From Aureococcus anophagefferens (Eukaryota; Sar; Pelagophyceae; Pelagomonadales; Pelagomonadaceae): a DNA stretch of 64,000 nucleotides. This document shows positions 1-64,000 of this stretch, piece after piece (the first letter of the stretch is position 1; each line of letters opens with the position of its first letter). The DNA is taken from positions 816,796-880,795 of the forward strand of contig NW_008705570.1 in assembly GCF_000186865.1 (NCBI RefSeq), read 5' to 3'. The notes under the pieces were generated by a model. It was not told where the DNA came from. It was given only the letters and a program-made list of their open reading frames with translations, and searched no databases. The position numbers and the translations under genes were made by a program.

Positions 1-482
1 AAAGCATCCTGCCGGCGGCGATCGCCGCGGTCGGCGCGCCGTGCGAGCTGCTATCGGTCAGCGTGGACGTCGCCGGGGGTTTGAGCAGAGCACAGCACCC
101 GCACTGGGACCCCGTTCCCGCGCAGTGGGATGAAAAGAGCGTGCATTATGTGTTTGTGCCCCTCGACGACGTGGATGAGGTGAACGGCCCGCTGGAGGCG
201 TGGCCGGCGACCTCCGATAGACGCGGCGACGCGCTCGCCGAGCTGGCGGGGATGCCGGTCGCTGCCGCGTGGCGCCGCGGGGGCGGGCCCCTGCAGGCGT
301 GGCCGGTGGACGATGAAGCTGAGGCGTACTTTCGGAGCGTCCCATCTGCGACGCTCGTAACTAAGGCGGGCCTCGCCTACCTCGCGCGGCCGATCGTCTG
401 GCACCGCGGCTCGGCCAACTCGAAGTTTGCGGCTCGCTTCGTCGCCACGGTTATTCTGCGAGAGATACCGCCAGGGGGCTGA
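1..482 (+). CDS. Phytanoyl-CoA dioxygenase (PhyH)-like protein, C-terminal part
   Basis: The frame is open from base 3 to the TGA at 480-482; the start lies outside the window. The product resembles the catalytic half of Fe(II)/2-oxoglutarate-dependent PhyH dioxygenases. It has HPHWD (HxD iron ligands), then VHYVFVPLDD followed by GPLEAWPAT, a typical PhyH strand and turn, and near the end a second histidine in WHRGSAN with an arginine a few residues on (2-oxoglutarate binding). The family hydroxylates lipid, sterol or small-molecule substrates; no substrate can be named here. The stop codon is directly adjacent to the stop of the next gene on the other strand. The first in-frame GTG at 63 is not taken as the start because the frame stays open to the window edge. 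Confidence 0.72.
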   Translation, partial: SILPAAIAAVGAPCELLSVSVDVAGGLSRAQHPHWDPVPAQWDEKSVHYVFVPLDDVDEVNGPLEAWPATSDRRGDALAELAGMPVAAAWRRGGGPLQAWPVDDEAEAYFRSVPSATLVTKAGLAYLARPIVWHRGSANSKFAARFVATVILREIPPGG

Positions 483-2318
483 TTAACTAAACTTGAATGT
501 CTCGCGGGCAAACGCCTCGAGACGGTCGGTGATGCCCTCCGACCGCCTCTCCGCCCATTCTGGCGAAGCGAACTTCTCGTCGAGGTCCCGCAGCGCGTCG
601 TCGAGGTCGCTCTGGAGGCGGAGGACCGCGTCGTCCGCGTCGCGCACCGACCGCGCGCCGTCTCTCGCGACCTCGAGGTCGTTGAAGCGTGGCGGCGCGG
701 GCGGGGCCGAGCGCGGCGAGCGCGGGGCCGGCGGCGGTGGCACCAGGTCCGCGTCGCGATGCTCTATGCGGAACCCGGGCACGCAGTTTCCGTCCGCTCC
801 GGCGGCTGCCTGCATCGCGGCCGCGACGCACGCCAGCGTGGCGCAGGCCGGGCCGCCGTCGGTTCGTTCGAGCGGGGCCCTGATGCCCGCCGCCTGGAGC
901 TCCCGTGCGAGTTTCATGTCGAAGTCGTCCGCGTCGAGACCAAACACGACCCTGGCCCACTGCGTGCCGTCGACGGCTTGGAAGTACACCCTACACGAGA
1001 AGCCAGTGACAAGGGGCAATCGCTCCGCGACGGCACGTGAAGCGTCCGGGCCGAGCGCATCAACGACCGCCGCCTCGAGCTTCGCCGTCGGCGCCGCCGC
1101 TGCGCCCGGCGCAGCGGCGCTTCTATTCACCGCCCGCAGCGCCAGCACCAATGCTTCGCGGTACTGGCCGAACGCGGCCGGCGTTCCGCCCAGCAACCGA
1201 CGCGGCTCGACATGACGCTCCCCAAAGCGGTCGCGCAGCAGGTGTGTCATTCGCGCAGCGCGATCGTGGGGAGACCCGCCGCCCGCGTGCGCCGCGAAGT
1301 CCCCCGGTGCCCAGGCCAATGCCAAAGTCTGCGTGGTCTCGCAGTGCGTCCACTCGGTACCGCAAAACGTCGACGGCGACCAGAACGCCTGCAGCGAGCC
1401 GTACGGCAATAATACCAAGCCGGCCGCATCCGCGTCCACCGCGAGGCCGAGCACCGTGTTGTCCCAATAGGCACAGTCCCGGAGGAGGCACGAGTATTGC
1501 TCGGTCACGAACGGCGCGAGCCACGCGCGGCGTAAAAGGGACGGCGCGCGGTCGCCGCCGCGCGTCGCGACGACGACGCCGGTGTTGAACGGTTCTTGTG
1601 CCACGAAGGTCGGGAGCGCGTCGACGGCGAGCGTATCTTCCGCGAGTGCCAGCGCCGGGTGCGGCGTTGCCATCGAGGTGGCGACGATGTCGTCATCGAC
1701 CCAGACGAGAGTTCGGTAGGCGCCGGCGCCGCTCTCGAGCAAATCGTGGAGCAGCCAGAGCTTGAGGTGGTGCGCGCTCCGGAGAGGCGTCAGCCGTCCG
1801 ACGAGCTCGGCGCCCTCGGCCACGAGTCCCGTCCCGGACGCGTCGAGCGGGAGGAACCCGTACTCGTGCGTTCGCGCGTAGGCTTCCCACGACGTCCACG
1901 ACGCGCGGGCCACCTCCGGCCGGTCCGACGCGGAGACGACGAGGAGTCGCGTCCCGTGCACCTGGAGCGTTCCGTGCTGAAGCGGCCGCCGGACGTCCGT
2001 CAAATTCCCGACCGACGCGACCGCCGGCCACGCCGCGGCGGCCGCCGCTCCCAGAACTACGGCCGCCGCATCACCTCCGTTTGATTCGCAGGCCGCGGTC
2101 GGCCACGCGCATTTGATGCGTGCGTCCGCGGGCAGCGCGTCCAGGAACGCCGCCGCCTCCGTCAACACGCGGGCCGGGTCCGCGAGGGCCAGGGCTCGTA
2201 GAGCTCCGTCGACGTCGAACTCGAGCCGCGGACCACGTGCACTATGCGTGCTGCCGCCCGGGTCCACTTCTACGGGCTGCCCGGCTACGGCTGCCGCTAG
2301 CAGGCCGCACCAGCGCAT
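483..2318 (-). CDS. Secreted/Golgi glycosyltransferase, GT34 (GMA12/MNN10)-like
   Basis: The ATG at 2318 opens a 611-residue protein with a short hydrophobic leader (MRWCGLLAAAVAG), so it should enter the secretory pathway. Around residues 200-215 lies LVWVDDDIV, the metal-binding DxD-type motif of GT-A fold transferases. It is followed by FNTGVVVATRGG and, further on, WAPGDFAAHAGG, matching the order of motifs in GMA12/MNN10-type galactosyl- or mannosyltransferases. The last 200 residues are proline-rich then acidic and helical, and match nothing I recognise. The family transfers hexoses from nucleotide sugars to glycans in the Golgi. A GTG two codons upstream is in frame but was not used. 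The gene abuts the dioxygenase gene tail to tail with no spacer. Confidence 0.7.
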   Translation of the reverse strand: MRWCGLLAAAVAGQPVEVDPGGSTHSARGPRLEFDVDGALRALALADPARVLTEAAAFLDALPADARIKCAWPTAACESNGGDAAAVVLGAAAAAAWPAVASVGNLTDVRRPLQHGTLQVHGTRLLVVSASDRPEVARASWTSWEAYARTHEYGFLPLDASGTGLVAEGAELVGRLTPLRSAHHLKLWLLHDLLESGAGAYRTLVWVDDDIVATSMATPHPALALAEDTLAVDALPTFVAQEPFNTGVVVATRGGDRAPSLLRRAWLAPFVTEQYSCLLRDCAYWDNTVLGLAVDADAAGLVLLPYGSLQAFWSPSTFCGTEWTHCETTQTLALAWAPGDFAAHAGGGSPHDRAARMTHLLRDRFGERHVEPRRLLGGTPAAFGQYREALVLALRAVNRSAAAPGAAAAPTAKLEAAVVDALGPDASRAVAERLPLVTGFSCRVYFQAVDGTQWARVVFGLDADDFDMKLARELQAAGIRAPLERTDGGPACATLACVAAAMQAAAGADGNCVPGFRIEHRDADLVPPPPAPRSPRSAPPAPPRFNDLEVARDGARSVRDADDAVLRLQSDLDDALRDLDEKFASPEWAERRSEGITDRLEAFARETFKFS

Positions 2319-2481
2319 CAGCACGTTTCAAGACGTGAGCGGCTTCCAGGGTTCATTTCTTCGCCGCGGGGCGGGTGGGCATTATGGCACTGCCTAGAGG
2401 TTCCATAATGCTGTCTGTGGGGTCCGTGTTACCTGCAAATCATGGCGATGCACTGCAATAACCGACTTCAACAAGTAGAGC

Positions 2482-4571
2482 TTAGTCGTCGCGCGCTTTC
2501 TCGGGCGTGGTCTCTTCGGCGGGGTCCGACTCGAGGGGGTCGACGCCGTCGCGGAGGTCGCCGGTGAGCTCGTCGCGGTCGAGGCAGCGTAGCGTGACGA
2601 CGGCGTCGACGCGCACGTGCGTGTTGAGGATGCCGCCCCAGACGACGAGCCGCGACGCGTCGTCGATGGTCTCGGCGTCGACGCCCGTCGTGAAGCGGAC
2701 GCCGTCCTCGGGCGGCGACGGCTGCATCTGCGCGTGGCCGCGGGCGCCGCCGGCCTTGAGGCGCTCGGACTCGCCGCGCGCGACGGAGCAGAGGAGCAGG
2801 TGCTGGCGCCCGGCCGCGTCCGGCGACGCGTAGGTCGGGTCCAGGGCCATGAGCCCCCGGCGCCGGCCCGCGGGCGAGAAGTAGGCGCCGACGCCGTAGA
2901 CGGACGCGTTGCGGTCGCGGAGCACGAAGCCGTGGCCCGCGATGGGCGCGCACGCGCCGAGCGTCGTCCCGTGGAAGGCCTTCGTGACGTTGGGCGGCTC
3001 GCCCCGCGCGGCGAACTGGTCGACGGCGAGGTCGAAGAACGCGCCGCGCTCCGCGTTGCGCACCGCGTGGACGGCCAGGATCACGACCGGCGGCTCCGTC
3101 GACGCGATCTTGCGCGAGACGCCCCGGGGGGCTCCCGCGATCATGCGCGCGACGCCGCGGGCGACGCCGCGGACGCCGTCGAGCGCCGGCGCGAGCGACG
3201 TGCGCACGAGGGCCGCGGCGTCGAGGAAGGCGTGCGAGTCCGCGGCGAGGCGCTCGAAGCGCGGCGCGGGCAGGGCCGCCTCGAGCGTCGCGCCGCGGGA
3301 CGTCAGCGCGTCGCGGTCGACGTCGCGCGTGCCGTCGCCGCGCCGGCACTCGAGGCCGCCGCAGCAGAGCACGGGCGGCTCGTACGCGCGGCCGGCCGCG
3401 GTCATGAACGACACGGACCGCTCGTAGCCCGACGCCGCGCCGCCGGCCGCGGACGCGGGCTGCGCCTTGACCTGCTTGAGCTCGCCGCGCGGGCCGAGGT
3501 AGAGGTCGTACCGGGCGCCGCCGGACTCGAAGGACACGGCCGACTTGCCCCGGCCCCGGACGAGGCGCTCCGCGCACGCCGCGGGCGACTCGCGCGGCTC
3601 GGCCTTTTGCGCGAGCCTGTGTGGAATTCAAATCTTCAACTCGACTTCAATGTGCGCGTAACCGAACGATTTGGACCAGACTCTTTCGCTGTGCTTCGAG
3701 AACTCGACGAGAGCGATCGATTCGTCCAAAAATCAGCCGAATCGACTTCGATTTGATTGAGATAGAGAGTTCTGAAGTTTGGTGGGGACCCCCCAAACCA
3801 GTGGTTGATTTCCACACAGTGCGCGAGCCACGCGTAGACGCGCTGGGCCGCCGCGGGCTCGAAGGGCTCCCAGCGCGGGCGGCAGGTGCCGTCCTTCGGG
3901 CCCGCGTCGAGCTCGAGGTACGCGAGGCCGAGCGCGGCCGCGAGCGGCGGGAGCCGCGCGGCGCGCGCCGCCTCGAGCCGCCGCGTCGCCGTCGCGTAGA
4001 AGCCGCTCGCGACGCCCGCGGCGGCCGCGGCGGCGACGACGCGGTAGTGGCCGTCGGCGCCCTGCGCGAAGCCGAGCGCCGCGAGCAGGTCCACGGCCGC
4101 CGGCGTCGCGAAGTTCCGCCGGAACGCGTCGCTCCGGCCGTTGAGCCGCCAGGCCTTGGGCGCGTCGTCGCGCGCGTTCCGGGCGACGCCGCGGGCCGCC
4201 ACGAGGATCTTCGAAAGCGCGGGCTCCGCGACCTCCGCGACGACCTTGTCGACGGCGGCGTCGAAGGCCGCCGCGCGCGAGAGCGCCGCGGCGGCTCCGA
4301 GCTCGCGCGCGTCGGCCTCGAACGCGTCGCGCTCGGCCCGCGCGCGACCGAGCGCCTCGTCGACGGCGTCGCGTTGCCGGCGCGTCTCCTCGAGCTCCGT
4401 GCCGCGAGCGGCGTTGGACGCCGTGACCATCGCGTGCTCCCGCTGCAGCGAGTCGAGCCGCCGCGCGAGCGCGACTTTCGCGTCGCGCTCCTTCTTGTGC
4501 TTGTACTGGAGATAGAGCAACATAAAGACCGCCAGGGGCCACCACAGCGAGATGACGTCGTGCAGAGACAT
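2482..4571 (-). CDS. Membrane-anchored coiled-coil protein with PARP-like ADP-ribosyltransferase domain
   Basis: Two exons, 4571-3829 and 3616-2482, give 625 residues; the 212-bp intron is introner A1. The N-terminus has one transmembrane segment (SLWWPLAVFMLLYLQY), then a coiled coil to about residue 115. The second exon carries a PARP-type catalytic fold: FHGTT near residue 463, then GHGFVLRD and YGVGAYFS near residue 489. These are the H and Y that hold NAD in PARPs. A clear third-position glutamate is not visible (the strand reads LVVWGGILNTHVRVDA), so mono-ADP-ribosylation or loss of activity is possible. The reading frame across the junction is exact with a GC donor (phase 2). An alternative GTGG donor 3 bp upstream also keeps the frame. 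Confidence 0.7.
3617..3819 (-). mobile_element. Introner A1 (family A, 203 bp) forming the intron of the PARP-like gene
   Basis: Terminal inverted repeats CTGTGTGG and CCACACAG bound the element. The target duplication is TGCGCGAGC on both sides (9 bp; 8 bp if the extra T at 3820 is counted as element). In gene orientation the intron spans 3828 to 3617, begins GCTCGC (GC donor from the duplicated exon) and ends CACACAG from the element. Removal restores the codons for WLAQKAE. The element lies in the same orientation as the gene, taking the strand that reads CGGCTGATTTTTGGACGA as forward. Confidence 0.9.
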
Positions 4572-4716
4572 GTTAGTCGAGGGTAGACTGAATATCCGCG
4601 CCCGACTCTGCCGAGTCTTTTGCCGCTTCACCATCTCTTCAAGCGCACTGATAACGAACGCGCGGGCGAGGCAGCATCGAGGTCGAGATGACTCAAAATA
4701 TCCACGCTCGCCGATT

Positions 4717-5970
4717 TTACCAACCACACAGCCGAGCGCTGGAGCCGACGCCCACCGCCGCCCCCAAACACCAGGTAAACTTAAGCCAGCAGTCCCCGTT
4801 CCCCGCCGTCTCCCACTTGCCGTCGGGCGCGCGCGGCGGCGTCGCCTGCTGGGCCGCGAGGTCGCGCAGCGCGCCGCGGAACGCGGCCGCGGGCCCCCGG
4901 GCCATGTCGCGCGGCACGCCGACGTTGTAGGACAGCGCGAGGAGCGCGTCGGCGACGCGCGGCGGCCCCGGCGGCAGGCTGGCGTCGCCGCCGAGGAGCG
5001 AGTCCGCCGTGGCCCGCAGCGCGTCGTCGACGGCGGCGACGAGCGTTTCGTCCGGGCGGTTGTCCGCGGACGCCGCGCGGAGCGCGAACTTCGCCACGGC
5101 CGCGTGGTTCTTCGCGAGGCGCGCGGCGGCGTCGCGGCGGTCCTCGGCGGTGCACGCAACCCCCTCGTGGTCGATCAGGCGCGCCGCGCCGGCGTCCGGG
5201 GCGAAGTGCGGGTTCGCGTAGCGCAGGTTCGTCCGCGCCAAGGTCGTCCGGTCGGACGCGATGGCGCCGAAGAACGTGCGCGCCCGCGCGCCCTCGAGGT
5301 AGGCCCGCGCCCGGCCGAAGGGCAAGCGCTCGAACGCGCCGTCCCCGAAGAAGTAGGGCAGCACGGCCTCGAGCCGCTCGAGCAAGGGCAACAGCTTGCA
5401 GTCCGACGGCGACAGCCCCCGCGGGAACGTAAAATCGTAGCCCGCGAGCGCCGCGTCCAATGTCGCGCAGGCCTCGCCGACGCCCATGTCGAAGCACGCG
5501 TCGGGCGCGAGCCGCGTCGGCGCGCCCGCGCAGGCCTCGTAGCCGCGCCGCGCCATCTCGAAGCGCGGCAGCGCGGCCTCGAGCGCCTCGCACGGCGGCG
5601 CGGCCGTCGCCGCGTCGCTCAGGAGCGCGTCGAAGAGCCGCGCGACGCCGTCGACGGCCGGGCCGTAGGTGCCGTCGGCCTGCTCGAACTGCAGCGCGGG
5701 CACGACGCCGGAGGGCACCTGCGACGTGTACTCCGCCGGCTTCTTCTCGCCCGGTTTGAGGTAGCGGCTCAGCGGGATCGTTTTGGTGGTGTAGGGCACG
5801 CGGAGCGCCTCGAGGAGCAGCCAGAGCCGCGCGCAGTAGGGGCACCACATGGAGTTGTCGCGCCAGAAGACGACCTTGGGCTTCGCCGCGCCGAAGAGCC
5901 GCTCCTTCTCCTCGGCGAGGCGCGGCGCCGGCGCGCCCGCGGCGGCGGCGATGGCCGACCACTCGCGCAT
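4717..5970 (-). CDS. Glutathione S-transferase-like protein with thioredoxin-fold CPYC site
   Basis: 417 residues from the ATG at 5970. After about 30 residues comes a thioredoxin/glutaredoxin-like strand, VVFWRDNSMWCPYCARLW, with the CPYC redox pair near residues 42-45. This is followed by the QVPSGVVPAL segment, the cis-proline turn that binds glutathione in GST N-terminal domains. The remaining 300 residues are helical, longer than a standard GST C-domain; they may hold a second domain that I do not recognise. Dehydroascorbate reductase or omega-class activity fits the cysteine but is inference. The last 30 residues (after KWETAGNGDCW) are of different character and could be read-through of a small 3' intron. 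The divergent neighbour is the Nudix gene, 189 bp away. Confidence 0.62.
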   Translation of the reverse strand: MREWSAIAAAAGAPAPRLAEEKERLFGAAKPKVVFWRDNSMWCPYCARLWLLLEALRVPYTTKTIPLSRYLKPGEKKPAEYTSQVPSGVVPALQFEQADGTYGPAVDGVARLFDALLSDAATAAPPCEALEAALPRFEMARRGYEACAGAPTRLAPDACFDMGVGEACATLDAALAGYDFTFPRGLSPSDCKLLPLLERLEAVLPYFFGDGAFERLPFGRARAYLEGARARTFFGAIASDRTTLARTNLRYANPHFAPDAGAARLIDHEGVACTAEDRRDAAARLAKNHAAVAKFALRAASADNRPDETLVAAVDDALRATADSLLGGDASLPPGPPRVADALLALSYNVGVPRDMARGPAAAFRGALRDLAAQQATPPRAPDGKWETAGNGDCWLKFTWCLGAAVGVGSSARLCGW

Positions 5971-6159
5971 CCTTTTTTGGAGGGTTTGCGCTGCTGGAAG
6001 CGGTTGCCGCGCTGCGAGTGGTGCGCTGCCTTCCACCAAGCCCCAGCGACCAGCGCGTGACGCAGCCGGGCAGCCACGGCACCGTTTCCTCGCGCGGCAG
6101 CGCGGCATTTTCCTTTGCCTCGGCGGGCACCTCGTCCGTCCGCTTGAAGGCGGCAAGCG

Positions 6160-7983
6160 ATGTGGGGCGGCAACAGGCTCGTCCTGCTGTGGGCGACGCT
6201 GCTGCTGCGGACCGCGGGCTATGCGCCTCGCCGCGTCCCCGGCATCGCGCCGGCGCGCGTCGCGCACCGGCTCCCGTCGCTGGACCGCCTGGCGCTCGCG
6301 GCGACGAGCGACGACGGCGACGCGCCGCGCGCCCGCGCGCCCAACGAGAGCGGCGACCAGCCGCCGCGGCGGCGGCCCGAGGGCAACGGCGGGCGCGGCG
6401 GCCGCGGCGCGGGCGCGGGCGCGGCGGCGGGCGCGGCGACGGCGGCCGCGGCCGCGGCGACGGCCGGCCGCGGCCCGCGCGGCGGCGGCAGCCGCAGAAG
6501 CCCCGGCCGAAGCAGGCCGAGGAGGCCGAGGTGGAGACGAAGAAGGAGACGGTCATCGGCGGCCCCGCCGCCGCCGGCGCCGTCGCGCCCTGGGCCAAGT
6601 CGCGGAAGCGGCGGCCCGGCGGCCCCCGCGACGACGGCAAGGCCGCCGTCGCCGGCGGCGCGCGCGCGGGCCAGGCCGCCGTCGCCGGCGGCGGGCGCGC
6701 GGGCCAGGCCGCCGCCGCCGGCGGCGGGCGCGCGCAGCGCATGCCCGGCGCGCCCCCGCGGGGCGCGAACCCGAACCCGAGGCGGCGGCGGCGCCGCGGC
6801 GGGAATCGCACGAAGACGGAGCAGCAGCCGCAGCAGTCGGCGACGCGGCGCTGCGTCTGCGGCTACTGCGGCGAGATGTTCGTCAGTCGCTCGAAGCTCT
6901 TCCGCCACCTGCGCGAGCTCAACGACTGCCGGAAGATCGCTTTGAGCCACGGCATGCCCCTGGAGAATCCCATCAAGGCCGTCGAGCGGCGGCTCCGGCG
7001 GCGCTACGGCGATTTGCTCTTGGCCGGGTGCATCGTGCTGCGCGTCAAGCCGGATATGGCGTCGGAGCCGCGCTTGATCGCCTTCCGCAAGAGCCCCCGG
7101 GGTCTGCTGCTGGGCAAGGGCGACGTGAGCCCCTACGAGTGCGTCATCGTCCGCGGCAACGAGGGCAAGCAGAAGCCGGGCTTCCCGAAAGGCAAAATCG
7201 AGCCCGTCGACGGGTCCATCTTGGGGGCCGCGCTGCGGGAGACCTGGGAGGAGGCGGGGTTGAAGGCCGACCAGCTCCGGGTGCTGCCCGCGTCCGCGGA
7301 GGCCGCGGCGAACGCGTCGGTGTGTCTGGACGCGGACGACTCGCGCATGTTCGCGGACGACGAGGAGGTCATGTTGGACGAGACGTCGGACGTCATCGTC
7401 AGCGACGAGTCGCCGGCGCCGGCCGAGGACTTCCCGGACCTCGACGACGACGTCGACGCCGCGGATCTGGATCGGGACGCCGCGGACGACCGGCGCTACG
7501 CGTCCGTCGACGTCCGCGAGGTCACGGGCCGGTCGGGCAAGCGCGCGCGCTACTTCGTCTGCGGCTTATCGGAAGCGCCGCGGAGCCCGCCGAAGCTGAC
7601 GACGCAGAACGACGTCGACGGCGACATCGCCGACGTGTCCTGGGTCGACGTCTGTGTGGAAATCAAATCTTCAACCCGACTTCAATGTGCGCGTATTCGA
7701 ATGTTTTGACACGAGCACTTCCGCCGTGCTTCGAGAACTCGCTGAGAGCAATCGATTCGTCCAAAAATCAGCCGAATCGACTTCGATTTGACCGAGCTAG
7801 AGAATTCTGAAGTTTGGCCCCGACGTCCCAGCTCACTGGTTGATTTGCACACAGGTCGACGTCAACGCGGCGCTGCTGCTCCTCGAGCGCAAGCGGCGCG
7901 CGGCGCTCCGCCGCGCCGTGCTCATCTTCGCGGCCGACGAGCGCGCGCTCGCGACGCAGGCGACGCGCGACCAGGCGCCCTAA
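6160..7983 (+). CDS. Zinc-finger and Nudix (DIPP/Aps1-like) hydrolase with plastid-type leader
   Basis: The ATG at 6160 starts a leader (MWGGNRLVLLWATLLL) in reading frame 1. The conserved domains are in frame 3, so a shift must occur in the GGC-rich stretch around 6340-6500, either a small intron or an indel. Downstream are three 33-bp repeats (AAVAGGxRAGQ, 6648-6740), a CGYCGEMF...H zinc finger (about 6858-6935), then a Nudix domain with FPKGKIEP and AALRETWEEAGL, the signature of enzymes that hydrolyse diphosphoinositol polyphosphates or diadenosine polyphosphates. The box has one extra residue and D in place of a usual E. Introner A2 interrupts the last domain at 7644-7854, and the 3' exon 7855-7983 finishes the protein (VDVNAALLLLER to DQAP). 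The stop lies 9 bp from the next gene's stop. Confidence 0.72.
6648..6740 (+). repeat. Three tandem 33-bp coding repeats
   Basis: The unit encodes AAVAGG(A/G)RAGQ three times in a row inside the linker of the Nudix protein. It is GC-only in composition and prone to slippage. It lies just downstream of the place where the reading frame must change. Confidence 0.7.
7652..7854 (-). mobile_element. Introner A2 (family A, 203 bp) in the Nudix gene
   Basis: Ends are CTGTGTGG and CACACAG; the 8-bp duplication GTCGACGT occurs at 7644-7651 and 7855-7862. The intron is 7644-7854: GTCGAC donor from the exon, CACACAG acceptor from the element, phase 0, directly before a valine codon. Splicing joins ADVSW to VDVNAA. 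The element is opposite to the gene strand, yet it is spliceable because both ends read CAG outward. Confidence 0.95.
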
Positions 7984-7992
7984 CATACACGA

Positions 7993-9342
7993 TTAGCCCG
8001 GGGTCGTCGCGTTGAAGGCGGCCGGGGCCCACGCGGGGACCGCGTCGTCGGCGACGTCGAAGTCGAAGGACGGCAGGTCCGGTCGGAAGTAGAGCGCGAA
8101 CTCGCTCACGGCCGACGCCGACTTGAGCAGGAAGGCGCACTTCGCCAGGAGGAGCGTGTCCGCGAGCACCGCGAGGCCGCGCGAGAAGCCGTCCGCGTCC
8201 GCGCCGCCGGCGAAGGCGGCCCCCTTGACCCGCGCCACGCCGGCCTGCTCCAGGAGCGCGGCGCCGTAGCGGTCCGCGAAGCGCCGCCGGAACTTGGCGT
8301 CGTCCGTCGCGAGGAAGACCTTGGCGCGCGGCCGCGCGAGGTACGCGTCGACGAGCGGGAAGTAGCGCTCCGGCGGGACGATCGCGCGGTGCTTTGACCG
8401 CTTGTCCGTGCCTCTGACGTGGACGCCGAGCACGTCGAGCGCTTCGCCGCGCGTCAGCCTTCTCCACTCCGCGTCGACGCGCCCCAGGACGTGCGCGTTC
8501 GGCCGCACGAAGGCCGCGACCTGCGCGGCCCGGAGCGCCCGGACGCGCCGGGCGCGGTCGCGCGTCGCCGGGTACGCCGACGCGCGCGTCGGGTAGACCC
8601 GCCGGATGAGGTCGCAGTCGAGCTCGAGGCGCGCGTCGTCGGGCGCGTAGGGCTCGTCGAGCGGCTCGAAGAACGCCTCCCAGCCGCTGCCGTTGCCGGG
8701 GCTCACGTAGCTGTCGACCTTCCACGTGAACTGCGCCACGACGGCCTTGCCCGCGAGCCGCGCCCACGTCGCCTGGGAGATGACGTCGAGCGCGCGGACC
8801 CAGAATCCATCGCGGGGAGAGCCGCGCACCCGGAGCACGCGGTGCCGCAGCTTCAGGAGCTTGAGCGCGTCCTTCGTGGCCGCGGGGAAGCCGCGGTCGC
8901 GCGCGGCCTCGAGCGCCGCGAGGAGCGCGCGCGCGCGCGCGTCCCGCGGCGCGTCCGCCGGCAGCGCCGCCGTCGCCGTCGCGACGGCCGCCATGCTCGC
9001 GTCGTCGTCGAGGCCCTTGGCGGGCACCGCGGCCGGTGGCAGCCGCCCGAGGCGGACGACGCACTCGCCGCCCGCGGCGCCGCAGGGGCTCGACGCGTTG
9101 CGCCGCTGGGTCCTCCAGTGCAGCGCGATGAACTTCATGTTGCCCGCGCGGATGCCGCAGCGGATGGGCGCGCGGCTCGTCGCGTGCTGCCACTTGAGGT
9201 CCTTGCATTTCCCGTCGCGCCAGGCGCAGGGCAGCCCGAGCTCGTGGGCGTCGATGTCGCAGGGGCCCTGCTTCGCGTACTCCACCGCGCACTCATTCGC
9301 GGCGGCGACGGCCAGGAAGACGACGCAAGCACGGATCATCAT
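7993..9342 (-). CDS. Secretory fucosyltransferase-like protein (NodZ/FUT8-type, GT23-like)
   Basis: 449 residues from the tandem ATGs at 9342 and 9339, with a cleavable leader (MMIRACVVFLAVAAANECA). The early cysteines (CDIDAHELGLPCAW, CGIRAGNM) fit a luminal protein. Near residue 308 lies LGVHVRGTDK, followed by PPERYFPLVDAYL and KVFLATDD; these are the GDP-fucose-binding motifs shared by NodZ and FUT8 alpha-1,6-fucosyltransferases. KSASAVSEFALYFRP at the end matches the family's C-terminal motif. Likely role: fucosylation of glycans in the Golgi. It starts back to back with RRN3 (190 bp apart) and ends 9 bp from the Nudix gene. Confidence 0.75.
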   Translation of the reverse strand: MMIRACVVFLAVAAANECAVEYAKQGPCDIDAHELGLPCAWRDGKCKDLKWQHATSRAPIRCGIRAGNMKFIALHWRTQRRNASSPCGAAGGECVVRLGRLPPAAVPAKGLDDDASMAAVATATAALPADAPRDARARALLAALEAARDRGFPAATKDALKLLKLRHRVLRVRGSPRDGFWVRALDVISQATWARLAGKAVVAQFTWKVDSYVSPGNGSGWEAFFEPLDEPYAPDDARLELDCDLIRRVYPTRASAYPATRDRARRVRALRAAQVAAFVRPNAHVLGRVDAEWRRLTRGEALDVLGVHVRGTDKRSKHRAIVPPERYFPLVDAYLARPRAKVFLATDDAKFRRRFADRYGAALLEQAGVARVKGAAFAGGADADGFSRGLAVLADTLLLAKCAFLLKSASAVSEFALYFRPDLPSFDFDVADDAVPAWAPAAFNATTPG

Positions 9343-9532
9343 TCCAGGCTCATTGCAACCTGCAACAATCGAGTTCAACATTTCATCCGCCGCAAGGTGC
9401 CGCCGCTTCGGGCCGGCGACGAGAGAGGCGACGGCCGCCGTCGACGCTGGCAGACGCGCGCGAGGTCTCTCCGCCCCGAGGTCCTCGTGAGGCGCTCGAC
9501 CGCCTTCGTCGCAGCCGCCGCGCGCGCCGCCG

Positions 9533-11103
9533 ATGACGGCGAGCATGGAGCAGGCCTTCGTGGAAAAGGTCATGGCCGCCGCCGCCGGCGACGCCAAGAG
9601 CGCGGCGAAGAAGCAGGCGCAGCACGACGCGCTCGTGGCGACGATCAAGGACTCCGACGAGGGCGCGGCGGCCGACGAGGTCGAGACGAAGCGCAAGGTG
9701 CTCGTCGCGCTCGGCGCGCACGCGCCGCGGCTGGCGTCGAGGCCGGAGCACCGGCCGTTGCTTCGGGCCGTCTTCCAGTCGCGGTGCGCGTCGCGGGCCA
9801 CGCTCGGCGCGCTGGGCGACCTCTTCTGCGGCGTCGTGAGCAACAACGCGACGCACGTGGCCGGCGCGCTCGACGCGGTCTTCAAGTCCGCGAGCCGCGG
9901 CTTCCTCGGCTTCGACGGCGAGACCGTCGTCGCGCCGGGCTCCGTCGACGCGACGAAACTGCCCCAGTACGCGACGCTCCTGCGGCTCCTCGAGCTCTGC
10001 CCCCAGGGCGTCGCCGAGGTGCCGGCGGCGATGGCGGCGAACTACCCCTACTGCCGCGCCGACGGCCTCAAGCACGAGGCCTACGCGAAATTGGTCCTCG
10101 CGCTCTGCGAGGTCCACGGTGTCCTCGAGCCCGCGGGGCTGCAGCTCGTCGCGGAGCGGGCCCTGGAGATCGACTGCCTCGTGGAGCCGGAGACGCTCGC
10201 GCCGCCGGAGGGCGAGGTCTTCGAATTGGACGACGTCGACGCGTCCGAGCGGCACACGCCGCGGAAGGCCCGCGAGGCGGACCCGGACGGCGCGGGCGCG
10301 AAGCTCGACGACGTCATGGACGGGCTGTTTACCTATGCCCAGAAGCGGCTCGCGTCCGACTCGGGCGACGCCTTCTTCGACGTTTTATTGGACGTCTTCG
10401 AGAGCGCGATCCTCAAAACGAAGCAGTCCAAGTTCGTCCAGTTCGCCGTCTTCTCCGCCGCGGCGTCGTCGCCCGCGCGCTGCGCCAAGTTCGCGCGGCG
10501 CCTGACGCTCGTCGTCGCCGACGAGGCGACGCCCCTCGTGACGAAGGTGCCCGCGGTCGCGTACCTGGCCTCGCTCGTCTGCCGCTGCGCCGCCGTCGAC
10601 GCGCCGCTCGTCGCGCTCTCGGCCGAGGCCCTCTTCTCCGCCGCCGAGGAGCGCCTCGAGAAGCTGCGGACGCGCGCGGGGCGCTCCCTCGTCGACGAGG
10701 CGGACCAGCAGGCGACGGCGACGCTGCTCTTCGCGCTCGTGCAGGCCTTGGTCTACGTCGTCTGCTTCCGCGGGTCGGACCTCTTCGGGCGGGCGGGCTG
10801 GGGCGCGCGCTACGACGCGCTCGCCGACGAAGGCCGCTGGGACCGCCTGCTCTTCGGCAACGCGCTGAAGCCCCTGGACCGCGCGGATGCCCGGGTGCGC
10901 GACGAGTTCCGCGCGACGTTGAAGGCGACGGCGAAGTTCTCGGCGGCGTTCCGCGCCAAGGTCGCGGAAGCCGCGCGCGCGCCGCGGCGGCCCCGGTCGA
11001 CGCGGCCCGGCGACGAGTCCTTCTTCTTCCCCTTCGACCCCTACGTGCTCCCCAAGTCCGCGAGGCACGTCGCGCCCGTCTACCGCGACTGGGCGCGCGA
11101 CGA

Positions 11104-11134
<31 letters not shown>

Positions 11135-11365
11135 TCCTCGAGCGACGGCGACTCCGACTCCGAGAGCGACGCGGGCGGCGCCGACTTCCGGAAGCGCGCG
11201 CGGTCCTTCGGCGACTCGCCCCACTCGCTCTCGCCGAGCCACATGCCCATGAGCCTCGACAAGGGCAGCCTCCAGATGCCCGCGCCCATGAGCCTCAACG
11301 GCGACGGCTTCTTCCCGCCGCCCGCGCCGCCCCGGCGGGACTCGGTAGCCGACGACGCGTGGTGA
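9533..11365 (+). CDS. RRN3: RNA polymerase I-specific transcription initiation factor RRN3 (TIF-IA)
   Basis: 610 residues, one exon, ATG at 9533. The body is a HEAT-like helical repeat protein. The RRN3 landmarks are in order: LDDVMDGLFTYAQKR near residue 265, the phrase SKFVQFAVF, then SFFFPFDPYVLPKSARHVAPVYRDW near residue 500, which matches the conserved FDPYLL...YxxW block of RRN3. An acidic run of aspartates and serines follows, a usual site of regulatory phosphorylation in this family, and the tail repeats SPSHMPMSL and MPAPMSLN. RRN3 bridges Pol I to the rDNA promoter factors in the nucleolus and ties rRNA synthesis to growth. Confidence 0.88.
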
Positions 11366-11502
11366 GTCGTAAACGCACCCCTCTTAGTCGGCGCCACTAC
11401 CAGAGGGGTGAGACTCCGACCTCGGCCGAATCCCAGACTAGATGGTTCAACGCCGGTAACACCGGCAAAGAGCAGCCTTATTGCTTTTTTACAATAGATA
11501 GT

Positions 11503-14500
11503 ATGTTGCGTGGAAGGATGCGCTCAATGCTCGCCCTCGCGACGCTCGGCGCCGCGGCCGCGAGCTCCTACGCCGAGGAGTCGGCGGCCTGCGCGGCGGC
11601 GGGCGGCGCGGCGCGCGTCGCCGAGGCCGACCTGCCCGACGACGGGACCTGCTTCCAGTGGGACGGCGTCGAGCTCGCGAACCGGAGCTACTGCCAGCCC
11701 TGCCTCAACGGGTCCTACTGGGACGAGTTCCGCGACGCGCGCGCGGCGTCGCGGCGCGCGGCGGCGACCGCGGCCCCCGTGGTGGTCGAGATGCCCTACT
11801 GGCTCAGCGGCCAGTTGCAGGCGTCGGCGATGCGGATCCTCCTCGAGGAGGTCCTGGGCTACGCCGTGCACATCTCCCTCGCGTCCGCGGGCAGCGGCAG
11901 CACGGCCCGCGTCGCCGCGGCCTGCGCGACGCTGGTCCCCGAGTTCTGGTACTCCGAGGGCATCCGCAAGCCCGAGTTCGAAGAAGCAACAAAAAGCGGC
12001 GCGGTCGCGAAGAACCAGGGCGCGCTGGGGCAGACGCGCCTCTTCGTCACGGCGTCGGCCGCGGACCCGCCCTACGACAAGCTCATCATGGACCACTACC
12101 GCTCCATCAAGCTGAACCCGGCCGTCGTCGCCGCGCTCCCGGCGGCCGGGAGTTGGGGCGCGCCGGACGCCGCCGCGTGCGGCGGCGCGGGCTGGACGAA
12201 CGCGTCCTGCGTCAACGGCACCTACGCGCCGCCGAACTGCGACCACGGGACCTGCGCCGAGGCCTACTTCGTCCTGCCGTCCTGGTCCGAGTCGTGGTAC
12301 GAGGGCTTCCTCACGGCCGAGGGCCTGAACCAGGGCAGCACAAGAGTGCGACATTCCCAACTTCAAAGGCTCATATCTCGGCCGTTTTCCACTCGTTTCG
12401 GCTGATTCTTGGACGAGCGATCATCTCTCGGAACGGCCTCGAAGCGTGGATGCTTTTTTTGGAACGCGCGCGCGCGGAACACTCACGTTGAAGCGACGTT
12501 GAATCACTCTCGTGCTGCCCAGGCCTGAACGTGACCGCGACGTACGTGGGCGTGTCGGGCATGGCCGACGTCGTCGAGGCGGCCCACAACGCGTCGCGGC
12601 CCGTGCTCTTCTACTGGTGGGACCCGGACCCGCTCGTCGCGCGCGTGCCCGTGCTGCCCTTGGCCGCGACGCCCTTCTCGTCCGCGTGCGAGGACCGCCA
12701 CGCCGGCGACCCGGCGCTCTCCGGCGCGAACTGCCTCATGAACGTCGACATGCTCAAGGCCGTGGCCCACGCGGCGACGCTCCAGGCCGACGCGAGCCTG
12801 GCGACCTTCTTCGCGGGCTACGGCGCGGACAACGACCGGCAAAAGGCCATGATGGCCCTGGAGACGCGCGGCGGCGGCGACCTGGGGGTCGAGGACGCGG
12901 CGTGCGCCTGGGTCCGGGCGAACGAGCCGGCCTGGCGCGCCTGGGTCACGGCGACGACCTGCGCGCCGGGGTCCGTCGTCGGCAACGGCACGGGCGACTG
13001 CGAGGCCTGCGCCGCGGGCAGTTACGCGGCCTTCGGGGCCGACGCCTGCGAGCCCTGCGCGCCGGGCTCCTTCGCGGCGGACGCCGGCGCCGCGGCCTGC
13101 GACCCCTGCCCCCAGGGCACGGCCGCGCCGACGACCGGGCGCGCGTCCTGCGACGGCTGCGTCGCGGGCGAGTACGCGACGTCCGCGGGCGAGACCCCGG
13201 GCATCGGCCTCACGTCCGGCGCGACGACGTGCGCCTTGTGCCCCGCGGGGACGCGGAGCGTCGCCGGCGCGAGCTTCTGCGCGCTCTGCGACTTTTCGCT
13301 GGGCTTCACAAGCGCCGAGGGCTCGGAGGTCTGCGACTCGTGCTACCCCGAGTTCTACTGGACGGGCGCGGCCTGCGAGCCCTGCCCCGGGCGCGCGACG
13401 TGCGCCGCCGGCACGACGACGGCGACGCTCGACGTCGAGGAGGGCTGGTGGCGCCTCGACGAGACGTCGACGGACATCTTGGAGTGCGCGCCGGACACGT
13501 GCGCCGGCGGCGTCGGCGTCACGGGCGCCGACGACTCGCCGGCGGACGCGTGCGAGCGGGGCTACCGGGGGCGGCTCTGCTCGCTCTGCGACGACGACTT
13601 CTACCTCGCCAGCAAAAAGTGCGAGTCCTGCGAGGGCCGGGGAGGTGAGAAACTCGCCATCGCCATGGGGCTCCTCGCCTACGGCGCCCTGAGCCTCCTC
13701 GTGCTCTACACGTCCCAGAGGCCGTCGGCGGCGGAGGAGCGGGAATTCGAGGACGCGGAGCACGAGCGCGAGGAGCGCGCGAGCATGGGCGCCGACGCCG
13801 CGAGCATGGACGCCGCGGCGACCGCCGAGCTCAGCGAGGCCGTCGACGACCCGGCGGCCGACGAGGCGCGCAGGCCCGCGGAGGCGATCCGCGTCCACGT
13901 GATCCGCATGTACGCGAAGCTGACGACGAAGTGGAAGCTCGCGTTCGTCGCGATCCAGCTCATGGTGTCGACGATGGGCACGATGGAGCTGCCCCCGGTC
14001 TACAACGGCTTCCTGGGGAGCCTGGGCTTCTTCGAGGTCGACTTCCTGGAGATCGCGGGGCTCGGCTGCCACCGGCGCGTGTCGTTCTACGGGACCCTGG
14101 CGATGTCGACCTTGGGGCCCTGGGCCTTCCTGCTGTCCGTGTTCCTGCTCTGGGCGCCGCTGTCCTACCTCTGCTGCGGGCGCCGCCACTCGCCGACGGC
14201 GGCGACGATCCTCGTGCTCTTCTTCACGTTCCCCATGGTGTCGGTGACGATCTGCCGGACGTTCCTCTGCTGCGAGTTCGACGACGGCGACGCGTACCTG
14301 CGCGCGGACCTGGACCTGCGCTGCGGCGGGCGGACCTACGACTTCTGGCGCGCCTACGCGGCGTGCATGCTCTTCGTCTGGCCCCTGGGCGCGCCGCTGT
14401 TTTTTTACCTCTCCGTGTGGTCCGTGCGGTCGCGCGTCGACCCGCTGAACTTCAAGAAGGGCGCGGAGATCACCGCGAGCGAGCAGGTCGCCATGGTCGA

Positions 14501-15077
14501 CGCGGCCTGCGAGAAGCGCGACCTGGACCCGGCGTGCTTCGCGACGCGCATGCTCTGGATGCCCTACGAGCCCCAGTTCTGGTACTTTGAGTGCGTCGAC
14601 GCGACGAAGCGGCTCCTGCTCACGTGCGCGTCGCTCTTCATCTTCCCGGGCAGCCCGACGCAGCTGGCGTTCCTGATTTTGGTGGTCATGAGTTGGACGA
14701 AGCTCTACGGGTACTTCGGGCCCTTCAAGGAGGACGCGGACGACGTGCTCGCGGAGTGCCTGAACTCGATGCTCACGATCCTCTACCTGGGCGCGCTCGT
14801 CGCGCGGACGTCGCAGGGGCCGGGCGCCGATGGCCTGCTCATGACGACGATCCTGGGCGGGCTCGTGATTTTGGTCTACGTGACGGTGACGGACATCCGC
14901 CGCGAGCTGTCCGCGCTCGAGCTGCTCCGCGACATCCTCCGCGAGACGGGCAGGAACGCGCGCGCGGCGTCGTTCAAGGCCATGGAGAGCTTCAGGTCGC
15001 TCCCCGGGGCCTCGCCGCGGGCGACGCCGAAGCACAGCGACGTCGCGCGCGCGGACGCGGCCGCGACTCCGATCTAA
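11503..15077 (+). CDS. Receptor-like membrane protein: periplasmic-type ligand-binding domain, GCC2/GCC3 cysteine repeats, about eight membrane helices
   Basis: Exons 11503-12322 and 12523-15077 join to 1124 residues across introner B1 (phase 1, GC donor). A signal peptide (MRSMLALATLGAAAASS) precedes a domain resembling the substrate-binding protein of glycine-betaine/choline ABC transporters (VVVEMPYWLSGQLQASAMRI onward, residues about 80-480). Next come cysteine-rich ephrin-receptor/GCC2-GCC3 type repeats (CxxCxxGSYAAFGAxxCxPC, about 500-690). The C-terminal half has about eight hydrophobic helices starting at LAIAMGLLAYGALSLLVLY and ends in a basic cytoplasmic tail. This architecture suggests a cell-surface sensor for a small solute; signalling output is unknown. 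Other possible start codons are the ATGs at 11518 and 11527. Confidence 0.72.
12331..12522 (+). mobile_element. Introner B1 (family B, 192 bp) in the receptor-like gene
   Basis: Ends are CAGGGCAGCAC and GTGCTGCCCAG. The 8-bp duplication GCCTGAAC lies at 12323-12330 and 12523-12530, a perfect match. The intron 12323-12522 uses a GC donor from the exon and the element's CCCAG acceptor, phase 1, and joins EGLN to VTATYV. No GT donor nearby gives an open frame, so the GC donor is strongly implied. Same orientation as the gene. Confidence 0.95.
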
Positions 15078-15084
15078 TGGGAAC

Positions 15085-16053
15085 TTAGGGTTCGGGCTCG
15101 TTCCAGAACGCGAGGATGTTCTTGAAGACGTCGTCGGGCAGCGTGCGGCTCGCGCCGCGCCGCGGCCGCCGCTGGGCCTCGACCTGGACCGGCGGCGTCC
15201 CGAAGAGGCGCGCGAAGTGCGCCGGCGGCGTCGCGCGGCCCGCGAGCGAGAGGTAGCGCAGCGCGAGGAGCTTGACGGCGGGCTCGCGGCAGTATCGCTT
15301 CCAGGACCCCGCCGCGCGCACGGCCGAGAGCAGCGCGACGATCTTCGGGTCGGGGATGTATTCGTGGATGATGTCCCCGTTATAATCCTGAAAACGTGAG
15401 AATCCCGGGTCCCCGCGTGCCATCATCAATGCATCGCCGCCTCCGACGTCGACAAGGTCAATATTCGCCCCGACACGTAAAAGGCCGCGAATAGCTCCGT
15501 GATTCTTTAGCGTTACCGCCATCATGAGCGGCGTACGCCCACCTGAATTCTGAGCGTCCACTTGCGCGCCATGGTAGTGAAGTCCGATGCTCAGGTTTTA
15601 AACCCAGGTCTTTTGGTCTGATTCCCAGGTTTGATGCTTTTCCAGGTCTTTTTGAGTATGAAACCCAGGTCTTTTAGAGGTCCATTTTTTTTATTATCCC
15701 CCCTATATAAATTACAGATATGTTTGCCGCTTGACGACAGGATGCCCCAACCCGTTTGTCCGCAGGAGTGCGCATGCGACGTCTGGGCTGCCCCGACGCC
15801 GCCAGAACCGCTATCGGGGCCCATCCCGGGCCAAGGAAGTGCACTGGAGCACGCCAGTGAGTTGCGCCGGCGCTGCCCCATCCTTTTGGCGGAGTACATT
15901 CGGTCGATCACTGCGGCTGCGGGCTGCGCGCGCGCCCACTCGATTTCGGGATCCCGTCTATTACCGTCACAGTTTCACCCACTGAGCTAAAATGGCCTTC
16001 CCTATGCCGTTCTGTGTCTGATTGTAGGTTCGAATGCCCGCGCGCGCGCGCGC

Positions 16054-16116
<63 letters not shown>

Positions 16117-16682
16117 ACGCTGCTGCTGCTGCTGCTGCTGCTGAAGGTGATGGAGGTGATTGTGGTCCACCTGTGGCCCACCGCCGGCGACCTGGACCAC
16201 GCCCTGGGCGACTTCTAGGTTTTTTTCGTAATTCGAGGGCCTGGGTTTCAATCCCAGGTCTCTCTTAGTCTGAAACCCAGGTCTGATGCTCGATGCCCAG
16301 GTCTCTAGTCTCTGGGTCTCTGATGCCTGACCTTCACTACGCCATGGGCGACGAGAAGCTCCAACAGATGCGTCGCGTTACTCTGACGGACGACCCCGTG
16401 TAACACTGTTATCCCACTCTGTTCCTCTGAGATTGCGCAGCTCAAACTCGGGTCCGCACCGCGCGCTAGAAGCAATTTAATGATGTCCTCATGCCCTTTC
16501 GTCCAGCCGTAATCCGGCGGACCCGTACCCGTCAACACAAACAGTAGCATCGTCATGCCCGAGGTCATGCCCGGGACGAGAAATCGGTCATTGACGTCGT
16601 CGCCGGTCGCGAGGGCGACTTCTACGCCTCGTAAATCCCCGTCCCTCAAAGCATTCGCGAGCGCCGGCGAGGACAGGACCAT
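15085..16682 (-). CDS. Ankyrin-repeat gene split by a 765-bp transposon (possible pseudogene)
   Basis: Two ankyrin-coding parts lie in different frames. The 5' part runs 16682-16340 (MVLSSPALANALRDGDLRG to LLELLVAHG). The 3' part runs 15566-15085 (QVDAQNSGGRTPLMMAV to NILAFWNEPEP). Taking out 15567-16339 (element plus one 8-bp duplicate) joins them in frame as 274 residues with an unbroken ankyrin repeat, LVAHGAQVDAQNSGGRTPL. As it stands, the message reads into a stop inside the element at 16305. No GT/GC-AG pair removes it exactly. A GTAG donor at 16340 with a downstream CAG at about 15553 would keep frame but drop six residues. The C-terminal pattern (LPDDVFKNILAFW) is shared with the ankyrin gene at 31884, so this is a local family. 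Base composition is less GC-rich than the neighbours. Confidence 0.65.
15575..16339. mobile_element. 765-bp non-coding TIR element with perfect 8-bp target duplication
   Basis: The left end reads TAGTGAAGTCCGATGCTCAG; the right end, reverse-complemented, reads TAGTGAAGGTCAGGCATCAG (imperfect inverted repeat of about 20 bp). The flanks are CGCCATGG on both sides (15567-15574 and 16340-16347). Inside, near both ends, are several CCCAGGTCT copies (about 15600-15680 and 16245-16310), and in the middle is a long microsatellite. I see no open frame resembling a transposase, so it is non-autonomous. The 8-bp duplication equals that of the introners, which suggests the same or a related transposase class, but the ends and interior are unrelated. 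Confidence 0.85.
16037..16143 (+). repeat. Compound microsatellite (GC)n-(GGC)n-(GAC)n-(GCT)n
   Basis: Dinucleotide GC, then about 16 GGC units, about 5 GAC units and about 8 GCT units run one after another inside the 765-bp element. It reads as Gly, Asp or Ala runs in small frames that are not genes. Confidence 0.9.
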
Positions 16683-16966
16683 CTCCGGACGATTACACGT
16701 CGCTCCGCGGCGCGTCCTCCGGGTACGTGAAGAGCCAGGCCCCGCGCCGGTACCGGGCCGGAGCGAGAGCCCGACGACGGCGCCGAGGAGGACGCCGCGC
16801 ACGAGGCCGAGCACGACGGGTCGCGCCGGCTCCGTTGTGGCGGATCGGCGAGCGGTGCATCGAGCAGTGCATCGACTCTCCTGTGCGCCAAGGGCGCGCC
16901 AAGGGCGTCGTCGCGCCGCTCATCGTGTGCGCGCGCCGCCGCGAAGCGCTGCAGCCCCAAGCAGAC

Positions 16967-17878
16967 ATGTTCAGCCGCCAGCTCTTGAACGGCGAGCACG
17001 AGGAGGACCTTGGCATCGGGAAGCAGGAGGCGCTGAGCATGTTCGACGTCATGGACCGCGACGCGCCGCCGCCGCCGAAGGTCGAGGCGCACGAGGCCGC
17101 GGAGGTGTCGTCGGCGCAGCGCGACCTGCAAAAGCTGCTGGGAACGCTCGGAGCGACCGCGCGGGGTCGCCTGGTCGCCGACGACTACGCGCCGGCGCCG
17201 GCGGAGAAGCTCGTGTTCTTCATCCGCCACGGCGAGGGCCGCCACAACGTCGCGCAGCGCGACTGGCGCGCCGCGAAGAAGGCCGGCGAGCCCTACACGG
17301 TGGACAACGACCCGGACTTTGGCTACGTCGACGCGGAGCTCACGGAGGTGGGTCGGAAGCAGGCGGAAGCGCTCCGGCCGCGCTTCGCGCGGCTCGAGGA
17401 GCCCCTGGACTTGATCGTCACGTCGCCCATGCGCCGGGCGACGCAGACGGCCTTGTACGCGCTGGACCACATCTGGATCGCGAAGATCCCCGTCGTGGCG
17501 CACGAGGACTGCCACGAGACCGGCGGCAGGCACACGTGCGACAAGCGGCTCTCGAGGACGGCGCTGGAGAAGTACTTCCCGCCCTACGACAACCTCGAGG
17601 GCGAGCCCTACAAGAGCCGCGTCGACTACGCGCAGCTCGAGAGCGAGGAGGACCCGCTCTGGCACCCGGAGAAGCGCGAGGGCAAGCGCGCGATCTGCAA
17701 GCGCGCCGCGCGCTTCGTGGCCTGGCTCGGGCAGCGGCCGGAGACGCGCGTCGCCGTCGCCGCCCACTCGGGCTTCCTCCTCGCCCTCTTCAACGCGGTG
17801 CTGGACCTGCCGGACGACGCGCGGGGCTGGTTCGGCACGGGCGAGTGCCGCGCGGTCGCGCTCACCTTCGCGACGTAA
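16967..17878 (+). CDS. Histidine phosphatase superfamily (phosphoglycerate mutase-like) protein
   Basis: 303 residues from the ATG at 16967. FFIRHGEGRHN near residue 87 is the RHG motif with the phospho-accepting histidine. TSPMRRATQTA carries the second arginine, and VAAHSGFLLAL near residue 266 carries the second catalytic histidine, so the active site is complete. The middle segment (CDKRLSRTALEKYFPPYDN) is typical of broad-specificity phosphatases of this fold rather than the glycolytic mutase. Substrate unknown; location probably cytosolic. An upstream in-frame GTG at 16727 overlaps the ankyrin gene's 5' region and is not used. The TAA directly abuts the next gene's stop. Confidence 0.8.
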   Translation: MFSRQLLNGEHEEDLGIGKQEALSMFDVMDRDAPPPPKVEAHEAAEVSSAQRDLQKLLGTLGATARGRLVADDYAPAPAEKLVFFIRHGEGRHNVAQRDWRAAKKAGEPYTVDNDPDFGYVDAELTEVGRKQAEALRPRFARLEEPLDLIVTSPMRRATQTALYALDHIWIAKIPVVAHEDCHETGGRHTCDKRLSRTALEKYFPPYDNLEGEPYKSRVDYAQLESEEDPLWHPEKREGKRAICKRAARFVAWLGQRPETRVAVAAHSGFLLALFNAVLDLPDDARGWFGTGECRAVALTFAT

Positions 17879-20143
17879 TTACTGCTGGGCGCAGCGGCCC
17901 GCGGGGGCGTCCTTCATCGCCTCGGCCTCGCGGCGCCGCAGTCCCGCGACCTCGGCCTCGAGGTCGGCGATCTTCGCGTCGCGCGCGGCGACGGCCGTCT
18001 GGAGCTCGGCCACGCGGCCCTTCAAGCGCTCGGCCTCGGCGACGGACGCGACGTAGTTCTGGGGCGGCTTCTCCTCGCGGGACCCGTCGAGGACGAGGGC
18101 CGTCGACGTGCGGCTGCCGTTGGCGTAGACGTCCATGGCGACGCTGCCCTTCACTTTCGGCGTGCCGCGGCGCTCCGCGTCCTCCGTCTTCCGCCGGAGG
18201 TCCGGCGACGGCGGCGGCTCGGGGCAGGCGACGCGGTGGAGGGGCGACCTGTCGGCGCCCGTGGACGACGCGAAGGGGTTGTTGAAGACGGGCCGGGGCC
18301 GCGCGGGCCGGCGGTCGCCTGGCGACGTCCGCGGGCTCCCCGGCGAGCCCGGCGGCGTGCGGCCCGCCGCGCGCGGCGACGGCGGCACGGACGGCGCGGG
18401 GATGCCGTAGGTGCCGCCGAACATGTGGGCGACGACCTTCCAGGAGCCCGTCGTGTCCACGGACTCGAAGGCCTCCAAAATCGGCGCGTCGCCGTCGTTG
18501 TCGATGCGCGCGACGAAGTCGACCTTGGGCGGCAAGAGGGTGATTCAACGTCGCTTCAACGTGAGTTTTCCGCGCGCGCGCGTTCCGGAAAAAGCATCCA
18601 CGCTTCGAGGCCGTTCCGAGAGACGATCGCTCGTCCAAAAATCAGCCGAAACGAGTGGAAACCGGCCGAGATAGGAGCCTTTGAAGTTGGGAATTTCGCA
18701 CTCTTTTGCTGCCCTGAAGTCGACCTTGGGCGTCAGCGCCCGCAGCACGTGGGGCGGCGCGGCGATGGAGTCGGCGAGGGACTGCTCGGGCACGTGCCGC
18801 TCGCCGACGCGCGCCGCGCGCGTCTTGACGCGCGCGCGGACCGTCGCCTCCTTCGCGTGGACGTAGAAGAGCGCGATCTTGTACGTCGGGTGCTTCGCGC
18901 GGAGCTCGTCGAACTCGCGCTCGTACCAGCCGTGGTCCCGCAGGGACCCGTCGACCCAGACGTGGAGGCGGTGGCGCATGGCCAGCTCCTGGGCGAGCTC
19001 CGCGAGGAGGCCGCTCTCCTTGTGGCACCGGGTCCCCGCGGACGCGGCGTCGCGGCGCACGTGGCCGGCCCACTCGGGCATCATCTGCTTGAAGCGGTCC
19101 GGGTCGATGTGGACGATGGACCGCAACGGTAAGATGTCGAGCGTCGACATCCAGTTCATGACCCAGCCCTTGCCCGCGCCCATCGCGCCGCACGTGAAGA
19201 CGAGCCACGGGTGCTGGTTCGGCGCCGCGCACTCGCCGTGCTTCGGCGAGCTGCTCGCCGACTTGGGCGACGACCGGTCGATCTTCGGCGCGCAGCGCGC
19301 ATTGAGGTCGAGGCCCGCGGGCAGGCCCACCGCGTGCGCGGCCGCGTCCTGCCAGAGCTGCCGCGCGTGGCCGTAGTTGCCGTGGTAGTCCGCGTCGAGC
19401 CGCGCGCGGATGTCCACGAGCTCGCCGACGAAGCCCGCGTCGAGGGGCGCGGCGTAGTTCTCCGTCGTCGACCGGTTGTAGTCGTAGCCCCGGGGCACGG
19501 CCCACGTCGTCGGCTCCGTGAACGTGTAGTGCGAGACGATGCGCCGGAGGAAGTGGTGGCGCCGGATGCCCGCCATGAACATGTCGACGTTGACGCGCGC
19601 GTCGCCGTCGGCGCCGCGCCGCAGGCCCTTCTGGGCGTCGGCGAAGCTCCGGCGCCGCCGCGGCGAGTCCGGCCCCGCGGATCCGCCGCTCGGTGGCGTC
19701 TTCGGGCTCGTAGGCGGCGACAGCATCCCGAGGGACGACGACGACGCCGCGCGCGGCAGCGCGCTGTCGTCGACGGAGACGAGGGACCGCGCGCCCGTCG
19801 CCAGCGCCAGGTCCTCGCCGAGCTGCGTGAAGAGGTTGTTGACCTCGTGGTCCGTCATGCCCAGCCCCAGGTCGCCGAGCAGCCCCCGGAACGTCGCCAG
19901 GTCCATCTGGCCCCCGGGCGCCGCGGCGAAGGCGTCGAAGACCATCTTCAGGTCGCTCGGCTCGACGACGCCCTTCGTGAACCGGCCTACGGAACGGACA
20001 CATGGAACGCTTCGCCAGCGCGGGGCAGACGCCGCGCGCGGACTGTGCATGCGCATGGATTTGCGCCGCGTCATGGCCGTCTTCGCCATGGGCTCCAGCG
20101 GCCGGGGCCGCGGCCGCACGCGCTCCGCCGCGGGCCGCTCCAT
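17879..20143 (-). CDS. EF-hand plus P-loop kinase (zeta-toxin-type fold) protein with phospho-rich tail
   Basis: Exons 20143-18725 and 18523-17879 give 687 residues; introner B2 lies between (phase 0). The N-terminal 40 residues are basic. An EF-hand-like helical region follows (VEPSDLKMVFDAFAAAPGGQMDLATFRGLL...). Near residue 320, FTCGAMGAGKGW is a Walker A P-loop. It is followed by DPDRFKQMMPEW and HKESGLLAELAQ, the pattern of the UDP-N-acetylglucosamine/zeta-type kinase fold that eukaryotes use as small-molecule kinases. The C-terminal exon completes the fold and adds a proline/serine-rich linker and a terminal coiled coil (RLKGRVAELQTAVAARDAKI). The function is unknown; the resemblance to the bacterial zeta fold does not make it a toxin. 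Earlier starts upstream of 20143 are possible. Confidence 0.62.
18524..18716 (-). mobile_element. Introner B2 (family B, 193 bp) in the EF-hand/kinase gene
   Basis: The duplication is GTCGACTT in gene orientation (18717-18724 and 18516-18523). The intron 18724-18524 begins GTCGAC and ends GCCGCCCAAG, so the usual CCCAG has become CCCAAG. Phase 0, before a valine codon. Identity of the two flanks extends to 16 bp because the element's last bases (CGCCCAAG) match the exon just before the duplication. Same orientation as the gene. Confidence 0.9.
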
Positions 20144-20361
20144 CGGTCCCGTTCCTCGACGAGGTGTCTCTCCGCCGACGATGATGGTGCGGGCAAAGCT
20201 CAAAGCTGGACTTCTATATGGGAAACTCCGACCTGAGCTTGTAACCTCCGCGCCAGCGGCAGCGGCAGCGTCGTCGACAAGACCACCACCGCCGCGGACG
20301 CCGGCGCGTGCCGTCGCGACCCGGTCGCGGAGCACCGGGAGCTCTCGACGCCGAGCGCACG

Positions 20362-21366
20362 ATGATCCGGGCCATGCGGCAGACGCTCATGGGCCGCCCG
20401 TCGCCCCGGGAGCACGCGCCCGGCGGCGCGCACATGGAGCACCAGAACGGCGGCCTCGGCAAGGTCCAGCCGGCGGCCCCCATCGCCGAAAGCCCGCCGC
20501 CGGCCCCCGCGCGGCGCCAGCCGCGGCGGCCGCGGCGCATCATCCTCGTGAGACATGGCCAGTCCGCGGGCAACGTCGACGAGACGGTCTACACGCACAC
20601 GCCCGACTGGAAGGTGTCGCTCACGGACAAGGGCCGCGACCAGGCCCAGGCCGCCGGCCGGTCCTTCAAAAAAATCTTGGACGGCGACGCCGCGGCGGGG
20701 CCCGTCTTCATCTACTCGTCGCCCTACGCGCGGTGCCAGGAGACGGTCGAGCATCTCATCACCGCCGCGGGCGTCCCCGAGTCGCGCATCGTCGGGCGGC
20801 GCCAGGAGCCGCGCATCCGCGAGCAGGACTTTGGCAACTTCCAGGACCCGCAGAAGATGCGCGAGTGCAAGGTCAGCCGCAACGAGTTCGGCCGCTTCTT
20901 CTACCGGTTCCCGAACGGCGAGAGCGGCGCGGACGTCTACGACCGCGTGTCCACGTGGCTCGAGACACTCTACCGCGAGATGGAGTTCGGCCTGATCACG
21001 CCGGACACGACGCTGCTGTTGGTGACCCACGGGTTGACCGCGCGGCTGATTCTCATGCGGTGGTACCACTGGTCCGTCGAGGCCTTCGAGGAGACGTACA
21101 ACCCGGGCAACGCGCAGCTCATGGTCATGGAGCGCCACACGGACGCCGAGGGGGGGTTGTACTACGTGCTCGCGCCCGAGGCCATCGCCGCGATCCGCCT
21201 GCCGGAGGAGGCCCAGGCCCAGGAGGAGATCGAGCGCAAGCGCCAGCTCCTCATCACGAAGAACATGAGCGCGCGCGACATCAAGAACGACTCCGCGCCG
21301 CCGACGCCCGCGGCGACGAAGAAGGCCATGTCCAAGGAGGACTCCGTCGAGGTCCTCGAGTGCTGA
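20362..21366 (+). CDS. Histidine phosphatase superfamily (phosphoglycerate mutase-like) protein
   Basis: 334 residues; the ATG at 20362 is chosen over an upstream in-frame GTG. After a proline-rich N-terminus, RIILVRHGQSAGNVDE near residue 64 gives the RHG catalytic motif, IYSSPYARCQETVEH the second arginine, and LLLVTHGLTARLILMRW near residue 222 the second histidine. The EFGRFFYRFPNGESGADVYDR segment is typical of fungal, plant and protist phosphatases of this fold. It does not closely match the other copy at 16967, so this is not a recent tandem duplicate. The C-terminus is a charged helix. Confidence 0.8.
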   Translation: MIRAMRQTLMGRPSPREHAPGGAHMEHQNGGLGKVQPAAPIAESPPPAPARRQPRRPRRIILVRHGQSAGNVDETVYTHTPDWKVSLTDKGRDQAQAAGRSFKKILDGDAAAGPVFIYSSPYARCQETVEHLITAAGVPESRIVGRRQEPRIREQDFGNFQDPQKMRECKVSRNEFGRFFYRFPNGESGADVYDRVSTWLETLYREMEFGLITPDTTLLLVTHGLTARLILMRWYHWSVEAFEETYNPGNAQLMVMERHTDAEGGLYYVLAPEAIAAIRLPEEAQAQEEIERKRQLLITKNMSARDIKNDSAPPTPAATKKAMSKEDSVEVLEC

Positions 21367-21450
21367 GGGCGCGCCGACGCCGCCGGGGAATTAAACATCG
21401 CGATTCTTGAAGTCGTCGCCGCCTTTGGGGCTGCTATCATCGAGAGCGTT

Positions 21451-23025
21451 ATGGAGGGCGTCCCGCGGCGCAGCGGCCTCGAGCTCTACGTGGATCTCTG
21501 CCTCGGCTTCATGCTCCGGCACCCGCGGGAGCTTGCCGCGGCGCTCGCCGCCGTCGTCGTCGTCGTCGCCTGGACGCGCCGGACGGCGGGCGAGGCGGCG
21601 CCCGTCGCTGCAACGCCGGCGGAGGACGCCGCCCCGCGCGTCGCGGCGCCGGCGGAGGAGCTCCCGCCCGCGCCGGAGGACGCGGCGTCGGGCCAGGCGC
21701 CCCGGAAGAAGAGGCGCCGAGCCAAGCGGTCGTCGTCCGCGGACGAGCTTCCGGCGGAGGCGGCCGCGCCGCCGCCGGCCGCGCCGGCGCCGGCCTCGCC
21801 GCCGCCGGCCGAAGCGCCGCCGGCCGCGGCGCCGGCCTTCGCCGCGCCGCCGTCGCCCGAGGGCGGCTGGATGCACCCCGTGGCCCGGCGCGTCACGCGC
21901 AAGCAGGTCCAGTCGCTCATCGAGCAGGCGCGGCGCGAGCAGGCGACGCTCATCGAGGAGCAGAAGAAGCAGATCGCGACGCTCGCGCGCGCGTCGTCCG
22001 CCGACGAGTGCGAGCCCGCGGAGGCGCGCGACGTCGCGGCCCTCGAGAAGCTGAAGACGCACAACGACCTGCTCAAGAGCCAGCTCAAACGCGCGGGCGT
22101 GACGGCGATCGACGAGGTCGTGAGCTTCGAGGAGGCCAAGGTGAAGCTGCGCGCGGCGGCGGCGCGGCTGCTGGGCGGCGACGGGTCCCTAGAGGACGAG
22201 CGCGAGATGGAGCGCTGGGACGCGTTCCTGCGCGTGCACCCGGAGAAGGCGGCCGAGGAGGCGCGCGCCGCGGCCGCGTGGCGGCGCGACCACGCCCCGG
22301 CGAACGCGGCGGCGCTGCGCGTCGTGCGCGGCTTCGTGCCGCCGGCCATGACCTCGACGGGCGCGTCGCTCGCGCAGCTCGAGGGCCGGCTGCCCAAGGC
22401 CGCGGCGAAGCGCGTCTTCGCCAACCCCGCGCTCTGGCTCACGCGCGCGTCCAAGGGCGCCATCGCCAAGGTCCACATCGCGGACCTGCGGAGCCGCTAC
22501 CACGTCCAGAGCCTGTCGCTCCTGGAGCTGCGGGCGGTCTACGCGGCGCTGCCGGAGGCCTTCGACGACGCAGAAAAGGCGTCCTGGCGCGCGGACCTCG
22601 AGCGGAAGCTCGAGCGCATGGCCAAGGAGACCCTGCCGCCGGCGAAGCGCGCGCCGGCGGTCTACGGCGCCGCGGGCGCCTGGGCCGACGGCTTCGAAAT
22701 TGGCGGCGCGGGTCCCGCCGAGGACCTCGACGACGCGCTCCTGCCGTTCGGCGCCGACGACGACGCGCTCCCGGAGCCGCCGGCGAAGGAGGCCGCCGTC
22801 GCCGCGCCGCGGCCCGCGCCCCCGCCGCGCGCCGCGCCGCCGCCGCGCCGCCAGAAGCCGGACGTCTTCGCGGCGATCCGCGCGAAGCGCGGCGACGAGA
22901 ACAAGGGCAAGGCGTCGCTCCTCGCGGCCATCGAGCGCAAGTCGGCATCGGCGGACTTCACGTCGCCGCGCCGCGCCATGGCCAACCTCCTCCAGAACGC
23001 GCTCGCGAAGCGGCGCGTGGACTAG
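21451..23025 (+). CDS. Single-pass membrane protein with coiled coil and WH2-like C-terminal motifs, function unknown
   Basis: 524 residues from the ATG at 21451. One transmembrane helix lies near residues 25-42 (ELAAALAAVVVVVAW), then a long alanine/proline-rich stretch with a basic cluster (RKKRRRAKRSS). A coiled coil follows at about 145-220 (QSLIEQARREQATLIEEQKKQ). A globular helical domain comes next (about 225-390), then a proline-rich linker. The end has DVFAAIRAKR and SLLAAIERK, which resemble actin-binding WH2 motifs; this is a weak pattern match. The DUF-like central domain is not one I can name. Confidence 0.55.
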   Translation: MEGVPRRSGLELYVDLCLGFMLRHPRELAAALAAVVVVVAWTRRTAGEAAPVAATPAEDAAPRVAAPAEELPPAPEDAASGQAPRKKRRRAKRSSSADELPAEAAAPPPAAPAPASPPPAEAPPAAAPAFAAPPSPEGGWMHPVARRVTRKQVQSLIEQARREQATLIEEQKKQIATLARASSADECEPAEARDVAALEKLKTHNDLLKSQLKRAGVTAIDEVVSFEEAKVKLRAAAARLLGGDGSLEDEREMERWDAFLRVHPEKAAEEARAAAAWRRDHAPANAAALRVVRGFVPPAMTSTGASLAQLEGRLPKAAAKRVFANPALWLTRASKGAIAKVHIADLRSRYHVQSLSLLELRAVYAALPEAFDDAEKASWRADLERKLERMAKETLPPAKRAPAVYGAAGAWADGFEIGGAGPAEDLDDALLPFGADDDALPEPPAKEAAVAAPRPAPPPRAAPPPRRQKPDVFAAIRAKRGDENKGKASLLAAIERKSASADFTSPRRAMANLLQNALAKRRVD

Positions 23026-23116
23026 GCGTGAATTTGCACTGCAACTTTAGTTCAAACAGACACCTTGAAGCGCGGCAAAACCGTGCTGAGAGCATGTCTC
23101 CGATGTTTTAAACATT

Positions 23117-25069
23117 ATGGCCTACAACCACAGCCATCATATCGAGCTGCAACTTGAAAACGACGGCGATGACTTCGTCCACCTAGAGTTTCAATTTGCC
23201 CACGCCTTCCCAGCGACCTATGAACGAGACGATCCGGCGGCATCGTGCTGCTACTTGGACTCGCGCGTCATAGAAAACCTGGGTCTCTATCCAGGAGATC
23301 AAAAGACGATTCGGCTCTATCGGCGCTCGGAGATTCTCGTGCACCATAGCGTCCTCGGACGCAGCGAAGCCGACGCCGCTCTGCTAGCGCTTGGGTCCGC
23401 GCCAAAGACGCGAGGTTATCGGCTGAACAAATTGGTCCTCGGCAAGGAGAATTGCTTTGGTCATAATGGCCACTGGACAGTGTCCCGGCAAGTAGCAGCT
23501 TGGGAGCGCACCGTCGACAAGCAGCGCGTCGGGTGCGACGGCGTGGAGAACAATAAATTCGTGCTCTGGCCGGCGCGCGACGGCGTCGTCGGCCAGCGCG
23601 CCACGGTGCGCGTCGGCCAGGTCGAGCTGGTGCGTGGGGCGCCGCTCTGCGACGACGCGAAGTGGCGCCTGCCGGAGGGCTGCTGCGGCGGCGATTTGGC
23701 CGTCGTCCGGGACCGGCTGCTCGTGGTCCCGCCGCGGGCGCTCTCCGGCGACCTCGTCGACGCGACGGCCGCCGCGGACGCGTTGGACGCCGCGCTGGGC
23801 TGGCGGCCGGCGCCCCACGAGCGCTACCGCGTCGTCGCCTGGCGCGCGTCGGATTCGTGGCGGTACAACGCGAAACGGCAGATCTGGAGCGGAGGGTACT
23901 ATCGGGACGACGAGCTCGCGGCGCACAACGCGTCGCCCTGCGTGGCGCCGCGCGCTGGCGACGGCTTCGCCTTTGCCGCGCTCGTCGACGCGCGCCGGCG
24001 CGCCGGAGCCCTCAAGTGGGAACTCGCGAGCGCGGACGAGACGTCCGTCTTCAAGGTCCTCGTCGTCGACGTCTCGGCCCGCGCGGTCCTCGAGGCCATC
24101 GACGTCGTGGCCCTCCGGCGCAAGACGAACGCGAAGCTCGCGGCGCGCGCCAAGAAGGCGCGCAACGCGGCCGCCGACAAGGCGATCACGCGCGAGACCT
24201 GCGAGAACGTCTCCGAGAAGACGGCGCGGCGGGACTTCCGGCAGGCGCTGCCCCTCGTGCTGGAGCTCGTCGTCGCCGGCGGCGCGCCGGTCCGCGCGCT
24301 CGGCGTCGTCGCCTGCACCTGCCGCGGCGCCCGGGAGACCGTCGCCCGCGTCGCCGACGGCCGCGTCGCGAAGGTGGATTTCGCGAACGTCTGGTCGCAC
24401 AAGACCGTCAGCGACAACGACGCGCTGCCCAAGGACACGGACAACCGGAGCGCGCGCCGGCCGCTCCACTACATCGATTCGCTCCTGTCGCGCGCGGAGC
24501 CGTTGGAGACGTGGCGCGGCCGCGTGAAACGCGGGAGATGCTACCGCGACGCGACCTTCGCGACGCTGCTCAAGAAGCTGACGCGGGACCGCGCCCTGGA
24601 CCCCATGCACTGGGGCCAGAAGCTCTTCTGCGCGGAGCGGCCCGAGTGGGCCCGCGCGATCCCCCACCACTGGCCCGCGCACCGGCTCCGCAACCTCCTC
24701 GGGCTCCTCCGCGCCTTCGCCGAGGCCCTGCCCGAACCGCTGCGCTCCCACGACGCGCTCATCATCTTCGCCGACGACTTCGTCCACGCCTCGCCGGAGA
24801 CCGCCGCCCTCTCGGCCGCGGACAAGGAGTCCGAGAGCGCGCGCACCGCGCGCGTCCTGAGGATCGTCGCCGAGCGCGGCGGCGCCCCGACGGTGTACCG
24901 CGCCCGCGACGCGTTCAAGCGCCCGCTCGCGATCGAGAGCGAGCCGCGCGCGTTGCACGTCGCCGTCTTCGCGCTGCGCCAGGCCCGGTCCACCGGGTCC
25001 GGCGGCGCGGTCAGCGCGAAGCCGCCGCCCCAGCAGCGCAAGGTCTCCGAGTTCTTCGCGCGCAAGTAA
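23117..25069 (+). CDS. Unknown protein with C-terminal PCNA-interacting (PIP) box
   Basis: 650 residues, one exon, ATG at 23117. The last eleven residues are QRKVSEFFARK, an exact Q-x-x-V-x-x-F-F PIP box followed by a basic residue. This is the form used to dock on PCNA and, with basic residues after it, to recruit CRL4-Cdt2. A possible F-box-like helix pair (LPLVLELVVAGGAPVRALGVVACTCRGARE) lies near residues 385-415. The first 140 residues (MAYNHSHHIELQLENDGD...) are encoded by distinctly less GC-rich DNA than the rest, so this may be a fusion of parts with different histories. A nuclear role in replication or repair is inferred only from the PIP box. Confidence 0.6.
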   Translation: MAYNHSHHIELQLENDGDDFVHLEFQFAHAFPATYERDDPAASCCYLDSRVIENLGLYPGDQKTIRLYRRSEILVHHSVLGRSEADAALLALGSAPKTRGYRLNKLVLGKENCFGHNGHWTVSRQVAAWERTVDKQRVGCDGVENNKFVLWPARDGVVGQRATVRVGQVELVRGAPLCDDAKWRLPEGCCGGDLAVVRDRLLVVPPRALSGDLVDATAAADALDAALGWRPAPHERYRVVAWRASDSWRYNAKRQIWSGGYYRDDELAAHNASPCVAPRAGDGFAFAALVDARRRAGALKWELASADETSVFKVLVVDVSARAVLEAIDVVALRRKTNAKLAARAKKARNAAADKAITRETCENVSEKTARRDFRQALPLVLELVVAGGAPVRALGVVACTCRGARETVARVADGRVAKVDFANVWSHKTVSDNDALPKDTDNRSARRPLHYIDSLLSRAEPLETWRGRVKRGRCYRDATFATLLKKLTRDRALDPMHWGQKLFCAERPEWARAIPHHWPAHRLRNLLGLLRAFAEALPEPLRSHDALIIFADDFVHASPETAALSAADKESESARTARVLRIVAERGGAPTVYRARDAFKRPLAIESEPRALHVAVFALRQARSTGSGGAVSAKPPPQQRKVSEFFARK

Positions 25070-25944
25070 GTACGGTCATGTGTCAGGCTTATCTTCTGGC
25101 GCGAGGTGGACGAGTAGGATCAGTGTTGCTTTTGGGTCCTCTGACTTCAAATTGCCCTCAATGCTGGCTTTGCCCGTGATTGACTGTCTGATTGCAAGCT
25201 TCGGATGGCTCGAACTTAAGCCGTGTTTCGCAGCGCCATCCCATTGCCAAACATGTCCACGCTAGTATTCAAGCGTGGCGAACCGCTGCTCATGAGCACG
25301 CTGGCAAATATGCCGCTGGTCGCGTCTCAAAAGGCAGTGCAGCCGGCGGCGCCAAGTGCTGCGCAAAACAACTCGCTCCCCGACAGCATCAACTGCCTGT
25401 GCGTGTTCGCGTGGCACGTGAAGGCGGGGTGAAGGACCGACAGTGACTCGGAGAAGAAGAGGCATAGGCCTGAGGTGCGTCTTCGCGACGCACGTGAAGC
25501 TCGAGCCCGTGCCGCTGAAGCATAGGTGCGTCTTTGCGAAGCAGCGGCTCACGCCCGTGTCGCTCTTTTGGGGCTCGGCCACTGGCAACCAAAAAAAATC
25601 AACCGATTGGCCAAGCACAAACGACTAGTGTTTCGGAGGAGTGCCGGCGTTTTTCGCACGGTCATATCTCCCGAGGATACGCATGTTGTCGCAAACCAAG
25701 AGAATGGCCATGGCCGCGCAACATCCAGTGGTGCAGCGAGGCAATCTTCTTCGGCGGTGAAAGATTTGCAGGCTTGACACAACTTGAACTAGCCTAACTA
25801 GGTACGAGGTGCGCGGTTCGAGACAACATCAAGAGAGCCCTTGATCTTGTGGCGAGAGATGGTGTCGTACGAGGCACTGAGCGGCCGCAGCTGATGCGCG
25901 TTTAGTTTCCCCGTGCCGCAAATTCCCGCAATCCGGAAACGCCC
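25070..25944. other. 875-bp AT-richer intergenic region with degenerate repeats
   Basis: The longest gene-free stretch. Base composition is far less GC-rich than the flanking genes and no conserved frame is visible. It holds three imperfect copies of GTGCGTCTTCGCGACGCACG-like sequence (starting near 25397, 25473 and 25525), each partly self-complementary. On the minus strand this reads as a broken repeat of AKTHL. The last part (about 25800-25940) should hold the promoter of the exonuclease gene. Confidence 0.6.
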
Positions 25945-26694
25945 ATGAGCGCCGTCGCCGTGTGCCGGGCCTGGGCGCGGCGCGTCTTCAACGCCTGGCG
26001 GCCGCTCGTGCCGCCGCGGCGGCGGCTCAAGCCCGTGAAGCTCGAGAGCGCGTTCCTCGAGGCCGGCGGCTCCGTGGACCTGGCGTCCGACGCGTCGTGG
26101 CGCGCGCTCTGGAACGCGAAGCCGCGCGTCGTCGCGCTCGACGCCGAGGGCACGCACTTCTCGCCGCCGCTCCTCGTGCAGGTCGCGTACGGCGACCGCG
26201 TGCTCCTCGACGTGCCGGGCCACGTCGTCGTCGGGCGCGAGCTGCGGCGCCTCCTCGCCGACGAGTCCATCACCAAGGTCTTCTTCGGCCCGCCGTCGAG
26301 CGAGAACCTGGGCGTGAAGATGGCGAACGTCGTCGACGTGCAAAAAGTCGCGCACCTCGCGGCGCCGGACCGGCGGCCGGGCCACCTGCCGTCGCTCACG
26401 GCGGCGGCGGCGTCCCTGAGCTTCAACCGCGACCCGCGCCACGTCGTCAAGAACACGCGGATCCAGAAGAGCTTCCGCTTCTACAAGCGGCGGCCCCGCG
26501 GCTTCTCCTGGCTCTCCAAGGAGGTCCGGCTCTACTCCGCCGCCGACGCCTGGGCGACGCTCGAGCTCTACAACGCGCTCAAGGCGCGCGACCCCAGTCG
26601 CCTCGAGACGCACACGACGCGCGGCGCGGCGCAGTACCCGTCCCAGCTCGCGCGGAAACGACGGAAGGCGAAGCGCCGCGAGGACGCGGCCTAG
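25945..26694 (+). CDS. 3'-5' exonuclease of the RNase D (DEDDy) type
   Basis: 249 residues. VVALDAEGT near residue 62 supplies the first D and E of the DEDD site. VVDVQKVAHL supplies the middle aspartate region, and LYSAADAWATLELYNAL near residue 197 supplies the YxxxD of motif III, so all catalytic positions appear to be present. HLPSLTAAAASL matches the conserved helix between motifs II and III. The N-terminus (AVCRAWARRVFNAWRP) is basic and amphipathic and could be a mitochondrial or nuclear signal. Probable role: trimming of structured RNA 3' ends. The C-terminal tail is lysine/arginine rich. Confidence 0.75.
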   Translation: MSAVAVCRAWARRVFNAWRPLVPPRRRLKPVKLESAFLEAGGSVDLASDASWRALWNAKPRVVALDAEGTHFSPPLLVQVAYGDRVLLDVPGHVVVGRELRRLLADESITKVFFGPPSSENLGVKMANVVDVQKVAHLAAPDRRPGHLPSLTAAAASLSFNRDPRHVVKNTRIQKSFRFYKRRPRGFSWLSKEVRLYSAADAWATLELYNALKARDPSRLETHTTRGAAQYPSQLARKRRKAKRREDAA

Positions 26695-26748
26695 GCTGTG
26701 TAGATCTCCTTGGTTTAGTCGAGAGCGGAAAAAATCACGAAACGAGGC

Positions 26749-29505
26749 TCACGCGAAGGTCGGCGGCGGCGGCGGCGGCGGCGCGTCCGCGGCCTTGGCC
26801 CGGGGCGGCGGCGGCGGCGCGACGGCGTCGCTGCCCTCGAGGAGCGCCGCGAACCAGCCGAGGAACGTGCCGCGGCGGAGCACGCCCGCGCCCACGGGGT
26901 CCGCGAAGAACCGCTGCCGCTTCATCTCCGCGTCGCCCAGGACCTCCTTGAGCCCGAGCTTCTCGCACAGCGCGTCGAAGTGGGCCATGCTCAGCTCGCC
27001 CGCGCCGCCGGCGTCGAGCTGGTCGAACCACTCCGCCGCGTCGCGCAGCTGGGCCACGAGGTCCTCGGAGTCCTTCCGCGCGCCGCCGCCGTCGCCGCCG
27101 TCGCCGTTGTCGTCGTCGCCGTCGTCGTCGTCCATGTCGTCGTCGTCGTCGTCCAAAACGTCGTCGAAGAGGTGGTCGCCGCCGGCGTCGCGCGCGAAGA
27201 ATCCCGCCGCGCCCGCGGTGGACGGCAGGTCGTCGTCGTCGTCGTCGTCGTCGGACGTCGCGGGGTCGGCGTCGCGGGGTCCCTTGCCGAAGAGGCCGTC
27301 GCCGTCGCCCCGGAGCTCCTCGTCGCCGTTGGTCTCGCGGCCGAAGCGGCGGTCGTCGTCGTCGCCCCGCGGCGCGGGCGCGGGCGCGGCGCGGCGCGCG
27401 TCGGACGCGCGCTTCTCCGCGCGCGCCTTGGCCGCGGCGACTTCCGCCTCGAGGCGGTCCGCGAGCTTGTCGCGGCGGTCGCGCTCCTCGGACGCGGACA
27501 CGCGCGCCGCGCGCGCGCGGTCGAGCTCGTCGCGCTGGCGCTGGAGCTCGTCCTCGTACTTTTGGAGCCGCGCGGACCACTCGCGCTCCACGGGCGCGTC
27601 CGGAGGGCTTTTGGCCGGCGGGCTCGCCGCGTTCTCGACGTCGCGGACGCCGCCGGACGCGTAGCCGCTCTTGCGGCTCTCGGGCCGCGGCGACGCCGCG
27701 CGCGCGCCGTCCGGCGGCTCCGCGACGGCCGGCGGGTTCGCGACCGCGAAGGCCGTGGAGAAGCGCCGGCCGGGGTGTTTCGGGTCCGCGGGCTTCTCCG
27801 GCGCGGCGACCTTGGGCGCGTGCCAGGGCGCCCACGCGTCGTCGGCCGCGCGCCGGTCGTCCTCGTCCATGAGGCGCCGCCGCGCCTCGACGTCGTAGAC
27901 CGCGCGCTTGTAGGAGTCCAGCAGCACCTCCTTGGCCTCGTTGATGCGGCGGAAGTGGCGCTCCGCGCGCGCGCGGTCGTCGCGCGTGACGTCGCCGTCC
28001 TTCTGGCGGTCCGGGTGCCACCGCATGGAGGCCTTGCGGTAGGCCCGCCGCACGTCCGCGTCGTCGGACCGCGGCGACACGCCCAACACGCCGTAGTGCG
28101 TCGCGTGCTGGAGGTCGCGCGCGCGCCGCGCGCGGTCTCGCCACTGGCGCGCGTCGTCCGCGGACGGCTTCGCCGCGCCGCCCTTTTCGAGTTCGGAGAA
28201 GTCCGCCGCCGCGCCCTCGAAGTCATAGAGGCTCTCGCGGCACTCGGCCCGCACGGCCAGGGCGTTCGCGTAGACGCCGCCCCGCGTCGCCGCGCGGTGC
28301 TTCGAGAGCGCGCTGTCCGCGCGGCCCAACGCGTCCGACGCGCGGCCCAGTCTTAACGCGGCCTTGGCGCAGTTCAACTCGAGCCGCGCCAGGTCGACGC
28401 CCGACGGCGCCGAGTCCTCCGGGTTCTCGCCGCTGAGCTGCGACGATAATTCGAGGGCGTGGCTGAAGTGGGCCAGCGCGCCTTCGAAGTCCTTGCGGCG
28501 CCACGCGCGGTTTCCGGCCGCCGACGCGTTCCAGAAGCGCTCGCCCGACGACCGCAGCGCATCTAACGTAGGAGCGTCGTCCCCGCAGAGGTCCGCGGCG
28601 CGCTTGCCGCCAAAGTCCGAGGACGACGCGTCGCAGTAGAGTTCCGCGTCCGCGCCCGCGCGCATCAGCGCGCGGCAGCAATCCGGCGCCTTCGACACCG
28701 CCGCGACCATCAACGCCGTCAAGCCCCGCGCGTCCGCCACATCCAACGGGTCCTGGTCGCCGCCCGCCGGCGCGCAGGCGTCGGCCGTCAAAAGTAATTC
28801 GACGACCTCCGCGGAGCCGCCGCCCGCCGCGCGGTGCAGCGCGGTCCGTCCGTCTTCGCCGCTCGCCGCGAGCTCGCCGCGGAGCGCGCCGCGCCGCAGG
28901 AGCAGGGAGCAGGCCCCCTTTTCGCCCGACGACGCCGCGTGGCGCAACAAGTCGCCGAGTAGCGCGTCGTAGCGCCCGTCGGCGTCCGTCGTCCCGGGCG
29001 ACAGCGCGCCCCGCAAACGGCACTCGTCGCCGCGCTTCGCGAAGTCGACGAGCGACGGTGCGCCGTCGCCCTTCGCCAGGGCGAGCTCGTGCCGTAACAC
29101 GACGATCTCCTTGACGTAGTCGTCCTCGCGGTCCCGCGCCGCGCCCCGGGCCGCGACGACCTCGTCGTACGCCGCGCGCGCCTCCGCCCTCGCCTCCTCG
29201 AGCTGCGCCTTGTAGCGGTCGCGCGCGCGCTCCGCCTCGAGGACGGCGTCGTGGCGCTCGGCGCGCTCGGCGCGCACGCGCTTCTCCTCCTCCTCGGCCT
29301 CGAGGCTGAGCTCGTAGAGCCGGTCGCTCAGGCGCCAGCCGCCGTCGCTCTGCGAGCCCCGGTCGGGCGACCCGACGGACGCGCGGCCGCTCGCCGCCGA
29401 CGCGCGCGGCGCGCCGCGGTCCCGGAAGAGGCCGCTGTAGCCGTCGTCGGACGACGTCTTGTAGCCGCGGGCCTGGCGCGCGCCGCGGCCGCTGAAGCCG
29501 GCCAT
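26749..29505 (-). CDS. Large DnaJ-domain co-chaperone with coiled coil, ankyrin and TPR-like repeats and acidic tail
   Basis: 918 residues, single exon, ATG at 29505. Order of parts: serine/arginine-rich N-terminus; coiled coil at about 45-140; ankyrin repeats at about 165-290 (DGRTALHRAAGGGSAEVVELLL, ARGLTALMVAAVSKAPDC); TPR-like helices at about 300-440 (ASAAGNRAWRRKDFEGALAHFSHAL). A J-domain follows at about 465-540 (HYGVLGVSPRSDDADVRRAYRK with MRWHPDRQ, the HPD near residue 495). Then come a second coiled coil, a run of aspartates and an EF-hand-like end, and a proline-rich tail. J-domains activate Hsp70; TPR plus J is the DNAJC7-like layout, here extended with ankyrin repeats. Likely cytosolic. 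Confidence 0.75.
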   Translation of the reverse strand: MAGFSGRGARQARGYKTSSDDGYSGLFRDRGAPRASAASGRASVGSPDRGSQSDGGWRLSDRLYELSLEAEEEEKRVRAERAERHDAVLEAERARDRYKAQLEEARAEARAAYDEVVAARGAARDREDDYVKEIVVLRHELALAKGDGAPSLVDFAKRGDECRLRGALSPGTTDADGRYDALLGDLLRHAASSGEKGACSLLLRRGALRGELAASGEDGRTALHRAAGGGSAEVVELLLTADACAPAGGDQDPLDVADARGLTALMVAAVSKAPDCCRALMRAGADAELYCDASSSDFGGKRAADLCGDDAPTLDALRSSGERFWNASAAGNRAWRRKDFEGALAHFSHALELSSQLSGENPEDSAPSGVDLARLELNCAKAALRLGRASDALGRADSALSKHRAATRGGVYANALAVRAECRESLYDFEGAAADFSELEKGGAAKPSADDARQWRDRARRARDLQHATHYGVLGVSPRSDDADVRRAYRKASMRWHPDRQKDGDVTRDDRARAERHFRRINEAKEVLLDSYKRAVYDVEARRRLMDEDDRRAADDAWAPWHAPKVAAPEKPADPKHPGRRFSTAFAVANPPAVAEPPDGARAASPRPESRKSGYASGGVRDVENAASPPAKSPPDAPVEREWSARLQKYEDELQRQRDELDRARAARVSASEERDRRDKLADRLEAEVAAAKARAEKRASDARRAAPAPAPRGDDDDRRFGRETNGDEELRGDGDGLFGKGPRDADPATSDDDDDDDDLPSTAGAAGFFARDAGGDHLFDDVLDDDDDDMDDDDGDDDNGDGGDGGGARKDSEDLVAQLRDAAEWFDQLDAGGAGELSMAHFDALCEKLGLKEVLGDAEMKRQRFFADPVGAGVLRRGTFLGWFAALLEGSDAVAPPPPPRAKAADAPPPPPPPTFA

Positions 29506-30084
29506 CGAGGGTCTGTTTGCGCTGTGCGGTTGCGGTCGCGTCGGCGGGTGAAGCCGCGGCGACGCCGCTGTGCGCTGCCGCTGTGCGACGGTGCACGGGA
29601 CGGCGAGCGCGCGGGCCGCGGCACGGGGTCGACGGCGCGGCGGGGTCGACGACGGCGCCGGCTTACGGGTCGGCAAAGGCGAATTTTGAAGAGGTCGAAC
29701 CGGCGGATGGTAATTGCTTCAAGGTGAGCGATTCTTGAAGTTAGAGAGAAAGACGCCTCGACGCCGCTAGATTCTCCTATTTCGAGTCCGCTCGGTACGG
29801 GGTGTACGGTGTAGTTGGTCGCTAAAATGCTCGCGCCGTGCGGCGCCGCGCGCGCGCCGCGAAGGCACGAACGCGCGCGCTTAGCCGCGGCAATGCGTGC
29901 TTGTTTGAGCACTGTTTTGCACGCATCGCAGAGCAGCGTGTTTTGAAGCATGCTGGTCCAGTGCGCGGGCCTGCATTGTTCCGCGAACTTGGTATATGCG
30001 GCAACTTGCTGTACAACTTGCAGTGGTTGAGGCTTGGTTGCAGCAATCGGGCGAGAGCTGGTGCCGAACGCCGCCGCAGCAGCC
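29506..30084. other. 579-bp divergent intergenic region
   Basis: Lies between the starts of the DnaJ gene (minus) and TSR3 (plus), so it should contain both promoters. It is less GC-rich in its middle (about 29680-29830) and again just before TSR3. I see no repeat, RNA gene or conserved frame in it. Confidence 0.6.
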
Positions 30085-30972
30085 ATGGGCCGCGGCCGCC
30101 ACCACCGCGACCCGCGCCGCGACGACGACGCGGCGCCGGCGACGAAGCTGGCGACGCGCGTCTGCATGTGGGAGTTCGGGCAGAACGACGCGAAGCGCGA
30201 CAGCGGCTCGAAGCTCGTGCGGCTGGGCCTCGCGCGGACGCAGCCCATGAAGAAGGCCTTCAACGGCATCGTGCTGTCGAGCGAGGCGGCGTCGGTCGTG
30301 TCGCCGGCGGACCGCGGTACCATCGAGGCCGGCGGCGTCGCGGGCATCAACTGCTCGTGGAACCGCTTGGACGAGATCCCGTTTGCCGCGCTCGGCAAAC
30401 CGCGGCACCAGCGGAAGCTGCCGTTCCTCGTCGCGGCGAACACGGTCAACTACGGGCGGCCCTTCAAGATGAACACGGCCGAGGCGCTCGCGGCGACGCT
30501 CGCCATCGCGGGGCTCCGGGAGGACGCGGAGGCGCTCCTCGAGCCCTTCTCCTACGGCGACGAGTTCTTCCGCCTGAACGCGGAGGCGCTCGAGCGCTAT
30601 TGCGCCGCGGCCGACGCCGCGGGCGTCGCCGCCGCCGAGGCGGCGTTCCTCGAGGAGTGCGCGGCGGACAAGGCGGACGCTCGCGCGCGCAAGGCGGATC
30701 CGGACGCGGGTTACATGGACGGCATGGACCTGCCGCCGTCGGACTCGGACGGCGGCGACGACGGCGGCTACCTCGACGGCGTGGACCTGCCGCCGTCGGA
30801 CGACGAGGCGGAGACGGACGGCGAGGAGGAGGAGGCGGAGGAGGAGGAGGCCGCGGCGCTCCCGGCGCCGGCCGCGGCGCTCCCGGCGCCGGCCGCGGCG
30901 CTCCCGGCGCCGCCGGCGGAGGACGGCGCCGCCTCGCCGCCGGAGCCGCCGCCGGATCCGGAGGCATCATAA
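30085..30972 (+). CDS. TSR3: 18S rRNA aminocarboxypropyltransferase TSR3
   Basis: 295 residues from the ATG at 30085; upstream TTG and GTG codons in frame were not used. TSR3 landmarks are clear: MWEFGQNDAKRDSGSKLVRLGLAR, FNGIVLSSEA, SPADRGTIEAGGVAGINCSWNRLDEIPF, LPFLVAANTVNYGRPFKMNTAEALAATLAI. The end of the domain reads YGDEFFRLNAEALERY. TSR3 transfers the aminocarboxypropyl group of S-adenosylmethionine to a hypermodified uridine in 18S rRNA during late 40S maturation in the cytoplasm. The C-terminus has two DGxDLPPSD repeats and an acidic then alanine/proline-rich tail. With RRN3 in the same window, two rRNA-biogenesis genes are present, but they are 18 kb apart. Confidence 0.9.
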   Translation: MGRGRHHRDPRRDDDAAPATKLATRVCMWEFGQNDAKRDSGSKLVRLGLARTQPMKKAFNGIVLSSEAASVVSPADRGTIEAGGVAGINCSWNRLDEIPFAALGKPRHQRKLPFLVAANTVNYGRPFKMNTAEALAATLAIAGLREDAEALLEPFSYGDEFFRLNAEALERYCAAADAAGVAAAEAAFLEECAADKADARARKADPDAGYMDGMDLPPSDSDGGDDGGYLDGVDLPPSDDEAETDGEEEEAEEEEAAALPAPAAALPAPAAALPAPPAEDGAASPPEPPPDPEAS

Positions 30973-30981
30973 TCAGTGCGA

Positions 30982-31629
30982 TTAAGCCGGGGAAGGGTCG
31001 CGCTTGGCGATGGTGAAGCCCGCGCGCACGCGCCCGGCCGCGACGACGCGCGCCGTCCAGCCGGAGAACCCGGGGGCGATCGAGGTGATGCTCTCGATGC
31101 TTCGCTTCTTGTCCTCGTCTTGGCCGAGTTGGCCGAGATCGAGCGTCAGCGACGACCGGGCTTCGACGATCTCGAGCGTCACGACGTCCTCGTCCGCGGC
31201 GCCCGCGGGAGCGACCTCGAAGACGTCCTTGGCCATGAAATCGTCGAAGAGCATGCCCTCGACGAGCATGTTCTCGCCCAGGTAGTCGATCTTCTCGGCC
31301 GAGCCGCCCTGCTGCTGCACCATCTCGATCACGTCCGACGTCACGATGCTCACCTCGCGGTCCGCGTCGAAGAGCAATCCGTCCTCGGCCACCGCCGTCG
31401 CCGAGCCCTCCGCGAGGCGGACGACGGTGCCGGACGTGCGGATCATGTAGTTCGGGATGCCTTCGGTCTTCTCTTCGTCGCTAATCTCGCGCATGTCGGC
31501 CGCGCCGGGGAGCTGCGGCTCGGCGCGCAGCCGGAACGAGAGGCGCCGCGGCGCGAGCCGCGGCGACGCGGTCCAGCCGCGGGCGACGGGCGCAACCAAC
31601 GCGAGGAGGAGCGCGTGGAGCGCAGCCAT
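30982..31629 (-). CDS. Plastid-targeted MOSC-like domain protein
   Basis: 215 residues from the ATG at 31629. The leader MAALHALLLALVAPVARGW is a signal peptide followed by a basic, serine-containing stretch (TASPRLAPRRLSFRLRA), the bipartite layout of plastid import in stramenopiles. The mature part contains KIDYLGENMLVEGMLFDDF and VFEVAP...VTLEIVEARSS, which resemble the core of MOSC domains (molybdenum-cofactor sulfurase C-terminal fold, often binding sulfur carriers). The usual catalytic cysteine is not evident, so the call is fold-level only. It ends 9 bp from TSR3's stop. Confidence 0.55.
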   Translation of the reverse strand: MAALHALLLALVAPVARGWTASPRLAPRRLSFRLRAEPQLPGAADMREISDEEKTEGIPNYMIRTSGTVVRLAEGSATAVAEDGLLFDADREVSIVTSDVIEMVQQQGGSAEKIDYLGENMLVEGMLFDDFMAKDVFEVAPAGAADEDVVTLEIVEARSSLTLDLGQLGQDEDKKRSIESITSIAPGFSGWTARVVAAGRVRAGFTIAKRDPSPA

Positions 31630-31883
31630 CGTCGCGGCGCGCTCGGTGCTCAGGACTCTTGAAGCGGCGGCACGTTGGGGATGTTGGGGGCGCAAGATTG
31701 AAGATTTCAAGCTTCGCGATGCATCGGGGGCTGCAACCAATGGTGAAGCGCGGCATGGGTTTGAGCGGAGAGCTTCTTGTCCAGTACTGAGCCTCGCTCT
31801 GCGCCTCCGCCCGCGACCTTCCGCTGCGCAGCGAAGCCGCGCCTCTGCTCTGAGTCACGGTCGATAGAGCGCGTGGTCAGGGA

Positions 31884-32612
31884 ATGGAGGATTGGGAAGG
31901 GCTACTTGCTTACTTAGCTAAGCGCGCGATAAAGGGAAACGATGCAGCCGCGCTGCGCGATGCAATACGCCGCGGCGCCGACGTGAACAGGATGGTGCCT
32001 TGCCGCAACAAACTCACAGGAGCGCGCGGGCATTTCCCCTTGCTGTTTCTCGCCACGTCCGAAGGGCTTGCGGGGATGTGCGAAATACTCTTGGCCGAAG
32101 GAGCAGATGCGAACCTCCCTGCCACAACAACCGGCGTTAGCGCGCTCCAGCGCGCCGCTTGCCCAGGCTTCACTGCCTGCGTGCGTCTTCTTTTGGATGC
32201 GGGCGCCGACCCAAACCATCAAGCGATCGATCGCACAACTGCTCTTCACACCGCGTCTGAATGTGGACGTGTTGATGCCATCAGACTCCTCATCGCCGCC
32301 GGCGCGAATCTGGAAGCGAGGAATCAACACGGCTTCACCCCGCTGCGTTTTGCCATCTTCAAAGGTCAGCGCGAGGTCGCCCTGATGCTGCTCCGCGCTG
32401 GCGCGGCCATCACGGTCTTGCGTAGAGCCGAGATTACGCCAGAGAACGGAGCCCTCCACGACTACATGGCCGACATCATCCACGACGGCGGCTGGAACGC
32501 ACACGTCGAGCGCCACCGCCGCCCGCTCATGAGCATCCTGTCGAACCTCGCGCTCCCGCACGACGCCCTCGTCGTCGTCTTCTCCTTCTGGTCCCCGCCG
32601 GGCGGCCACTAA
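31884..32612 (+). CDS. Ankyrin-repeat protein
   Basis: 242 residues, ATG at 31884. About five ankyrin repeats: LRDAIRRGADVNRM, CEILLAEGADANLP, CVRLLLDAGADPNHQ, AIRLLIAAGANLEARNQHGFTPL, ALMLLRAGAAI. The end, LPHDALVVVFSFWSPP, matches the last residues of the ankyrin gene at 15085 (LPDDVFKNILAFW). The two therefore belong to one family with a conserved F-box-like C-terminal helix. DNA here is visibly less GC-rich than the flanking genes. Partner unknown. Confidence 0.75.
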   Translation: MEDWEGLLAYLAKRAIKGNDAAALRDAIRRGADVNRMVPCRNKLTGARGHFPLLFLATSEGLAGMCEILLAEGADANLPATTTGVSALQRAACPGFTACVRLLLDAGADPNHQAIDRTTALHTASECGRVDAIRLLIAAGANLEARNQHGFTPLRFAIFKGQREVALMLLRAGAAITVLRRAEITPENGALHDYMADIIHDGGWNAHVERHRRPLMSILSNLALPHDALVVVFSFWSPPGGH

Positions 32613-32876
32613 GCTCGGCTCATGTGCTTAGGGCGCATCTGGGGGTCCTCTTCGCGCGTGACAGCGCCGTCTGGCGCGGCATTAAAAGGGCAACTTTGCG
32701 TCAACATGACTGGATGCTGCCGTGGCAAATCGCATGTCTGCGTCATGGCCGCGTCCTGCCCTGCGCAGCGCGTCTGAACTAGCACTCCCGTCGAAGTAGA
32801 AGACCCAGTCGGTTCCGTCGTACGTGCTGCAGTAGTGGTGCCAGTCGCAGTCGTGGGAGCCGGCCACACCGCATCG

Positions 32877-33425
32877 ATGCGATCCATGCTGCGGCGCTTC
32901 GCGACGACCTCCGCGCAGGACATGGAGGCCTGGGCCGCGCCCATCTGCGCGACCATCCAGCGCGCGCACTGCGGCCGCTTCGACGGCGCGGCGCTGCGCG
33001 CGCTCTACGGCGAGGGCGCCGTCTTCGACGATCCCTGCGGGACGATTCCGCGGGCCGGCATCGTCGCGGGCTTCGAGGCGATCCGGTGGCTCTTCGACGT
33101 CGACGCGAAACACGAGCCGTGGACGTACCACCCGCCGCTCTTCCGCGGCCAGGCGCTGAGCGAGGACGCCGTCGGCGGCGCGGGCGACGGCGACGTCGTG
33201 CCCGCGCAGGCGCGCTGCCGCCAGGTCGCGACCTACGCCTTCCGCCGCGCGCCCCTGTCCTTCGCGCTCGAGTCCACGATCGTGCTCACGTTCGCCGACG
33301 ACCGGCGCATCGCCGTCCACGAGGACCGCTGGTGGGGCCGCGCGACGACGCTCAACGCCGCCCACGGGCTCTTCAAGCGCGCGCACGGAGCCGCGTTCGC
33401 CGCGGTCTTCGGCGACCGCACGTAA
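32877..33425 (+). CDS. NTF2/SnoaL-fold protein with probable mitochondrial leader
   Basis: 182 residues from the ATG at 32877. The start MRSMLRRFATTSAQ is a short basic amphipathic presequence typical of mitochondrial import. The body has a cone-shaped NTF2-like pattern: ALYGEGAVFDDPCGTIPRAGIVAGFEAIRWLF, then strands STIVLTFADDRRIAVHEDRWW. Proteins of this fold (DUF2358/SnoaL relatives) bind small hydrophobic ligands or act as scaffolds; no catalytic residues can be assigned. An upstream in-frame GTG (32835) is not used. It ends 7 bp before the stop of the next, convergent gene. Confidence 0.55.
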   Translation: MRSMLRRFATTSAQDMEAWAAPICATIQRAHCGRFDGAALRALYGEGAVFDDPCGTIPRAGIVAGFEAIRWLFDVDAKHEPWTYHPPLFRGQALSEDAVGGAGDGDVVPAQARCRQVATYAFRRAPLSFALESTIVLTFADDRRIAVHEDRWWGRATTLNAAHGLFKRAHGAAFAAVFGDRT

Positions 33426-33432
33426 GGAAAAT

Positions 33433-34252
33433 TTACTCCTCCTTGGGCTTCGTCGCGAGGAGCTTCGCGTACTTGTGGTTCGCCATCTCCGCGCCGATCT
33501 TCGAGGCCTTGGTCCAGTACTTGACCTTGCCGACCATGTAGTCGTAGCCGCCGAACTTCAGCCCCGCGGCGCCGCCCGCGGCGACCACGCCCTTGAACGA
33601 GTACCAGTAGTACTCGTTGTAGCCGAGCACCGCGTTCACAACATCATTCTCCTCGGCCCATCGCAGGCCCCAGGCCTTGAGGCCGGACACGTCCGCGAAG
33701 AGGCCGCCCGCGGCCATGATCGTCACCCAGGCGAAGATCGCGTGGCACTGCGCGACGCTGTCCAACGCGTCGACCTGGGCAGGACAAGAGTGATTCAACG
33801 TCGCTTCAACGTGAGTGTTCCGCGCGCGCGCGTTCCGGAAAAAACATCGACGCTTCGAGAGCGTTCCGAGAGATGATCGCTCGTCCAAAAATCAGCCGAA
33901 ACGAGTGGAAAACGTTTGGAATTTCGCTCTCTTGTCCTGCCCCGGCGTCGACGAGCTGGTCCTGCGCGGCCTTCTTGCTCTCCTGCTTGCACAACTTGTT
34001 CACGCGCCGCGCGGCGTCGAGGAGGAACACGCCGTAGGCGACGCTGTCGAGGCAGGCCGGGGCGGCCTTGGCCAATGTCTGCAGGACGCCGAGCGCGAGG
34101 AAGGAGTAGCCGCTGAACTTGAGGGCGAAGACGGCGAAGGCGAGCGTGTCCTTGTGCTTGTTCGCGAAGAGCTTGTTCTCGTGGACGAGGTCGAACTTCG
34201 ACTTGCGCGTCGGCGACGCCGGCGGGCTCGTCGGCGCGCCCGGCGCCTCCAT
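33433..34252 (-). CDS. Predicted membrane protein, function unknown
   Basis: Exons 34252-33953 and 33774-33433 give 213 residues across introner B3 (phase 0). Hydrophobic stretches: FAVFALKFSGYSFLALGVLQTLA, CLDSVAYGVFLLDA, and after the junction HAIFAWVTIMAAGGLFA and GVVAAGGAAGLKFGGYD. The alternation of amphipathic helices loosely recalls PEX11-type peroxisomal proteins, but I see no defining motif and do not assign it. A short serine/proline-rich N-terminus ([17 protein letters not shown]) precedes the first helix. Confidence 0.6.
33775..33944 (-). mobile_element. Introner B3 (family B, 170 bp, internal deletion)
   Basis: Ends CGGGGCAGGACA and TGTCCTGCCCAG in gene orientation. The 8-bp duplication is GTCGACGC (33945-33952 and 33767-33774). 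The intron 33952-33775 has a GT donor, CCCAG acceptor, phase 0 before valine; the junction is DQL/VDALDS. About 20 bp that family B normally has beside its AACTTCAAAGG arm is missing. Same orientation as the gene. Confidence 0.93.
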
Positions 34253-34453
34253 ATCCCAGTTGCGTAGGATGCGCTCGACAGCCACAAATGTCCACAGCGA
34301 TTAAAGCGAGCGTAAACCTCAAGGTGTTGGCCTTGCATCCTTCCACCTTCCACATCATCGGGGGCAGCCTCCGAGAAGTCGTTGCCCAGCCCGTAAAGCG
34401 GCGGTGCACACCCACCCCGCTCGTCCCCCGACTGCCCCCCGCCCCCCCCCACG

Positions 34454-37082
34454 ATGACCGCCGGCCCGCCGACGACCCTCGAGGGCTGGCTCACCAAGGA
34501 CAAGAAGTCCAAGGGCTTCGGCTTCGGGTCGTCGGAGACGCGGCGCTGGTTCAAGGTCAAGGCCATCACGCCGGACCCCGGGTCGAAGCGCAGCGGCGGG
34601 CCGGCGAAGATGGCGCTCTGCTACTACAAGAGCGACCGCGACCGCGAGCCCCGGGGCTGGATGTTCCTCCGCGACATCACCGCAATAAGAGAGGCGGGCC
34701 CCAAGTGCTTCGTCGTCGAGCACCCGTCGCGGTCCTACGTGCTCCACGCGGCGACGACGGGCGAGCACGCCGACTGGGTCGCGGGCCTCAAGGAGCTCGT
34801 CGCCGACGCCCAGGGCGCGACCAAGGCCAAGCCCGCGCCCGCGAAGGCGCCGCCGAAGAAGTTGGAAGATCCCGCGCTCTACGAGTACGGCTCGCTCTAC
34901 GACGACGGCCGCGGGGAGCCGCCGCGCGACCGCTACGACGACGACCACGACCGCTACCGCGGCGACGCCGACGCGCGGCGCCGCGACGACGACCGCGACC
35001 GCGACCGCGGCTACGACGGGAGCCGCCGCGGCGACCGCCGCGGCCCGTCGCCCGACCGCCGCGACGGCCGCCGCCGCGACGACCGGGACCGCCGCGGCGA
35101 CGACCGCGACCCGCGCCGCGACGACCGGGACCGCCGCGACCCGCGCCCGGACGACCGGGACCGCCGCGACCACCCCCGGTCGCCCGACCGGTCGCGGCCG
35201 CCGCCGCCCGCGAGCCCGCCGCGCGACGCCGACGAGCCCGACTTCAGCCAGCTCGCCGACGAGATGGACGACATCCTCAACGACGGCCCCGCGTCGCCGT
35301 CGCCGGAGAAGCCGGCCCCGATGCGCGCCGCCTTCGACTTCGTGCCCCCGGAGCGCGACGACGCGCCGCGCGGCCGCGGCGCGCGCCACGCGCCCGAGTA
35401 CTACGGCGAGAACGCGGACCCCGAGCCCGCGCCGCGCGACGCCTCGGCGCCGACGTCGCCGGCCCAACCCCCGCGCGAGACGGCCGCCCAGAAGGCCGCG
35501 CGGGAGCGCGCCGCGCGGCGCCGCGACGACGACCAGCGGGAGGCGGCGCGGGAACAGGGTTTCCCAACGTCGAAGGCTCCTTGCTCGGCCGCTCGTTTCG
35601 GCTGATGTTTGGACGAGCGATCATCCCTTGGAGCGTTCTTGGATGCTTTTTTATGAAACGCGCGCGCGCGAAACGCTCGCGTGAGAGCATCGCCCGTTTC
35701 CTGCCCAGGTGGGAGGACGAGGACGAGTCCGCGTTCCGCTGCGGCGACGCCGTCGTCGTCCAGGGGTCCCGCGGCGAGCCGAGCCGCGAGGGCGTCGTCG
35801 TGCGCGTGCGCCCGGGCGAGCGCTACGACGTCGACTACGACCGCGGCGGCGACCGCGAGGGCCGCGTGCCCGGGTCGGCGCTCGCATTCCGCGACGGCGA
35901 CCGCCACCGCGCGGGCGACAAGGTGCTCGCGCGCTGCCGCGGCGGCGACGCGACCTACCCGGGGACCGTGCGCTGCGGCGGCGCCGACGGCACCTACGAC
36001 GTCGACTACGACGACGGCGACCGCGAGCGCCAGGGCAGCAAAAGAGAGCGAAATTCCCAACTTCAAAGGCTCCTATCTCGGCCGTTTTCCACTCGTTTCG
36101 GCTAATTCTTGGACGAGCGATCGTCTCTCGGAACGGTCTCGAAGCGTTGATGCTTTTTCCGGAACGCGCGCGCGCGGAACACTCACGTTGCAGCGACGTT
36201 GAATCTCTCTTTTGCTGCCCAGGCGAGCGCGGCGTGCCGCCGGCGCACGTCCGCGCGCTCAAGCAGCGGTCGCCGAAGAAGCCCGAGCCGCTGGCGCGCC
36301 GCTCCGGCGACGACTCGCCCCAGTTCGACGACGAGATCGACCTCGGGGCCGAGGCCCTCGACGACACGGCCGCGCGGCGCCGCGCGCGCGGCGCGGCCCC
36401 GTCGTTCCTCGACGACGACGCGGCGGCCCGGCGCCGCAAGAAGCCGGAGCCGGAGACGCCCCTCGTCGCCGCGGCGGGGAAGAACGCCCTCAAGACGCCG
36501 CCGGCGGCGTCGGCGCCGCCCGCCGAGGCGCCGAAGAAGCGCGACCTGCCCGCGGCGAAGATCGCGCGGCGCGCGGCCGGCGGCGACGAGCTCGACATCC
36601 AGTGGGGCGACGGCTCGAAGCCGCGCAAGTCCAAGCCCAAGTCGGCGCTCGCGAAGCGCCTCGAGGAGGGCGGGAGCCGCAAGCCCTCGAAGCGGTCGCG
36701 GGCCAAGCCCGAGAAGCGCGTCGACGACTCGGACGACGAGAACGTCGAGGACGACCTGCTCGCGGAGCGCGAGCGGCTCAACCGCATCAAGGCGCTCGCG
36801 GACGCGCGCCGCGACAGCGCCAAGGCCGCGAAGAAGAAGGTCGCCGACAAGGAGAAGGAGTCCAAGAAGAAGAAGAAGGACAAGGCGGAGGATTCGAAGC
36901 CGAAGGCGCCGTCGCTCTTCGGCGGCGTCCGGCCCGACGACGGCTTCGTCGACGACGACTGGGACGCGTCCCTCGACTCGCCGGCGGCGCGCAAGGCGCT
37001 GCCGGCCAAGGGCGGGCCCATCGGCGGCTTCGGCGCCGTCAAGCCCGACGCGGACTTCCTCGAGGACTGGGACCCGGAGTAG
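34454..37082 (+). CDS. PH-domain protein with RD-rich linker and Tudor-like repeats, interrupted by two introners
   Basis: Exons 34454-35547, 35709-36022 and 36223-37082 give 755 residues. Residues 5-115 form a pleckstrin homology domain (LEGWLTKDKKSKGFGFGSSE, RRWFKVKA, ending HADWVAGLKELV). A long arginine/aspartate repeat follows (about 150-255). Exon 2 and the start of exon 3 encode two Tudor-like units: RCGDAVVVQGSRGEPSREGV with YDVDYD, and AGDKVLARCRGGDATYPGTV with YDVDYDDGD. Exon 3 is lysine-rich and disordered and ends with two similar motifs, VRPDDGFVDDDWD and VKPDADFLEDWD. PH plus Tudor-like repeats suggests a phosphoinositide- or chromatin-linked scaffold; no function can be stated. 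Start at 34454 after a C-rich run. Confidence 0.72.
35556..35708 (+). mobile_element. Introner B4 (family B, 153 bp, degenerate)
   Basis: A shortened copy: AGGGTTTCCCAACGTCGAAGG start and CCTGCCCAG end. The flanks match only 5 of 8 (GCGGGAAC against GTGGGAGG), as expected of an old insertion. Intron 35548-35708: GC donor, CCCAG acceptor, phase 2. It joins QREAA to WEDEDE in frame. Same orientation as the gene. Confidence 0.85.
36031..36222 (+). mobile_element. Introner B5 (family B, 192 bp)
   Basis: Perfect 8-bp duplication GCGAGCGC (36023-36030 and 36223-36230); ends CAGGGCAGC and GCTGCCCAG. Intron 36023-36222: GC donor, phase 1, joining GDRE to RGVPPAH. It lies 314 bp downstream of B4 in the same gene and orientation. 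Confidence 0.95.
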
Positions 37083-37164
37083 GCCGGAAGCCAGCTCCGG
37101 CGCCGCCGGCCCAAGTCCCCCGGCCCGCCGCCCCTTCTTCGCCGCCCGTCGATCTAAAAACAAC

Positions 37165-38554
37165 CTACGCGAGCTTCTGGGGCGGCATGTCGACCTTGGT
37201 GACGTGGTTCTCGGGCTTGTGCGCGTAGTAGTAGTCCGACGTGCCCTTGCCCGGCGTGCTCGCGACCTGCTTGGACCCGCCGACGTAGGTGACGGCCTCG
37301 TCCTCGTCCGTGTCCGACTCGGACGCGCCCGCGAGCTTGTTGGGCGCGTAGGCCGGCGCGTCCTTGGACGTGCCGGTTTTGTGCGCGTAGTAGTAGCCGC
37401 TCGCGAGGCCGCCGCGGTGGCGGGCCTTGCCCGAGAGCCGCGCGTCCCTACCGCCGTCGTTGCGCTTCGTCGCGGCGCCGCCGCCGGCCGTCGCGCGGCG
37501 GTTGCGCTTCTTCAGCTCCTCCGTCAAGTCCTCGTGCGCGCCCGACGGCGCGCCGCAGCGGCGGCACGCGAGGTGGTCGACGCGGTTCCAGGACCAGACG
37601 CCGCACTCGACGTTGCCGTCGGCGCCCGTCCGCGGCTTGATGTTCCGCGGCGCGCCGCGCTGCTGCACGTAGCCGCTGCAGCCCGTGTCGTAGCACTTGC
37701 CCCGCGCGGTGCCCAAGAAGTCGACGTCGGGCGTGCGGTCGTCCTCGTCGGCGAGCTTGTCCATCGTCTGCTTGTCCCAGCCCAGGTCCTCCCGCCGCAT
37801 GTCCTCCTCCAGCTCCCGCCGCTTCCGCTCGGCGAGCTCGTCCTTGCGCACGCGCTCGAGGTGGCCCTTCCAGCCGTCGCGCTGGCACCTGTGTGGAAAT
37901 CAACCAGTGAGCTGGGACGTCGGGGCCAAACTTCAGAATTCTCTAGCTCGGTCAAATCGAAGTCGATTCGGCTGATTTTTGGACGAATCGATTGCTCTCA
38001 GCGAGTTCTCGAGGCACAACAGAAAGCCTCGCGTCGAAACGGTCGCATACGCTCACATTGAAGTCGGGTTGAAGATTTGATTTGCACACAGGCTGGCACT
38101 TGGGCGAGCAGAAGTAGCTCGTCGTCACGCCCGTGAGCGTCTTTTTGGAGGTGGGCACGTAGCACACGGAGCACGCACCCATGGTCTCCTCGAGTTTTCG
38201 GCTGTTCTTCGGCGCGCCCGCGGCGACGTTCTCGTCCTCGCGGCGCTGGCGCCAGGCCTTGAGCTCCTCCTCGGTCATGTTGTCGCTGAGGTGGACCTCG
38301 GCCTGGCGGCGGACGTGCGACTCGCGCCGCGCCTGCTGACTGGCCTCCGCTTCTTCTTCCGCCGTGGCGTCGGGCGTGTTGCCGAGCTTGGCCATCTTCT
38401 CGGTCAATTGGCGCAGGCGCTTCTCGCTCTCGGCGATGGCCTTGGCGTCGCCGTCGCCGGCCTTGAGGGCCTGCAGCTTCTTCTGCTCCTCGCGCGCGAG
38501 CGTGCGGAAGAGGCCCATCTGCTTCCCCGCCGATCGCTTGACCATGCCGCTCAT
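37165..38554 (-). CDS. Zinc-ribbon-containing protein of unknown function
   Basis: Exons 38554-38100 and 37888-37165 give 392 residues across introner A3 (phase 2). A coiled coil at about 20-60 (REEQKKLQALKAGDGDAKAI) is followed by two cysteine clusters. The first is CSVCYVP...YFCSPKC near residues 128-152, spanning the intron. The second is GKCYDTGCSGYV...VECGVWSW...LACRRCGAPSG near 210-270. Both have CxxC-type spacing fit for zinc. The C-terminus has two GYYYAHKTGTS and DYYYAHKPEN repeats. RNA- or DNA-binding is possible; I do not recognise the family. The ATG at 38554 follows an in-frame TTG that was ignored. Confidence 0.6.
37889..38091 (+). mobile_element. Introner A3 (family A, 203 bp) inserted within a zinc-cluster codon run
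   Basis: Ends CTGTGTGG and CACACAG; perfect 8-bp duplication GCTGGCAC on the plus strand (37881-37888 and 38092-38099). In gene orientation the donor is GTGCCA from the exon and the acceptor CACACAG from the element; intron 38099-37889, phase 2, joining SPK to CQRDGW. The element is opposite to the gene strand. Confidence 0.95.
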
Positions 38555-38820
38555 GGTGGGCGCCGAAAAGTCGACCTCACGTCGTCCACACCTGCGCTTC
38601 GGCAAGCGTCAACATCGTCACCGTCTCGTCATGATGCAGTGCTTTGGCCCGATGGTGACGCGATGAGGTAGCCGTCGAACTCGCGTGGCCGAGCTGCAGA
38701 CAGCTTATAGAACGCTCGCAGCGGTGCACCAACTTGGTGCAACACGATTCGCAGAGCGGCGGGCCAGCGCTGCACGGTAGAGAGCCCACAAAAGCCATCA
38801 AGGTTAGTGGCAATTACGGC

Positions 38821-40254
38821 ATGCGCGGCCTCGCGCTGCTCTGGCTGCCCGGGCACCACCAAGGACGGCCGTGCCTCCGGCGGCACCACGAAAGACGCCC
38901 AACCCTCCGGCGCGCCGCCGTGGAGATCGCCGAAGCCCCGGCTTGGTTCGTCGACGACGACGAGAACCTCGAGCCCGGCGAGCGCTGCGCGCGGTCGCTC
39001 TGGGCGACGGACGACGGCGCGCTGCTCGCGGCCGGCGCGCTCGTCGAGCGGGACGGCCGCTTCGACCTCTGGCTCGGCGACTCCTGCGAGCCCGGCGTGG
39101 AACAGAACCAGCAGCTGAAGGGCGCCGTGCCCCTCGCTCTGGAGCTCCTGGTGGCCTACCTCGAGGTGGAGACCGAGGCGACGACGCTGCGCGCCGTGCC
39201 GCCGCACCAGAGGGCGACATCGCTGCGCGACGGGCCCCGCTGCGACACGGCGGCGCGCGTCGCGCTCGAAAGGCTGGGCTTCGTCGAGGACGACGACGAC
39301 GACGCGCTCGCGCTCGACGCGCACGTCGCGCCGGCGCGGCTCACGGAGCTCGCGATGGCCGGTTCCCGGCCGGCCCGCGACGCGCTCCGGCTGCTGGGTC
39401 TGCGGCGCACCTGGCCGCTGGCGCCGGGGCCGCTCGCGACGCCGAGCGGCCACGCGAGGCGGTGCTTCTACGTAAACGGCGCGCTCTCGGAGGCCGACGC
39501 CGACGCCTTCCGCCGCCGCGCGCCGGACCTCGACTACTCGGACGACGAGGACTCCGTCGACGGCCTGCCGGAGCGCCACGCGCTCCTCGTCGACCGCGAC
39601 GTCGTCCTGGAACCGACGCTCGGCGCCCGGGCGCTCGCCGCCGGCCGCGGCGTCGCGGCGCGCGCGGGCTTCGCGGGCGCGGAGGTCTCGGCGTTTCTGC
39701 GCGTCTACGGCGCGCGGGACCGCGCGCGGCTCAAGCCCCACTTCGACGCCTTCGCGGCGGCGACGGCCGTCGTGGACTTGGCGCCGGACGCCCATTCCGG
39801 GCACTACTTCGTCCAGTCGGGCCCGCACGTGTCCAGCCGGCGGCGCGCGGTCTTCGCGGGCCGCGACGCGCTCGTCCACGACGCGGTCCTGCTCCACGGC
39901 GTCGCGGACGTCGACGACGGGACGCGGACGTCCCTCGTGTTCTGGTTCCACGCCGAGGCGGACGCCGACGCCACGGACCCGGACGTGCTCTTCGCGAGCG
40001 CCGCGGCGAGCGGCGACCCGGAGCCGCTCTACGCCGCCGCCGCGGGCCTGGGCCACGCGAACGCGCTCGCGCGCCTCGGCTCGCTGGCCGAGGACCGCGG
40101 CGACGACGACGAGGCCGCGGCGCGCTGGCGCGCCGCGGCGCTCCGGGGCCACGCGGCGGCGGCCGCGGCCCTCGACGACGTCCTCGGCGGATCGACGATC
40201 TGGCGCGACTTGGCGAACCATGACCCCTTCGAGCGCGAGGAGCCGCCGGGGTAA
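38821..40254 (+). CDS. 2-oxoglutarate/Fe(II) dioxygenase-like domain followed by Sel1-like repeats
   Basis: 477 residues from the ATG at 38821; an upstream TTG in frame was rejected. The middle holds a jelly-roll oxygenase pattern: LKPHFDAF near residue 306 (HxD ligands), then LVHDAVLLHGVADVDDGTRTSLVFWF with the distal histidine near 358 and a 2-oxoglutarate-binding arginine near 370. This is the prolyl-hydroxylase-like order. The C-terminus has Sel1/TPR-like helices (PLYAAAAGLGHANALARLG, AARWRAAALRGHAAA). The N-terminal 200 residues contain a helix-strand pattern (ARVALERLGF) that could be an acetyltransferase-like fold; this is weak. Likely modifies a protein partner bound through the repeats. 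Confidence 0.62.
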   Translation: MRGLALLWLPGHHQGRPCLRRHHERRPTLRRAAVEIAEAPAWFVDDDENLEPGERCARSLWATDDGALLAAGALVERDGRFDLWLGDSCEPGVEQNQQLKGAVPLALELLVAYLEVETEATTLRAVPPHQRATSLRDGPRCDTAARVALERLGFVEDDDDDALALDAHVAPARLTELAMAGSRPARDALRLLGLRRTWPLAPGPLATPSGHARRCFYVNGALSEADADAFRRRAPDLDYSDDEDSVDGLPERHALLVDRDVVLEPTLGARALAAGRGVAARAGFAGAEVSAFLRVYGARDRARLKPHFDAFAAATAVVDLAPDAHSGHYFVQSGPHVSSRRRAVFAGRDALVHDAVLLHGVADVDDGTRTSLVFWFHAEADADATDPDVLFASAAASGDPEPLYAAAAGLGHANALARLGSLAEDRGDDDEAAARWRAAALRGHAAAAAALDDVLGGSTIWRDLANHDPFEREEPPG

Positions 40255-40343
40255 CTATGGGGTTTCCGCCGAGACTGGCGGCGCGGGCCGGGCCGCGGCG
40301 AGGCGCCGTGTGGGGTGATCTATTTATTACGCGCGGCGTCGCG

Positions 40344-40610
40344 TCACAGCCCCGCGGATGCCTCGAGGGCCTCGGGCGTCGCGGGCATGTCCTCGTAGAG
40401 CCAGCGCGTCTCGTCGAGCTCGGCCGCTTGTTTTTTCACCGCCGCGAGCGCGTCGCTCAGGAGCGCCTTCTCCGTCGCCGTCGCCGTCGCGTCGTCGATG
40501 TCGAGCTTGTTGGCCACGGACGTCCATTGCTCGACGTCGTCGACCTGCTTCGGGACCTCCTTGTCGCGCTTGGAGTCGCCGCGGTCGCCGGCGCGGCGCG
40601 TCGAGGACAT
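40344..40610 (-). CDS. Small acidic helical protein, unknown
   Basis: 88 residues from the ATG at 40610 to the TGA-type stop at 40344. A charged N-terminus (MSSTRRAGDRGDSKRDKE) precedes predicted helices (VEQWTSVANKLDID, EKALLSDALAAVKKQAAELDE) and ends WLYEDMPATPEALEASAGL. No family is recognised. Its support comes from an ATG in a sensible position, a coiled-coil-like pattern and location between two compact genes. It could be a subunit-type small protein. Confidence 0.5.
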   Translation of the reverse strand: MSSTRRAGDRGDSKRDKEVPKQVDDVEQWTSVANKLDIDDATATATEKALLSDALAAVKKQAAELDETRWLYEDMPATPEALEASAGL

Positions 40611-40956
40611 GGCGGTCGTTTCGCGTTCGCGCCCGTCCGCTTTTTTTGCGACGGTGCGAAGTGGTGCTGGTCCGCTGGGGCTCGAAGCTCGCGACGGCGC
40701 GCGGGGATTCGATGAGGCTGAGCGCGCGTCTAGCAGTCAATGCGCGCGCACATTTGCCGACCAGTGCTGTTCAGCGACAGCTGCAAAATCCGATGCCCCT
40801 TGTGTGATGCAATCGATTCTCGGCCCACTTTTCTCGGCGCGCCGTCGCATTCCCGTGGGCGGGGCCCGCAGCACCAGGGGCTGCCCACGCCAACACAGCG
40901 CCAGCTAGGCCCACAGCACCGGGGGCTGCCCGCGCCTCGAGCGGGGCTGCCCGACG
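40611..40956. promoter_or_regulatory. 346-bp divergent intergenic region with repeated GGGGCTGCCC motif
   Basis: Lies between the small protein gene (minus) and the ABCG gene (plus). Its last 100 bp carry three copies of GGGGCTGCCC, at about 40878, 40922 and 40943; the third sits immediately before the ABCG start codon. The same ten bases recur in the polyubiquitin intron, and GGGCTGCCC directly precedes the start at 57255. A regulatory role is inference. Confidence 0.4.
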
Positions 40957-43900
40957 ATGCGCCGCTCCTTCGCCGACACGGAGGCGCCGCTGGCGCTCGC
41001 GCCCCAGTCGACCTTCGAGCCCGTGGAGATCGCGCTCTGGGGGCTGACCTACGACGTCGACGGGACGCGGCTGCTCGACGGCGTCACGGCGCGCTTCGAC
41101 CACGGCCAGAGCGCGGCCGTGCTCGGCCCGTCCGGCGCGGGCAAGTCGACGCTCCTGTCGGTGCTCGGCGGCCACGCGGGCGGAAACGTCGGCGGCGCGC
41201 TGCGCCTCAACGGCGTCGCGCCGAGCGCGGCGGAGCAGCGCTTCGCGTCGAGCACGCTGCCCCAGGACGACTTCGTGCACGGCGCGCTGACGGTCCGCCA
41301 CCAGGGCGGGAAAAGGGCGCGACATGCCCAGCTTCAAAGGCTCATCTCTCGGCCGTTTTCCACTCGTTTCGGCTGACTTTTGGACGAGCGATCATCTCTC
41401 GGAACGGTCTCGAAGCGTGGATGATTTTTCCGGCACGCGCGCGCGCGGAACACGCACGTTGAAGCGACGTTGAATCACCCTTTTCCCGCCCAGGTGCGCC
41501 ACGCGCTCTTCTACGGCGCGCTCCTCCGGAGCCCGCGGCGGTGGTCGCGCGCGAAGAAGTTCGCCGCGGCGTCGAGCGCCCTGAGGAGCCTGGGCCTCGC
41601 CAAGGTGGCCAACGCGGCCCTCTCGCGCGTCTCCGGCGGCGAGCGGCGCCGCGCGGGCGCGGCGCTCGAATTGCTCGCGGAGCGGCCCGTGCTGCTCATG
41701 GACGAGCCGACGTCGGGCCTCGACGCGCACGCGGCGCTCGCCCTGCTCAAGACCTTCGCGGACGTGGCGCAGGCGCAGCGGCGCAACGTCGTCGCCGTCG
41801 TCCACCAGCCCTCCTTCGCGGCGCTGTCGACGTGCCGGCGCGTCGTCGTCTTGGGCGTCCAGGGCCGCGTCGCCTTCGCGGGGCGGCCCGCGCAGCTCGG
41901 GCCCTACCTCGCGGACCACGGCGCGCCCTGCCCCGCCGGCGCGAACCCGGCGGACTTCGCGCTGGCCCGGCTCGCCGCGGACGGCTCGCGGGCCTGGGCG
42001 CGCGCGTGGGCCGCGGACGGCGACGAGCCCGCGCCGGCGCCGCTCCCGAGCAAGCGCGGCGACGGCACGGCGCGACTCTGCGTGCCGGCCTACGCCGCGA
42101 GCTTCGTCGAGCAGTACAAGGTCCTGCTGCTGCGGTCGCTCCATTGCTACGTCGCGGACCCGTCCCAGGGGCCGACGTCGCTCGCGCTCACGGCGTTCTC
42201 CGTGGCCTTTCTGGCGCTGCAGCTCTTCGGCGCGCCGCCGTCCGTGGCCAAGGCCAACGGGATCCTGTTCTTCGCATTGGTGCTCTACCAGGCGGCGACG
42301 CTGCCCCTCGTCGTCGTCATGCCGCTCGAGCGCGCGGCGACGGTTCGCGAGTACCGCAACGGCGTCTTCGGGAGCGGCGCCTACTGGCTCGCGCGCGTGA
42401 CGACGGCGGCGTTGAGCGCCCTCGTGCTGGCCGCGTTGTCTATGGCCATCTTCTACCCGAGCCTCGCGCTGCCGAGCGCGCCCGACGCGCGGCCGCTCGC
42501 GTGGTTCGCGGCGTCGTTCCTCGGGCTCGTCGTCTTCATGGTCGTGGGCCTGATCCTGGGCACGGTGCTCCCGTCGGCGCTCGTGTCCGTCAAGGCCGTG
42601 CCGGCGCTCATGGTGTTGATGCTCCTGACGTCGGGGTTCCTCCCGCCGCGGACGCTGTTGCGGCCGGGCGTCGCGTGGCTCCAGGTGCCCAACCCGCTCG
42701 CCTACGTGCTCAAGCTCCTCTTCGGCGCGGCCCTGACGAAGACGGACAAGGGCCGGCGCGTCGTCTTCGACGCCGACCTCTTCGACGTGCGGGAGGCGGA
42801 TCAAGCGAGATGCTTCCTCGCGCTCGGAGCGATCCTGGTCGCGTTGGTCGTCCTGGGCTTCTTCGCGACGCACGCGCGCCTCGCCATGGCCGACGCGCCC
42901 GTGTCGAGCCTCGCGCCCGCGGCGCCGGCGGCGCCGGCGGCGCTCACGTCGCACCCGCAGCTCGCGAAGACGCTCGCGTTCGCGAAGGCGCTCGAGCCCC
43001 AAAAAACTTTGGAGACGACGACGACGCCGCTCCTCGCCGGGGCGCTCCCGGACGACGACGAGGTCTACGGCGCCCTCGACGACGACGTGCCGCCCGTGTC
43101 CGTGGTGCTGCGCGACGTGACGTGCACGCGGAGGAACGGCGCGGCGACGCTGCGCCGCGTGTCGTGCGCGTTCCACCCGGGCGCGGCGACGGCGGTCTTG
43201 GGGCCGAGCGGCGCGGGGAAGACGACGCTCCTGGAGACCCTCTGCGGCCGCGTCGACGGCGACGTCGCCGGCGACGTCGACGTCAACGGCCGGCCGCTCG
43301 ACGCGGAGCGGTTCAAGCTGCTGGCGACGCTGACGCCGCAGGCGGACGCGCTCATCCCGGAGCTGACGCCGCGCCAGACGCTCCACTACACGGCGCGGCT
43401 GCGCTGCGGGTCCTGCGCGAGCCGCCACGAGCGGCTCCAGCGCGCCGAGGACGTCCTCGTGGCGCTGGATCTGGGCTCCTGCGCGGACGTCGCCGTCGGC
43501 GGCCGGGGCAGGCTCGGCGTCTCCGGCGGCCAGCGGAAGCGCGTGTCCATCGGCATGGACCTGCTGGCGTCGCGGCCCGTCATGATTCTGGACGAGCCGA
43601 CGACGGGCCTCGACGCGGAGGCGGCGTGTCGCGTGGCTTCCCTGCTGCGGTCGCTGGGCTTCAACGGCGGGCGGACGGTGCTCTGCACGATCCACCAGCC
43701 CCAGTGGGCCGTGCTCGCCGCCTTCCCGCGAACGTTAGCCCTCTGCGACGGGCGCGTCGCCTTCGAGGGGCCGCCCGCGTCCCTCGCGCCGTTTCTGAGG
43801 TCCGCGGGGCGTCCCGTCCCGGAGGCCGAGAACCCCGCGGACTTCTTCATGGTCGCGCTCGCGACGGAGGGCGGCGACGTCTGGGGCGACGCCTGGGACC

Positions 43901-44978
43901 GGGCGCGGCGCGGGCTGAAGACGACGCCCCTCGCGCGCGCGGGCGCGTGCGAGGAGAAGCACAGCCTCCCGTTTCTCGCGCCCGGCTACGGCGCGTCGTT
44001 CTGGGAGCAATTCACCATACTCTTCGAGCGGTCGGCCTACGTGTTCTGCGTGGACCAGGATCAAGGCCTGGAGTTCCTCGTGCCGCCGTGCCTCGTCGCG
44101 GTGCTCGTGGGGCTGGTCTTCTACGACGCGGGCGTGTCGATCTGGGCGGTGTCGGGCGTCGCCATGGGCGTGCTCGGGCTGTCGATCCTGACGATGCTCG
44201 GCGTCGTGCTGAACATCCCCCTGGAGCGGGATCTGGTGCTCCGCGAGTACAAGAACGGCGCCTACGCCGCCGAGGCCTACTGGGCCGCGCGCGCGGCGCT
44301 GGGAGTTGCCGCGGCGTGTTTGGTCGCGGTCGCGCAGACGCCCATCTGGTGGACGCTCATGGGCCTGCCGCGGCGCGGGTTGGCCTACGCGACGCTGCTG
44401 AGCGCGCTGACGGCGGCCTTCTACGTGACCATGGGCGGCCTCATCGGGCTGCTGTCGCCGGACCCGGTCGCGGCCGCGCAGCGCACGGAGCCCGTCACGG
44501 CCAGGGCAGGACAAGGGTGATTCAACGTCGCTTCAACGTGAGTGTTCCGCGCGCGCGCGTTTCGGAAACAGCACCCACGCTTCGAGAGCGCTCCGAGAGA
44601 TGATCGCTCGTCCAAAAATCAGCCGAAACGAGCGGAAACCGACCGAGATAGGAGCCTTTGAAGTTGGGCATGTCGCACCCTTTTCCTGCCCAGGTCACGG
44701 CGTCGATCCTCATGTTCGCGGGCGTCCTCGTGCCCAGGGCGCGCATCAAGCCCTTCCTCCTCTTCATCTACGACGCCATCCCCGCGCGCTACAGCATCGA
44801 GGCCGCGACGTGCCTCGCGCTGCCGCGGTCCGACCCGGCGGCGGCGGACGTCCTCGCCTACTTCGACGTGCACCGGGGCCACCTCAAACGCAACCTCGCC
44901 ATCCTCGCCGCCGAGGCCCTCGCCATCCTCGTCGTCGGCGGCGTCGTCGCGCGCTGGCGCCTCACGCTCCGGTCCTAA
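40957..44978 (+). CDS. Full-size ABCG (PDR-type) ABC transporter
   Basis: Exons 40957-41292, 41494-44493 and 44694-44978 give 1206 residues across introners B6 and B7 (both phase 0). Layout is NBD-TMD-NBD-TMD, the reverse order typical of ABCG. First nucleotide-binding domain: GPSGAGKSTLL near residue 57, signature VSGGERRRAG, DEPTSGLDAH. First membrane domain of six helices includes REYRNGVFG. Second domain: GPSGAGKTTLL, VSGGQRKRVSIGMD, DEPTTGLDAE; its membrane domain includes REYKNGAYAAEAYW. Both ATP sites keep Walker A, signature and Walker B. It probably exports lipids, sterols or toxic hydrophobic compounds at the plasma membrane. At 1206 residues it is slightly shorter than plant and fungal PDR pumps. 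Confidence 0.88.
41302..41493 (+). mobile_element. Introner B6 (family B, 192 bp) in the first ABC domain
   Basis: Ends CAGGGCGGGAAAAGG and CCTTTTCCCGCCCAG. Flanks GTCCGCCAC and GTGCGCCAC match 8 of 9. Intron 41293-41493: GT donor, phase 0 before a valine codon, joining ALT to VRHALF. Same orientation as the gene. Confidence 0.93.
44502..44693 (-). mobile_element. Introner B7 (family B, 192 bp) in the last ABC membrane domain
   Basis: Perfect 8-bp duplication GTCACGGC (44494-44501 and 44694-44701). Intron 44494-44693: GT donor, CCCAG acceptor, phase 0 before valine, joining TEP to VTASILM. It is the only family B copy here opposite to its gene, yet its gene-side ends still read CAGGG at the 5' side and CCCAG at the 3' side. 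Confidence 0.95.
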
Positions 44979-45114
44979 ATTCATCCAATTCGCCATCATC
45001 GGAGTCATGCGGTGGTACACTTCAGATCGCAACGTCAGTTACTTTCTATGCACAGCGGCGCGCGACGCGGGAGGCGCGGAGGCTTCTGGGGAGACCGCGT
45101 CGGACGCGAGCTCC

Positions 45115-46386
<1,272 letters not shown>

Positions 46387-46439
46387 TCAACTTTGGCCGC
46401 ACCCAAATCTCCACAAGCTAGCTCTTTTCAAAGCGGAGC

Positions 46440-48119
46440 ATGGCGACGCTCACGCTGCGGCCCGAGGTCGTGGCGGCGAGCCTCCCGCTGACGATGCAGG
46501 ACGCGCCGGAGCGCCACGCGCCGCCCCTGGCCGCCGACGACGCCTTCCGCGTGCTCCAGCAGCTGCGGGCCGAGGGCCGGTCCCTGCGCGAGCCGGGCCT
46601 CGCGCGCTACGGGACGTGGATCTCGGCGTCGTGGCACGCGCTCGCCTGGCCCGAGCCGTCGGCGCGCCTCGTCTGGGAGCTCGTGGCGTTATTAGGAGGC
46701 CGCGGCGGCGGCGCGCGGGGCCTGGCCGCGGCCGTGCGCGCGACGGATTTAGCGCTCTTCACGCTGGTCCACTGCCGCCACGACGACGCCGTCGGCGACG
46801 CGCCGGCGTCGTCCTTCGAGGAGCGGTTCCCCGGCCCCGCGAGCCCGCCGCGCAAGTCGTCCGACGCGTCCGACGACGGCGCGCCGTCGCCGCCGCCGAC
46901 GAGCCCGCCCGCTTCGCCGCGCGCGGCCGCGGACGCGCCGTCGCTGGAGCTGAGCGTCCACGCCCACGCGGGCGCCGAGGCGCGCCACGTGGCCTGGGCG
47001 CGCGCCGCGGCGCGGGATCTGGCGCGCATCGCCGCGCGGTCCGCGGACGACGCCGCGACGCATCCGCCGGGGACGCTCGCGCGCGGCGACCTCGCCGCGC
47101 TCGACTTCCTGCTGGTGAGCGACGCCCACGCGAGCGTCGCCGACGCCGCGCCGGCGGAGCTCTTCGATGGGTTAGGGGCCGCGTCCATCGACGACGTCGC
47201 CGCGTGGCTCGCGGCGACGGTCGCTTCCGACGGCGACGCGCCGTCGATGTCGCCCCGGGACAAGTGGTCGGAGCACGCCGGGTCGCCGGGCCGCACGGCG
47301 CGGTCCGGGGCCGTGACGATCGCGCCGGGCGCCACGACGGTCCACGTCTGCGACGCGAAGCGGTGCACGCGCGTCGTCGAGCGGCGCGGCGGCGGCGGCT
47401 CGGAGCAGACGACGTGCGCGGTCCACAACTGCCGCGACTCGCGGGTCTACGTGCTGGCGGACGTGACGGTGTGCTCCGTCGTGGGCTGCGTCGACTGCGT
47501 CGTCGTCGTGGGGGCCTGCGCGACGGTGCTCCGGGCCGTGGCCTGCGAGCGGGTAAAAATCGTCGCGGCTGCGGGCCGCGTGGTCCTCCGCAACTGCCTC
47601 GGCTGCGACGTGCTGGCCTACACGCCGGCGCCGATCCTGCTCGCGGGCGACGCGCGGTCCTGCCGCGTCGGGCCCTTCGGTTTGTGCTACCCGGGGCTGG
47701 AGAGGGACGTCGCCGCCGCGGGGTTGGACGGCGGCGACGCGAACCTCTGGCGCCACCCGCTGCTCGTCTCCGCCGTCGCCAAGGCGCCCTTCGCCTCCCA
47801 CACGGCGCCGGACGCGCTGCCCGTGCCGCCGGCGGAGTTCGACGTCGTCCGGGGCCCGCGGCGCGGCGCGGGCGACGGCGGAGCCCCTCGCGTGCCCTTC
47901 GGACTGCCGGCGGAGTACGCCGCGGCCGTCGACGCGCGCGACGCGCGCGCGGCGGAGGTGCGGCGGAAGATCGCCGACGCGGACCTCGGGCCGGCGCAGC
48001 GCGACGCGCTCGAGGCGACGACGCGCGCGTGCTTCGCGAAGTGGCTCGTCGAGAACCGCGGGCTCAAGGACGTCGTCGAGCTGCTGCAGCTCGACGGCCC
48101 CCCGGACGGCGCGCCCTGA
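46440..48119 (+). CDS. TBCCD1: TBCC domain-containing protein 1 (TBCCD1)
   Basis: 559 residues, one exon. The N-terminal half is helical with a serine/proline-rich insertion. From about residue 330 comes the TBCC/CARP beta-helix: [45 protein letters not shown], then [40 protein letters not shown]. This order and the C-terminal phrase NLWRHPLL match TBCCD1. The RP2/cofactor-C catalytic arginine is not evident, as expected for TBCCD1, which links the centrosome or basal body to the nucleus and Golgi. Its presence fits an organism with, or descended from ones with, centrioles. Confidence 0.82.
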
Positions 48120-48305
48120 GAGGTATTTTTTTGTGGGGGTGGTTGCTAAGGGCGGAGATCTTTTCTTTTTGCGGGCGGGAGTAGCGCCGGGCAGTGGTCG
48201 CGAGCGCCGGGAGCCTTCAGGAGGCCTGCTGAGCGCGCGCAAGTCCGAGCGCCCGTGCAGCGCGGCGCGCCGCGATCTGGAGTCAGCTCCTTGAAATAGG
48301 ACGCG

Positions 48306-48929
48306 ATGGCAGTCAGAGTCCTCTCGCTGCTCCTCGCGGGCGCCGCGGCCCTCGCGCCGTCCCAGACGAGCCGCCGCGGCCTCATGCAGCAGGCGTCCCA
48401 CTACGCCGCCGCCGCCGCGGCGACGATCGCTTTGCCGGCGTTCGCCGAGGACGAGGTGCTCGACATCAAGCCGGCGACGACGAAGATGGGCGGCCTCCTC
48501 GAGAAGTTCGCGGACGTGAACCGGGGCTTCCGGATCATGAAGCCGTCGATCTGGAACCAGTTCGAGGGCGAGGCCGGCGCCTACGACTTCCGCTGGGTCG
48601 ACGTCGTCTCGCCCGTCGACGCCATCACGGTCACGACGTCCTCCTACGGCGGCGCGCCGACGATCCAGGGCCTCGCCGACGTCGCCAAGCTCGGCGCCAA
48701 GCTCTCCGGCTCGCGCGGCGCCATCAACGCGAGCCGCGCGCGGACCAGCGACGGCATCGTCTTCTACGACTACGAATTCACGTCGGACGACAAGATGCAC
48801 GAGCTGTTGTCGCTCTGCGTCCACAAGGGCCGCCTCTGGCAGGTGTCGGCCAAGTCGCCGGACCGCACCTGGCCCAAGACGAGCCCCCTCTACCGCAACG
48901 TGGTGGGGTCATTTGTTCCCAAGCTCTGA
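48306..48929 (+). CDS. PsbP-domain thylakoid lumen protein
   Basis: 207 residues. MAVRVLSLLLAGAAALAPSQ is a signal peptide. SRRGLMQQASHYAAAAAATIALPAFAED is a lumen transfer domain with twin arginines and an A-x-A cleavage site. The mature part matches PsbP: NRGFRIMKPSIWNQFEGEAGAYDFRWVDVVSP, ITVTTSSYG, IVFYDYEFTSDDKMHELLSLCVHKGRLWQVSAKSP. PsbP proteins support the oxygen-evolving side of photosystem II or its assembly. This copy is closer in feel to PsbP-like/domain proteins than to true PsbP. It marks the organism as photosynthetic. Confidence 0.85.
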   Translation: MAVRVLSLLLAGAAALAPSQTSRRGLMQQASHYAAAAAATIALPAFAEDEVLDIKPATTKMGGLLEKFADVNRGFRIMKPSIWNQFEGEAGAYDFRWVDVVSPVDAITVTTSSYGGAPTIQGLADVAKLGAKLSGSRGAINASRARTSDGIVFYDYEFTSDDKMHELLSLCVHKGRLWQVSAKSPDRTWPKTSPLYRNVVGSFVPKL

Positions 48930-48958
48930 TCGCGCGAGTTAAGACGCCGTGCGCCGCC

Positions 48959-50835
48959 TTAGGACACGCCGCTGTCCTGGAGGCGCGCGTCGGTGGCCTG
49001 GCCCCACTCGTCGGCGACGCGGACCGTCGTCGCGCCGAGGGAGTGGGCCGACGCCGCGGGCGCGCCGAGGCGCACGCGCGTCGCGAGGTGCTGCTTCGCG
49101 AAGGAGAAGTCCCCCGAGGAGAGCGCCGCGCCGTCGTCGTCGAGGAGCGTCCAGGTCCCCGCGCTCGCCCGCTGGAGCTTGAGGGCGGCGTGGGCCGTGA
49201 ATTGTAAGGCGCCGTCTTTCAGCGCCGCGTCGTAGACGAGCGGCCCGTCGTAGAAGCGCTCGACGCTGTAGGCCTTCCAGCCCCGCGTCTGGCTCCGCTC
49301 GCAGCCCGGGTCCGCGTCGACGGTGCAGGGCCCGCCGACCGTGTCGCCGCTGTTGGCGAAGGCCATCGACCACGCGACCTCCTTCGCCGGCGTGACTTCG
49401 ACGAACGCGAGGTCCGCCGTCGCGCCGATGGACGGCTTCAGCGCCCCGGCCCACCAGGACGCGAGCACGTTGCCGCTCGGGAGTACATCCGCATCCCCGA
49501 AGATCTTCGAGTAGCCGTAGGGGTAGTCCAGGGGGATCTCCCAGACCCAGTCGACGACCGCGTCGTCGGAGCCGTCGACCCGGAAGCGCAGGATCCGCGA
49601 CGGCACGCCGACGCAGCTCTCGTCGCAGTCCGCGGCCTCCGCGTCGTCGCAGTCGTCGCAGCGGATCGCGTTGTCGAACAGGTAGACGGCGTCGCCGAAG
49701 AGCTCCGCGTTGTGCTGGCCGGACCAGGCCTCCGGGTCGCCGCGCGCGTCGACGATCGCCAGCGTCGCGTCGGCGCCGCCGGCGCGCCAGATCGTCTCCT
49801 CGTTCGCGACGTCGTAGAGGACCACGCTGTCGTCGTAGCGGCAGCTCACGAGCGCCCTCGCGTCGTCGTCGACTAACTGCGCGTGGTTCATGCCCCCCGG
49901 GTCCGGGCACACGTCGTAGACCGCCACGGTCTCGCCGGTGTCGACGCGGCGCTTCGCGACGGACACGTACTGGGGCTGCCAGTAGTAGGCGCCGTCGACG
50001 GCGAGCTGGACGTCGTGCGACGACGCGCTCAGCAAATCGTTCAGGCGCGCCGGCGCGTCGTCCGAGCGCCACTTCCACGCGTAGACGTAGCCCTCCTCCG
50101 TCGCGCCGACGTTCGAGCAGGCGAGCACCGTGTCCGGGTCCGCGAGCTTGACGGCGTCGAAGCGCGTCATGCCGCGGCCGTCGAGATCCGTCACCGGACG
50201 CGCCGCGAGGATCGCGCCGTCCCACGCCGCGACGACGAGGAAGGTCGCGTAGGTGCCGTTGAGGTTGATGTCGTCATTATAAAGCTGGTCGTGGGGCGAC
50301 ACCTCGTACATCTTGTTGTTCATGGGCAGGTAGAGCGCGAACGCGACTTTTCCCGAGCGGTGGCGCACGAGGTCCGGGTCGTACGTGACGACGTAGCTCT
50401 GCGGCACGTAGGTCGTCAGGGCCGCGCGCTCGCCGACGCCGTTCCGTTCAAAGTAGCTGCGCACGGCGTCGACGTCGAGGAAGCTCGACCCGTCGTAGCG
50501 GCACTCGACGAGCGTCGCGAGCCGTCGGCGGGGCCGCAGACGTCTTTCGTTTTCGCGACGCGCGCGGATTTTAGGTCCTGGCCCCGCGCGACGAGCACGC
50601 CGCCCGCCTTCCCGACGACGACGAGCGTCGCGACGGCGCAGGCCAGGGTCCGGAGGAGCGCCGTGCGGGCCCGGTACTGCTTCGCCGTGAGGTCCCGGGT
50701 CGTCGACGATCCCCGGCCCTCGAAGGTCTTGAGCATCGGCGCGTCCTCCGCCTCGGCCTCGTCCGCGTCGGGGCGCGTCGGGGGGGCGGGCGGCCGAGCC
50801 GTCGACGTCCACTCGTCGATCTGTCGCGCGGACAT
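48959..50835 (-). CDS. Type II membrane protein with arylsulfotransferase-like beta-propeller; one unresolved frame change
   Basis: The start MSARQIDEWTSTARPP (ATG 50835) and a transmembrane helix (LLRTLACAVATLVVVGKAGGVLV) are in one frame. The domain from VECRYDGSSFLDVDAVRSYF to the stop at 48959 is in another. The change falls near 50490-50545. A 38-bp GT-AG removal (GTCTGCGG to GTCGAG) would restore frame, but that is unusually short, so a base error or other intron is possible. The domain has WDGAILAARPVTD, YAWKWRSDD, GMNHAQLVD, GQHNAELFGDAVYLFDN and FGDADVLPSGNVLASW. These resemble the propeller of arylsulfate sulfotransferases (ASST), including the HN pair. It is probably luminal or extracellular and may act on sulfated polysaccharides. 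Confidence 0.6.
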
Positions 50836-50991
50836 CGATTTGGCTGATGCCGGGAGCCGGGACTGTGGCGCGCTCCTCAACTTGACCTTGGGGACGCTCG
50901 GAAGCAGCCCTCGACGCACCACCACCAGCGTCGTTGCAAGTCCACATCCGGCGGCCGCCATCCGCCCACGCCGCCTCCCCGCCACCGGACG

Positions 50992-52818
50992 ATGCTCGAG
51001 CGTGGCGACGACGAGGCGCTCGCGGCGGCGACGGCGGCGCTGCGCCGGTCCCAGCTGCGCGCCCTCGTCCGCGGCTTCGCGCTGGCGTCCCTGGGCGTCT
51101 GCGCCGTCGTCGTGGCGTCGACGTCGGCCTGGGGCGCGTCGGCGCCGCCGGTTCTCGCCGCGGGCGCGCAGACCCCGCCGCGCTGGGGCGCGACGCGCGG
51201 CGCCGGCGGCGGCTGGCGCGTGGCTCCGGCGGCCGGCGGCGACGACCGCTACGCGGCCACCGCGTCTTTTTCCCCCGCCGCGGCGCACGCGTCGGGCTTC
51301 GGCGAGCTGCGCGTGCGGTCCCTGCGCGGGGCGGGCAACTTCTCCGAGGGCGACCGCGCCTTCGCGGCGGGCATGCTCGAGGGCTACCTCACGGCACAAA
51401 AAATCGTCGAGACGGGCAAGAACCTCGCGTGCGAGGTCCGCTGCGACGGCAGCGTGCCGCCGGGCGTCCGCGGCTTCCTCGCGGCGCAGGAGAAGTGGAT
51501 CGAGGAGCGACTCTCCACCGCCGACGACGGCGACCGCCTCTGGCGGTTCGTGCGCTTGCTGCGGCGCCAGTACGAGGGCGTGCTCTTCGGCGTCGAGATG
51601 GCGGGCGTCGAGCCCCTCGTCGACCCGGCCTGGGCCGTCAGCCTCATCAACAACCTCGGGGACCTCTTCGACATCAAGCCCTACGTCCACGACGGCGAGC
51701 GCGAGGACTTTGCGGCCGCGCCGCCGGACGAGGCGAGCGCGAAACTCCAGCGCGAGGGCCGCTGCACGTCGCTCTTCACCGTCGCCGACGATCTGAGCGA
51801 GATCTACTTCGCCCACTCGTCCTGGTTCCACTACTCGAACATGAACCGCGTCTTCAAGCACTACGACCTCGAGTGGTACGACTTCTCGCGGACCTATAGC
51901 TTTTCGTCGTACCCGGGCATGCTGTCGTCGCTCGACGACTTCTACCTCGTGCAAGACACGGAGCTCGTCATCATCCAGACGACGAACGGCATCTACAACG
52001 CGAGCGTCTACGACGCGACGACGCCGTTTTCCCTCCCGGCGTGGGCGCGGATCCGCGCGGCGAACGTTTTAGCGACGGACGGCGCGGAGTGGGCCGCGTA
52101 CTACGGCGCGCACAACTCGGGCACCTACAACAACCAGTACCAGGTCCTGGACCTGAAGCGCTTCGCGCCGGGCATGGCGCTCGAGCGCGGCGCGCTGACA
52201 ATCGTCGAGCAGATGCCGGGCCTCGTCGCGGCCGTCGACGCGACGGCCGAGCTCGAGCGGGGCTACTTCCCGAGCTACAACGTGCCCTACGTCGCCGAGA
52301 TCTACGACCGGAGCGGCTACGCGAGCCTCGACGCGCGGCGCGGCCACGCGGCGGGCTACGAGTACCAGCAGGCGCCGCGCGCGAAGATCCTCCGCCGCGA
52401 CCACCGGAGTGCGCTGTCCCTCGACGGCATGATGGCGCTCATGCGCTCCAACGGCTACGGGAGCGGCGACGAGTTCGCGCTCGACCCCTGGATGGCGGTC
52501 TGCAGCCGCGGCGACCTCAACCGGGGCAAGGCGTCCCTCGCGGGCTGCTACGACTCCAAGGTCTCGTCCGCGTCCCTCTTCCGGGCGGGCCTGGGGGCCT
52601 ACGTCGTCAACGGGCCGACGAACGCGGGCCAGCCCACGTTCAAGTGGTCCGACATCACCGTCGTCTCCGACCTGTCCAACGCGTCGGGCTCGCCGAACTC
52701 CGAGGCCTTCAACGGCGCGGGCCTCCGGCTCGACCTCTCCGCGAGCCACCTCGGCCAGCCCGACACGTTCGACTTCGCCTACGAGAAGCTCGCGCCGGCC
52801 TGGGCCGACTTCGCCTAA
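50992..52818 (+). CDS. Phospholipase B-like (PLBD) Ntn-hydrolase
   Basis: 608 residues with an N-terminal signal anchor (ALVRGFALASLGVCAVVVAST). After a prosegment (YLTAQKIVETGKNLACE...) comes GRCTSLFTVADDLSEIYFAHSSWFHYSNMNRVFKHY. The cysteine near residue 258 is the expected N-terminal nucleophile after autocleavage. The long C-terminal domain keeps the family phrases SSYPGMLSSLDDFYLV, ETTN-like QTTNGIYNAS, AAYYGAHNSGTYNNQY and FDFAYEKLAP. PLBD/LAMA-like proteins are lysosomal hydrolases of lipid-amide or phospholipid bonds. It starts 156 bp from the ASST-like gene on the other strand. Confidence 0.85.
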   Translation: MLERGDDEALAAATAALRRSQLRALVRGFALASLGVCAVVVASTSAWGASAPPVLAAGAQTPPRWGATRGAGGGWRVAPAAGGDDRYAATASFSPAAAHASGFGELRVRSLRGAGNFSEGDRAFAAGMLEGYLTAQKIVETGKNLACEVRCDGSVPPGVRGFLAAQEKWIEERLSTADDGDRLWRFVRLLRRQYEGVLFGVEMAGVEPLVDPAWAVSLINNLGDLFDIKPYVHDGEREDFAAAPPDEASAKLQREGRCTSLFTVADDLSEIYFAHSSWFHYSNMNRVFKHYDLEWYDFSRTYSFSSYPGMLSSLDDFYLVQDTELVIIQTTNGIYNASVYDATTPFSLPAWARIRAANVLATDGAEWAAYYGAHNSGTYNNQYQVLDLKRFAPGMALERGALTIVEQMPGLVAAVDATAELERGYFPSYNVPYVAEIYDRSGYASLDARRGHAAGYEYQQAPRAKILRRDHRSALSLDGMMALMRSNGYGSGDEFALDPWMAVCSRGDLNRGKASLAGCYDSKVSSASLFRAGLGAYVVNGPTNAGQPTFKWSDITVVSDLSNASGSPNSEAFNGAGLRLDLSASHLGQPDTFDFAYEKLAPAWADFA

Positions 52819-52862
52819 ATGTTGAACGGCAACTTGCAGGAACGCAGCCCCCGGCATCGGTG

Positions 52863-54044
52863 ATGGTGACGAGGCGATGTATCGCGGTACTGCTGCTCGT
52901 CGGTACAGTCTCGACTACCCACCGCGACTACGTCGGCGAGCTGCTCGACGTGCGCACGCTGCCGCGCAACGGGAGCGCCGCGACGCTGCCGCGCTGCCCG
53001 GTCCCGGGCGTCGACGTCAAGAAGGGCCAGGGCCAGGCGAGCGCCGACGCGCTCATGCGCGCCGGCGTGCGGGCCATGCGCGTGCGCGGCCTCTTCAACA
53101 CGGGCACGAATTACATGTCGTCGATCCTGCTGCGCCTGGGCTTCCCGGAGGCGACCGTCGACAGCGCGGGCTTCGTCGACGGCTCCGGGAAAAAACGGTG
53201 GAAGCACGCGCCGCTCTTCAGCGAGCGCACCGACGCCTTCGTGGCGGCGAACTGGAACGAGGCGAATCTCGTCGTCGTGCGCCACCCCGTGGCCTGGGCC
53301 CTGAGCACGATGACGCGGAGCTACGACCTCCGCTGCGCGTGCCCGGCGGCGAGCAACGGCACGCGGCGCCGGCCCCTCTGCGCGGACCCGCGGCGCCCGC
53401 AGAAGGGCTGCTGCGCCGAGGTTGGCGTCAAGGACAATGAGGGCCGCGTCGTCAAGGCCATGGCCTGGCGCAGCGTCCTCGAGGGGCCCTGCGCGTGGCC
53501 CGTGAAACAGAAGCCAAACGCGCGGCCGAAGATCGTCCACGACCCGGAGCCCGCGGTGGCCGGCGGCCTCGGCGACGTCTGGAGCGCCTACTACGGGAGC
53601 TATCTGGATGCGCCGAACTCAATGTTCGTGCGCTACGAGGACGTGCTCCGCGACCCCGTCGCCGTCGTCCTCCGCGTCGCGGAGGCCGCGCGCTGCGACG
53701 TGCCGCCGGTCACGGAAGGAGTACGCGGCAACCTCGAGGCCGTGCTCCACCATCGCACGGGCTACTTCTTCGCCAAGGACGCGGCGTCCGTCGCGGAAAA
53801 GGAGCACGAGGCCGTCCTCGACGAGGACTGGCGCCGGCAAATCCCCCGGGACCGGCTCGCCAGCTTCTGCGCGACGCTCAACGGCACGCTCCTCGCGCTC
53901 TTCCGCTACACGTGCGTCGACGACGCCTGGGCGCCTCCGTCGGAAGGAATGCCGACGGCGACGCTCGAGGCCCGCGTCGCGGCGCTCGAAGCCGCGAACG
54001 GCGAGCTCCGGGGCCGCGTCGCCGCGCTCGAGGCCGGGTCTTAG
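52863..54044 (+). CDS. Secretory sulfotransferase-like protein
   Basis: 393 residues from the ATG at 52863, leader MVTRRCIAVLLLVGTVSTTH. VRGLFNTGTNYMSSILLRLG near residue 77 is the PAPS 5'-phosphosulfate loop; LVVVRHPVAWALSTMTR is the 3'-phosphate-binding segment. MFVRYEDVLRDPVAVV and VRGNLEAVLHHRTGYFF follow as in Golgi carbohydrate sulfotransferases. Six or more cysteines in the middle fit a luminal enzyme. The tail is a short leucine-zipper-like coiled coil (ATLEARVAALEAANGELRGR). With the ASST-like gene nearby it hints at sulfated glycan metabolism. Confidence 0.75.
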   Translation: MVTRRCIAVLLLVGTVSTTHRDYVGELLDVRTLPRNGSAATLPRCPVPGVDVKKGQGQASADALMRAGVRAMRVRGLFNTGTNYMSSILLRLGFPEATVDSAGFVDGSGKKRWKHAPLFSERTDAFVAANWNEANLVVVRHPVAWALSTMTRSYDLRCACPAASNGTRRRPLCADPRRPQKGCCAEVGVKDNEGRVVKAMAWRSVLEGPCAWPVKQKPNARPKIVHDPEPAVAGGLGDVWSAYYGSYLDAPNSMFVRYEDVLRDPVAVVLRVAEAARCDVPPVTEGVRGNLEAVLHHRTGYFFAKDAASVAEKEHEAVLDEDWRRQIPRDRLASFCATLNGTLLALFRYTCVDDAWAPPSEGMPTATLEARVAALEAANGELRGRVAALEAGS

Positions 54045-54091
54045 AAAATTTTGAGACGTTTCTTTGCGTCGTCGCGCGCCGGCCTCCCTCG

Positions 54092-54982
54092 CTAGTTTTG
54101 CCATCTTACGCTCACGGCGTGGAGGCGCCGAGTGGCCTCGGCGGCCGCGGCCGCGGACGGCGTCGAGTCGAGGACGATGTGGGGCTTCTCCGCGGGCTTG
54201 TCCATGTCCAGCAGCCACAGCACGAACGCGACGACGAGGCCGCCGAGGCGCTCGAGGAGCGCCGCGGACCGCGGCCACCGGTCCGCGAATCCCGCCCACT
54301 TGTAGAGGCGGATCTTGTCGAGCGTGAGCGTCTCCGCGTCGACGTCTCGACCGCCGAAGATGGCGTCGATCTGGCCGCCCGTCGCGACGAAGCCGACGCT
54401 CTCGACGAAGGCGTCGTACTCGTGCTCGAGGGACGAGGCCGCGAAGTCGAACGCGAAGAAGCCGACGTCCGCGGCCGCCGCGGCCTCCTCCGGCGTCGGC
54501 GCGCCGTTCTCCACGAGGCACGACGGCAGGACGCGGTGGAGGTAGACCGCGCCGTAGCGCGCGACGGCGAAGCACGCGGCGACGGCCGCGAAGTAGAACA
54601 CGAGGCCGAAGCCGAAGAAGATGGAGACCTTGGCGAGCAGCATGCCGCAGAGCGCGAGGCAGCGCGTGAGCTGGATGGTCCGGTGCAGGCTCGTCACGCG
54701 CTTCGGCTTGTACTGGCGGAATCGCCGCGGCAGGCGCTCGCGGTTCCGCACCTCGTGCGTGTTCACGGGGCAGTCGTAGCACTCGCGCTCCTCCTCCTCC
54801 TCCTCCTCGTCCTCCTCCTTCTTCTCTGCGGGATCGCTGTGCTTGCGAAAGAGGGAGAAGCTGGGGCGAGATCCGCTGCGCCGCCGCGGGCAGCAGAGCG
54901 GCATGGCGGCCGCCGGCGCGCCGCGCGGCGCGGCTGAACACCAGCGGCTACCGGGGGCTGCACCAGCCGTAAACGTCATCAT
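54092..54982 (-). CDS. Multi-pass membrane protein with acidic/CxxC motif, unknown
   Basis: 296 residues if the ATG at 54982 is used; the ATG at 54904 (MPLCCPRRRSGSRPSF) is a shorter alternative. A glutamate-rich run leads to ECYDCPVNTHEVRN. It is followed by a long hydrophobic hairpin (LALCGMLLAKVSIFFGFGLVFYFAAVAACFAVA), a soluble region (GFFAFDFAASSLEHEYDAF), and a late helix (LGGLVVAFVLWLLD). No family is recognised. It is the convergent neighbour of the sulfotransferase (47 bp between stops) and divergent to the HEAT-like gene. Confidence 0.55.
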   Translation of the reverse strand: MMTFTAGAAPGSRWCSAAPRGAPAAAMPLCCPRRRSGSRPSFSLFRKHSDPAEKKEEDEEEEEEERECYDCPVNTHEVRNRERLPRRFRQYKPKRVTSLHRTIQLTRCLALCGMLLAKVSIFFGFGLVFYFAAVAACFAVARYGAVYLHRVLPSCLVENGAPTPEEAAAAADVGFFAFDFAASSLEHEYDAFVESVGFVATGGQIDAIFGGRDVDAETLTLDKIRLYKWAGFADRWPRSAALLERLGGLVVAFVLWLLDMDKPAEKPHIVLDSTPSAAAAAEATRRLHAVSVRWQN

Positions 54983-55051
54983 ACCTGCGTCGCCAACCAA
55001 ACTCGCCGCAGGCTCCACGAGGTGGGCCCGCGGCAAAGCTCGGCGAACGAT

Positions 55052-57091
55052 ATGGCGGATTCGCCGAAAGGCGAGACCAAGGCCGCGGCCGACGCGCCGC
55101 CGCCGCCGCCCGGTGATGCGAAGCCATGGCCCAAGGACACGAGGCCGGTGACGAAGGAGGAGCAGGCGGAGCGCGACGCCTTCGTCAAGGCCTGCATCGC
55201 GGCCCTGCGCGACCGCGACGACACGCAGGCGCTGGGCCTGAGCGCCGAGGAGAAGAAGAAGGCGCCGCCGAACCGGAAGCGGGCGCCGCCGGACGCCGCG
55301 GGCGTGCTCCGCCAGTTCTGCTACGACTTTCCGGACGCGACGGCCGACGACTGCGGCGCGCTCGCCGCGGCGCTGCGGACCCCCGCCTGGCGCGGGGACC
55401 ACCGCGTGTCCGCGCGGGCGGCCCGCGGCATCGCGTGCCTCGCGCGCGACAAGAAGAGCGGCGCGGGCGCCGCGAACGTCGCGCTCGCGCTCAACGTGCA
55501 CTGCGTCCGGAAGCTCCTCGAGATGGACCGGCCCGCGGCCGTGCGCTTCGCCGCCGCCGTCGCCCTCGCGCCGCCGCCGGCGCCGAAGCCGACGACGAAG
55601 CGCGTCGAGGCGGGCGTCGCCAAGGTCGCGGGCACCTTCGACTACAGCAAGTGGGACGCGATCGTCGACTCCGACTCCGACGGCGAGCCCGCGACGACGG
55701 ACCCGGAGGACATCTTCGCCGCCAAGCCCGTGGCCAACGTCGCCGAGTGCGCGGCCTACTGCGCCGTGCTCGTCGACGGCGCGGACCACGGCACGCTCGG
55801 CGCCGCGGACTGGGCCGACGGCGACGTCGCGGACGTCTTCGCCGCCGCAAAGCTCGCGCGCGACGGCCACGCGTCGTCGTGGCTGCTGCGGCCCCGGGCC
55901 GACGCGCCGGAGGCGCTCGGGGCCCTGGCGGCGGAGGCCTACGGCAAGTACGTCTTCCTCGCGCGCGACCTCTTCACGTCGAAAACGCATCTGCGAAAAG
56001 CGTTGGCCGCGGGGCTCGGCGGCCTCGCGCTCAACCCGCCGGGCTCCCACGCGGCGTCGTCGCCCGACGGCGGCGTGGCGCTGCTGGCCTTGGCGTCGCT
56101 CGCGTCGGACCCGGCGCTGCGCAAGGACGCGGACGCGGTGACGATATTGCGGGACGCGGCGCGGCGGGCCTTACCCGCGCTCGCGGATCTGGGCCGCGCG
56201 CTCGTGGCGGGCAACGGCGGCGACGCCGAGGACGCGGACGCCCTGCTCGGGTCTCTCGTGGCGCTCGTCGAGGCGTCCGCGGGCGTCGCGACGAACGCGC
56301 TCGCGTCGGAGTCCGGGGATTTAGAGACGACGTTCGACCCGGGCCAGGCGCCGACGGAGGGGCTGATCCGGTCCGGTTTGCTCTCGTCGCTCTGCGCCGT
56401 CGCCGGGCGGCTGGCGCCGGAGAGCGAGCGGCGCTTCCCGGCGACGGCGAGGACGGCCGAGATCGAGCGGCGCCTGCACCGATTGTTGCAGTGCCTCTGC
56501 GCGCAGGACGCGGACCGCGTCGGCGACTTCGTGCTCCGGGCCGCCGTCGTCTTCGACGTCGCCGTGTCCGACGCCTTCGCCGCGCGGTGCCCGGACGAGG
56601 CGTCGCTCTGGGGCGGGCGTTTGGGTCTGGTCTGCTACGCGCGGAAGCGGTCCGCGAGCCCGCGCGCGCTCATCCTCGGCGGCGACGCGCTGCGCAAGGC
56701 GCTCGGCGGCCTCGCGGGCGCGGCGGCGCCCTGCACGGTGCGGCTCGCGCGCGTCGCGGCGCTCCTGCGCCACGTCGCGCGGACGGAGCGCGCGACGAAG
56801 GCGTGGCTCAACGACGTTCAGGACGAGGACGCGGCGTTCGCGCGGGCGCAGCTCCTGGGCCTCCAGGCGAACCTCACGGCCGAGGCCGCGGCGCGGCTCG
56901 CCAAGGGCGGCGACACCGGGCCGGAGACGGCCGACGAGCCGCCGGAGGGCGCGGGCGCGGCGGAGAAGCTCGCGCGGCGCGCGGCGATGCTCGAGGCCGC
57001 GCGCGACGCCGCGGTCACGGACGTGCGCCGCCACCTCAAGGCGCTGCTCGCGCCCCTGCGCGGCGCGATGGCCTCGGGCAAGGTCGACTGA
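55052..57091 (+). CDS. HEAT/armadillo-like helical repeat protein, unknown
   Basis: 679 residues from the ATG at 55052. After a proline-rich start (ADAPPPPPGDAKPWPKDTRPVTKEEQAERDAF) nearly the whole protein is amphipathic helices of 15-20 residues, rich in alanine and leucine (ARAARGIACLARD, VHCVRKLLEMDRPAAVRFAAAVAL, GVALLALASLASDPAL). An acidic insertion, FDYSKWDAIVDSDSDGEP, lies near residue 205. No motif singles out a family; SKWDxIxDSDSD-like insertions occur in regulators of protein folding and Hsp90 partners, but that is not enough to name it. Single exon. Confidence 0.6.
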   Translation: MADSPKGETKAAADAPPPPPGDAKPWPKDTRPVTKEEQAERDAFVKACIAALRDRDDTQALGLSAEEKKKAPPNRKRAPPDAAGVLRQFCYDFPDATADDCGALAAALRTPAWRGDHRVSARAARGIACLARDKKSGAGAANVALALNVHCVRKLLEMDRPAAVRFAAAVALAPPPAPKPTTKRVEAGVAKVAGTFDYSKWDAIVDSDSDGEPATTDPEDIFAAKPVANVAECAAYCAVLVDGADHGTLGAADWADGDVADVFAAAKLARDGHASSWLLRPRADAPEALGALAAEAYGKYVFLARDLFTSKTHLRKALAAGLGGLALNPPGSHAASSPDGGVALLALASLASDPALRKDADAVTILRDAARRALPALADLGRALVAGNGGDAEDADALLGSLVALVEASAGVATNALASESGDLETTFDPGQAPTEGLIRSGLLSSLCAVAGRLAPESERRFPATARTAEIERRLHRLLQCLCAQDADRVGDFVLRAAVVFDVAVSDAFAARCPDEASLWGGRLGLVCYARKRSASPRALILGGDALRKALGGLAGAAAPCTVRLARVAALLRHVARTERATKAWLNDVQDEDAAFARAQLLGLQANLTAEAAARLAKGGDTGPETADEPPEGAGAAEKLARRAAMLEAARDAAVTDVRRHLKALLAPLRGAMASGKVD

Positions 57092-57254
57092 GCGGGGGGG
57101 GTGCCTAAGCCGGAGCCGTGTGGCGCCGCCGGCGGCCTCGGACACTTCCTCGGACGCGTCATCGAGTCGCGGTGCCGCTGCGACGTTGACTCATTGAACT
57201 TGACGTTGACGTTCGTTGGCTTTTGCAAATTCGAAGACTCCGGGCTGCCCAACG

Positions 57255-58271
57255 ATGGCGGAGATGATGCGCTCCTTCTCCTACCCGAAGAACTGCAGCG
57301 AGGACGACGTCGCCGCGCTGAAGCGCAAGTTCGACTTGGAGAACGCGGTGCCGAGCAAGAAGCCGCACGTCGACGAGGCCGCGGAGCCGGTCAAGAAGCT
57401 GCCCATCAGCGGCGAGGCCGAGGCCGCGGCGCAGAAGCAGGCCGAGGCCGAGGCCGCGGCGAAGAAGCAGGAGGCCGAGGCCGCGGCGAAGAAGCGGGAG
57501 GCCGAGGCCGCGGCCCTGCGCAAGGCCGCCGCCGCGGAGACGGCGGCGATGATGGCCACGGTCCGCGCGTGGGACGTCGCGTCGCTCAAGGCGTTCATCG
57601 CGGCGCTGCCGAAGGAGGAGTTCGACGCCAAGCAGGGCAAGAAGGCCGACATGGTCGAGACCGTTCAAAAGCAGATCTACCACGGCCTCCTCGGCCAGGC
57701 GACGACCCGGAGCTGGCGCGGCGGCTACGCGAGCGGCGCGGAGATCAAGCGCTACGTCCTCGACGCCTTCGCGCAGGCGTCGAAGGCGTCCGCGAGCGCG
57801 GCGAGCAAGAAGTCCATGGACCCGGCGACGCGCGCCTTGGAGTCGCGGCTCGCGCCCCTCGACAAGGCCCAGCTCGTCGACGTCGTCCTCAAGCTCGCGG
57901 CGAAGGACCGGGCCGCCGTCGAGGCGCTCCTGCCGTCCCAAGGCGACGTGGCGCCCGTGGTCGCGGATCTGGACCGCAAGGTCAAGGCCATCGCCAAGGC
58001 GCTGCCGAACTCGCGCTTCGGCTCGAACACGGACGCCTACGGCTACAAACGCGCGGCCTCCGCGAACGCGGAGGCGAAGAAGGCGTTCATGGACGCGATC
58101 GCCACGTACAAGAAAGCAAAGGCGTGGGCCACGGCGGCGGCCTTCGCGGAGCGCGCGCTGCCCGTCGCGCGGAACATGGTCCACTTCAACTCCGCGGACC
58201 ACAACAAGGCCCGGACCGCCGTCGAGGACGCGCTCCTCAAGCTCCAGGCCGAGGCCAAGTCCCACCTCTAG
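57255..58271 (+). CDS. Cut8/STS1-like nuclear proteasome tethering factor
   Basis: 338 residues from the ATG at 57255. The first 120 residues include a KKPHVDEA stretch and a repeated AEAAAKKQE-type helix rich in alanine and lysine. From about residue 195 comes LESRLAPLDKAQLVDVVLKLAAKDRAAVEALLP, then VADLDRKVKAIAKALPNSRF and YGYKRAASANAEAKKAFMDAI, ending ALPVARNMVHFNSADHNKARTAVEDALLKL. This follows the Cut8 domain order. Cut8 anchors the 26S proteasome at the nuclear envelope. Its stop overlaps the stop of the next, convergent gene by four bases (CTAG). Confidence 0.7.
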   Translation: MAEMMRSFSYPKNCSEDDVAALKRKFDLENAVPSKKPHVDEAAEPVKKLPISGEAEAAAQKQAEAEAAAKKQEAEAAAKKREAEAAALRKAAAAETAAMMATVRAWDVASLKAFIAALPKEEFDAKQGKKADMVETVQKQIYHGLLGQATTRSWRGGYASGAEIKRYVLDAFAQASKASASAASKKSMDPATRALESRLAPLDKAQLVDVVLKLAAKDRAAVEALLPSQGDVAPVVADLDRKVKAIAKALPNSRFGSNTDAYGYKRAASANAEAKKAFMDAIATYKKAKAWATAAAFAERALPVARNMVHFNSADHNKARTAVEDALLKLQAEAKSHL

Positions 58272-59585
58272 GTCCGTGTTAAGCCGAGGTGGTGCCCGAG
58301 GAAGCCGACGGCCGCCGGCACGACCCTGTCCGCCGTCGGCTCCGCGTCCCGCACGAGGCCGTAGCGGTCGAAGTCGAGCACGGGGACGTTGAGCGCGCGC
58401 GCGAGCGGCAGGAGCGGGCCGAGGAACGTCTGCATGGCGTCGTTGACCGCCGGCGCGAGGTAGGACACGTGCGTCGGCGCGGCCGGGCCCTCGAGGAAGA
58501 GCGCCGCGCGCCGCGGCCACGGCCCGTCGACGTCGCCGCCGACGCGGACGACGCCGCGGCACCGCGCGACCTGCGGCTCGACGCGCGACAGCGGCACGGG
58601 CCCGTCGTTCGCGGACGCGACGGCGAGCCAGGGCGCGTCGTCGACGGGCTCCGCGAAGCCCGCGATGGCGACGCGCGCGGCCGCGCCGGGCAGCCGCATG
58701 GCCGTGCCCGCGCCCATGGAGTGGCCCAGGCACCCGACCGCGCCCGTCGCGCCGGCGTCTTCGCGCGCGTGGCGGAGCGCCGCGGCGACGATCGCCGACC
58801 GGTCGCTGCCGCCGCCGGGGTCGGGCGCGTAGGAGCCCGTGAGCGACTGGTCGAAGTCGGGCGACACGACGACGGCGCCCCGCGCCGCCAGCGCCTCGCC
58901 GTAGAGCGCGAGGTCGAAGCGGGACCTGTGTGGAATTCAACCACTGGTTTGGGTGGTCCTGACCAAACTTCAGAATTCTCTAGCTCGATCAAATCGAAGT
59001 TGATTCGGCTGATTTTTGGACGAATCGATTGCTCTCGTCGAGTTCTCGAAGCACAGCCGAAAACCTCGCGTCGAAACTTTCGCATACGATCACATTGAAG
59101 TCGGGTTGAAGATTTGAATTCCACACAGAGCGCGACCCGAGGAAGCCGTGCGCGAGCACGACCGCGGGGCGCGCCGCCGCCGCGCGGGACGGCGCCGCCG
59201 CGAAGACGCCCGCGCTCGGCGCCAGCGGGAACGACCAGCCGAGCGCGCCCGGGAGCGGCGCGCCGAGGAACGTGCGGAAGAGCTTGCCCACGGAGATGCG
59301 GTAGTCGTAGAGAGGCGCGTCGCCGGTGTCCGCCGCCGCGTCGCCGGGCAGCCACACGGCGGCGGGCACCGCGACGCCGCAGTCGAGGCGGAGCCGCGTC
59401 TCGTAGTAGCCCACGGGCGCCGCGCAGCGCCGCACGCGGCTGCTCGACGCCGCGGCGCCGCCGCCGCCGAGCGCGCGGCCGCTCAAGGCCGCGGCGCCGC
59501 CGCTGCCGAGCGCGGCGCGCCTCGTGAGCGCCGACGTCGAGGACGCGACGAGCCAGAGGCCCAAGCAGCTCGTGCGCGCCGCCAT
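58268..59585 (-). CDS. Alpha/beta hydrolase (chlorophyllase/PAF-acetylhydrolase-like) with plastid-type leader
   Basis: Exons 59585-59137 and 58925-58268 give 368 residues across introner A4 (phase 2). The leader MAARTSCLGLWLVASSTSALTRRAALGSGG looks like a signal peptide followed by a twin-arginine lumen signal. ARPAVVLAHGFLGSRFDL carries the oxyanion strand (HGFLG). VGCLGHSMGAGTAMRL near residue 219 is the nucleophile elbow with serine; PVDDAPWLAVASAND and THVSYLAPAVNDAM are the expected acid and histidine strands. It fits chlorophyllase-like or PAF-acetylhydrolase-like enzymes that cleave ester bonds of pigments or lipids. Confidence 0.75.
58926..59128 (+). mobile_element. Introner A4 (family A, 203 bp) in the alpha/beta hydrolase gene
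   Basis: Ends CTGTGTGG and CACACAG. The duplicates differ at one base: AGCGGGAC (58918-58925) and AGCGCGAC (59129-59136) on the plus strand. The difference is synonymous (both encode serine-arginine in gene frame), showing drift after insertion. Intron 59136-58926: GTCGCG donor, phase 2, joining HGFLG to SRFDLA. Opposite to the gene strand. Confidence 0.94.
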
Positions 59586-59702
59586 CTCTCAGCAGCTCGT
59601 CGGCGCTTTCAGCTGTTCGAGCTTGCGGCCATCGAGCACGAGCTCGAGCGCATCACGAGCGGCAACATCGGCTTTGCCACAAAATTGCCACTACAGACAA
59701 GC

Positions 59703-60173
59703 ATGATGCCTACAAATTGCGCGATGTGCGCGCTCCTCTTTGTTTGCGTAGCCCCGCTGCACGCGTTCACGCGCGCGCCGACCCCGCTGCACGGCCGCGC
59801 GCCCACGGCCCTGCGCGCGTCGCCCGAGGAGGACGCCGCCGTCGCGTGTTGCAAGGTCAAGTCGCCGGCGGACGAGGCCACGGTGCGCGCCAACTTCCGC
59901 GCGCTCGCGGCCAAGAGCGGCGACGCCGCCGCGCTCGTCGTCGCGCGGAACTCGGGCCAGAGCATGCGCTGGGACGCGGCGCGCGTCGGCGCGGCCTTCG
60001 ACGCGTGGACCGCGCGCTTCGACGGCGACGCGGCCCAGGCCGGCGACCTCGTCGGCAAGAACCCGGGCCTCCTCTACTGCCGGCCCGCGGGCAAGGACGG
60101 CATCGAGAACGCGCCCCTGGACCAGGCCGTCGCCATCGCGAACGCGATGGACTTCTTCCGCTTCGGCCGGTAA
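59703..60173 (+). CDS. Plastid-targeted small protein, unknown
   Basis: 156 residues from the tandem ATGs at 59703. MMPTNCAMCALLFVCVAPLHAFTRAP is a signal peptide with an HAFT cut site, close to the A-F motif used for stramenopile plastid import, followed by a serine/arginine transit stretch. The mature protein (PEEDAAVACCKVKSPADEATVRANFRALAAK, SGQSMRWDAARVGAAFDAWTARF, AGDLVGKNPGLLYCRP, AVAIANAMDFFRFGR) is one I do not recognise; LVGKNPGLL recalls an mTERF repeat, only one copy. Confidence 0.6.
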   Translation: MMPTNCAMCALLFVCVAPLHAFTRAPTPLHGRAPTALRASPEEDAAVACCKVKSPADEATVRANFRALAAKSGDAAALVVARNSGQSMRWDAARVGAAFDAWTARFDGDAAQAGDLVGKNPGLLYCRPAGKDGIENAPLDQAVAIANAMDFFRFGR

Positions 60174-60184
60174 GATCCCCCCCG

Positions 60185-62791
60185 CTAGAGGAGGACGAGG
60201 TGGTCCGCGAGCGCGAGGCCGCCGCGGGGTTTCCCGCCGGGCTCGACGGGCGCGACGACGGACGGCGGGTCGCCGCCGCCGAGGTCCGCGGCCGGCGCGG
60301 CCGCCGGCGGCGCGGCGCCGAAGAGCGCCGCGGCCTGGAGCATGGTGGGCCCGAACAGATTCGCGGTGACGACGCCGACGACCTTCGTCGAGCAGGCGGC
60401 GATGAAGGACGACGTCGACGGGGCCGTCGCCGCCGAGTAGAGCGACGAGAAGAGCGACGCGGCGCCGGCCGTGGAGTCGTACTCCGCGGCCGAGTCGCGC
60501 GAGTCGTCGCCGCCGGGCCCGACGCGCGCGGCGCCCGCGGCCCAGTCCTCGTCCACGCTGCCCATGGTCGCGATGGCCTGGCTGAACTTGGCGAAGTTGT
60601 CGACGACGGAGCGCCGGGGCTTGCGGCGCCGCGCGTTCGGCGACGGCGCGCCCCCGTAGCACGCGAACGGCCGCGCGCGCGGCGGCGGCGCGGGCACGGC
60701 GACGCGCGACGACGCGTAGGTCGCCAGCGCCGCCTGCTCCAGCGTCGGCGGCTGCGCCGTGCGCACGGACGCCGCGTCCGTGTTGTTGAAGGAGATCTCG
60801 CTGATCGCGTCGGACGGCGCCGCGTCCGGCGCCTCGAGGATCGCGCGCGCGGCGGACGCCGCCGCGCCGGACCAGCCGCTGTCCGCGGCCGCCGAGTACT
60901 CGTCGCCGCGCCGGTCGACCGGGGCGCCGCGGTCGAAGGCCGGCGCGGGCGGCATCTTCGCGAGGCGCGTCGGCGACGCGCCCGGGCCCGACGCGCGCGC
61001 GCGCGCCGACAGGGACCGGCGCTTCGCGCGCCTCCGCGCCTCCCCCGCCTCCCCCGCCGCCGCCGCGGCCTCGTCCCGGAGCTCCCTCTCCGCCGCCGCC
61101 GCGAGGCGCTCGTGGGCCCGCTGCTGCGTGTGGCGCACGGGGCTCGCGGGCGCCGCGGCGCCGCGGCTCGCCGGCGGCGACTCGAGCAGCGGGCGGCCGC
61201 CCGGCGCGCGCGGCGCCGCGAGGCGGAGCGCGCGGTCGACGTCGTGGTCCCGCGCCTTGAGCGGGGCGATGGACCGCGACCGCACGCGCGGCAGCGTGGG
61301 CCCCCGGTGCGCGTCCAAATCGTCGTCCGCGCCGCGCCAGTCGTAGAGCGCCTTGACGTCCTTGGACGCGAGCGTCACGCGGCTCGCCTTGAGGTCCTTG
61401 ACGGACGCGCCGGCGAGCACCTTGTTGACGTGGTAGGCGCCCCGGGCCGGCTGCTTGCCCGCGCGCATCTCGCGCGCGAGCTTCCGGTGGACCTTGGCAG
61501 GCAAAAAAATGTTCAAAACGACTTCAATATGCATGTACTCGCGCGGTTTCGACATAACTTTTTCGCTGTCTGTCAAGAACTCGCCGAGAGAAAACGATCC
61601 GTCCAAAAAACAGCCAAAACGGCTTCGATTTGACCGAGGTAGAGAGGTTTGAAGTTTTGCTGGACCGGTCCGTTCCGCCGGTCGTTTCCGGCACGGCGGT
61701 GGACCTTGCGCGCCTCGACGTGCTTCTCGCGCTTCCGGAGCCGCCGCGCGCGGATCTTCAGCGTGTCCTCGCGCCAGGCGCCGAAGACGAGCTTGATGAC
61801 GCTGTCGGGCTGCTCGAAGAACTCCGCCTCCTCCGCGGACATGGCCCCGTACGCCGCGAAGCCCTCGTTCTCCGGCGTCGCCATGCGGTGGCTCGACGCG
61901 GCGAAGTTGCGCTGCTCCACGGCCGCACTGCGCCAGGCCCGCAGGAAGTCCTTGAGCGTGTCGTAGTCCTCGTCGCCGAGCGGCTTCAGGTAGTCGCCGA
62001 GGTCCTCGACGAGCGGCTTGCCGTAGTCGCCCGGCCCGTGTCCTTTCGGCATGACGAAGCCCAGGCGCCCCGCGGGGACGCCGGCCTGCTTCGCGTGGCG
62101 CCGCGCCTCGCGCGCCTCCTCGACGGAGTCGTCGTCGCTGTCGCTGTCGCCGTTGAAGAGCTCGCGGTACGTCTTGATGACCTCGTTCATCTTCGCGACG
62201 CGGTTGAGCACCTGGGCGATTCAACGTGAGTGTTCCGCGCGCGCGCGCGTTCCGGGAAACGCATCCACGCGTCGAGATCGCTCCCGGGGATGATCGCTCG
62301 TCCAAGAATCAGCCGAAACGAGCGGAACGCGGCCGAGAAACCGGGAACGTCGCGCCCTTCGCGACGCGGTCGAGCACGGCCTTCTTCTGCTTCTCGGACT
62401 GGTAGCGCGCCTGGATGAAGAGCTTGGCGTTGACGCGGCCCACGGTCGCCGCGTCGAGCCACCGCGTGCCGCGGCTGTTCAGGTTGCCGACGACTTTGCG
62501 GTCGACGGCGGCGCGCGCGCCGACCGCGCCGGGCACGTGCAGGCTGCTCGGCCGCCCGAGCATCTTCACGCGGGGCTTGCCGCTCCGCGAGTGGAGGTCG
62601 ATGGGCGGCAGGGCCTTGGCGCTCGCCTGGCCCTCGTCCTTGGGCTGGCGCTTCCAATTCGCGCCGGACGCGCGCGGCCGCGAGCTGCCGAGGGCCCGCG
62701 TCCGCTGGCCGCTGCCGAAGCGCCGCGCCGACGCGCGCGCCTTGGGGGAGCCCGGCTCCTTCCTGGCGGGAGACGACGGCGGGGCCGGCAT
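60185..62791 (-). CDS. Large basic protein of unknown function interrupted by two introners
   Basis: Exons 62791-62378, 62211-61705 and 61492-60185 give 742 residues across introners B8 and C1 (both phase 0). The N-terminus is basic and serine-rich. The middle (about 130-320) has conserved-looking helices: KTYRELFNGDSDSDDD, DYDTLKDFLRAWRSAAVEQRN, FFEQPDSVIKLVFGAWREDTLKIRARRLRKREKH. The C-terminal half is disordered, alanine/proline/serine-rich, with KARDHDVDRALRLAAP and a coiled coil (RAHERLAAAAERELRDEA). Scaffold or cytoskeletal roles are plausible but unproven. Exact frame continuity at both introners supports the model. Confidence 0.6.
61493..61696 (-). mobile_element. Introner C1 (third family, about 204 bp)
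   Basis: In gene orientation it runs CCGTGCCGGAAACG to TTTGCCTGCCAAG, flanked by the 8-bp duplication GTCCACCG (61697-61704 and 61485-61492). Intron 61704-61493: GT donor, CCAAG acceptor, phase 0 before valine, joining EARK to VHRKLA. The interior (ACTTCAAACCTCTCTACCTC, TTTTTGGACGGATCG) is homologous to families A and B, but both ends differ from either. Confidence 0.9.
62212..62356 (-). mobile_element. Introner B8 (family B, 145 bp, both ends trimmed)
   Basis: The core and CGCGCGCGCG tract are intact, but the outer CAGGGCAGCA-type ends are largely lost; the 3' side still ends GCCCAG. The flanks share 21 bp with one mismatch (62191-62211 against 62357-62377), far longer than the usual 8. Intron 62377-62212 gives GT-AG, phase 0 before valine, joining QKKA to VLNRVAK; a donor further in (GTCGCG) would also keep frame by repeating seven residues. 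Confidence 0.85.
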
Positions 62792-62975
62792 CGCGTCGGT
62801 CTCTAGGGAGGGATGTTGCCAACCATGGGCTGCTCGAAGCGTTTCATTCGGCAGCTTGCCTTCATTTCAGCGAGCGGGTTGGAATTGCCTCTGGCTCGAA
62901 TGGAGATGTCGCATCGGCTCAGATGGTGCTCGGGGCGCTCGAGAGGTCGCATATAAACTGAGCAGGCGCACCTCG

Positions 62976-64000
62976 ATGGCGCGCAAGGAGCGGCGGAGCA
63001 AGCCGAGCGACGCCGAGATCGCGCGCTTGCGCGAAGCAAAGGTCGAGCGGAAGCGGCTCGCGGCGCTGGAGCCTCGCGCCGCACGGCCGCCGCCGCCACC
63101 GAAACCGTCACCGCCGCCGGACCCCGTGGGCGCGACGGCGGACGAGTCGCTGCGGGCGAAGGCGTGCCTCGAGGGCCTCGACGCCGACGTCGCGTCGCCC
63201 TTCGACGCCGCGCTCTACGCCGCGTCGAATCGACGGGGGACCGCGCGGCGGCCGGCGCCGCTCGCGCTCGGCCTCTGCCGCGCGCGCGTCACCGTCGCGC
63301 GGCGCGCGCTCGACGCCGCGCTCGTCGCCCTCGGGCCCGGCGCGCGCTTCGTCGGCGTCGGCGCGGGCCTCGACGGCGAGGCGCTGCGGCTGCTCGAGAG
63401 GGACCCGGACCTCGCGGCCGTCGAGGTCGATTTGGCGCCCGTCGTGCGGCGGAAGCGCGACCTGCTCCGGGCCTGCGCGTTCACCGAGGCGCTCCTCGGC
63501 GCCGAGCTCGAGGCGACCGACGACGGCGGCGACCGCGTCTTCGTGAAATACGCGCGGCTCGCGCTCGCGTCCGTGCCCCCGGGCGGCGGCGCCGCCGCGC
63601 TCGACGCCGCGGCGGGCCGCGGGCCGGGGCGGACGTTGGTCTACTCCGAGGTCGCGCTCTGCTACGCACCGGCGGCCGTCGCGGCCGCGGCGGAGGCCTG
63701 GGCACAGGCGCTCCCGGGCCGCGCGCTCTGGCTCGAGGTCGCGCCCCTCGCCGGCGGCGCGTCGCCGCTCGCGGCCGCGGCCGCGCGGGGCTTCGCGCGG
63801 TCGCGCGCGCCGCTCGCGAGCGCGGCGCCGTCGCCAGCGGTGCGCGCGGCGGCGCTCGGCGCGACGTTCGCCCGCGCCGTCGCGCTCGACCTGGCCGCGG
63901 CCTTCGCCGCGTGCCGCGGCCGCGACGCCGCGGCCGCCGACGACGCCGCGGGCCTCGCGCTCGCGCGGCGGCGCTACCTCGTGGCGGCGGCGTCCGACGA
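62976..64000 (+). CDS. Leucine carboxyl methyltransferase family protein (LCMT/TYW4-like), 5' part
   Basis: The frame is open from the ATG at 62976 to the window end (341 codons). A basic, proline-rich start (ARKERRSKPSDAEIARLREA) precedes the methyltransferase. FVGVGAGLDGEALRLL is the SAM-binding glycine motif. AAVEVDLAPVVRRKRDLLR matches the E/D-x-D...K strand of this family, and TLVYSEVALCYAPAAVAAAAEAW matches the post-SAM motif seen in PP2A leucine carboxyl methyltransferase and in TYW4. PP2A C-tail methylation or tRNA wybutosine modification are the two known roles; the missing 3' end would decide. One exon so far. Confidence 0.75.
   Translation, partial: MARKERRSKPSDAEIARLREAKVERKRLAALEPRAARPPPPPKPSPPPDPVGATADESLRAKACLEGLDADVASPFDAALYAASNRRGTARRPAPLALGLCRARVTVARRALDAALVALGPGARFVGVGAGLDGEALRLLERDPDLAAVEVDLAPVVRRKRDLLRACAFTEALLGAELEATDDGGDRVFVKYARLALASVPPGGGAAALDAAAGRGPGRTLVYSEVALCYAPAAVAAAAEAWAQALPGRALWLEVAPLAGGASPLAAAAARGFARSRAPLASAAPSPAVRAAALGATFARAVALDLAAAFAACRGRDAAAADDAAGLALARRRYLVAAASD

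Follow-up and report, generated by a model that had tools for sequence, protein, structure and literature searches.

The window analysed here, a stretch of 64,000 nucleotides from Aureococcus anophagefferens, contains thirteen elements that, judged from the sequence, are very probably introners, that is, non-autonomous DNA transposons that duplicate 8 bp of their target and are excised as introns running from a GT or GC at the start of the duplication to an AG at the end of the element. Introners are a leading explanation for the bulk origin of introns. Those of Aureococcus are already published and the kind is already known, introner elements of A. anophagefferens reportedly having been treated by Huff, Zilberman and Roy in Nature in 2016. 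In the mechanism that we propose, a short non-autonomous DNA transposon (about 190-204 nt when full-length) would enter coding DNA and duplicate 8 bp of the target, its own final two bases providing the acceptor AG and the first two bases of the upstream duplication copy providing the donor. Since the donor lies at the start of the duplication, the 8-bp duplication sets the distance, and the sequence shows that excision gives back the original codons. Insertions last almost only where the duplicated target starts with GT or GC in gene sense, as is shown by a genome-wide count for one element family (B) and by a sample for the other (A). Family A would work as an intron in either orientation; in family B it is only the 3' side, in gene sense, that carries an acceptor-type end. 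Pairing of the terminal repeats in the RNA is predicted to place donor and acceptor side by side, and this pairing, we infer, may help the spliceosome to take donors that carry no consensus beyond GT/GC.

The core CGGCTGATTTTTGGACGA has 13 matches in the window with up to three mismatches, against 0.02 expected in shuffles, which bears out the preliminary description in its claim of thirteen core-sharing copies; with up to two mismatches there are 12, the copy at 61599 having three. These copies are real, but the three consensus types previously proposed gave way to two main families and one diverged copy. They lie in 10 host ORFs, and the introns, with the one ordinary intron of the window, are as follows.

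3617..3828, minus strand: intron 1, family A, core in gene sense, GC-AG, host gene 4634-2482 (PARP-like match under the Pfam cut-off)
7644..7854, plus strand: intron 2, family A, core antisense to the gene, GT-AG, host 6741-7983 (NUDIX)
12323..12522, plus strand: intron 3, family B, core in sense, GC-AG, host 11503-15077
18524..18724, minus strand: intron 4, family B, core in sense, GT-AG, host 20143-17879 (P-loop protein; Pfam names Zeta_toxin/AAA_33)
33775..33952, minus strand: intron 5, family B with a 22-nt internal deletion, GT-AG, host 34252-33433 (without a Pfam match; one relative is named DUF1279-containing by a source)
35536..35708, plus strand: intron 6, family B with a degenerate left end, GC-AG, duplication 7/8, host 34454-37082
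36023..36222, plus strand: intron 7, family B, GC-AG, host 34454-37082
37889..38099, minus strand: intron 8, family A, core antisense, GT-AG, host 38554-37165
41293..41493, plus strand: intron 9, family B, GT-AG, duplication 7/8, host 40957-44978 (by eye, looks like an ABC transporter)
44494..44693, plus strand: intron 10, family B with CTG..CTG ends on the core strand, core antisense, GT-AG, host 40957-44978
58926..59136, minus strand: intron 11, family A, core antisense, GT-AG, duplication 7/8, host 59585-58268
61493..61704, minus strand: intron 12, diverged A-like copy with ends CCGTGCC..GCCAAG, GT-AG, host 62791-60185
62212..62377, minus strand: intron 13, family B with a truncated left end, GT-AG, host 62791-60185
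46005..46244, minus strand: ordinary intron in the first unit of polyubiquitin, 240 nt, GT-AG, 85% GC

The borders of introns 1 and 13 were set by hand and are identical to those from the duplication search. Intron 13, the last element, sits in a 21-bp duplication with one mismatch (62191-62211 and 62357-62377); the intron itself was rightly recognised before, but its border extends further than had been read, to 62377. The polyubiquitin intron has no match to the introner profiles and, as far as the coding regions were tested, stands as the sole non-introner intron, as had been claimed. A tRNA scan of the window found none.

Each of the 13 copies is flanked by a pair of 8-mers alike in at least seven of eight bases, nine pairs being perfect and those at 35536, 41293, 58926 and 62212 only 7/8; at 35536, extra bases stand between the duplication and the degenerate left end. 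With the element excised, the upstream frame (third-position GC 0.92-1.00) carries on downstream at 0.94-1.00 in 12 of the 13. At the remaining copy, 7644, the gene stops 42 codons downstream and a fixed 300-base window gives 0.77, the values being 0.95 and 1.00 when restricted to the ORF. Left in place, the element puts a stop into the host frame in all 13. Segmentation by codon usage, blind to the elements but with a codon table taken from window genes with the elements removed, displays 12 copies as non-coding islands between coding blocks of the same strand and the degenerate copy at 35536 only as a frame change. Removal of an element with one copy of its duplication thus yields a continuous frame throughout the window, as first proposed.

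Genome-wide, the core has 3,749 matches with up to two mismatches in 49 Mb, as against one for the reversed-pattern control. The sample comprised 96 unique copies, of which 95 were resolved: the 13 of the window, 15 from 200 kb of contig C1 (one of them not resolved), eight at exact-core loci, 20 + 20 family-B copies selected by their acceptor-type end, in which AG was a criterion and the donor was not, and 20 best matches to family A. Two L006 rows duplicating L005 copies, one L047 edge hit and one partial copy were removed before counting; gene sense was taken from codon usage, and for five copies borders and sense were set by hand. All 95 resolved copies are GT/GC-AG introns by sequence, 57 of them GC-AG (AG being preselected for 40), and one partial copy in the C1 stretch is not resolvable in this way. 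The duplications agree at 8/8 bases in 68 copies, 7/8 in 19 and 4-6/8 in eight. The best frame is continuous on the sense strand in 94 of the 95 (L079 lacks frame agreement), and in 92 by the strictest reading, L036 and the copy at C1 61601 failing the strictest strand test. Twelve of 94 sampled introns would bring in no in-frame stop if they were retained, and the length is a multiple of three in nine of 95. A strict coding test was applied to the 27 resolved introners of the two unselected stretches; 26 pass it, compared with 65% and 63% of random positions (P ~1e-4). The earlier statement that copies never lie between genes holds for 13 of 13 in the window, but because 65% of random window positions pass the same test the window is weak ground for an intragenic claim, which the genome counts carry.

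Those counts concern the bases next to the element ends. Of 1,080 family-B ends reading GCCCAG, 492 are followed by GT and 574 by GC (1,066 together, or 98.7% of this end type), leaving 14 with neither; family-B ends reading CTGGGC number 564 (control 11), and RC precedes 531 (control 1), so that 33 have no rule-conforming neighbour, with about 11 expected by chance. The many intergenic copies that the preliminary description held would speak against its reading are not seen in these family-B counts, where just the 14 and 33 ends are off the rule. All 33 family-A copies (two with hand-set borders) likewise have a duplication that begins, read in the sense of the gene, with GT or GC, although these dinucleotides make up about 20% of those in the flanking exons. 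A target preference of the element was rejected as the source of the rule, since in family A, whose ends are symmetrical (CTGTG..CACAG), it tracks the strand of the gene and not that of the element. The GT/GC excess at the duplication start (1,066 of 1,080 ends of one type) shows that copies have been filtered by splicing. Beyond GT/GC the donor holds little further information, and after correction for availability GT is preferred over GC by a factor of only about three. The genome amounts to a natural selection experiment in which GT/GC target sites survive and others hardly do (1,066 to 14), and the survival of such sites measures the least donor that the host spliceosome accepts.

Proteins of relatives bear on where the donor lies. 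They are uninterrupted at three of the four junctions compared; at the fourth, in gene 34454-37082, relatives lend no clean support, and the annotated A. anophagefferens model P0021 has its donor 33 nt further in. At a family-A junction, aligned for nine of ten hits (P0017 left out), P0013 reads into the element and the annotated A. anophagefferens protein P0010 has four extra residues, its donor being 12 nt further in than the duplication start: it reads KCQPVCQRDGW where a duplication-start donor gives KCQRDGW, exactly 12 nt more. This is what would be seen if the introner brought both splice sites, with a GTG inside the family-A terminal repeat as donor and an mRNA gaining eight nucleotides of duplication and four of element, and the same 12 extra bp (four of introner, eight of duplication) are given for one Aureococcus sp. 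family in the available portion of Gozashti et al. 2022 (PMC9860276). We nonetheless regard an inner donor as unlikely, since it would free the duplication start, which is GT or GC in all 33 family-A copies; family B, moreover, has no GT in its first 14 bases, and seven of the nine aligned relatives (P0011, P0012, P0014, P0015, P0016, P0018 and P0019) lack the extra residues. A donor at the duplication start suggests a recheck of some published Aureococcus intron borders and of proteins said to gain four residues. P0008 was considered as a sign that a sister species has an intron in the same place, and was dropped: as judged by eye, Leu precedes the junction, and no Leu codon ends in AG.

We give next to no credence to ordinary transposon insertions that disrupt genes and stay unspliced: terminal repeats and 8-bp duplications are indeed the anatomy of miniature inverted-repeat elements, but unspliced copies would show neither the 1,066 of 1,080 GT/GC duplication starts nor codon usage and frame carried on at both sides. 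Spread as RNA by reverse splicing, a model mentioned for fungal introners in the accessible part of PMC9860276, would account for copies found almost only in genes and at GY-AG positions, yet every insertion comes with a duplication of its own (8/8 in 68 of 95), the element has terminal inverted repeats, and family A occurs in both orientations (14 the same as the gene, 19 opposite), which a sense transcript could not produce by reverse splicing; we consider it highly improbable. It seems no more plausible than this that the terminal hairpin alone, independently of the spliceosome, excises the element, as might happen in euglenid nonconventional introns. The ends of 91 of the 95 introns are predicted to form at least eight pairs (the median lies at 14 to 15), bringing donor and acceptor next to each other, and there is little donor consensus past GY, but all 95 sampled copies, and 98.7% of the ends of one family-B type, fit the GY-AG borders expected of spliceosomal introns, whereas the passages available on nonconventional introns describe them without conserved borders (PMC6221363, PMC4770533). 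Introners of DNA-transposon origin, as the elements had been interpreted at the outset, are supported by terminal inverted repeats, 8-bp duplications, near-identical copies across the genome and restored frames.

The two main families have a common core and differing terminal repeats. Those of family A are inverted over roughly 13 bp as judged by eye, and some copies contain a mismatch. For family B, arms were compared in 53 of 62 copies, retained by length and by C at both ends: positions 3-16 match in 671 of 742 cells, the maximum of 5,000 shuffles being 648, and base 2 of one end is never the complement of base 2 of the other (0 of 53 copies, where 41% would be expected). Among the 95 resolved copies, a few degenerate ones have as position 2 a base that is no true terminus. 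Six GCCCTG ends without a listed CTGGGC partner were considered as the missing CAG..CTG form and rejected, all six, as read here, having T at left-end position 2; two of them have a variant end reading CCTGGCAG and one an extra C in front. Rescue of GC donors by longer stems was considered and rejected: the predicted stems of GC-AG and GT-AG introns show no difference in length, which lends no support to a compensating role. As a tentative suggestion, and a rather doubtful one, family B may have kept one end of transposon type (C[A/G]GGGC) while the other was converted to the acceptor GCCCAG; this conversion would have happened independently at one end or the other and so have produced the core-sense and core-antisense subtypes. 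Fully complementary ends would be excluded either by a need of the transposase for one intact end or because pairing would bury the acceptor A in the intron-closing stem, and the stem, always 8 nt away from the donor, would take the place of a donor consensus, any GT/GC being accepted. If true, this would be structure-guided splicing made from a transposon's own terminal repeats.

The hAT superfamily, which is marked by 8-bp duplications, CAGGG-type ends and a hAT transposase, was considered for family B, in which the 8-bp duplication and, on one side, a CAGGG-type end were observed. Profile searches for a mobilising transposase gave no matches to PF05699 (hAT dimerisation domain), for which the control was also silent in every genome, and none to PF10551, with a positive control. 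PF21787 found one broken P-element-like copy on contig C25, with no introner-like ends in the readable part of its 8-kb neighbourhood (3,261 bases read N); the gene contains a diverged introner core and is for that reason another host, not a demonstrated driver.

The common core with different ends, the exclusion at position 2 in family B and the GT/GC counts are set out from this genome. We found no statement of the end-position-2 rule or of a GC-AG majority for Aureococcus introners in the literature searched, which covered few subscription papers, and the GC donor share may already be known. According to the parts of the sources available, Aureococcus introners have a characteristic length of about 210 bp (PMC9481584) and direct repeats with terminal inverted repeats of constant length (PMC7789003), and the introns described here, of about 200-211 nt and of the same genus, are alike in both kinds of repeat. 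The consulted text of PMC7789003 gives them canonical splicing motifs, whereas more than half of the donors here are GC, and names A. anophagefferens as one of the species in which the proportion of non-canonical introns is raised. Family 4 of Aureococcus sp. (Gozashti et al., 2022; PMC9860276) shares the genus and the 8-bp duplication, but is portrayed in the available portion as an introner with both splice sites that adds 12 bp; in the present copies the duplication supplies the donor, with no gain of sequence. The hairpin introners of Amoebophrya, as excerpted in PMC7789003, are alike in end-pairing inverted repeats and direct repeats at the borders; those borders are highly variable and non-canonical, as opposed to GY-AG in the copies sampled here. 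Euglenid nonconventional introns, from the portions of PMC6221363 and PMC4770533 available, are alike in an RNA structure that joins the ends and in having no U1-like donor, and differ in borders that are not conserved, compared with GY-AG in 95 of 95 here. The Aureococcus genome displays the known introner phenomenon unusually cleanly.

Thirteen core copies had been claimed for the window in the preliminary description, and that number is recovered by search (13 matches at ≤3 mismatches, as against 0.02 in shuffles). Every copy is flanked by a pair of 8-mers with at least 7/8 identical bases (13/13; perfect in nine), and the reported restoration of the reading frame is reproduced, since excising each element with one copy of the duplication joins stretches of high third-position GC in the same frame in 13/13 cases when the comparison is ORF-limited and in 12/13 with a fixed window. 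Left unspliced, each element brings in an in-frame stop (13/13). The copies lie in ten host ORFs. Among the host proteins one matches A. anophagefferens SO694_00008050 at 96% identity and a second JL721_4036 at 98%, which places the genome in A. anophagefferens or in a very near relative. Codon-usage segmentation with seven states, blind to the elements but with a codon table derived from element-removed genes, returns 12/13 copies as low-GC islands (GC 0.48-0.58; 0.65 in the truncated copy at 62212) within same-strand coding sequence. At ≤2 mismatches the window has 12 matches in 64 kb and the assembly (86 contigs) 3,749 in 49.05 Mb, a density about 2.5-fold the genome average. The copy at 62212, introner 13, lacks its left end, and its 8-mer pair belongs to a duplication of 21 bp instead of 8 bp (62191-62211 and 62357-62377, one mismatch), a pattern suggestive of repair or tandem duplication and not of simple transposition. 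As described earlier, a single intron of ordinary type was found, with the proviso that UTR introns would escape detection:

46005-46244, minus strand, polyubiquitin intron, the only non-introner intron found in the window

Profiles for two families, A and B, were built from window copies. Family A ends in CTGTGTGGAAATC..GATTTCCACACAG, with slight variation among copies, and family B starts with CNGGGC and finishes with GCCCNG, the second base being mostly A or T. Each profile hits members of the other family in the interior only, mostly at positions 38-185 of A, so the core is common to both and the ends are distinct; first-look genome candidates (2,091 for B, 1,732 for A) may for the same reason overlap. 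A third form, resembling A but differently terminated, is represented by the copy at 61493-61704. Two family-B copies elsewhere, on contigs C1 (804321-804772) and C2 (577533-577984), have in common a variant left end after the duplication, CCTGGCAGG, possibly a further end type.

The splice borders of these elements were examined in 96 unique copies. The window gave 13, and a 200-kb piece of contig C1, picked regardless of content, another 15; 8 came from exact-core loci, 20 were best family-A matches, and 40 belonged to family B, 20 picked solely by a GCCCAG right end and 20 solely by a CTGGGC left end, both of which set the acceptor end and leave the donor free. Gene sense was taken from codon usage, with borders and sense assigned by hand in five copies. 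Only one copy, an ~80-nt family-A left end with no recognisable right end (C1:328474-328553), was not placed as an intron. The remaining 95 all have GT/GC..AG borders (95/95; 57 GC and 38 GT donors), and in 94 of them (92 on the strictest reading) the two flanks share the same best frame on the sense strand. The unselected stretches, window and C1 combined, give 15 GC and 12 GT donors. Genome-wide, TTGAATC-N11-GCCCAG occurs 1,080 times, with GT next in 492 cases and GC in 574 (98.7% together); given that GT and GC make up 4.2% and 16.0% of flanking-exon dinucleotides, the odds for GT or GC (GY) are ~300-fold those of other dinucleotides, and GT is preferred ~3.2-fold over GC. For CTGGGC-N22-AACTT, the mirror subtype, there are 564 matches against 11 for the reversed control, and RC precedes 531 of them (control 1). 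Beyond this dinucleotide, duplication positions 3-8 and the last exon bases look like flanking coding DNA, except that T is rare at exon position -1 and A at duplication position 3, and the sampled introners have no GTRAGT-like donor in these bases. Donor mismatches between the two copies of the duplication take the form of GC in the intron and GT in the exon seven times, and the reverse twice. In one diverged family-B copy (C1:331389-331572 and downstream), with GC-AG borders assigned by hand, there is an apparent internal tandem duplication close to the right end.

A target preference of the element could in principle produce such a rule, and family A decides against it. Its two ends are alike, and of its 33 sampled copies 14 share the orientation of the gene and 19 oppose it; GY nevertheless stands at the gene-sense start in 33/33. 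The rule thus tracks the transcript, not the element, and target preference is rejected.

In PMC9860276 a 12-bp gain is reported for one Aureococcus sp. introner family, in contrast to the duplication-start donor read from the sequence here; judged by its borders, the family-A sample argues that the latter is the real donor in the present copies. Relatives' predicted proteins, of which only P0007 (MMETSP, 46-47% identical) is known to come from a transcript, were aligned at the introner junctions. At that of gene 38554-37165, seven of nine are uninterrupted, matching the spliced window gene:

P0011, P0012, P0014, P0015, P0016, P0018, P0019, uninterrupted at the junction of gene 38554-37165

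There P0013 translates into the element, and P0010, an A. anophagefferens model, carries four additional residues, equivalent to a donor 12 nt further in. For gene 34252-33433, P0006 translates into the element and P0001-P0005 and P0007 are uninterrupted. The first junction of gene 34454-37082 has clean support from none of the aligned relatives, model P0021 having 11 additional residues; at the second, P0020 fits the GC-AG border, and P0022, a more distant relative, is also uninterrupted. The surplus of 4 and 11 residues in the annotated A. anophagefferens models P0010 and P0021 looks like donor mis-calling by the annotation.

The copies had been described as lying inside coding regions, and 26/27 resolved introners of the window and C1, a figure that leaves aside one partial C1 copy, pass a strict two-flank coding test that random positions pass in 65% (window) and 63% (C1) of cases (4,000 each; P about 1e-4). 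Random non-genic copies would, as a guide, start with GY in roughly 20%, exon frequencies being assumed; since ends without GY number 14/1,080 (GCCCAG type) and about 23/553 (CTGGGC type, chance control subtracted), the counts leave room for random non-genic sites in about 2% and 5%, respectively, of the family-B copies with these end types, which speaks against many intergenic copies. Purifying selection explains the GY obedience of copies within genes. For the scarcity of copies between genes such selection is not a sufficient reason, and an insertion bias to gene bodies may contribute. PMC9860276 reports nucleosome-linker insertion for introners of A. anophagefferens.

The ends of family B are constrained further. 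In 53 full-length copies the arms match in 671/742 cells at positions 3-16 (shuffle mean 621, maximum 648 among 5,000) and co-vary at positions 9, 11 and 15, whereas position 2 is complementary in 0/53 copies as against 41% across copies; forty of those sampled had been picked by one end, with the other left free. Read in gene sense, the 62 copies finish with CAG or some other AG on the 3' side, and the second base of their 5' end is A in 43, G in 13, C in 6 and T in none, a few degenerate ends being counted. On C1 and C2 to 1.306 Mb, 56 CTGGGC ends, a few of them chance, are partnered by GCCCTG in 33, GCCCAG in 0 and neither in 23, and 0/100 GCCCAG ends have a listed CTGGGC partner; the 33 paired GCCCTG ends, with six partnerless ones found by reading to have T at left-end position 2 (6/6), make the left end T-type in 39/39. 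Splicing is sufficient reason for the missing CAG..CTG form. It does not explain the missing CTG..CAG, precisely the form that family A uses, for which either the family-B transposase would require one intact end or pairing would hide the acceptor. In predicted folds the acceptor A is paired in 28/33 family-A and 1/62 family-B introns; as family A tolerates such pairing, the intact-end requirement is somewhat favoured over a buried acceptor.

Folding predicts eight or more terminal pairs in 31/33 A and 60/62 B introns, with the first 8 nt mostly unpaired (mean 0.825), so in these folds the terminal-repeat layout puts donor and acceptor side by side. Stem length shows no difference between GC and GT donors in the sampled introns, which leaves compensation of GC donors by the stem unsupported.

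Introners in A. anophagefferens were reportedly described by Huff et al. in 2016. They are also mentioned in PMC9860276, PMC9481584 and PMC7789003; the kind of element is thus already known, and what is added here are the counts and the end rule. The sole P-element-like transposase match (PF21787), on contig C25 (L029:3772-4712), is a broken copy with three in-frame TAG codons, cut by a diverged antisense introner core with, by eye, an apparent GT-AG intron at ~4529-4712; it is an introner host, not a demonstrated driver. Within the window, codon segmentation places gapless same-strand frame changes near 6496 (in 6157-7652) and near 50521 (in 48965-50823), which may reflect separate genes, short introns or sequence errors, and a long CGG/CGA/CTG trinucleotide run occupies 16028-16140 within a weakly coding stretch (15376-16894).
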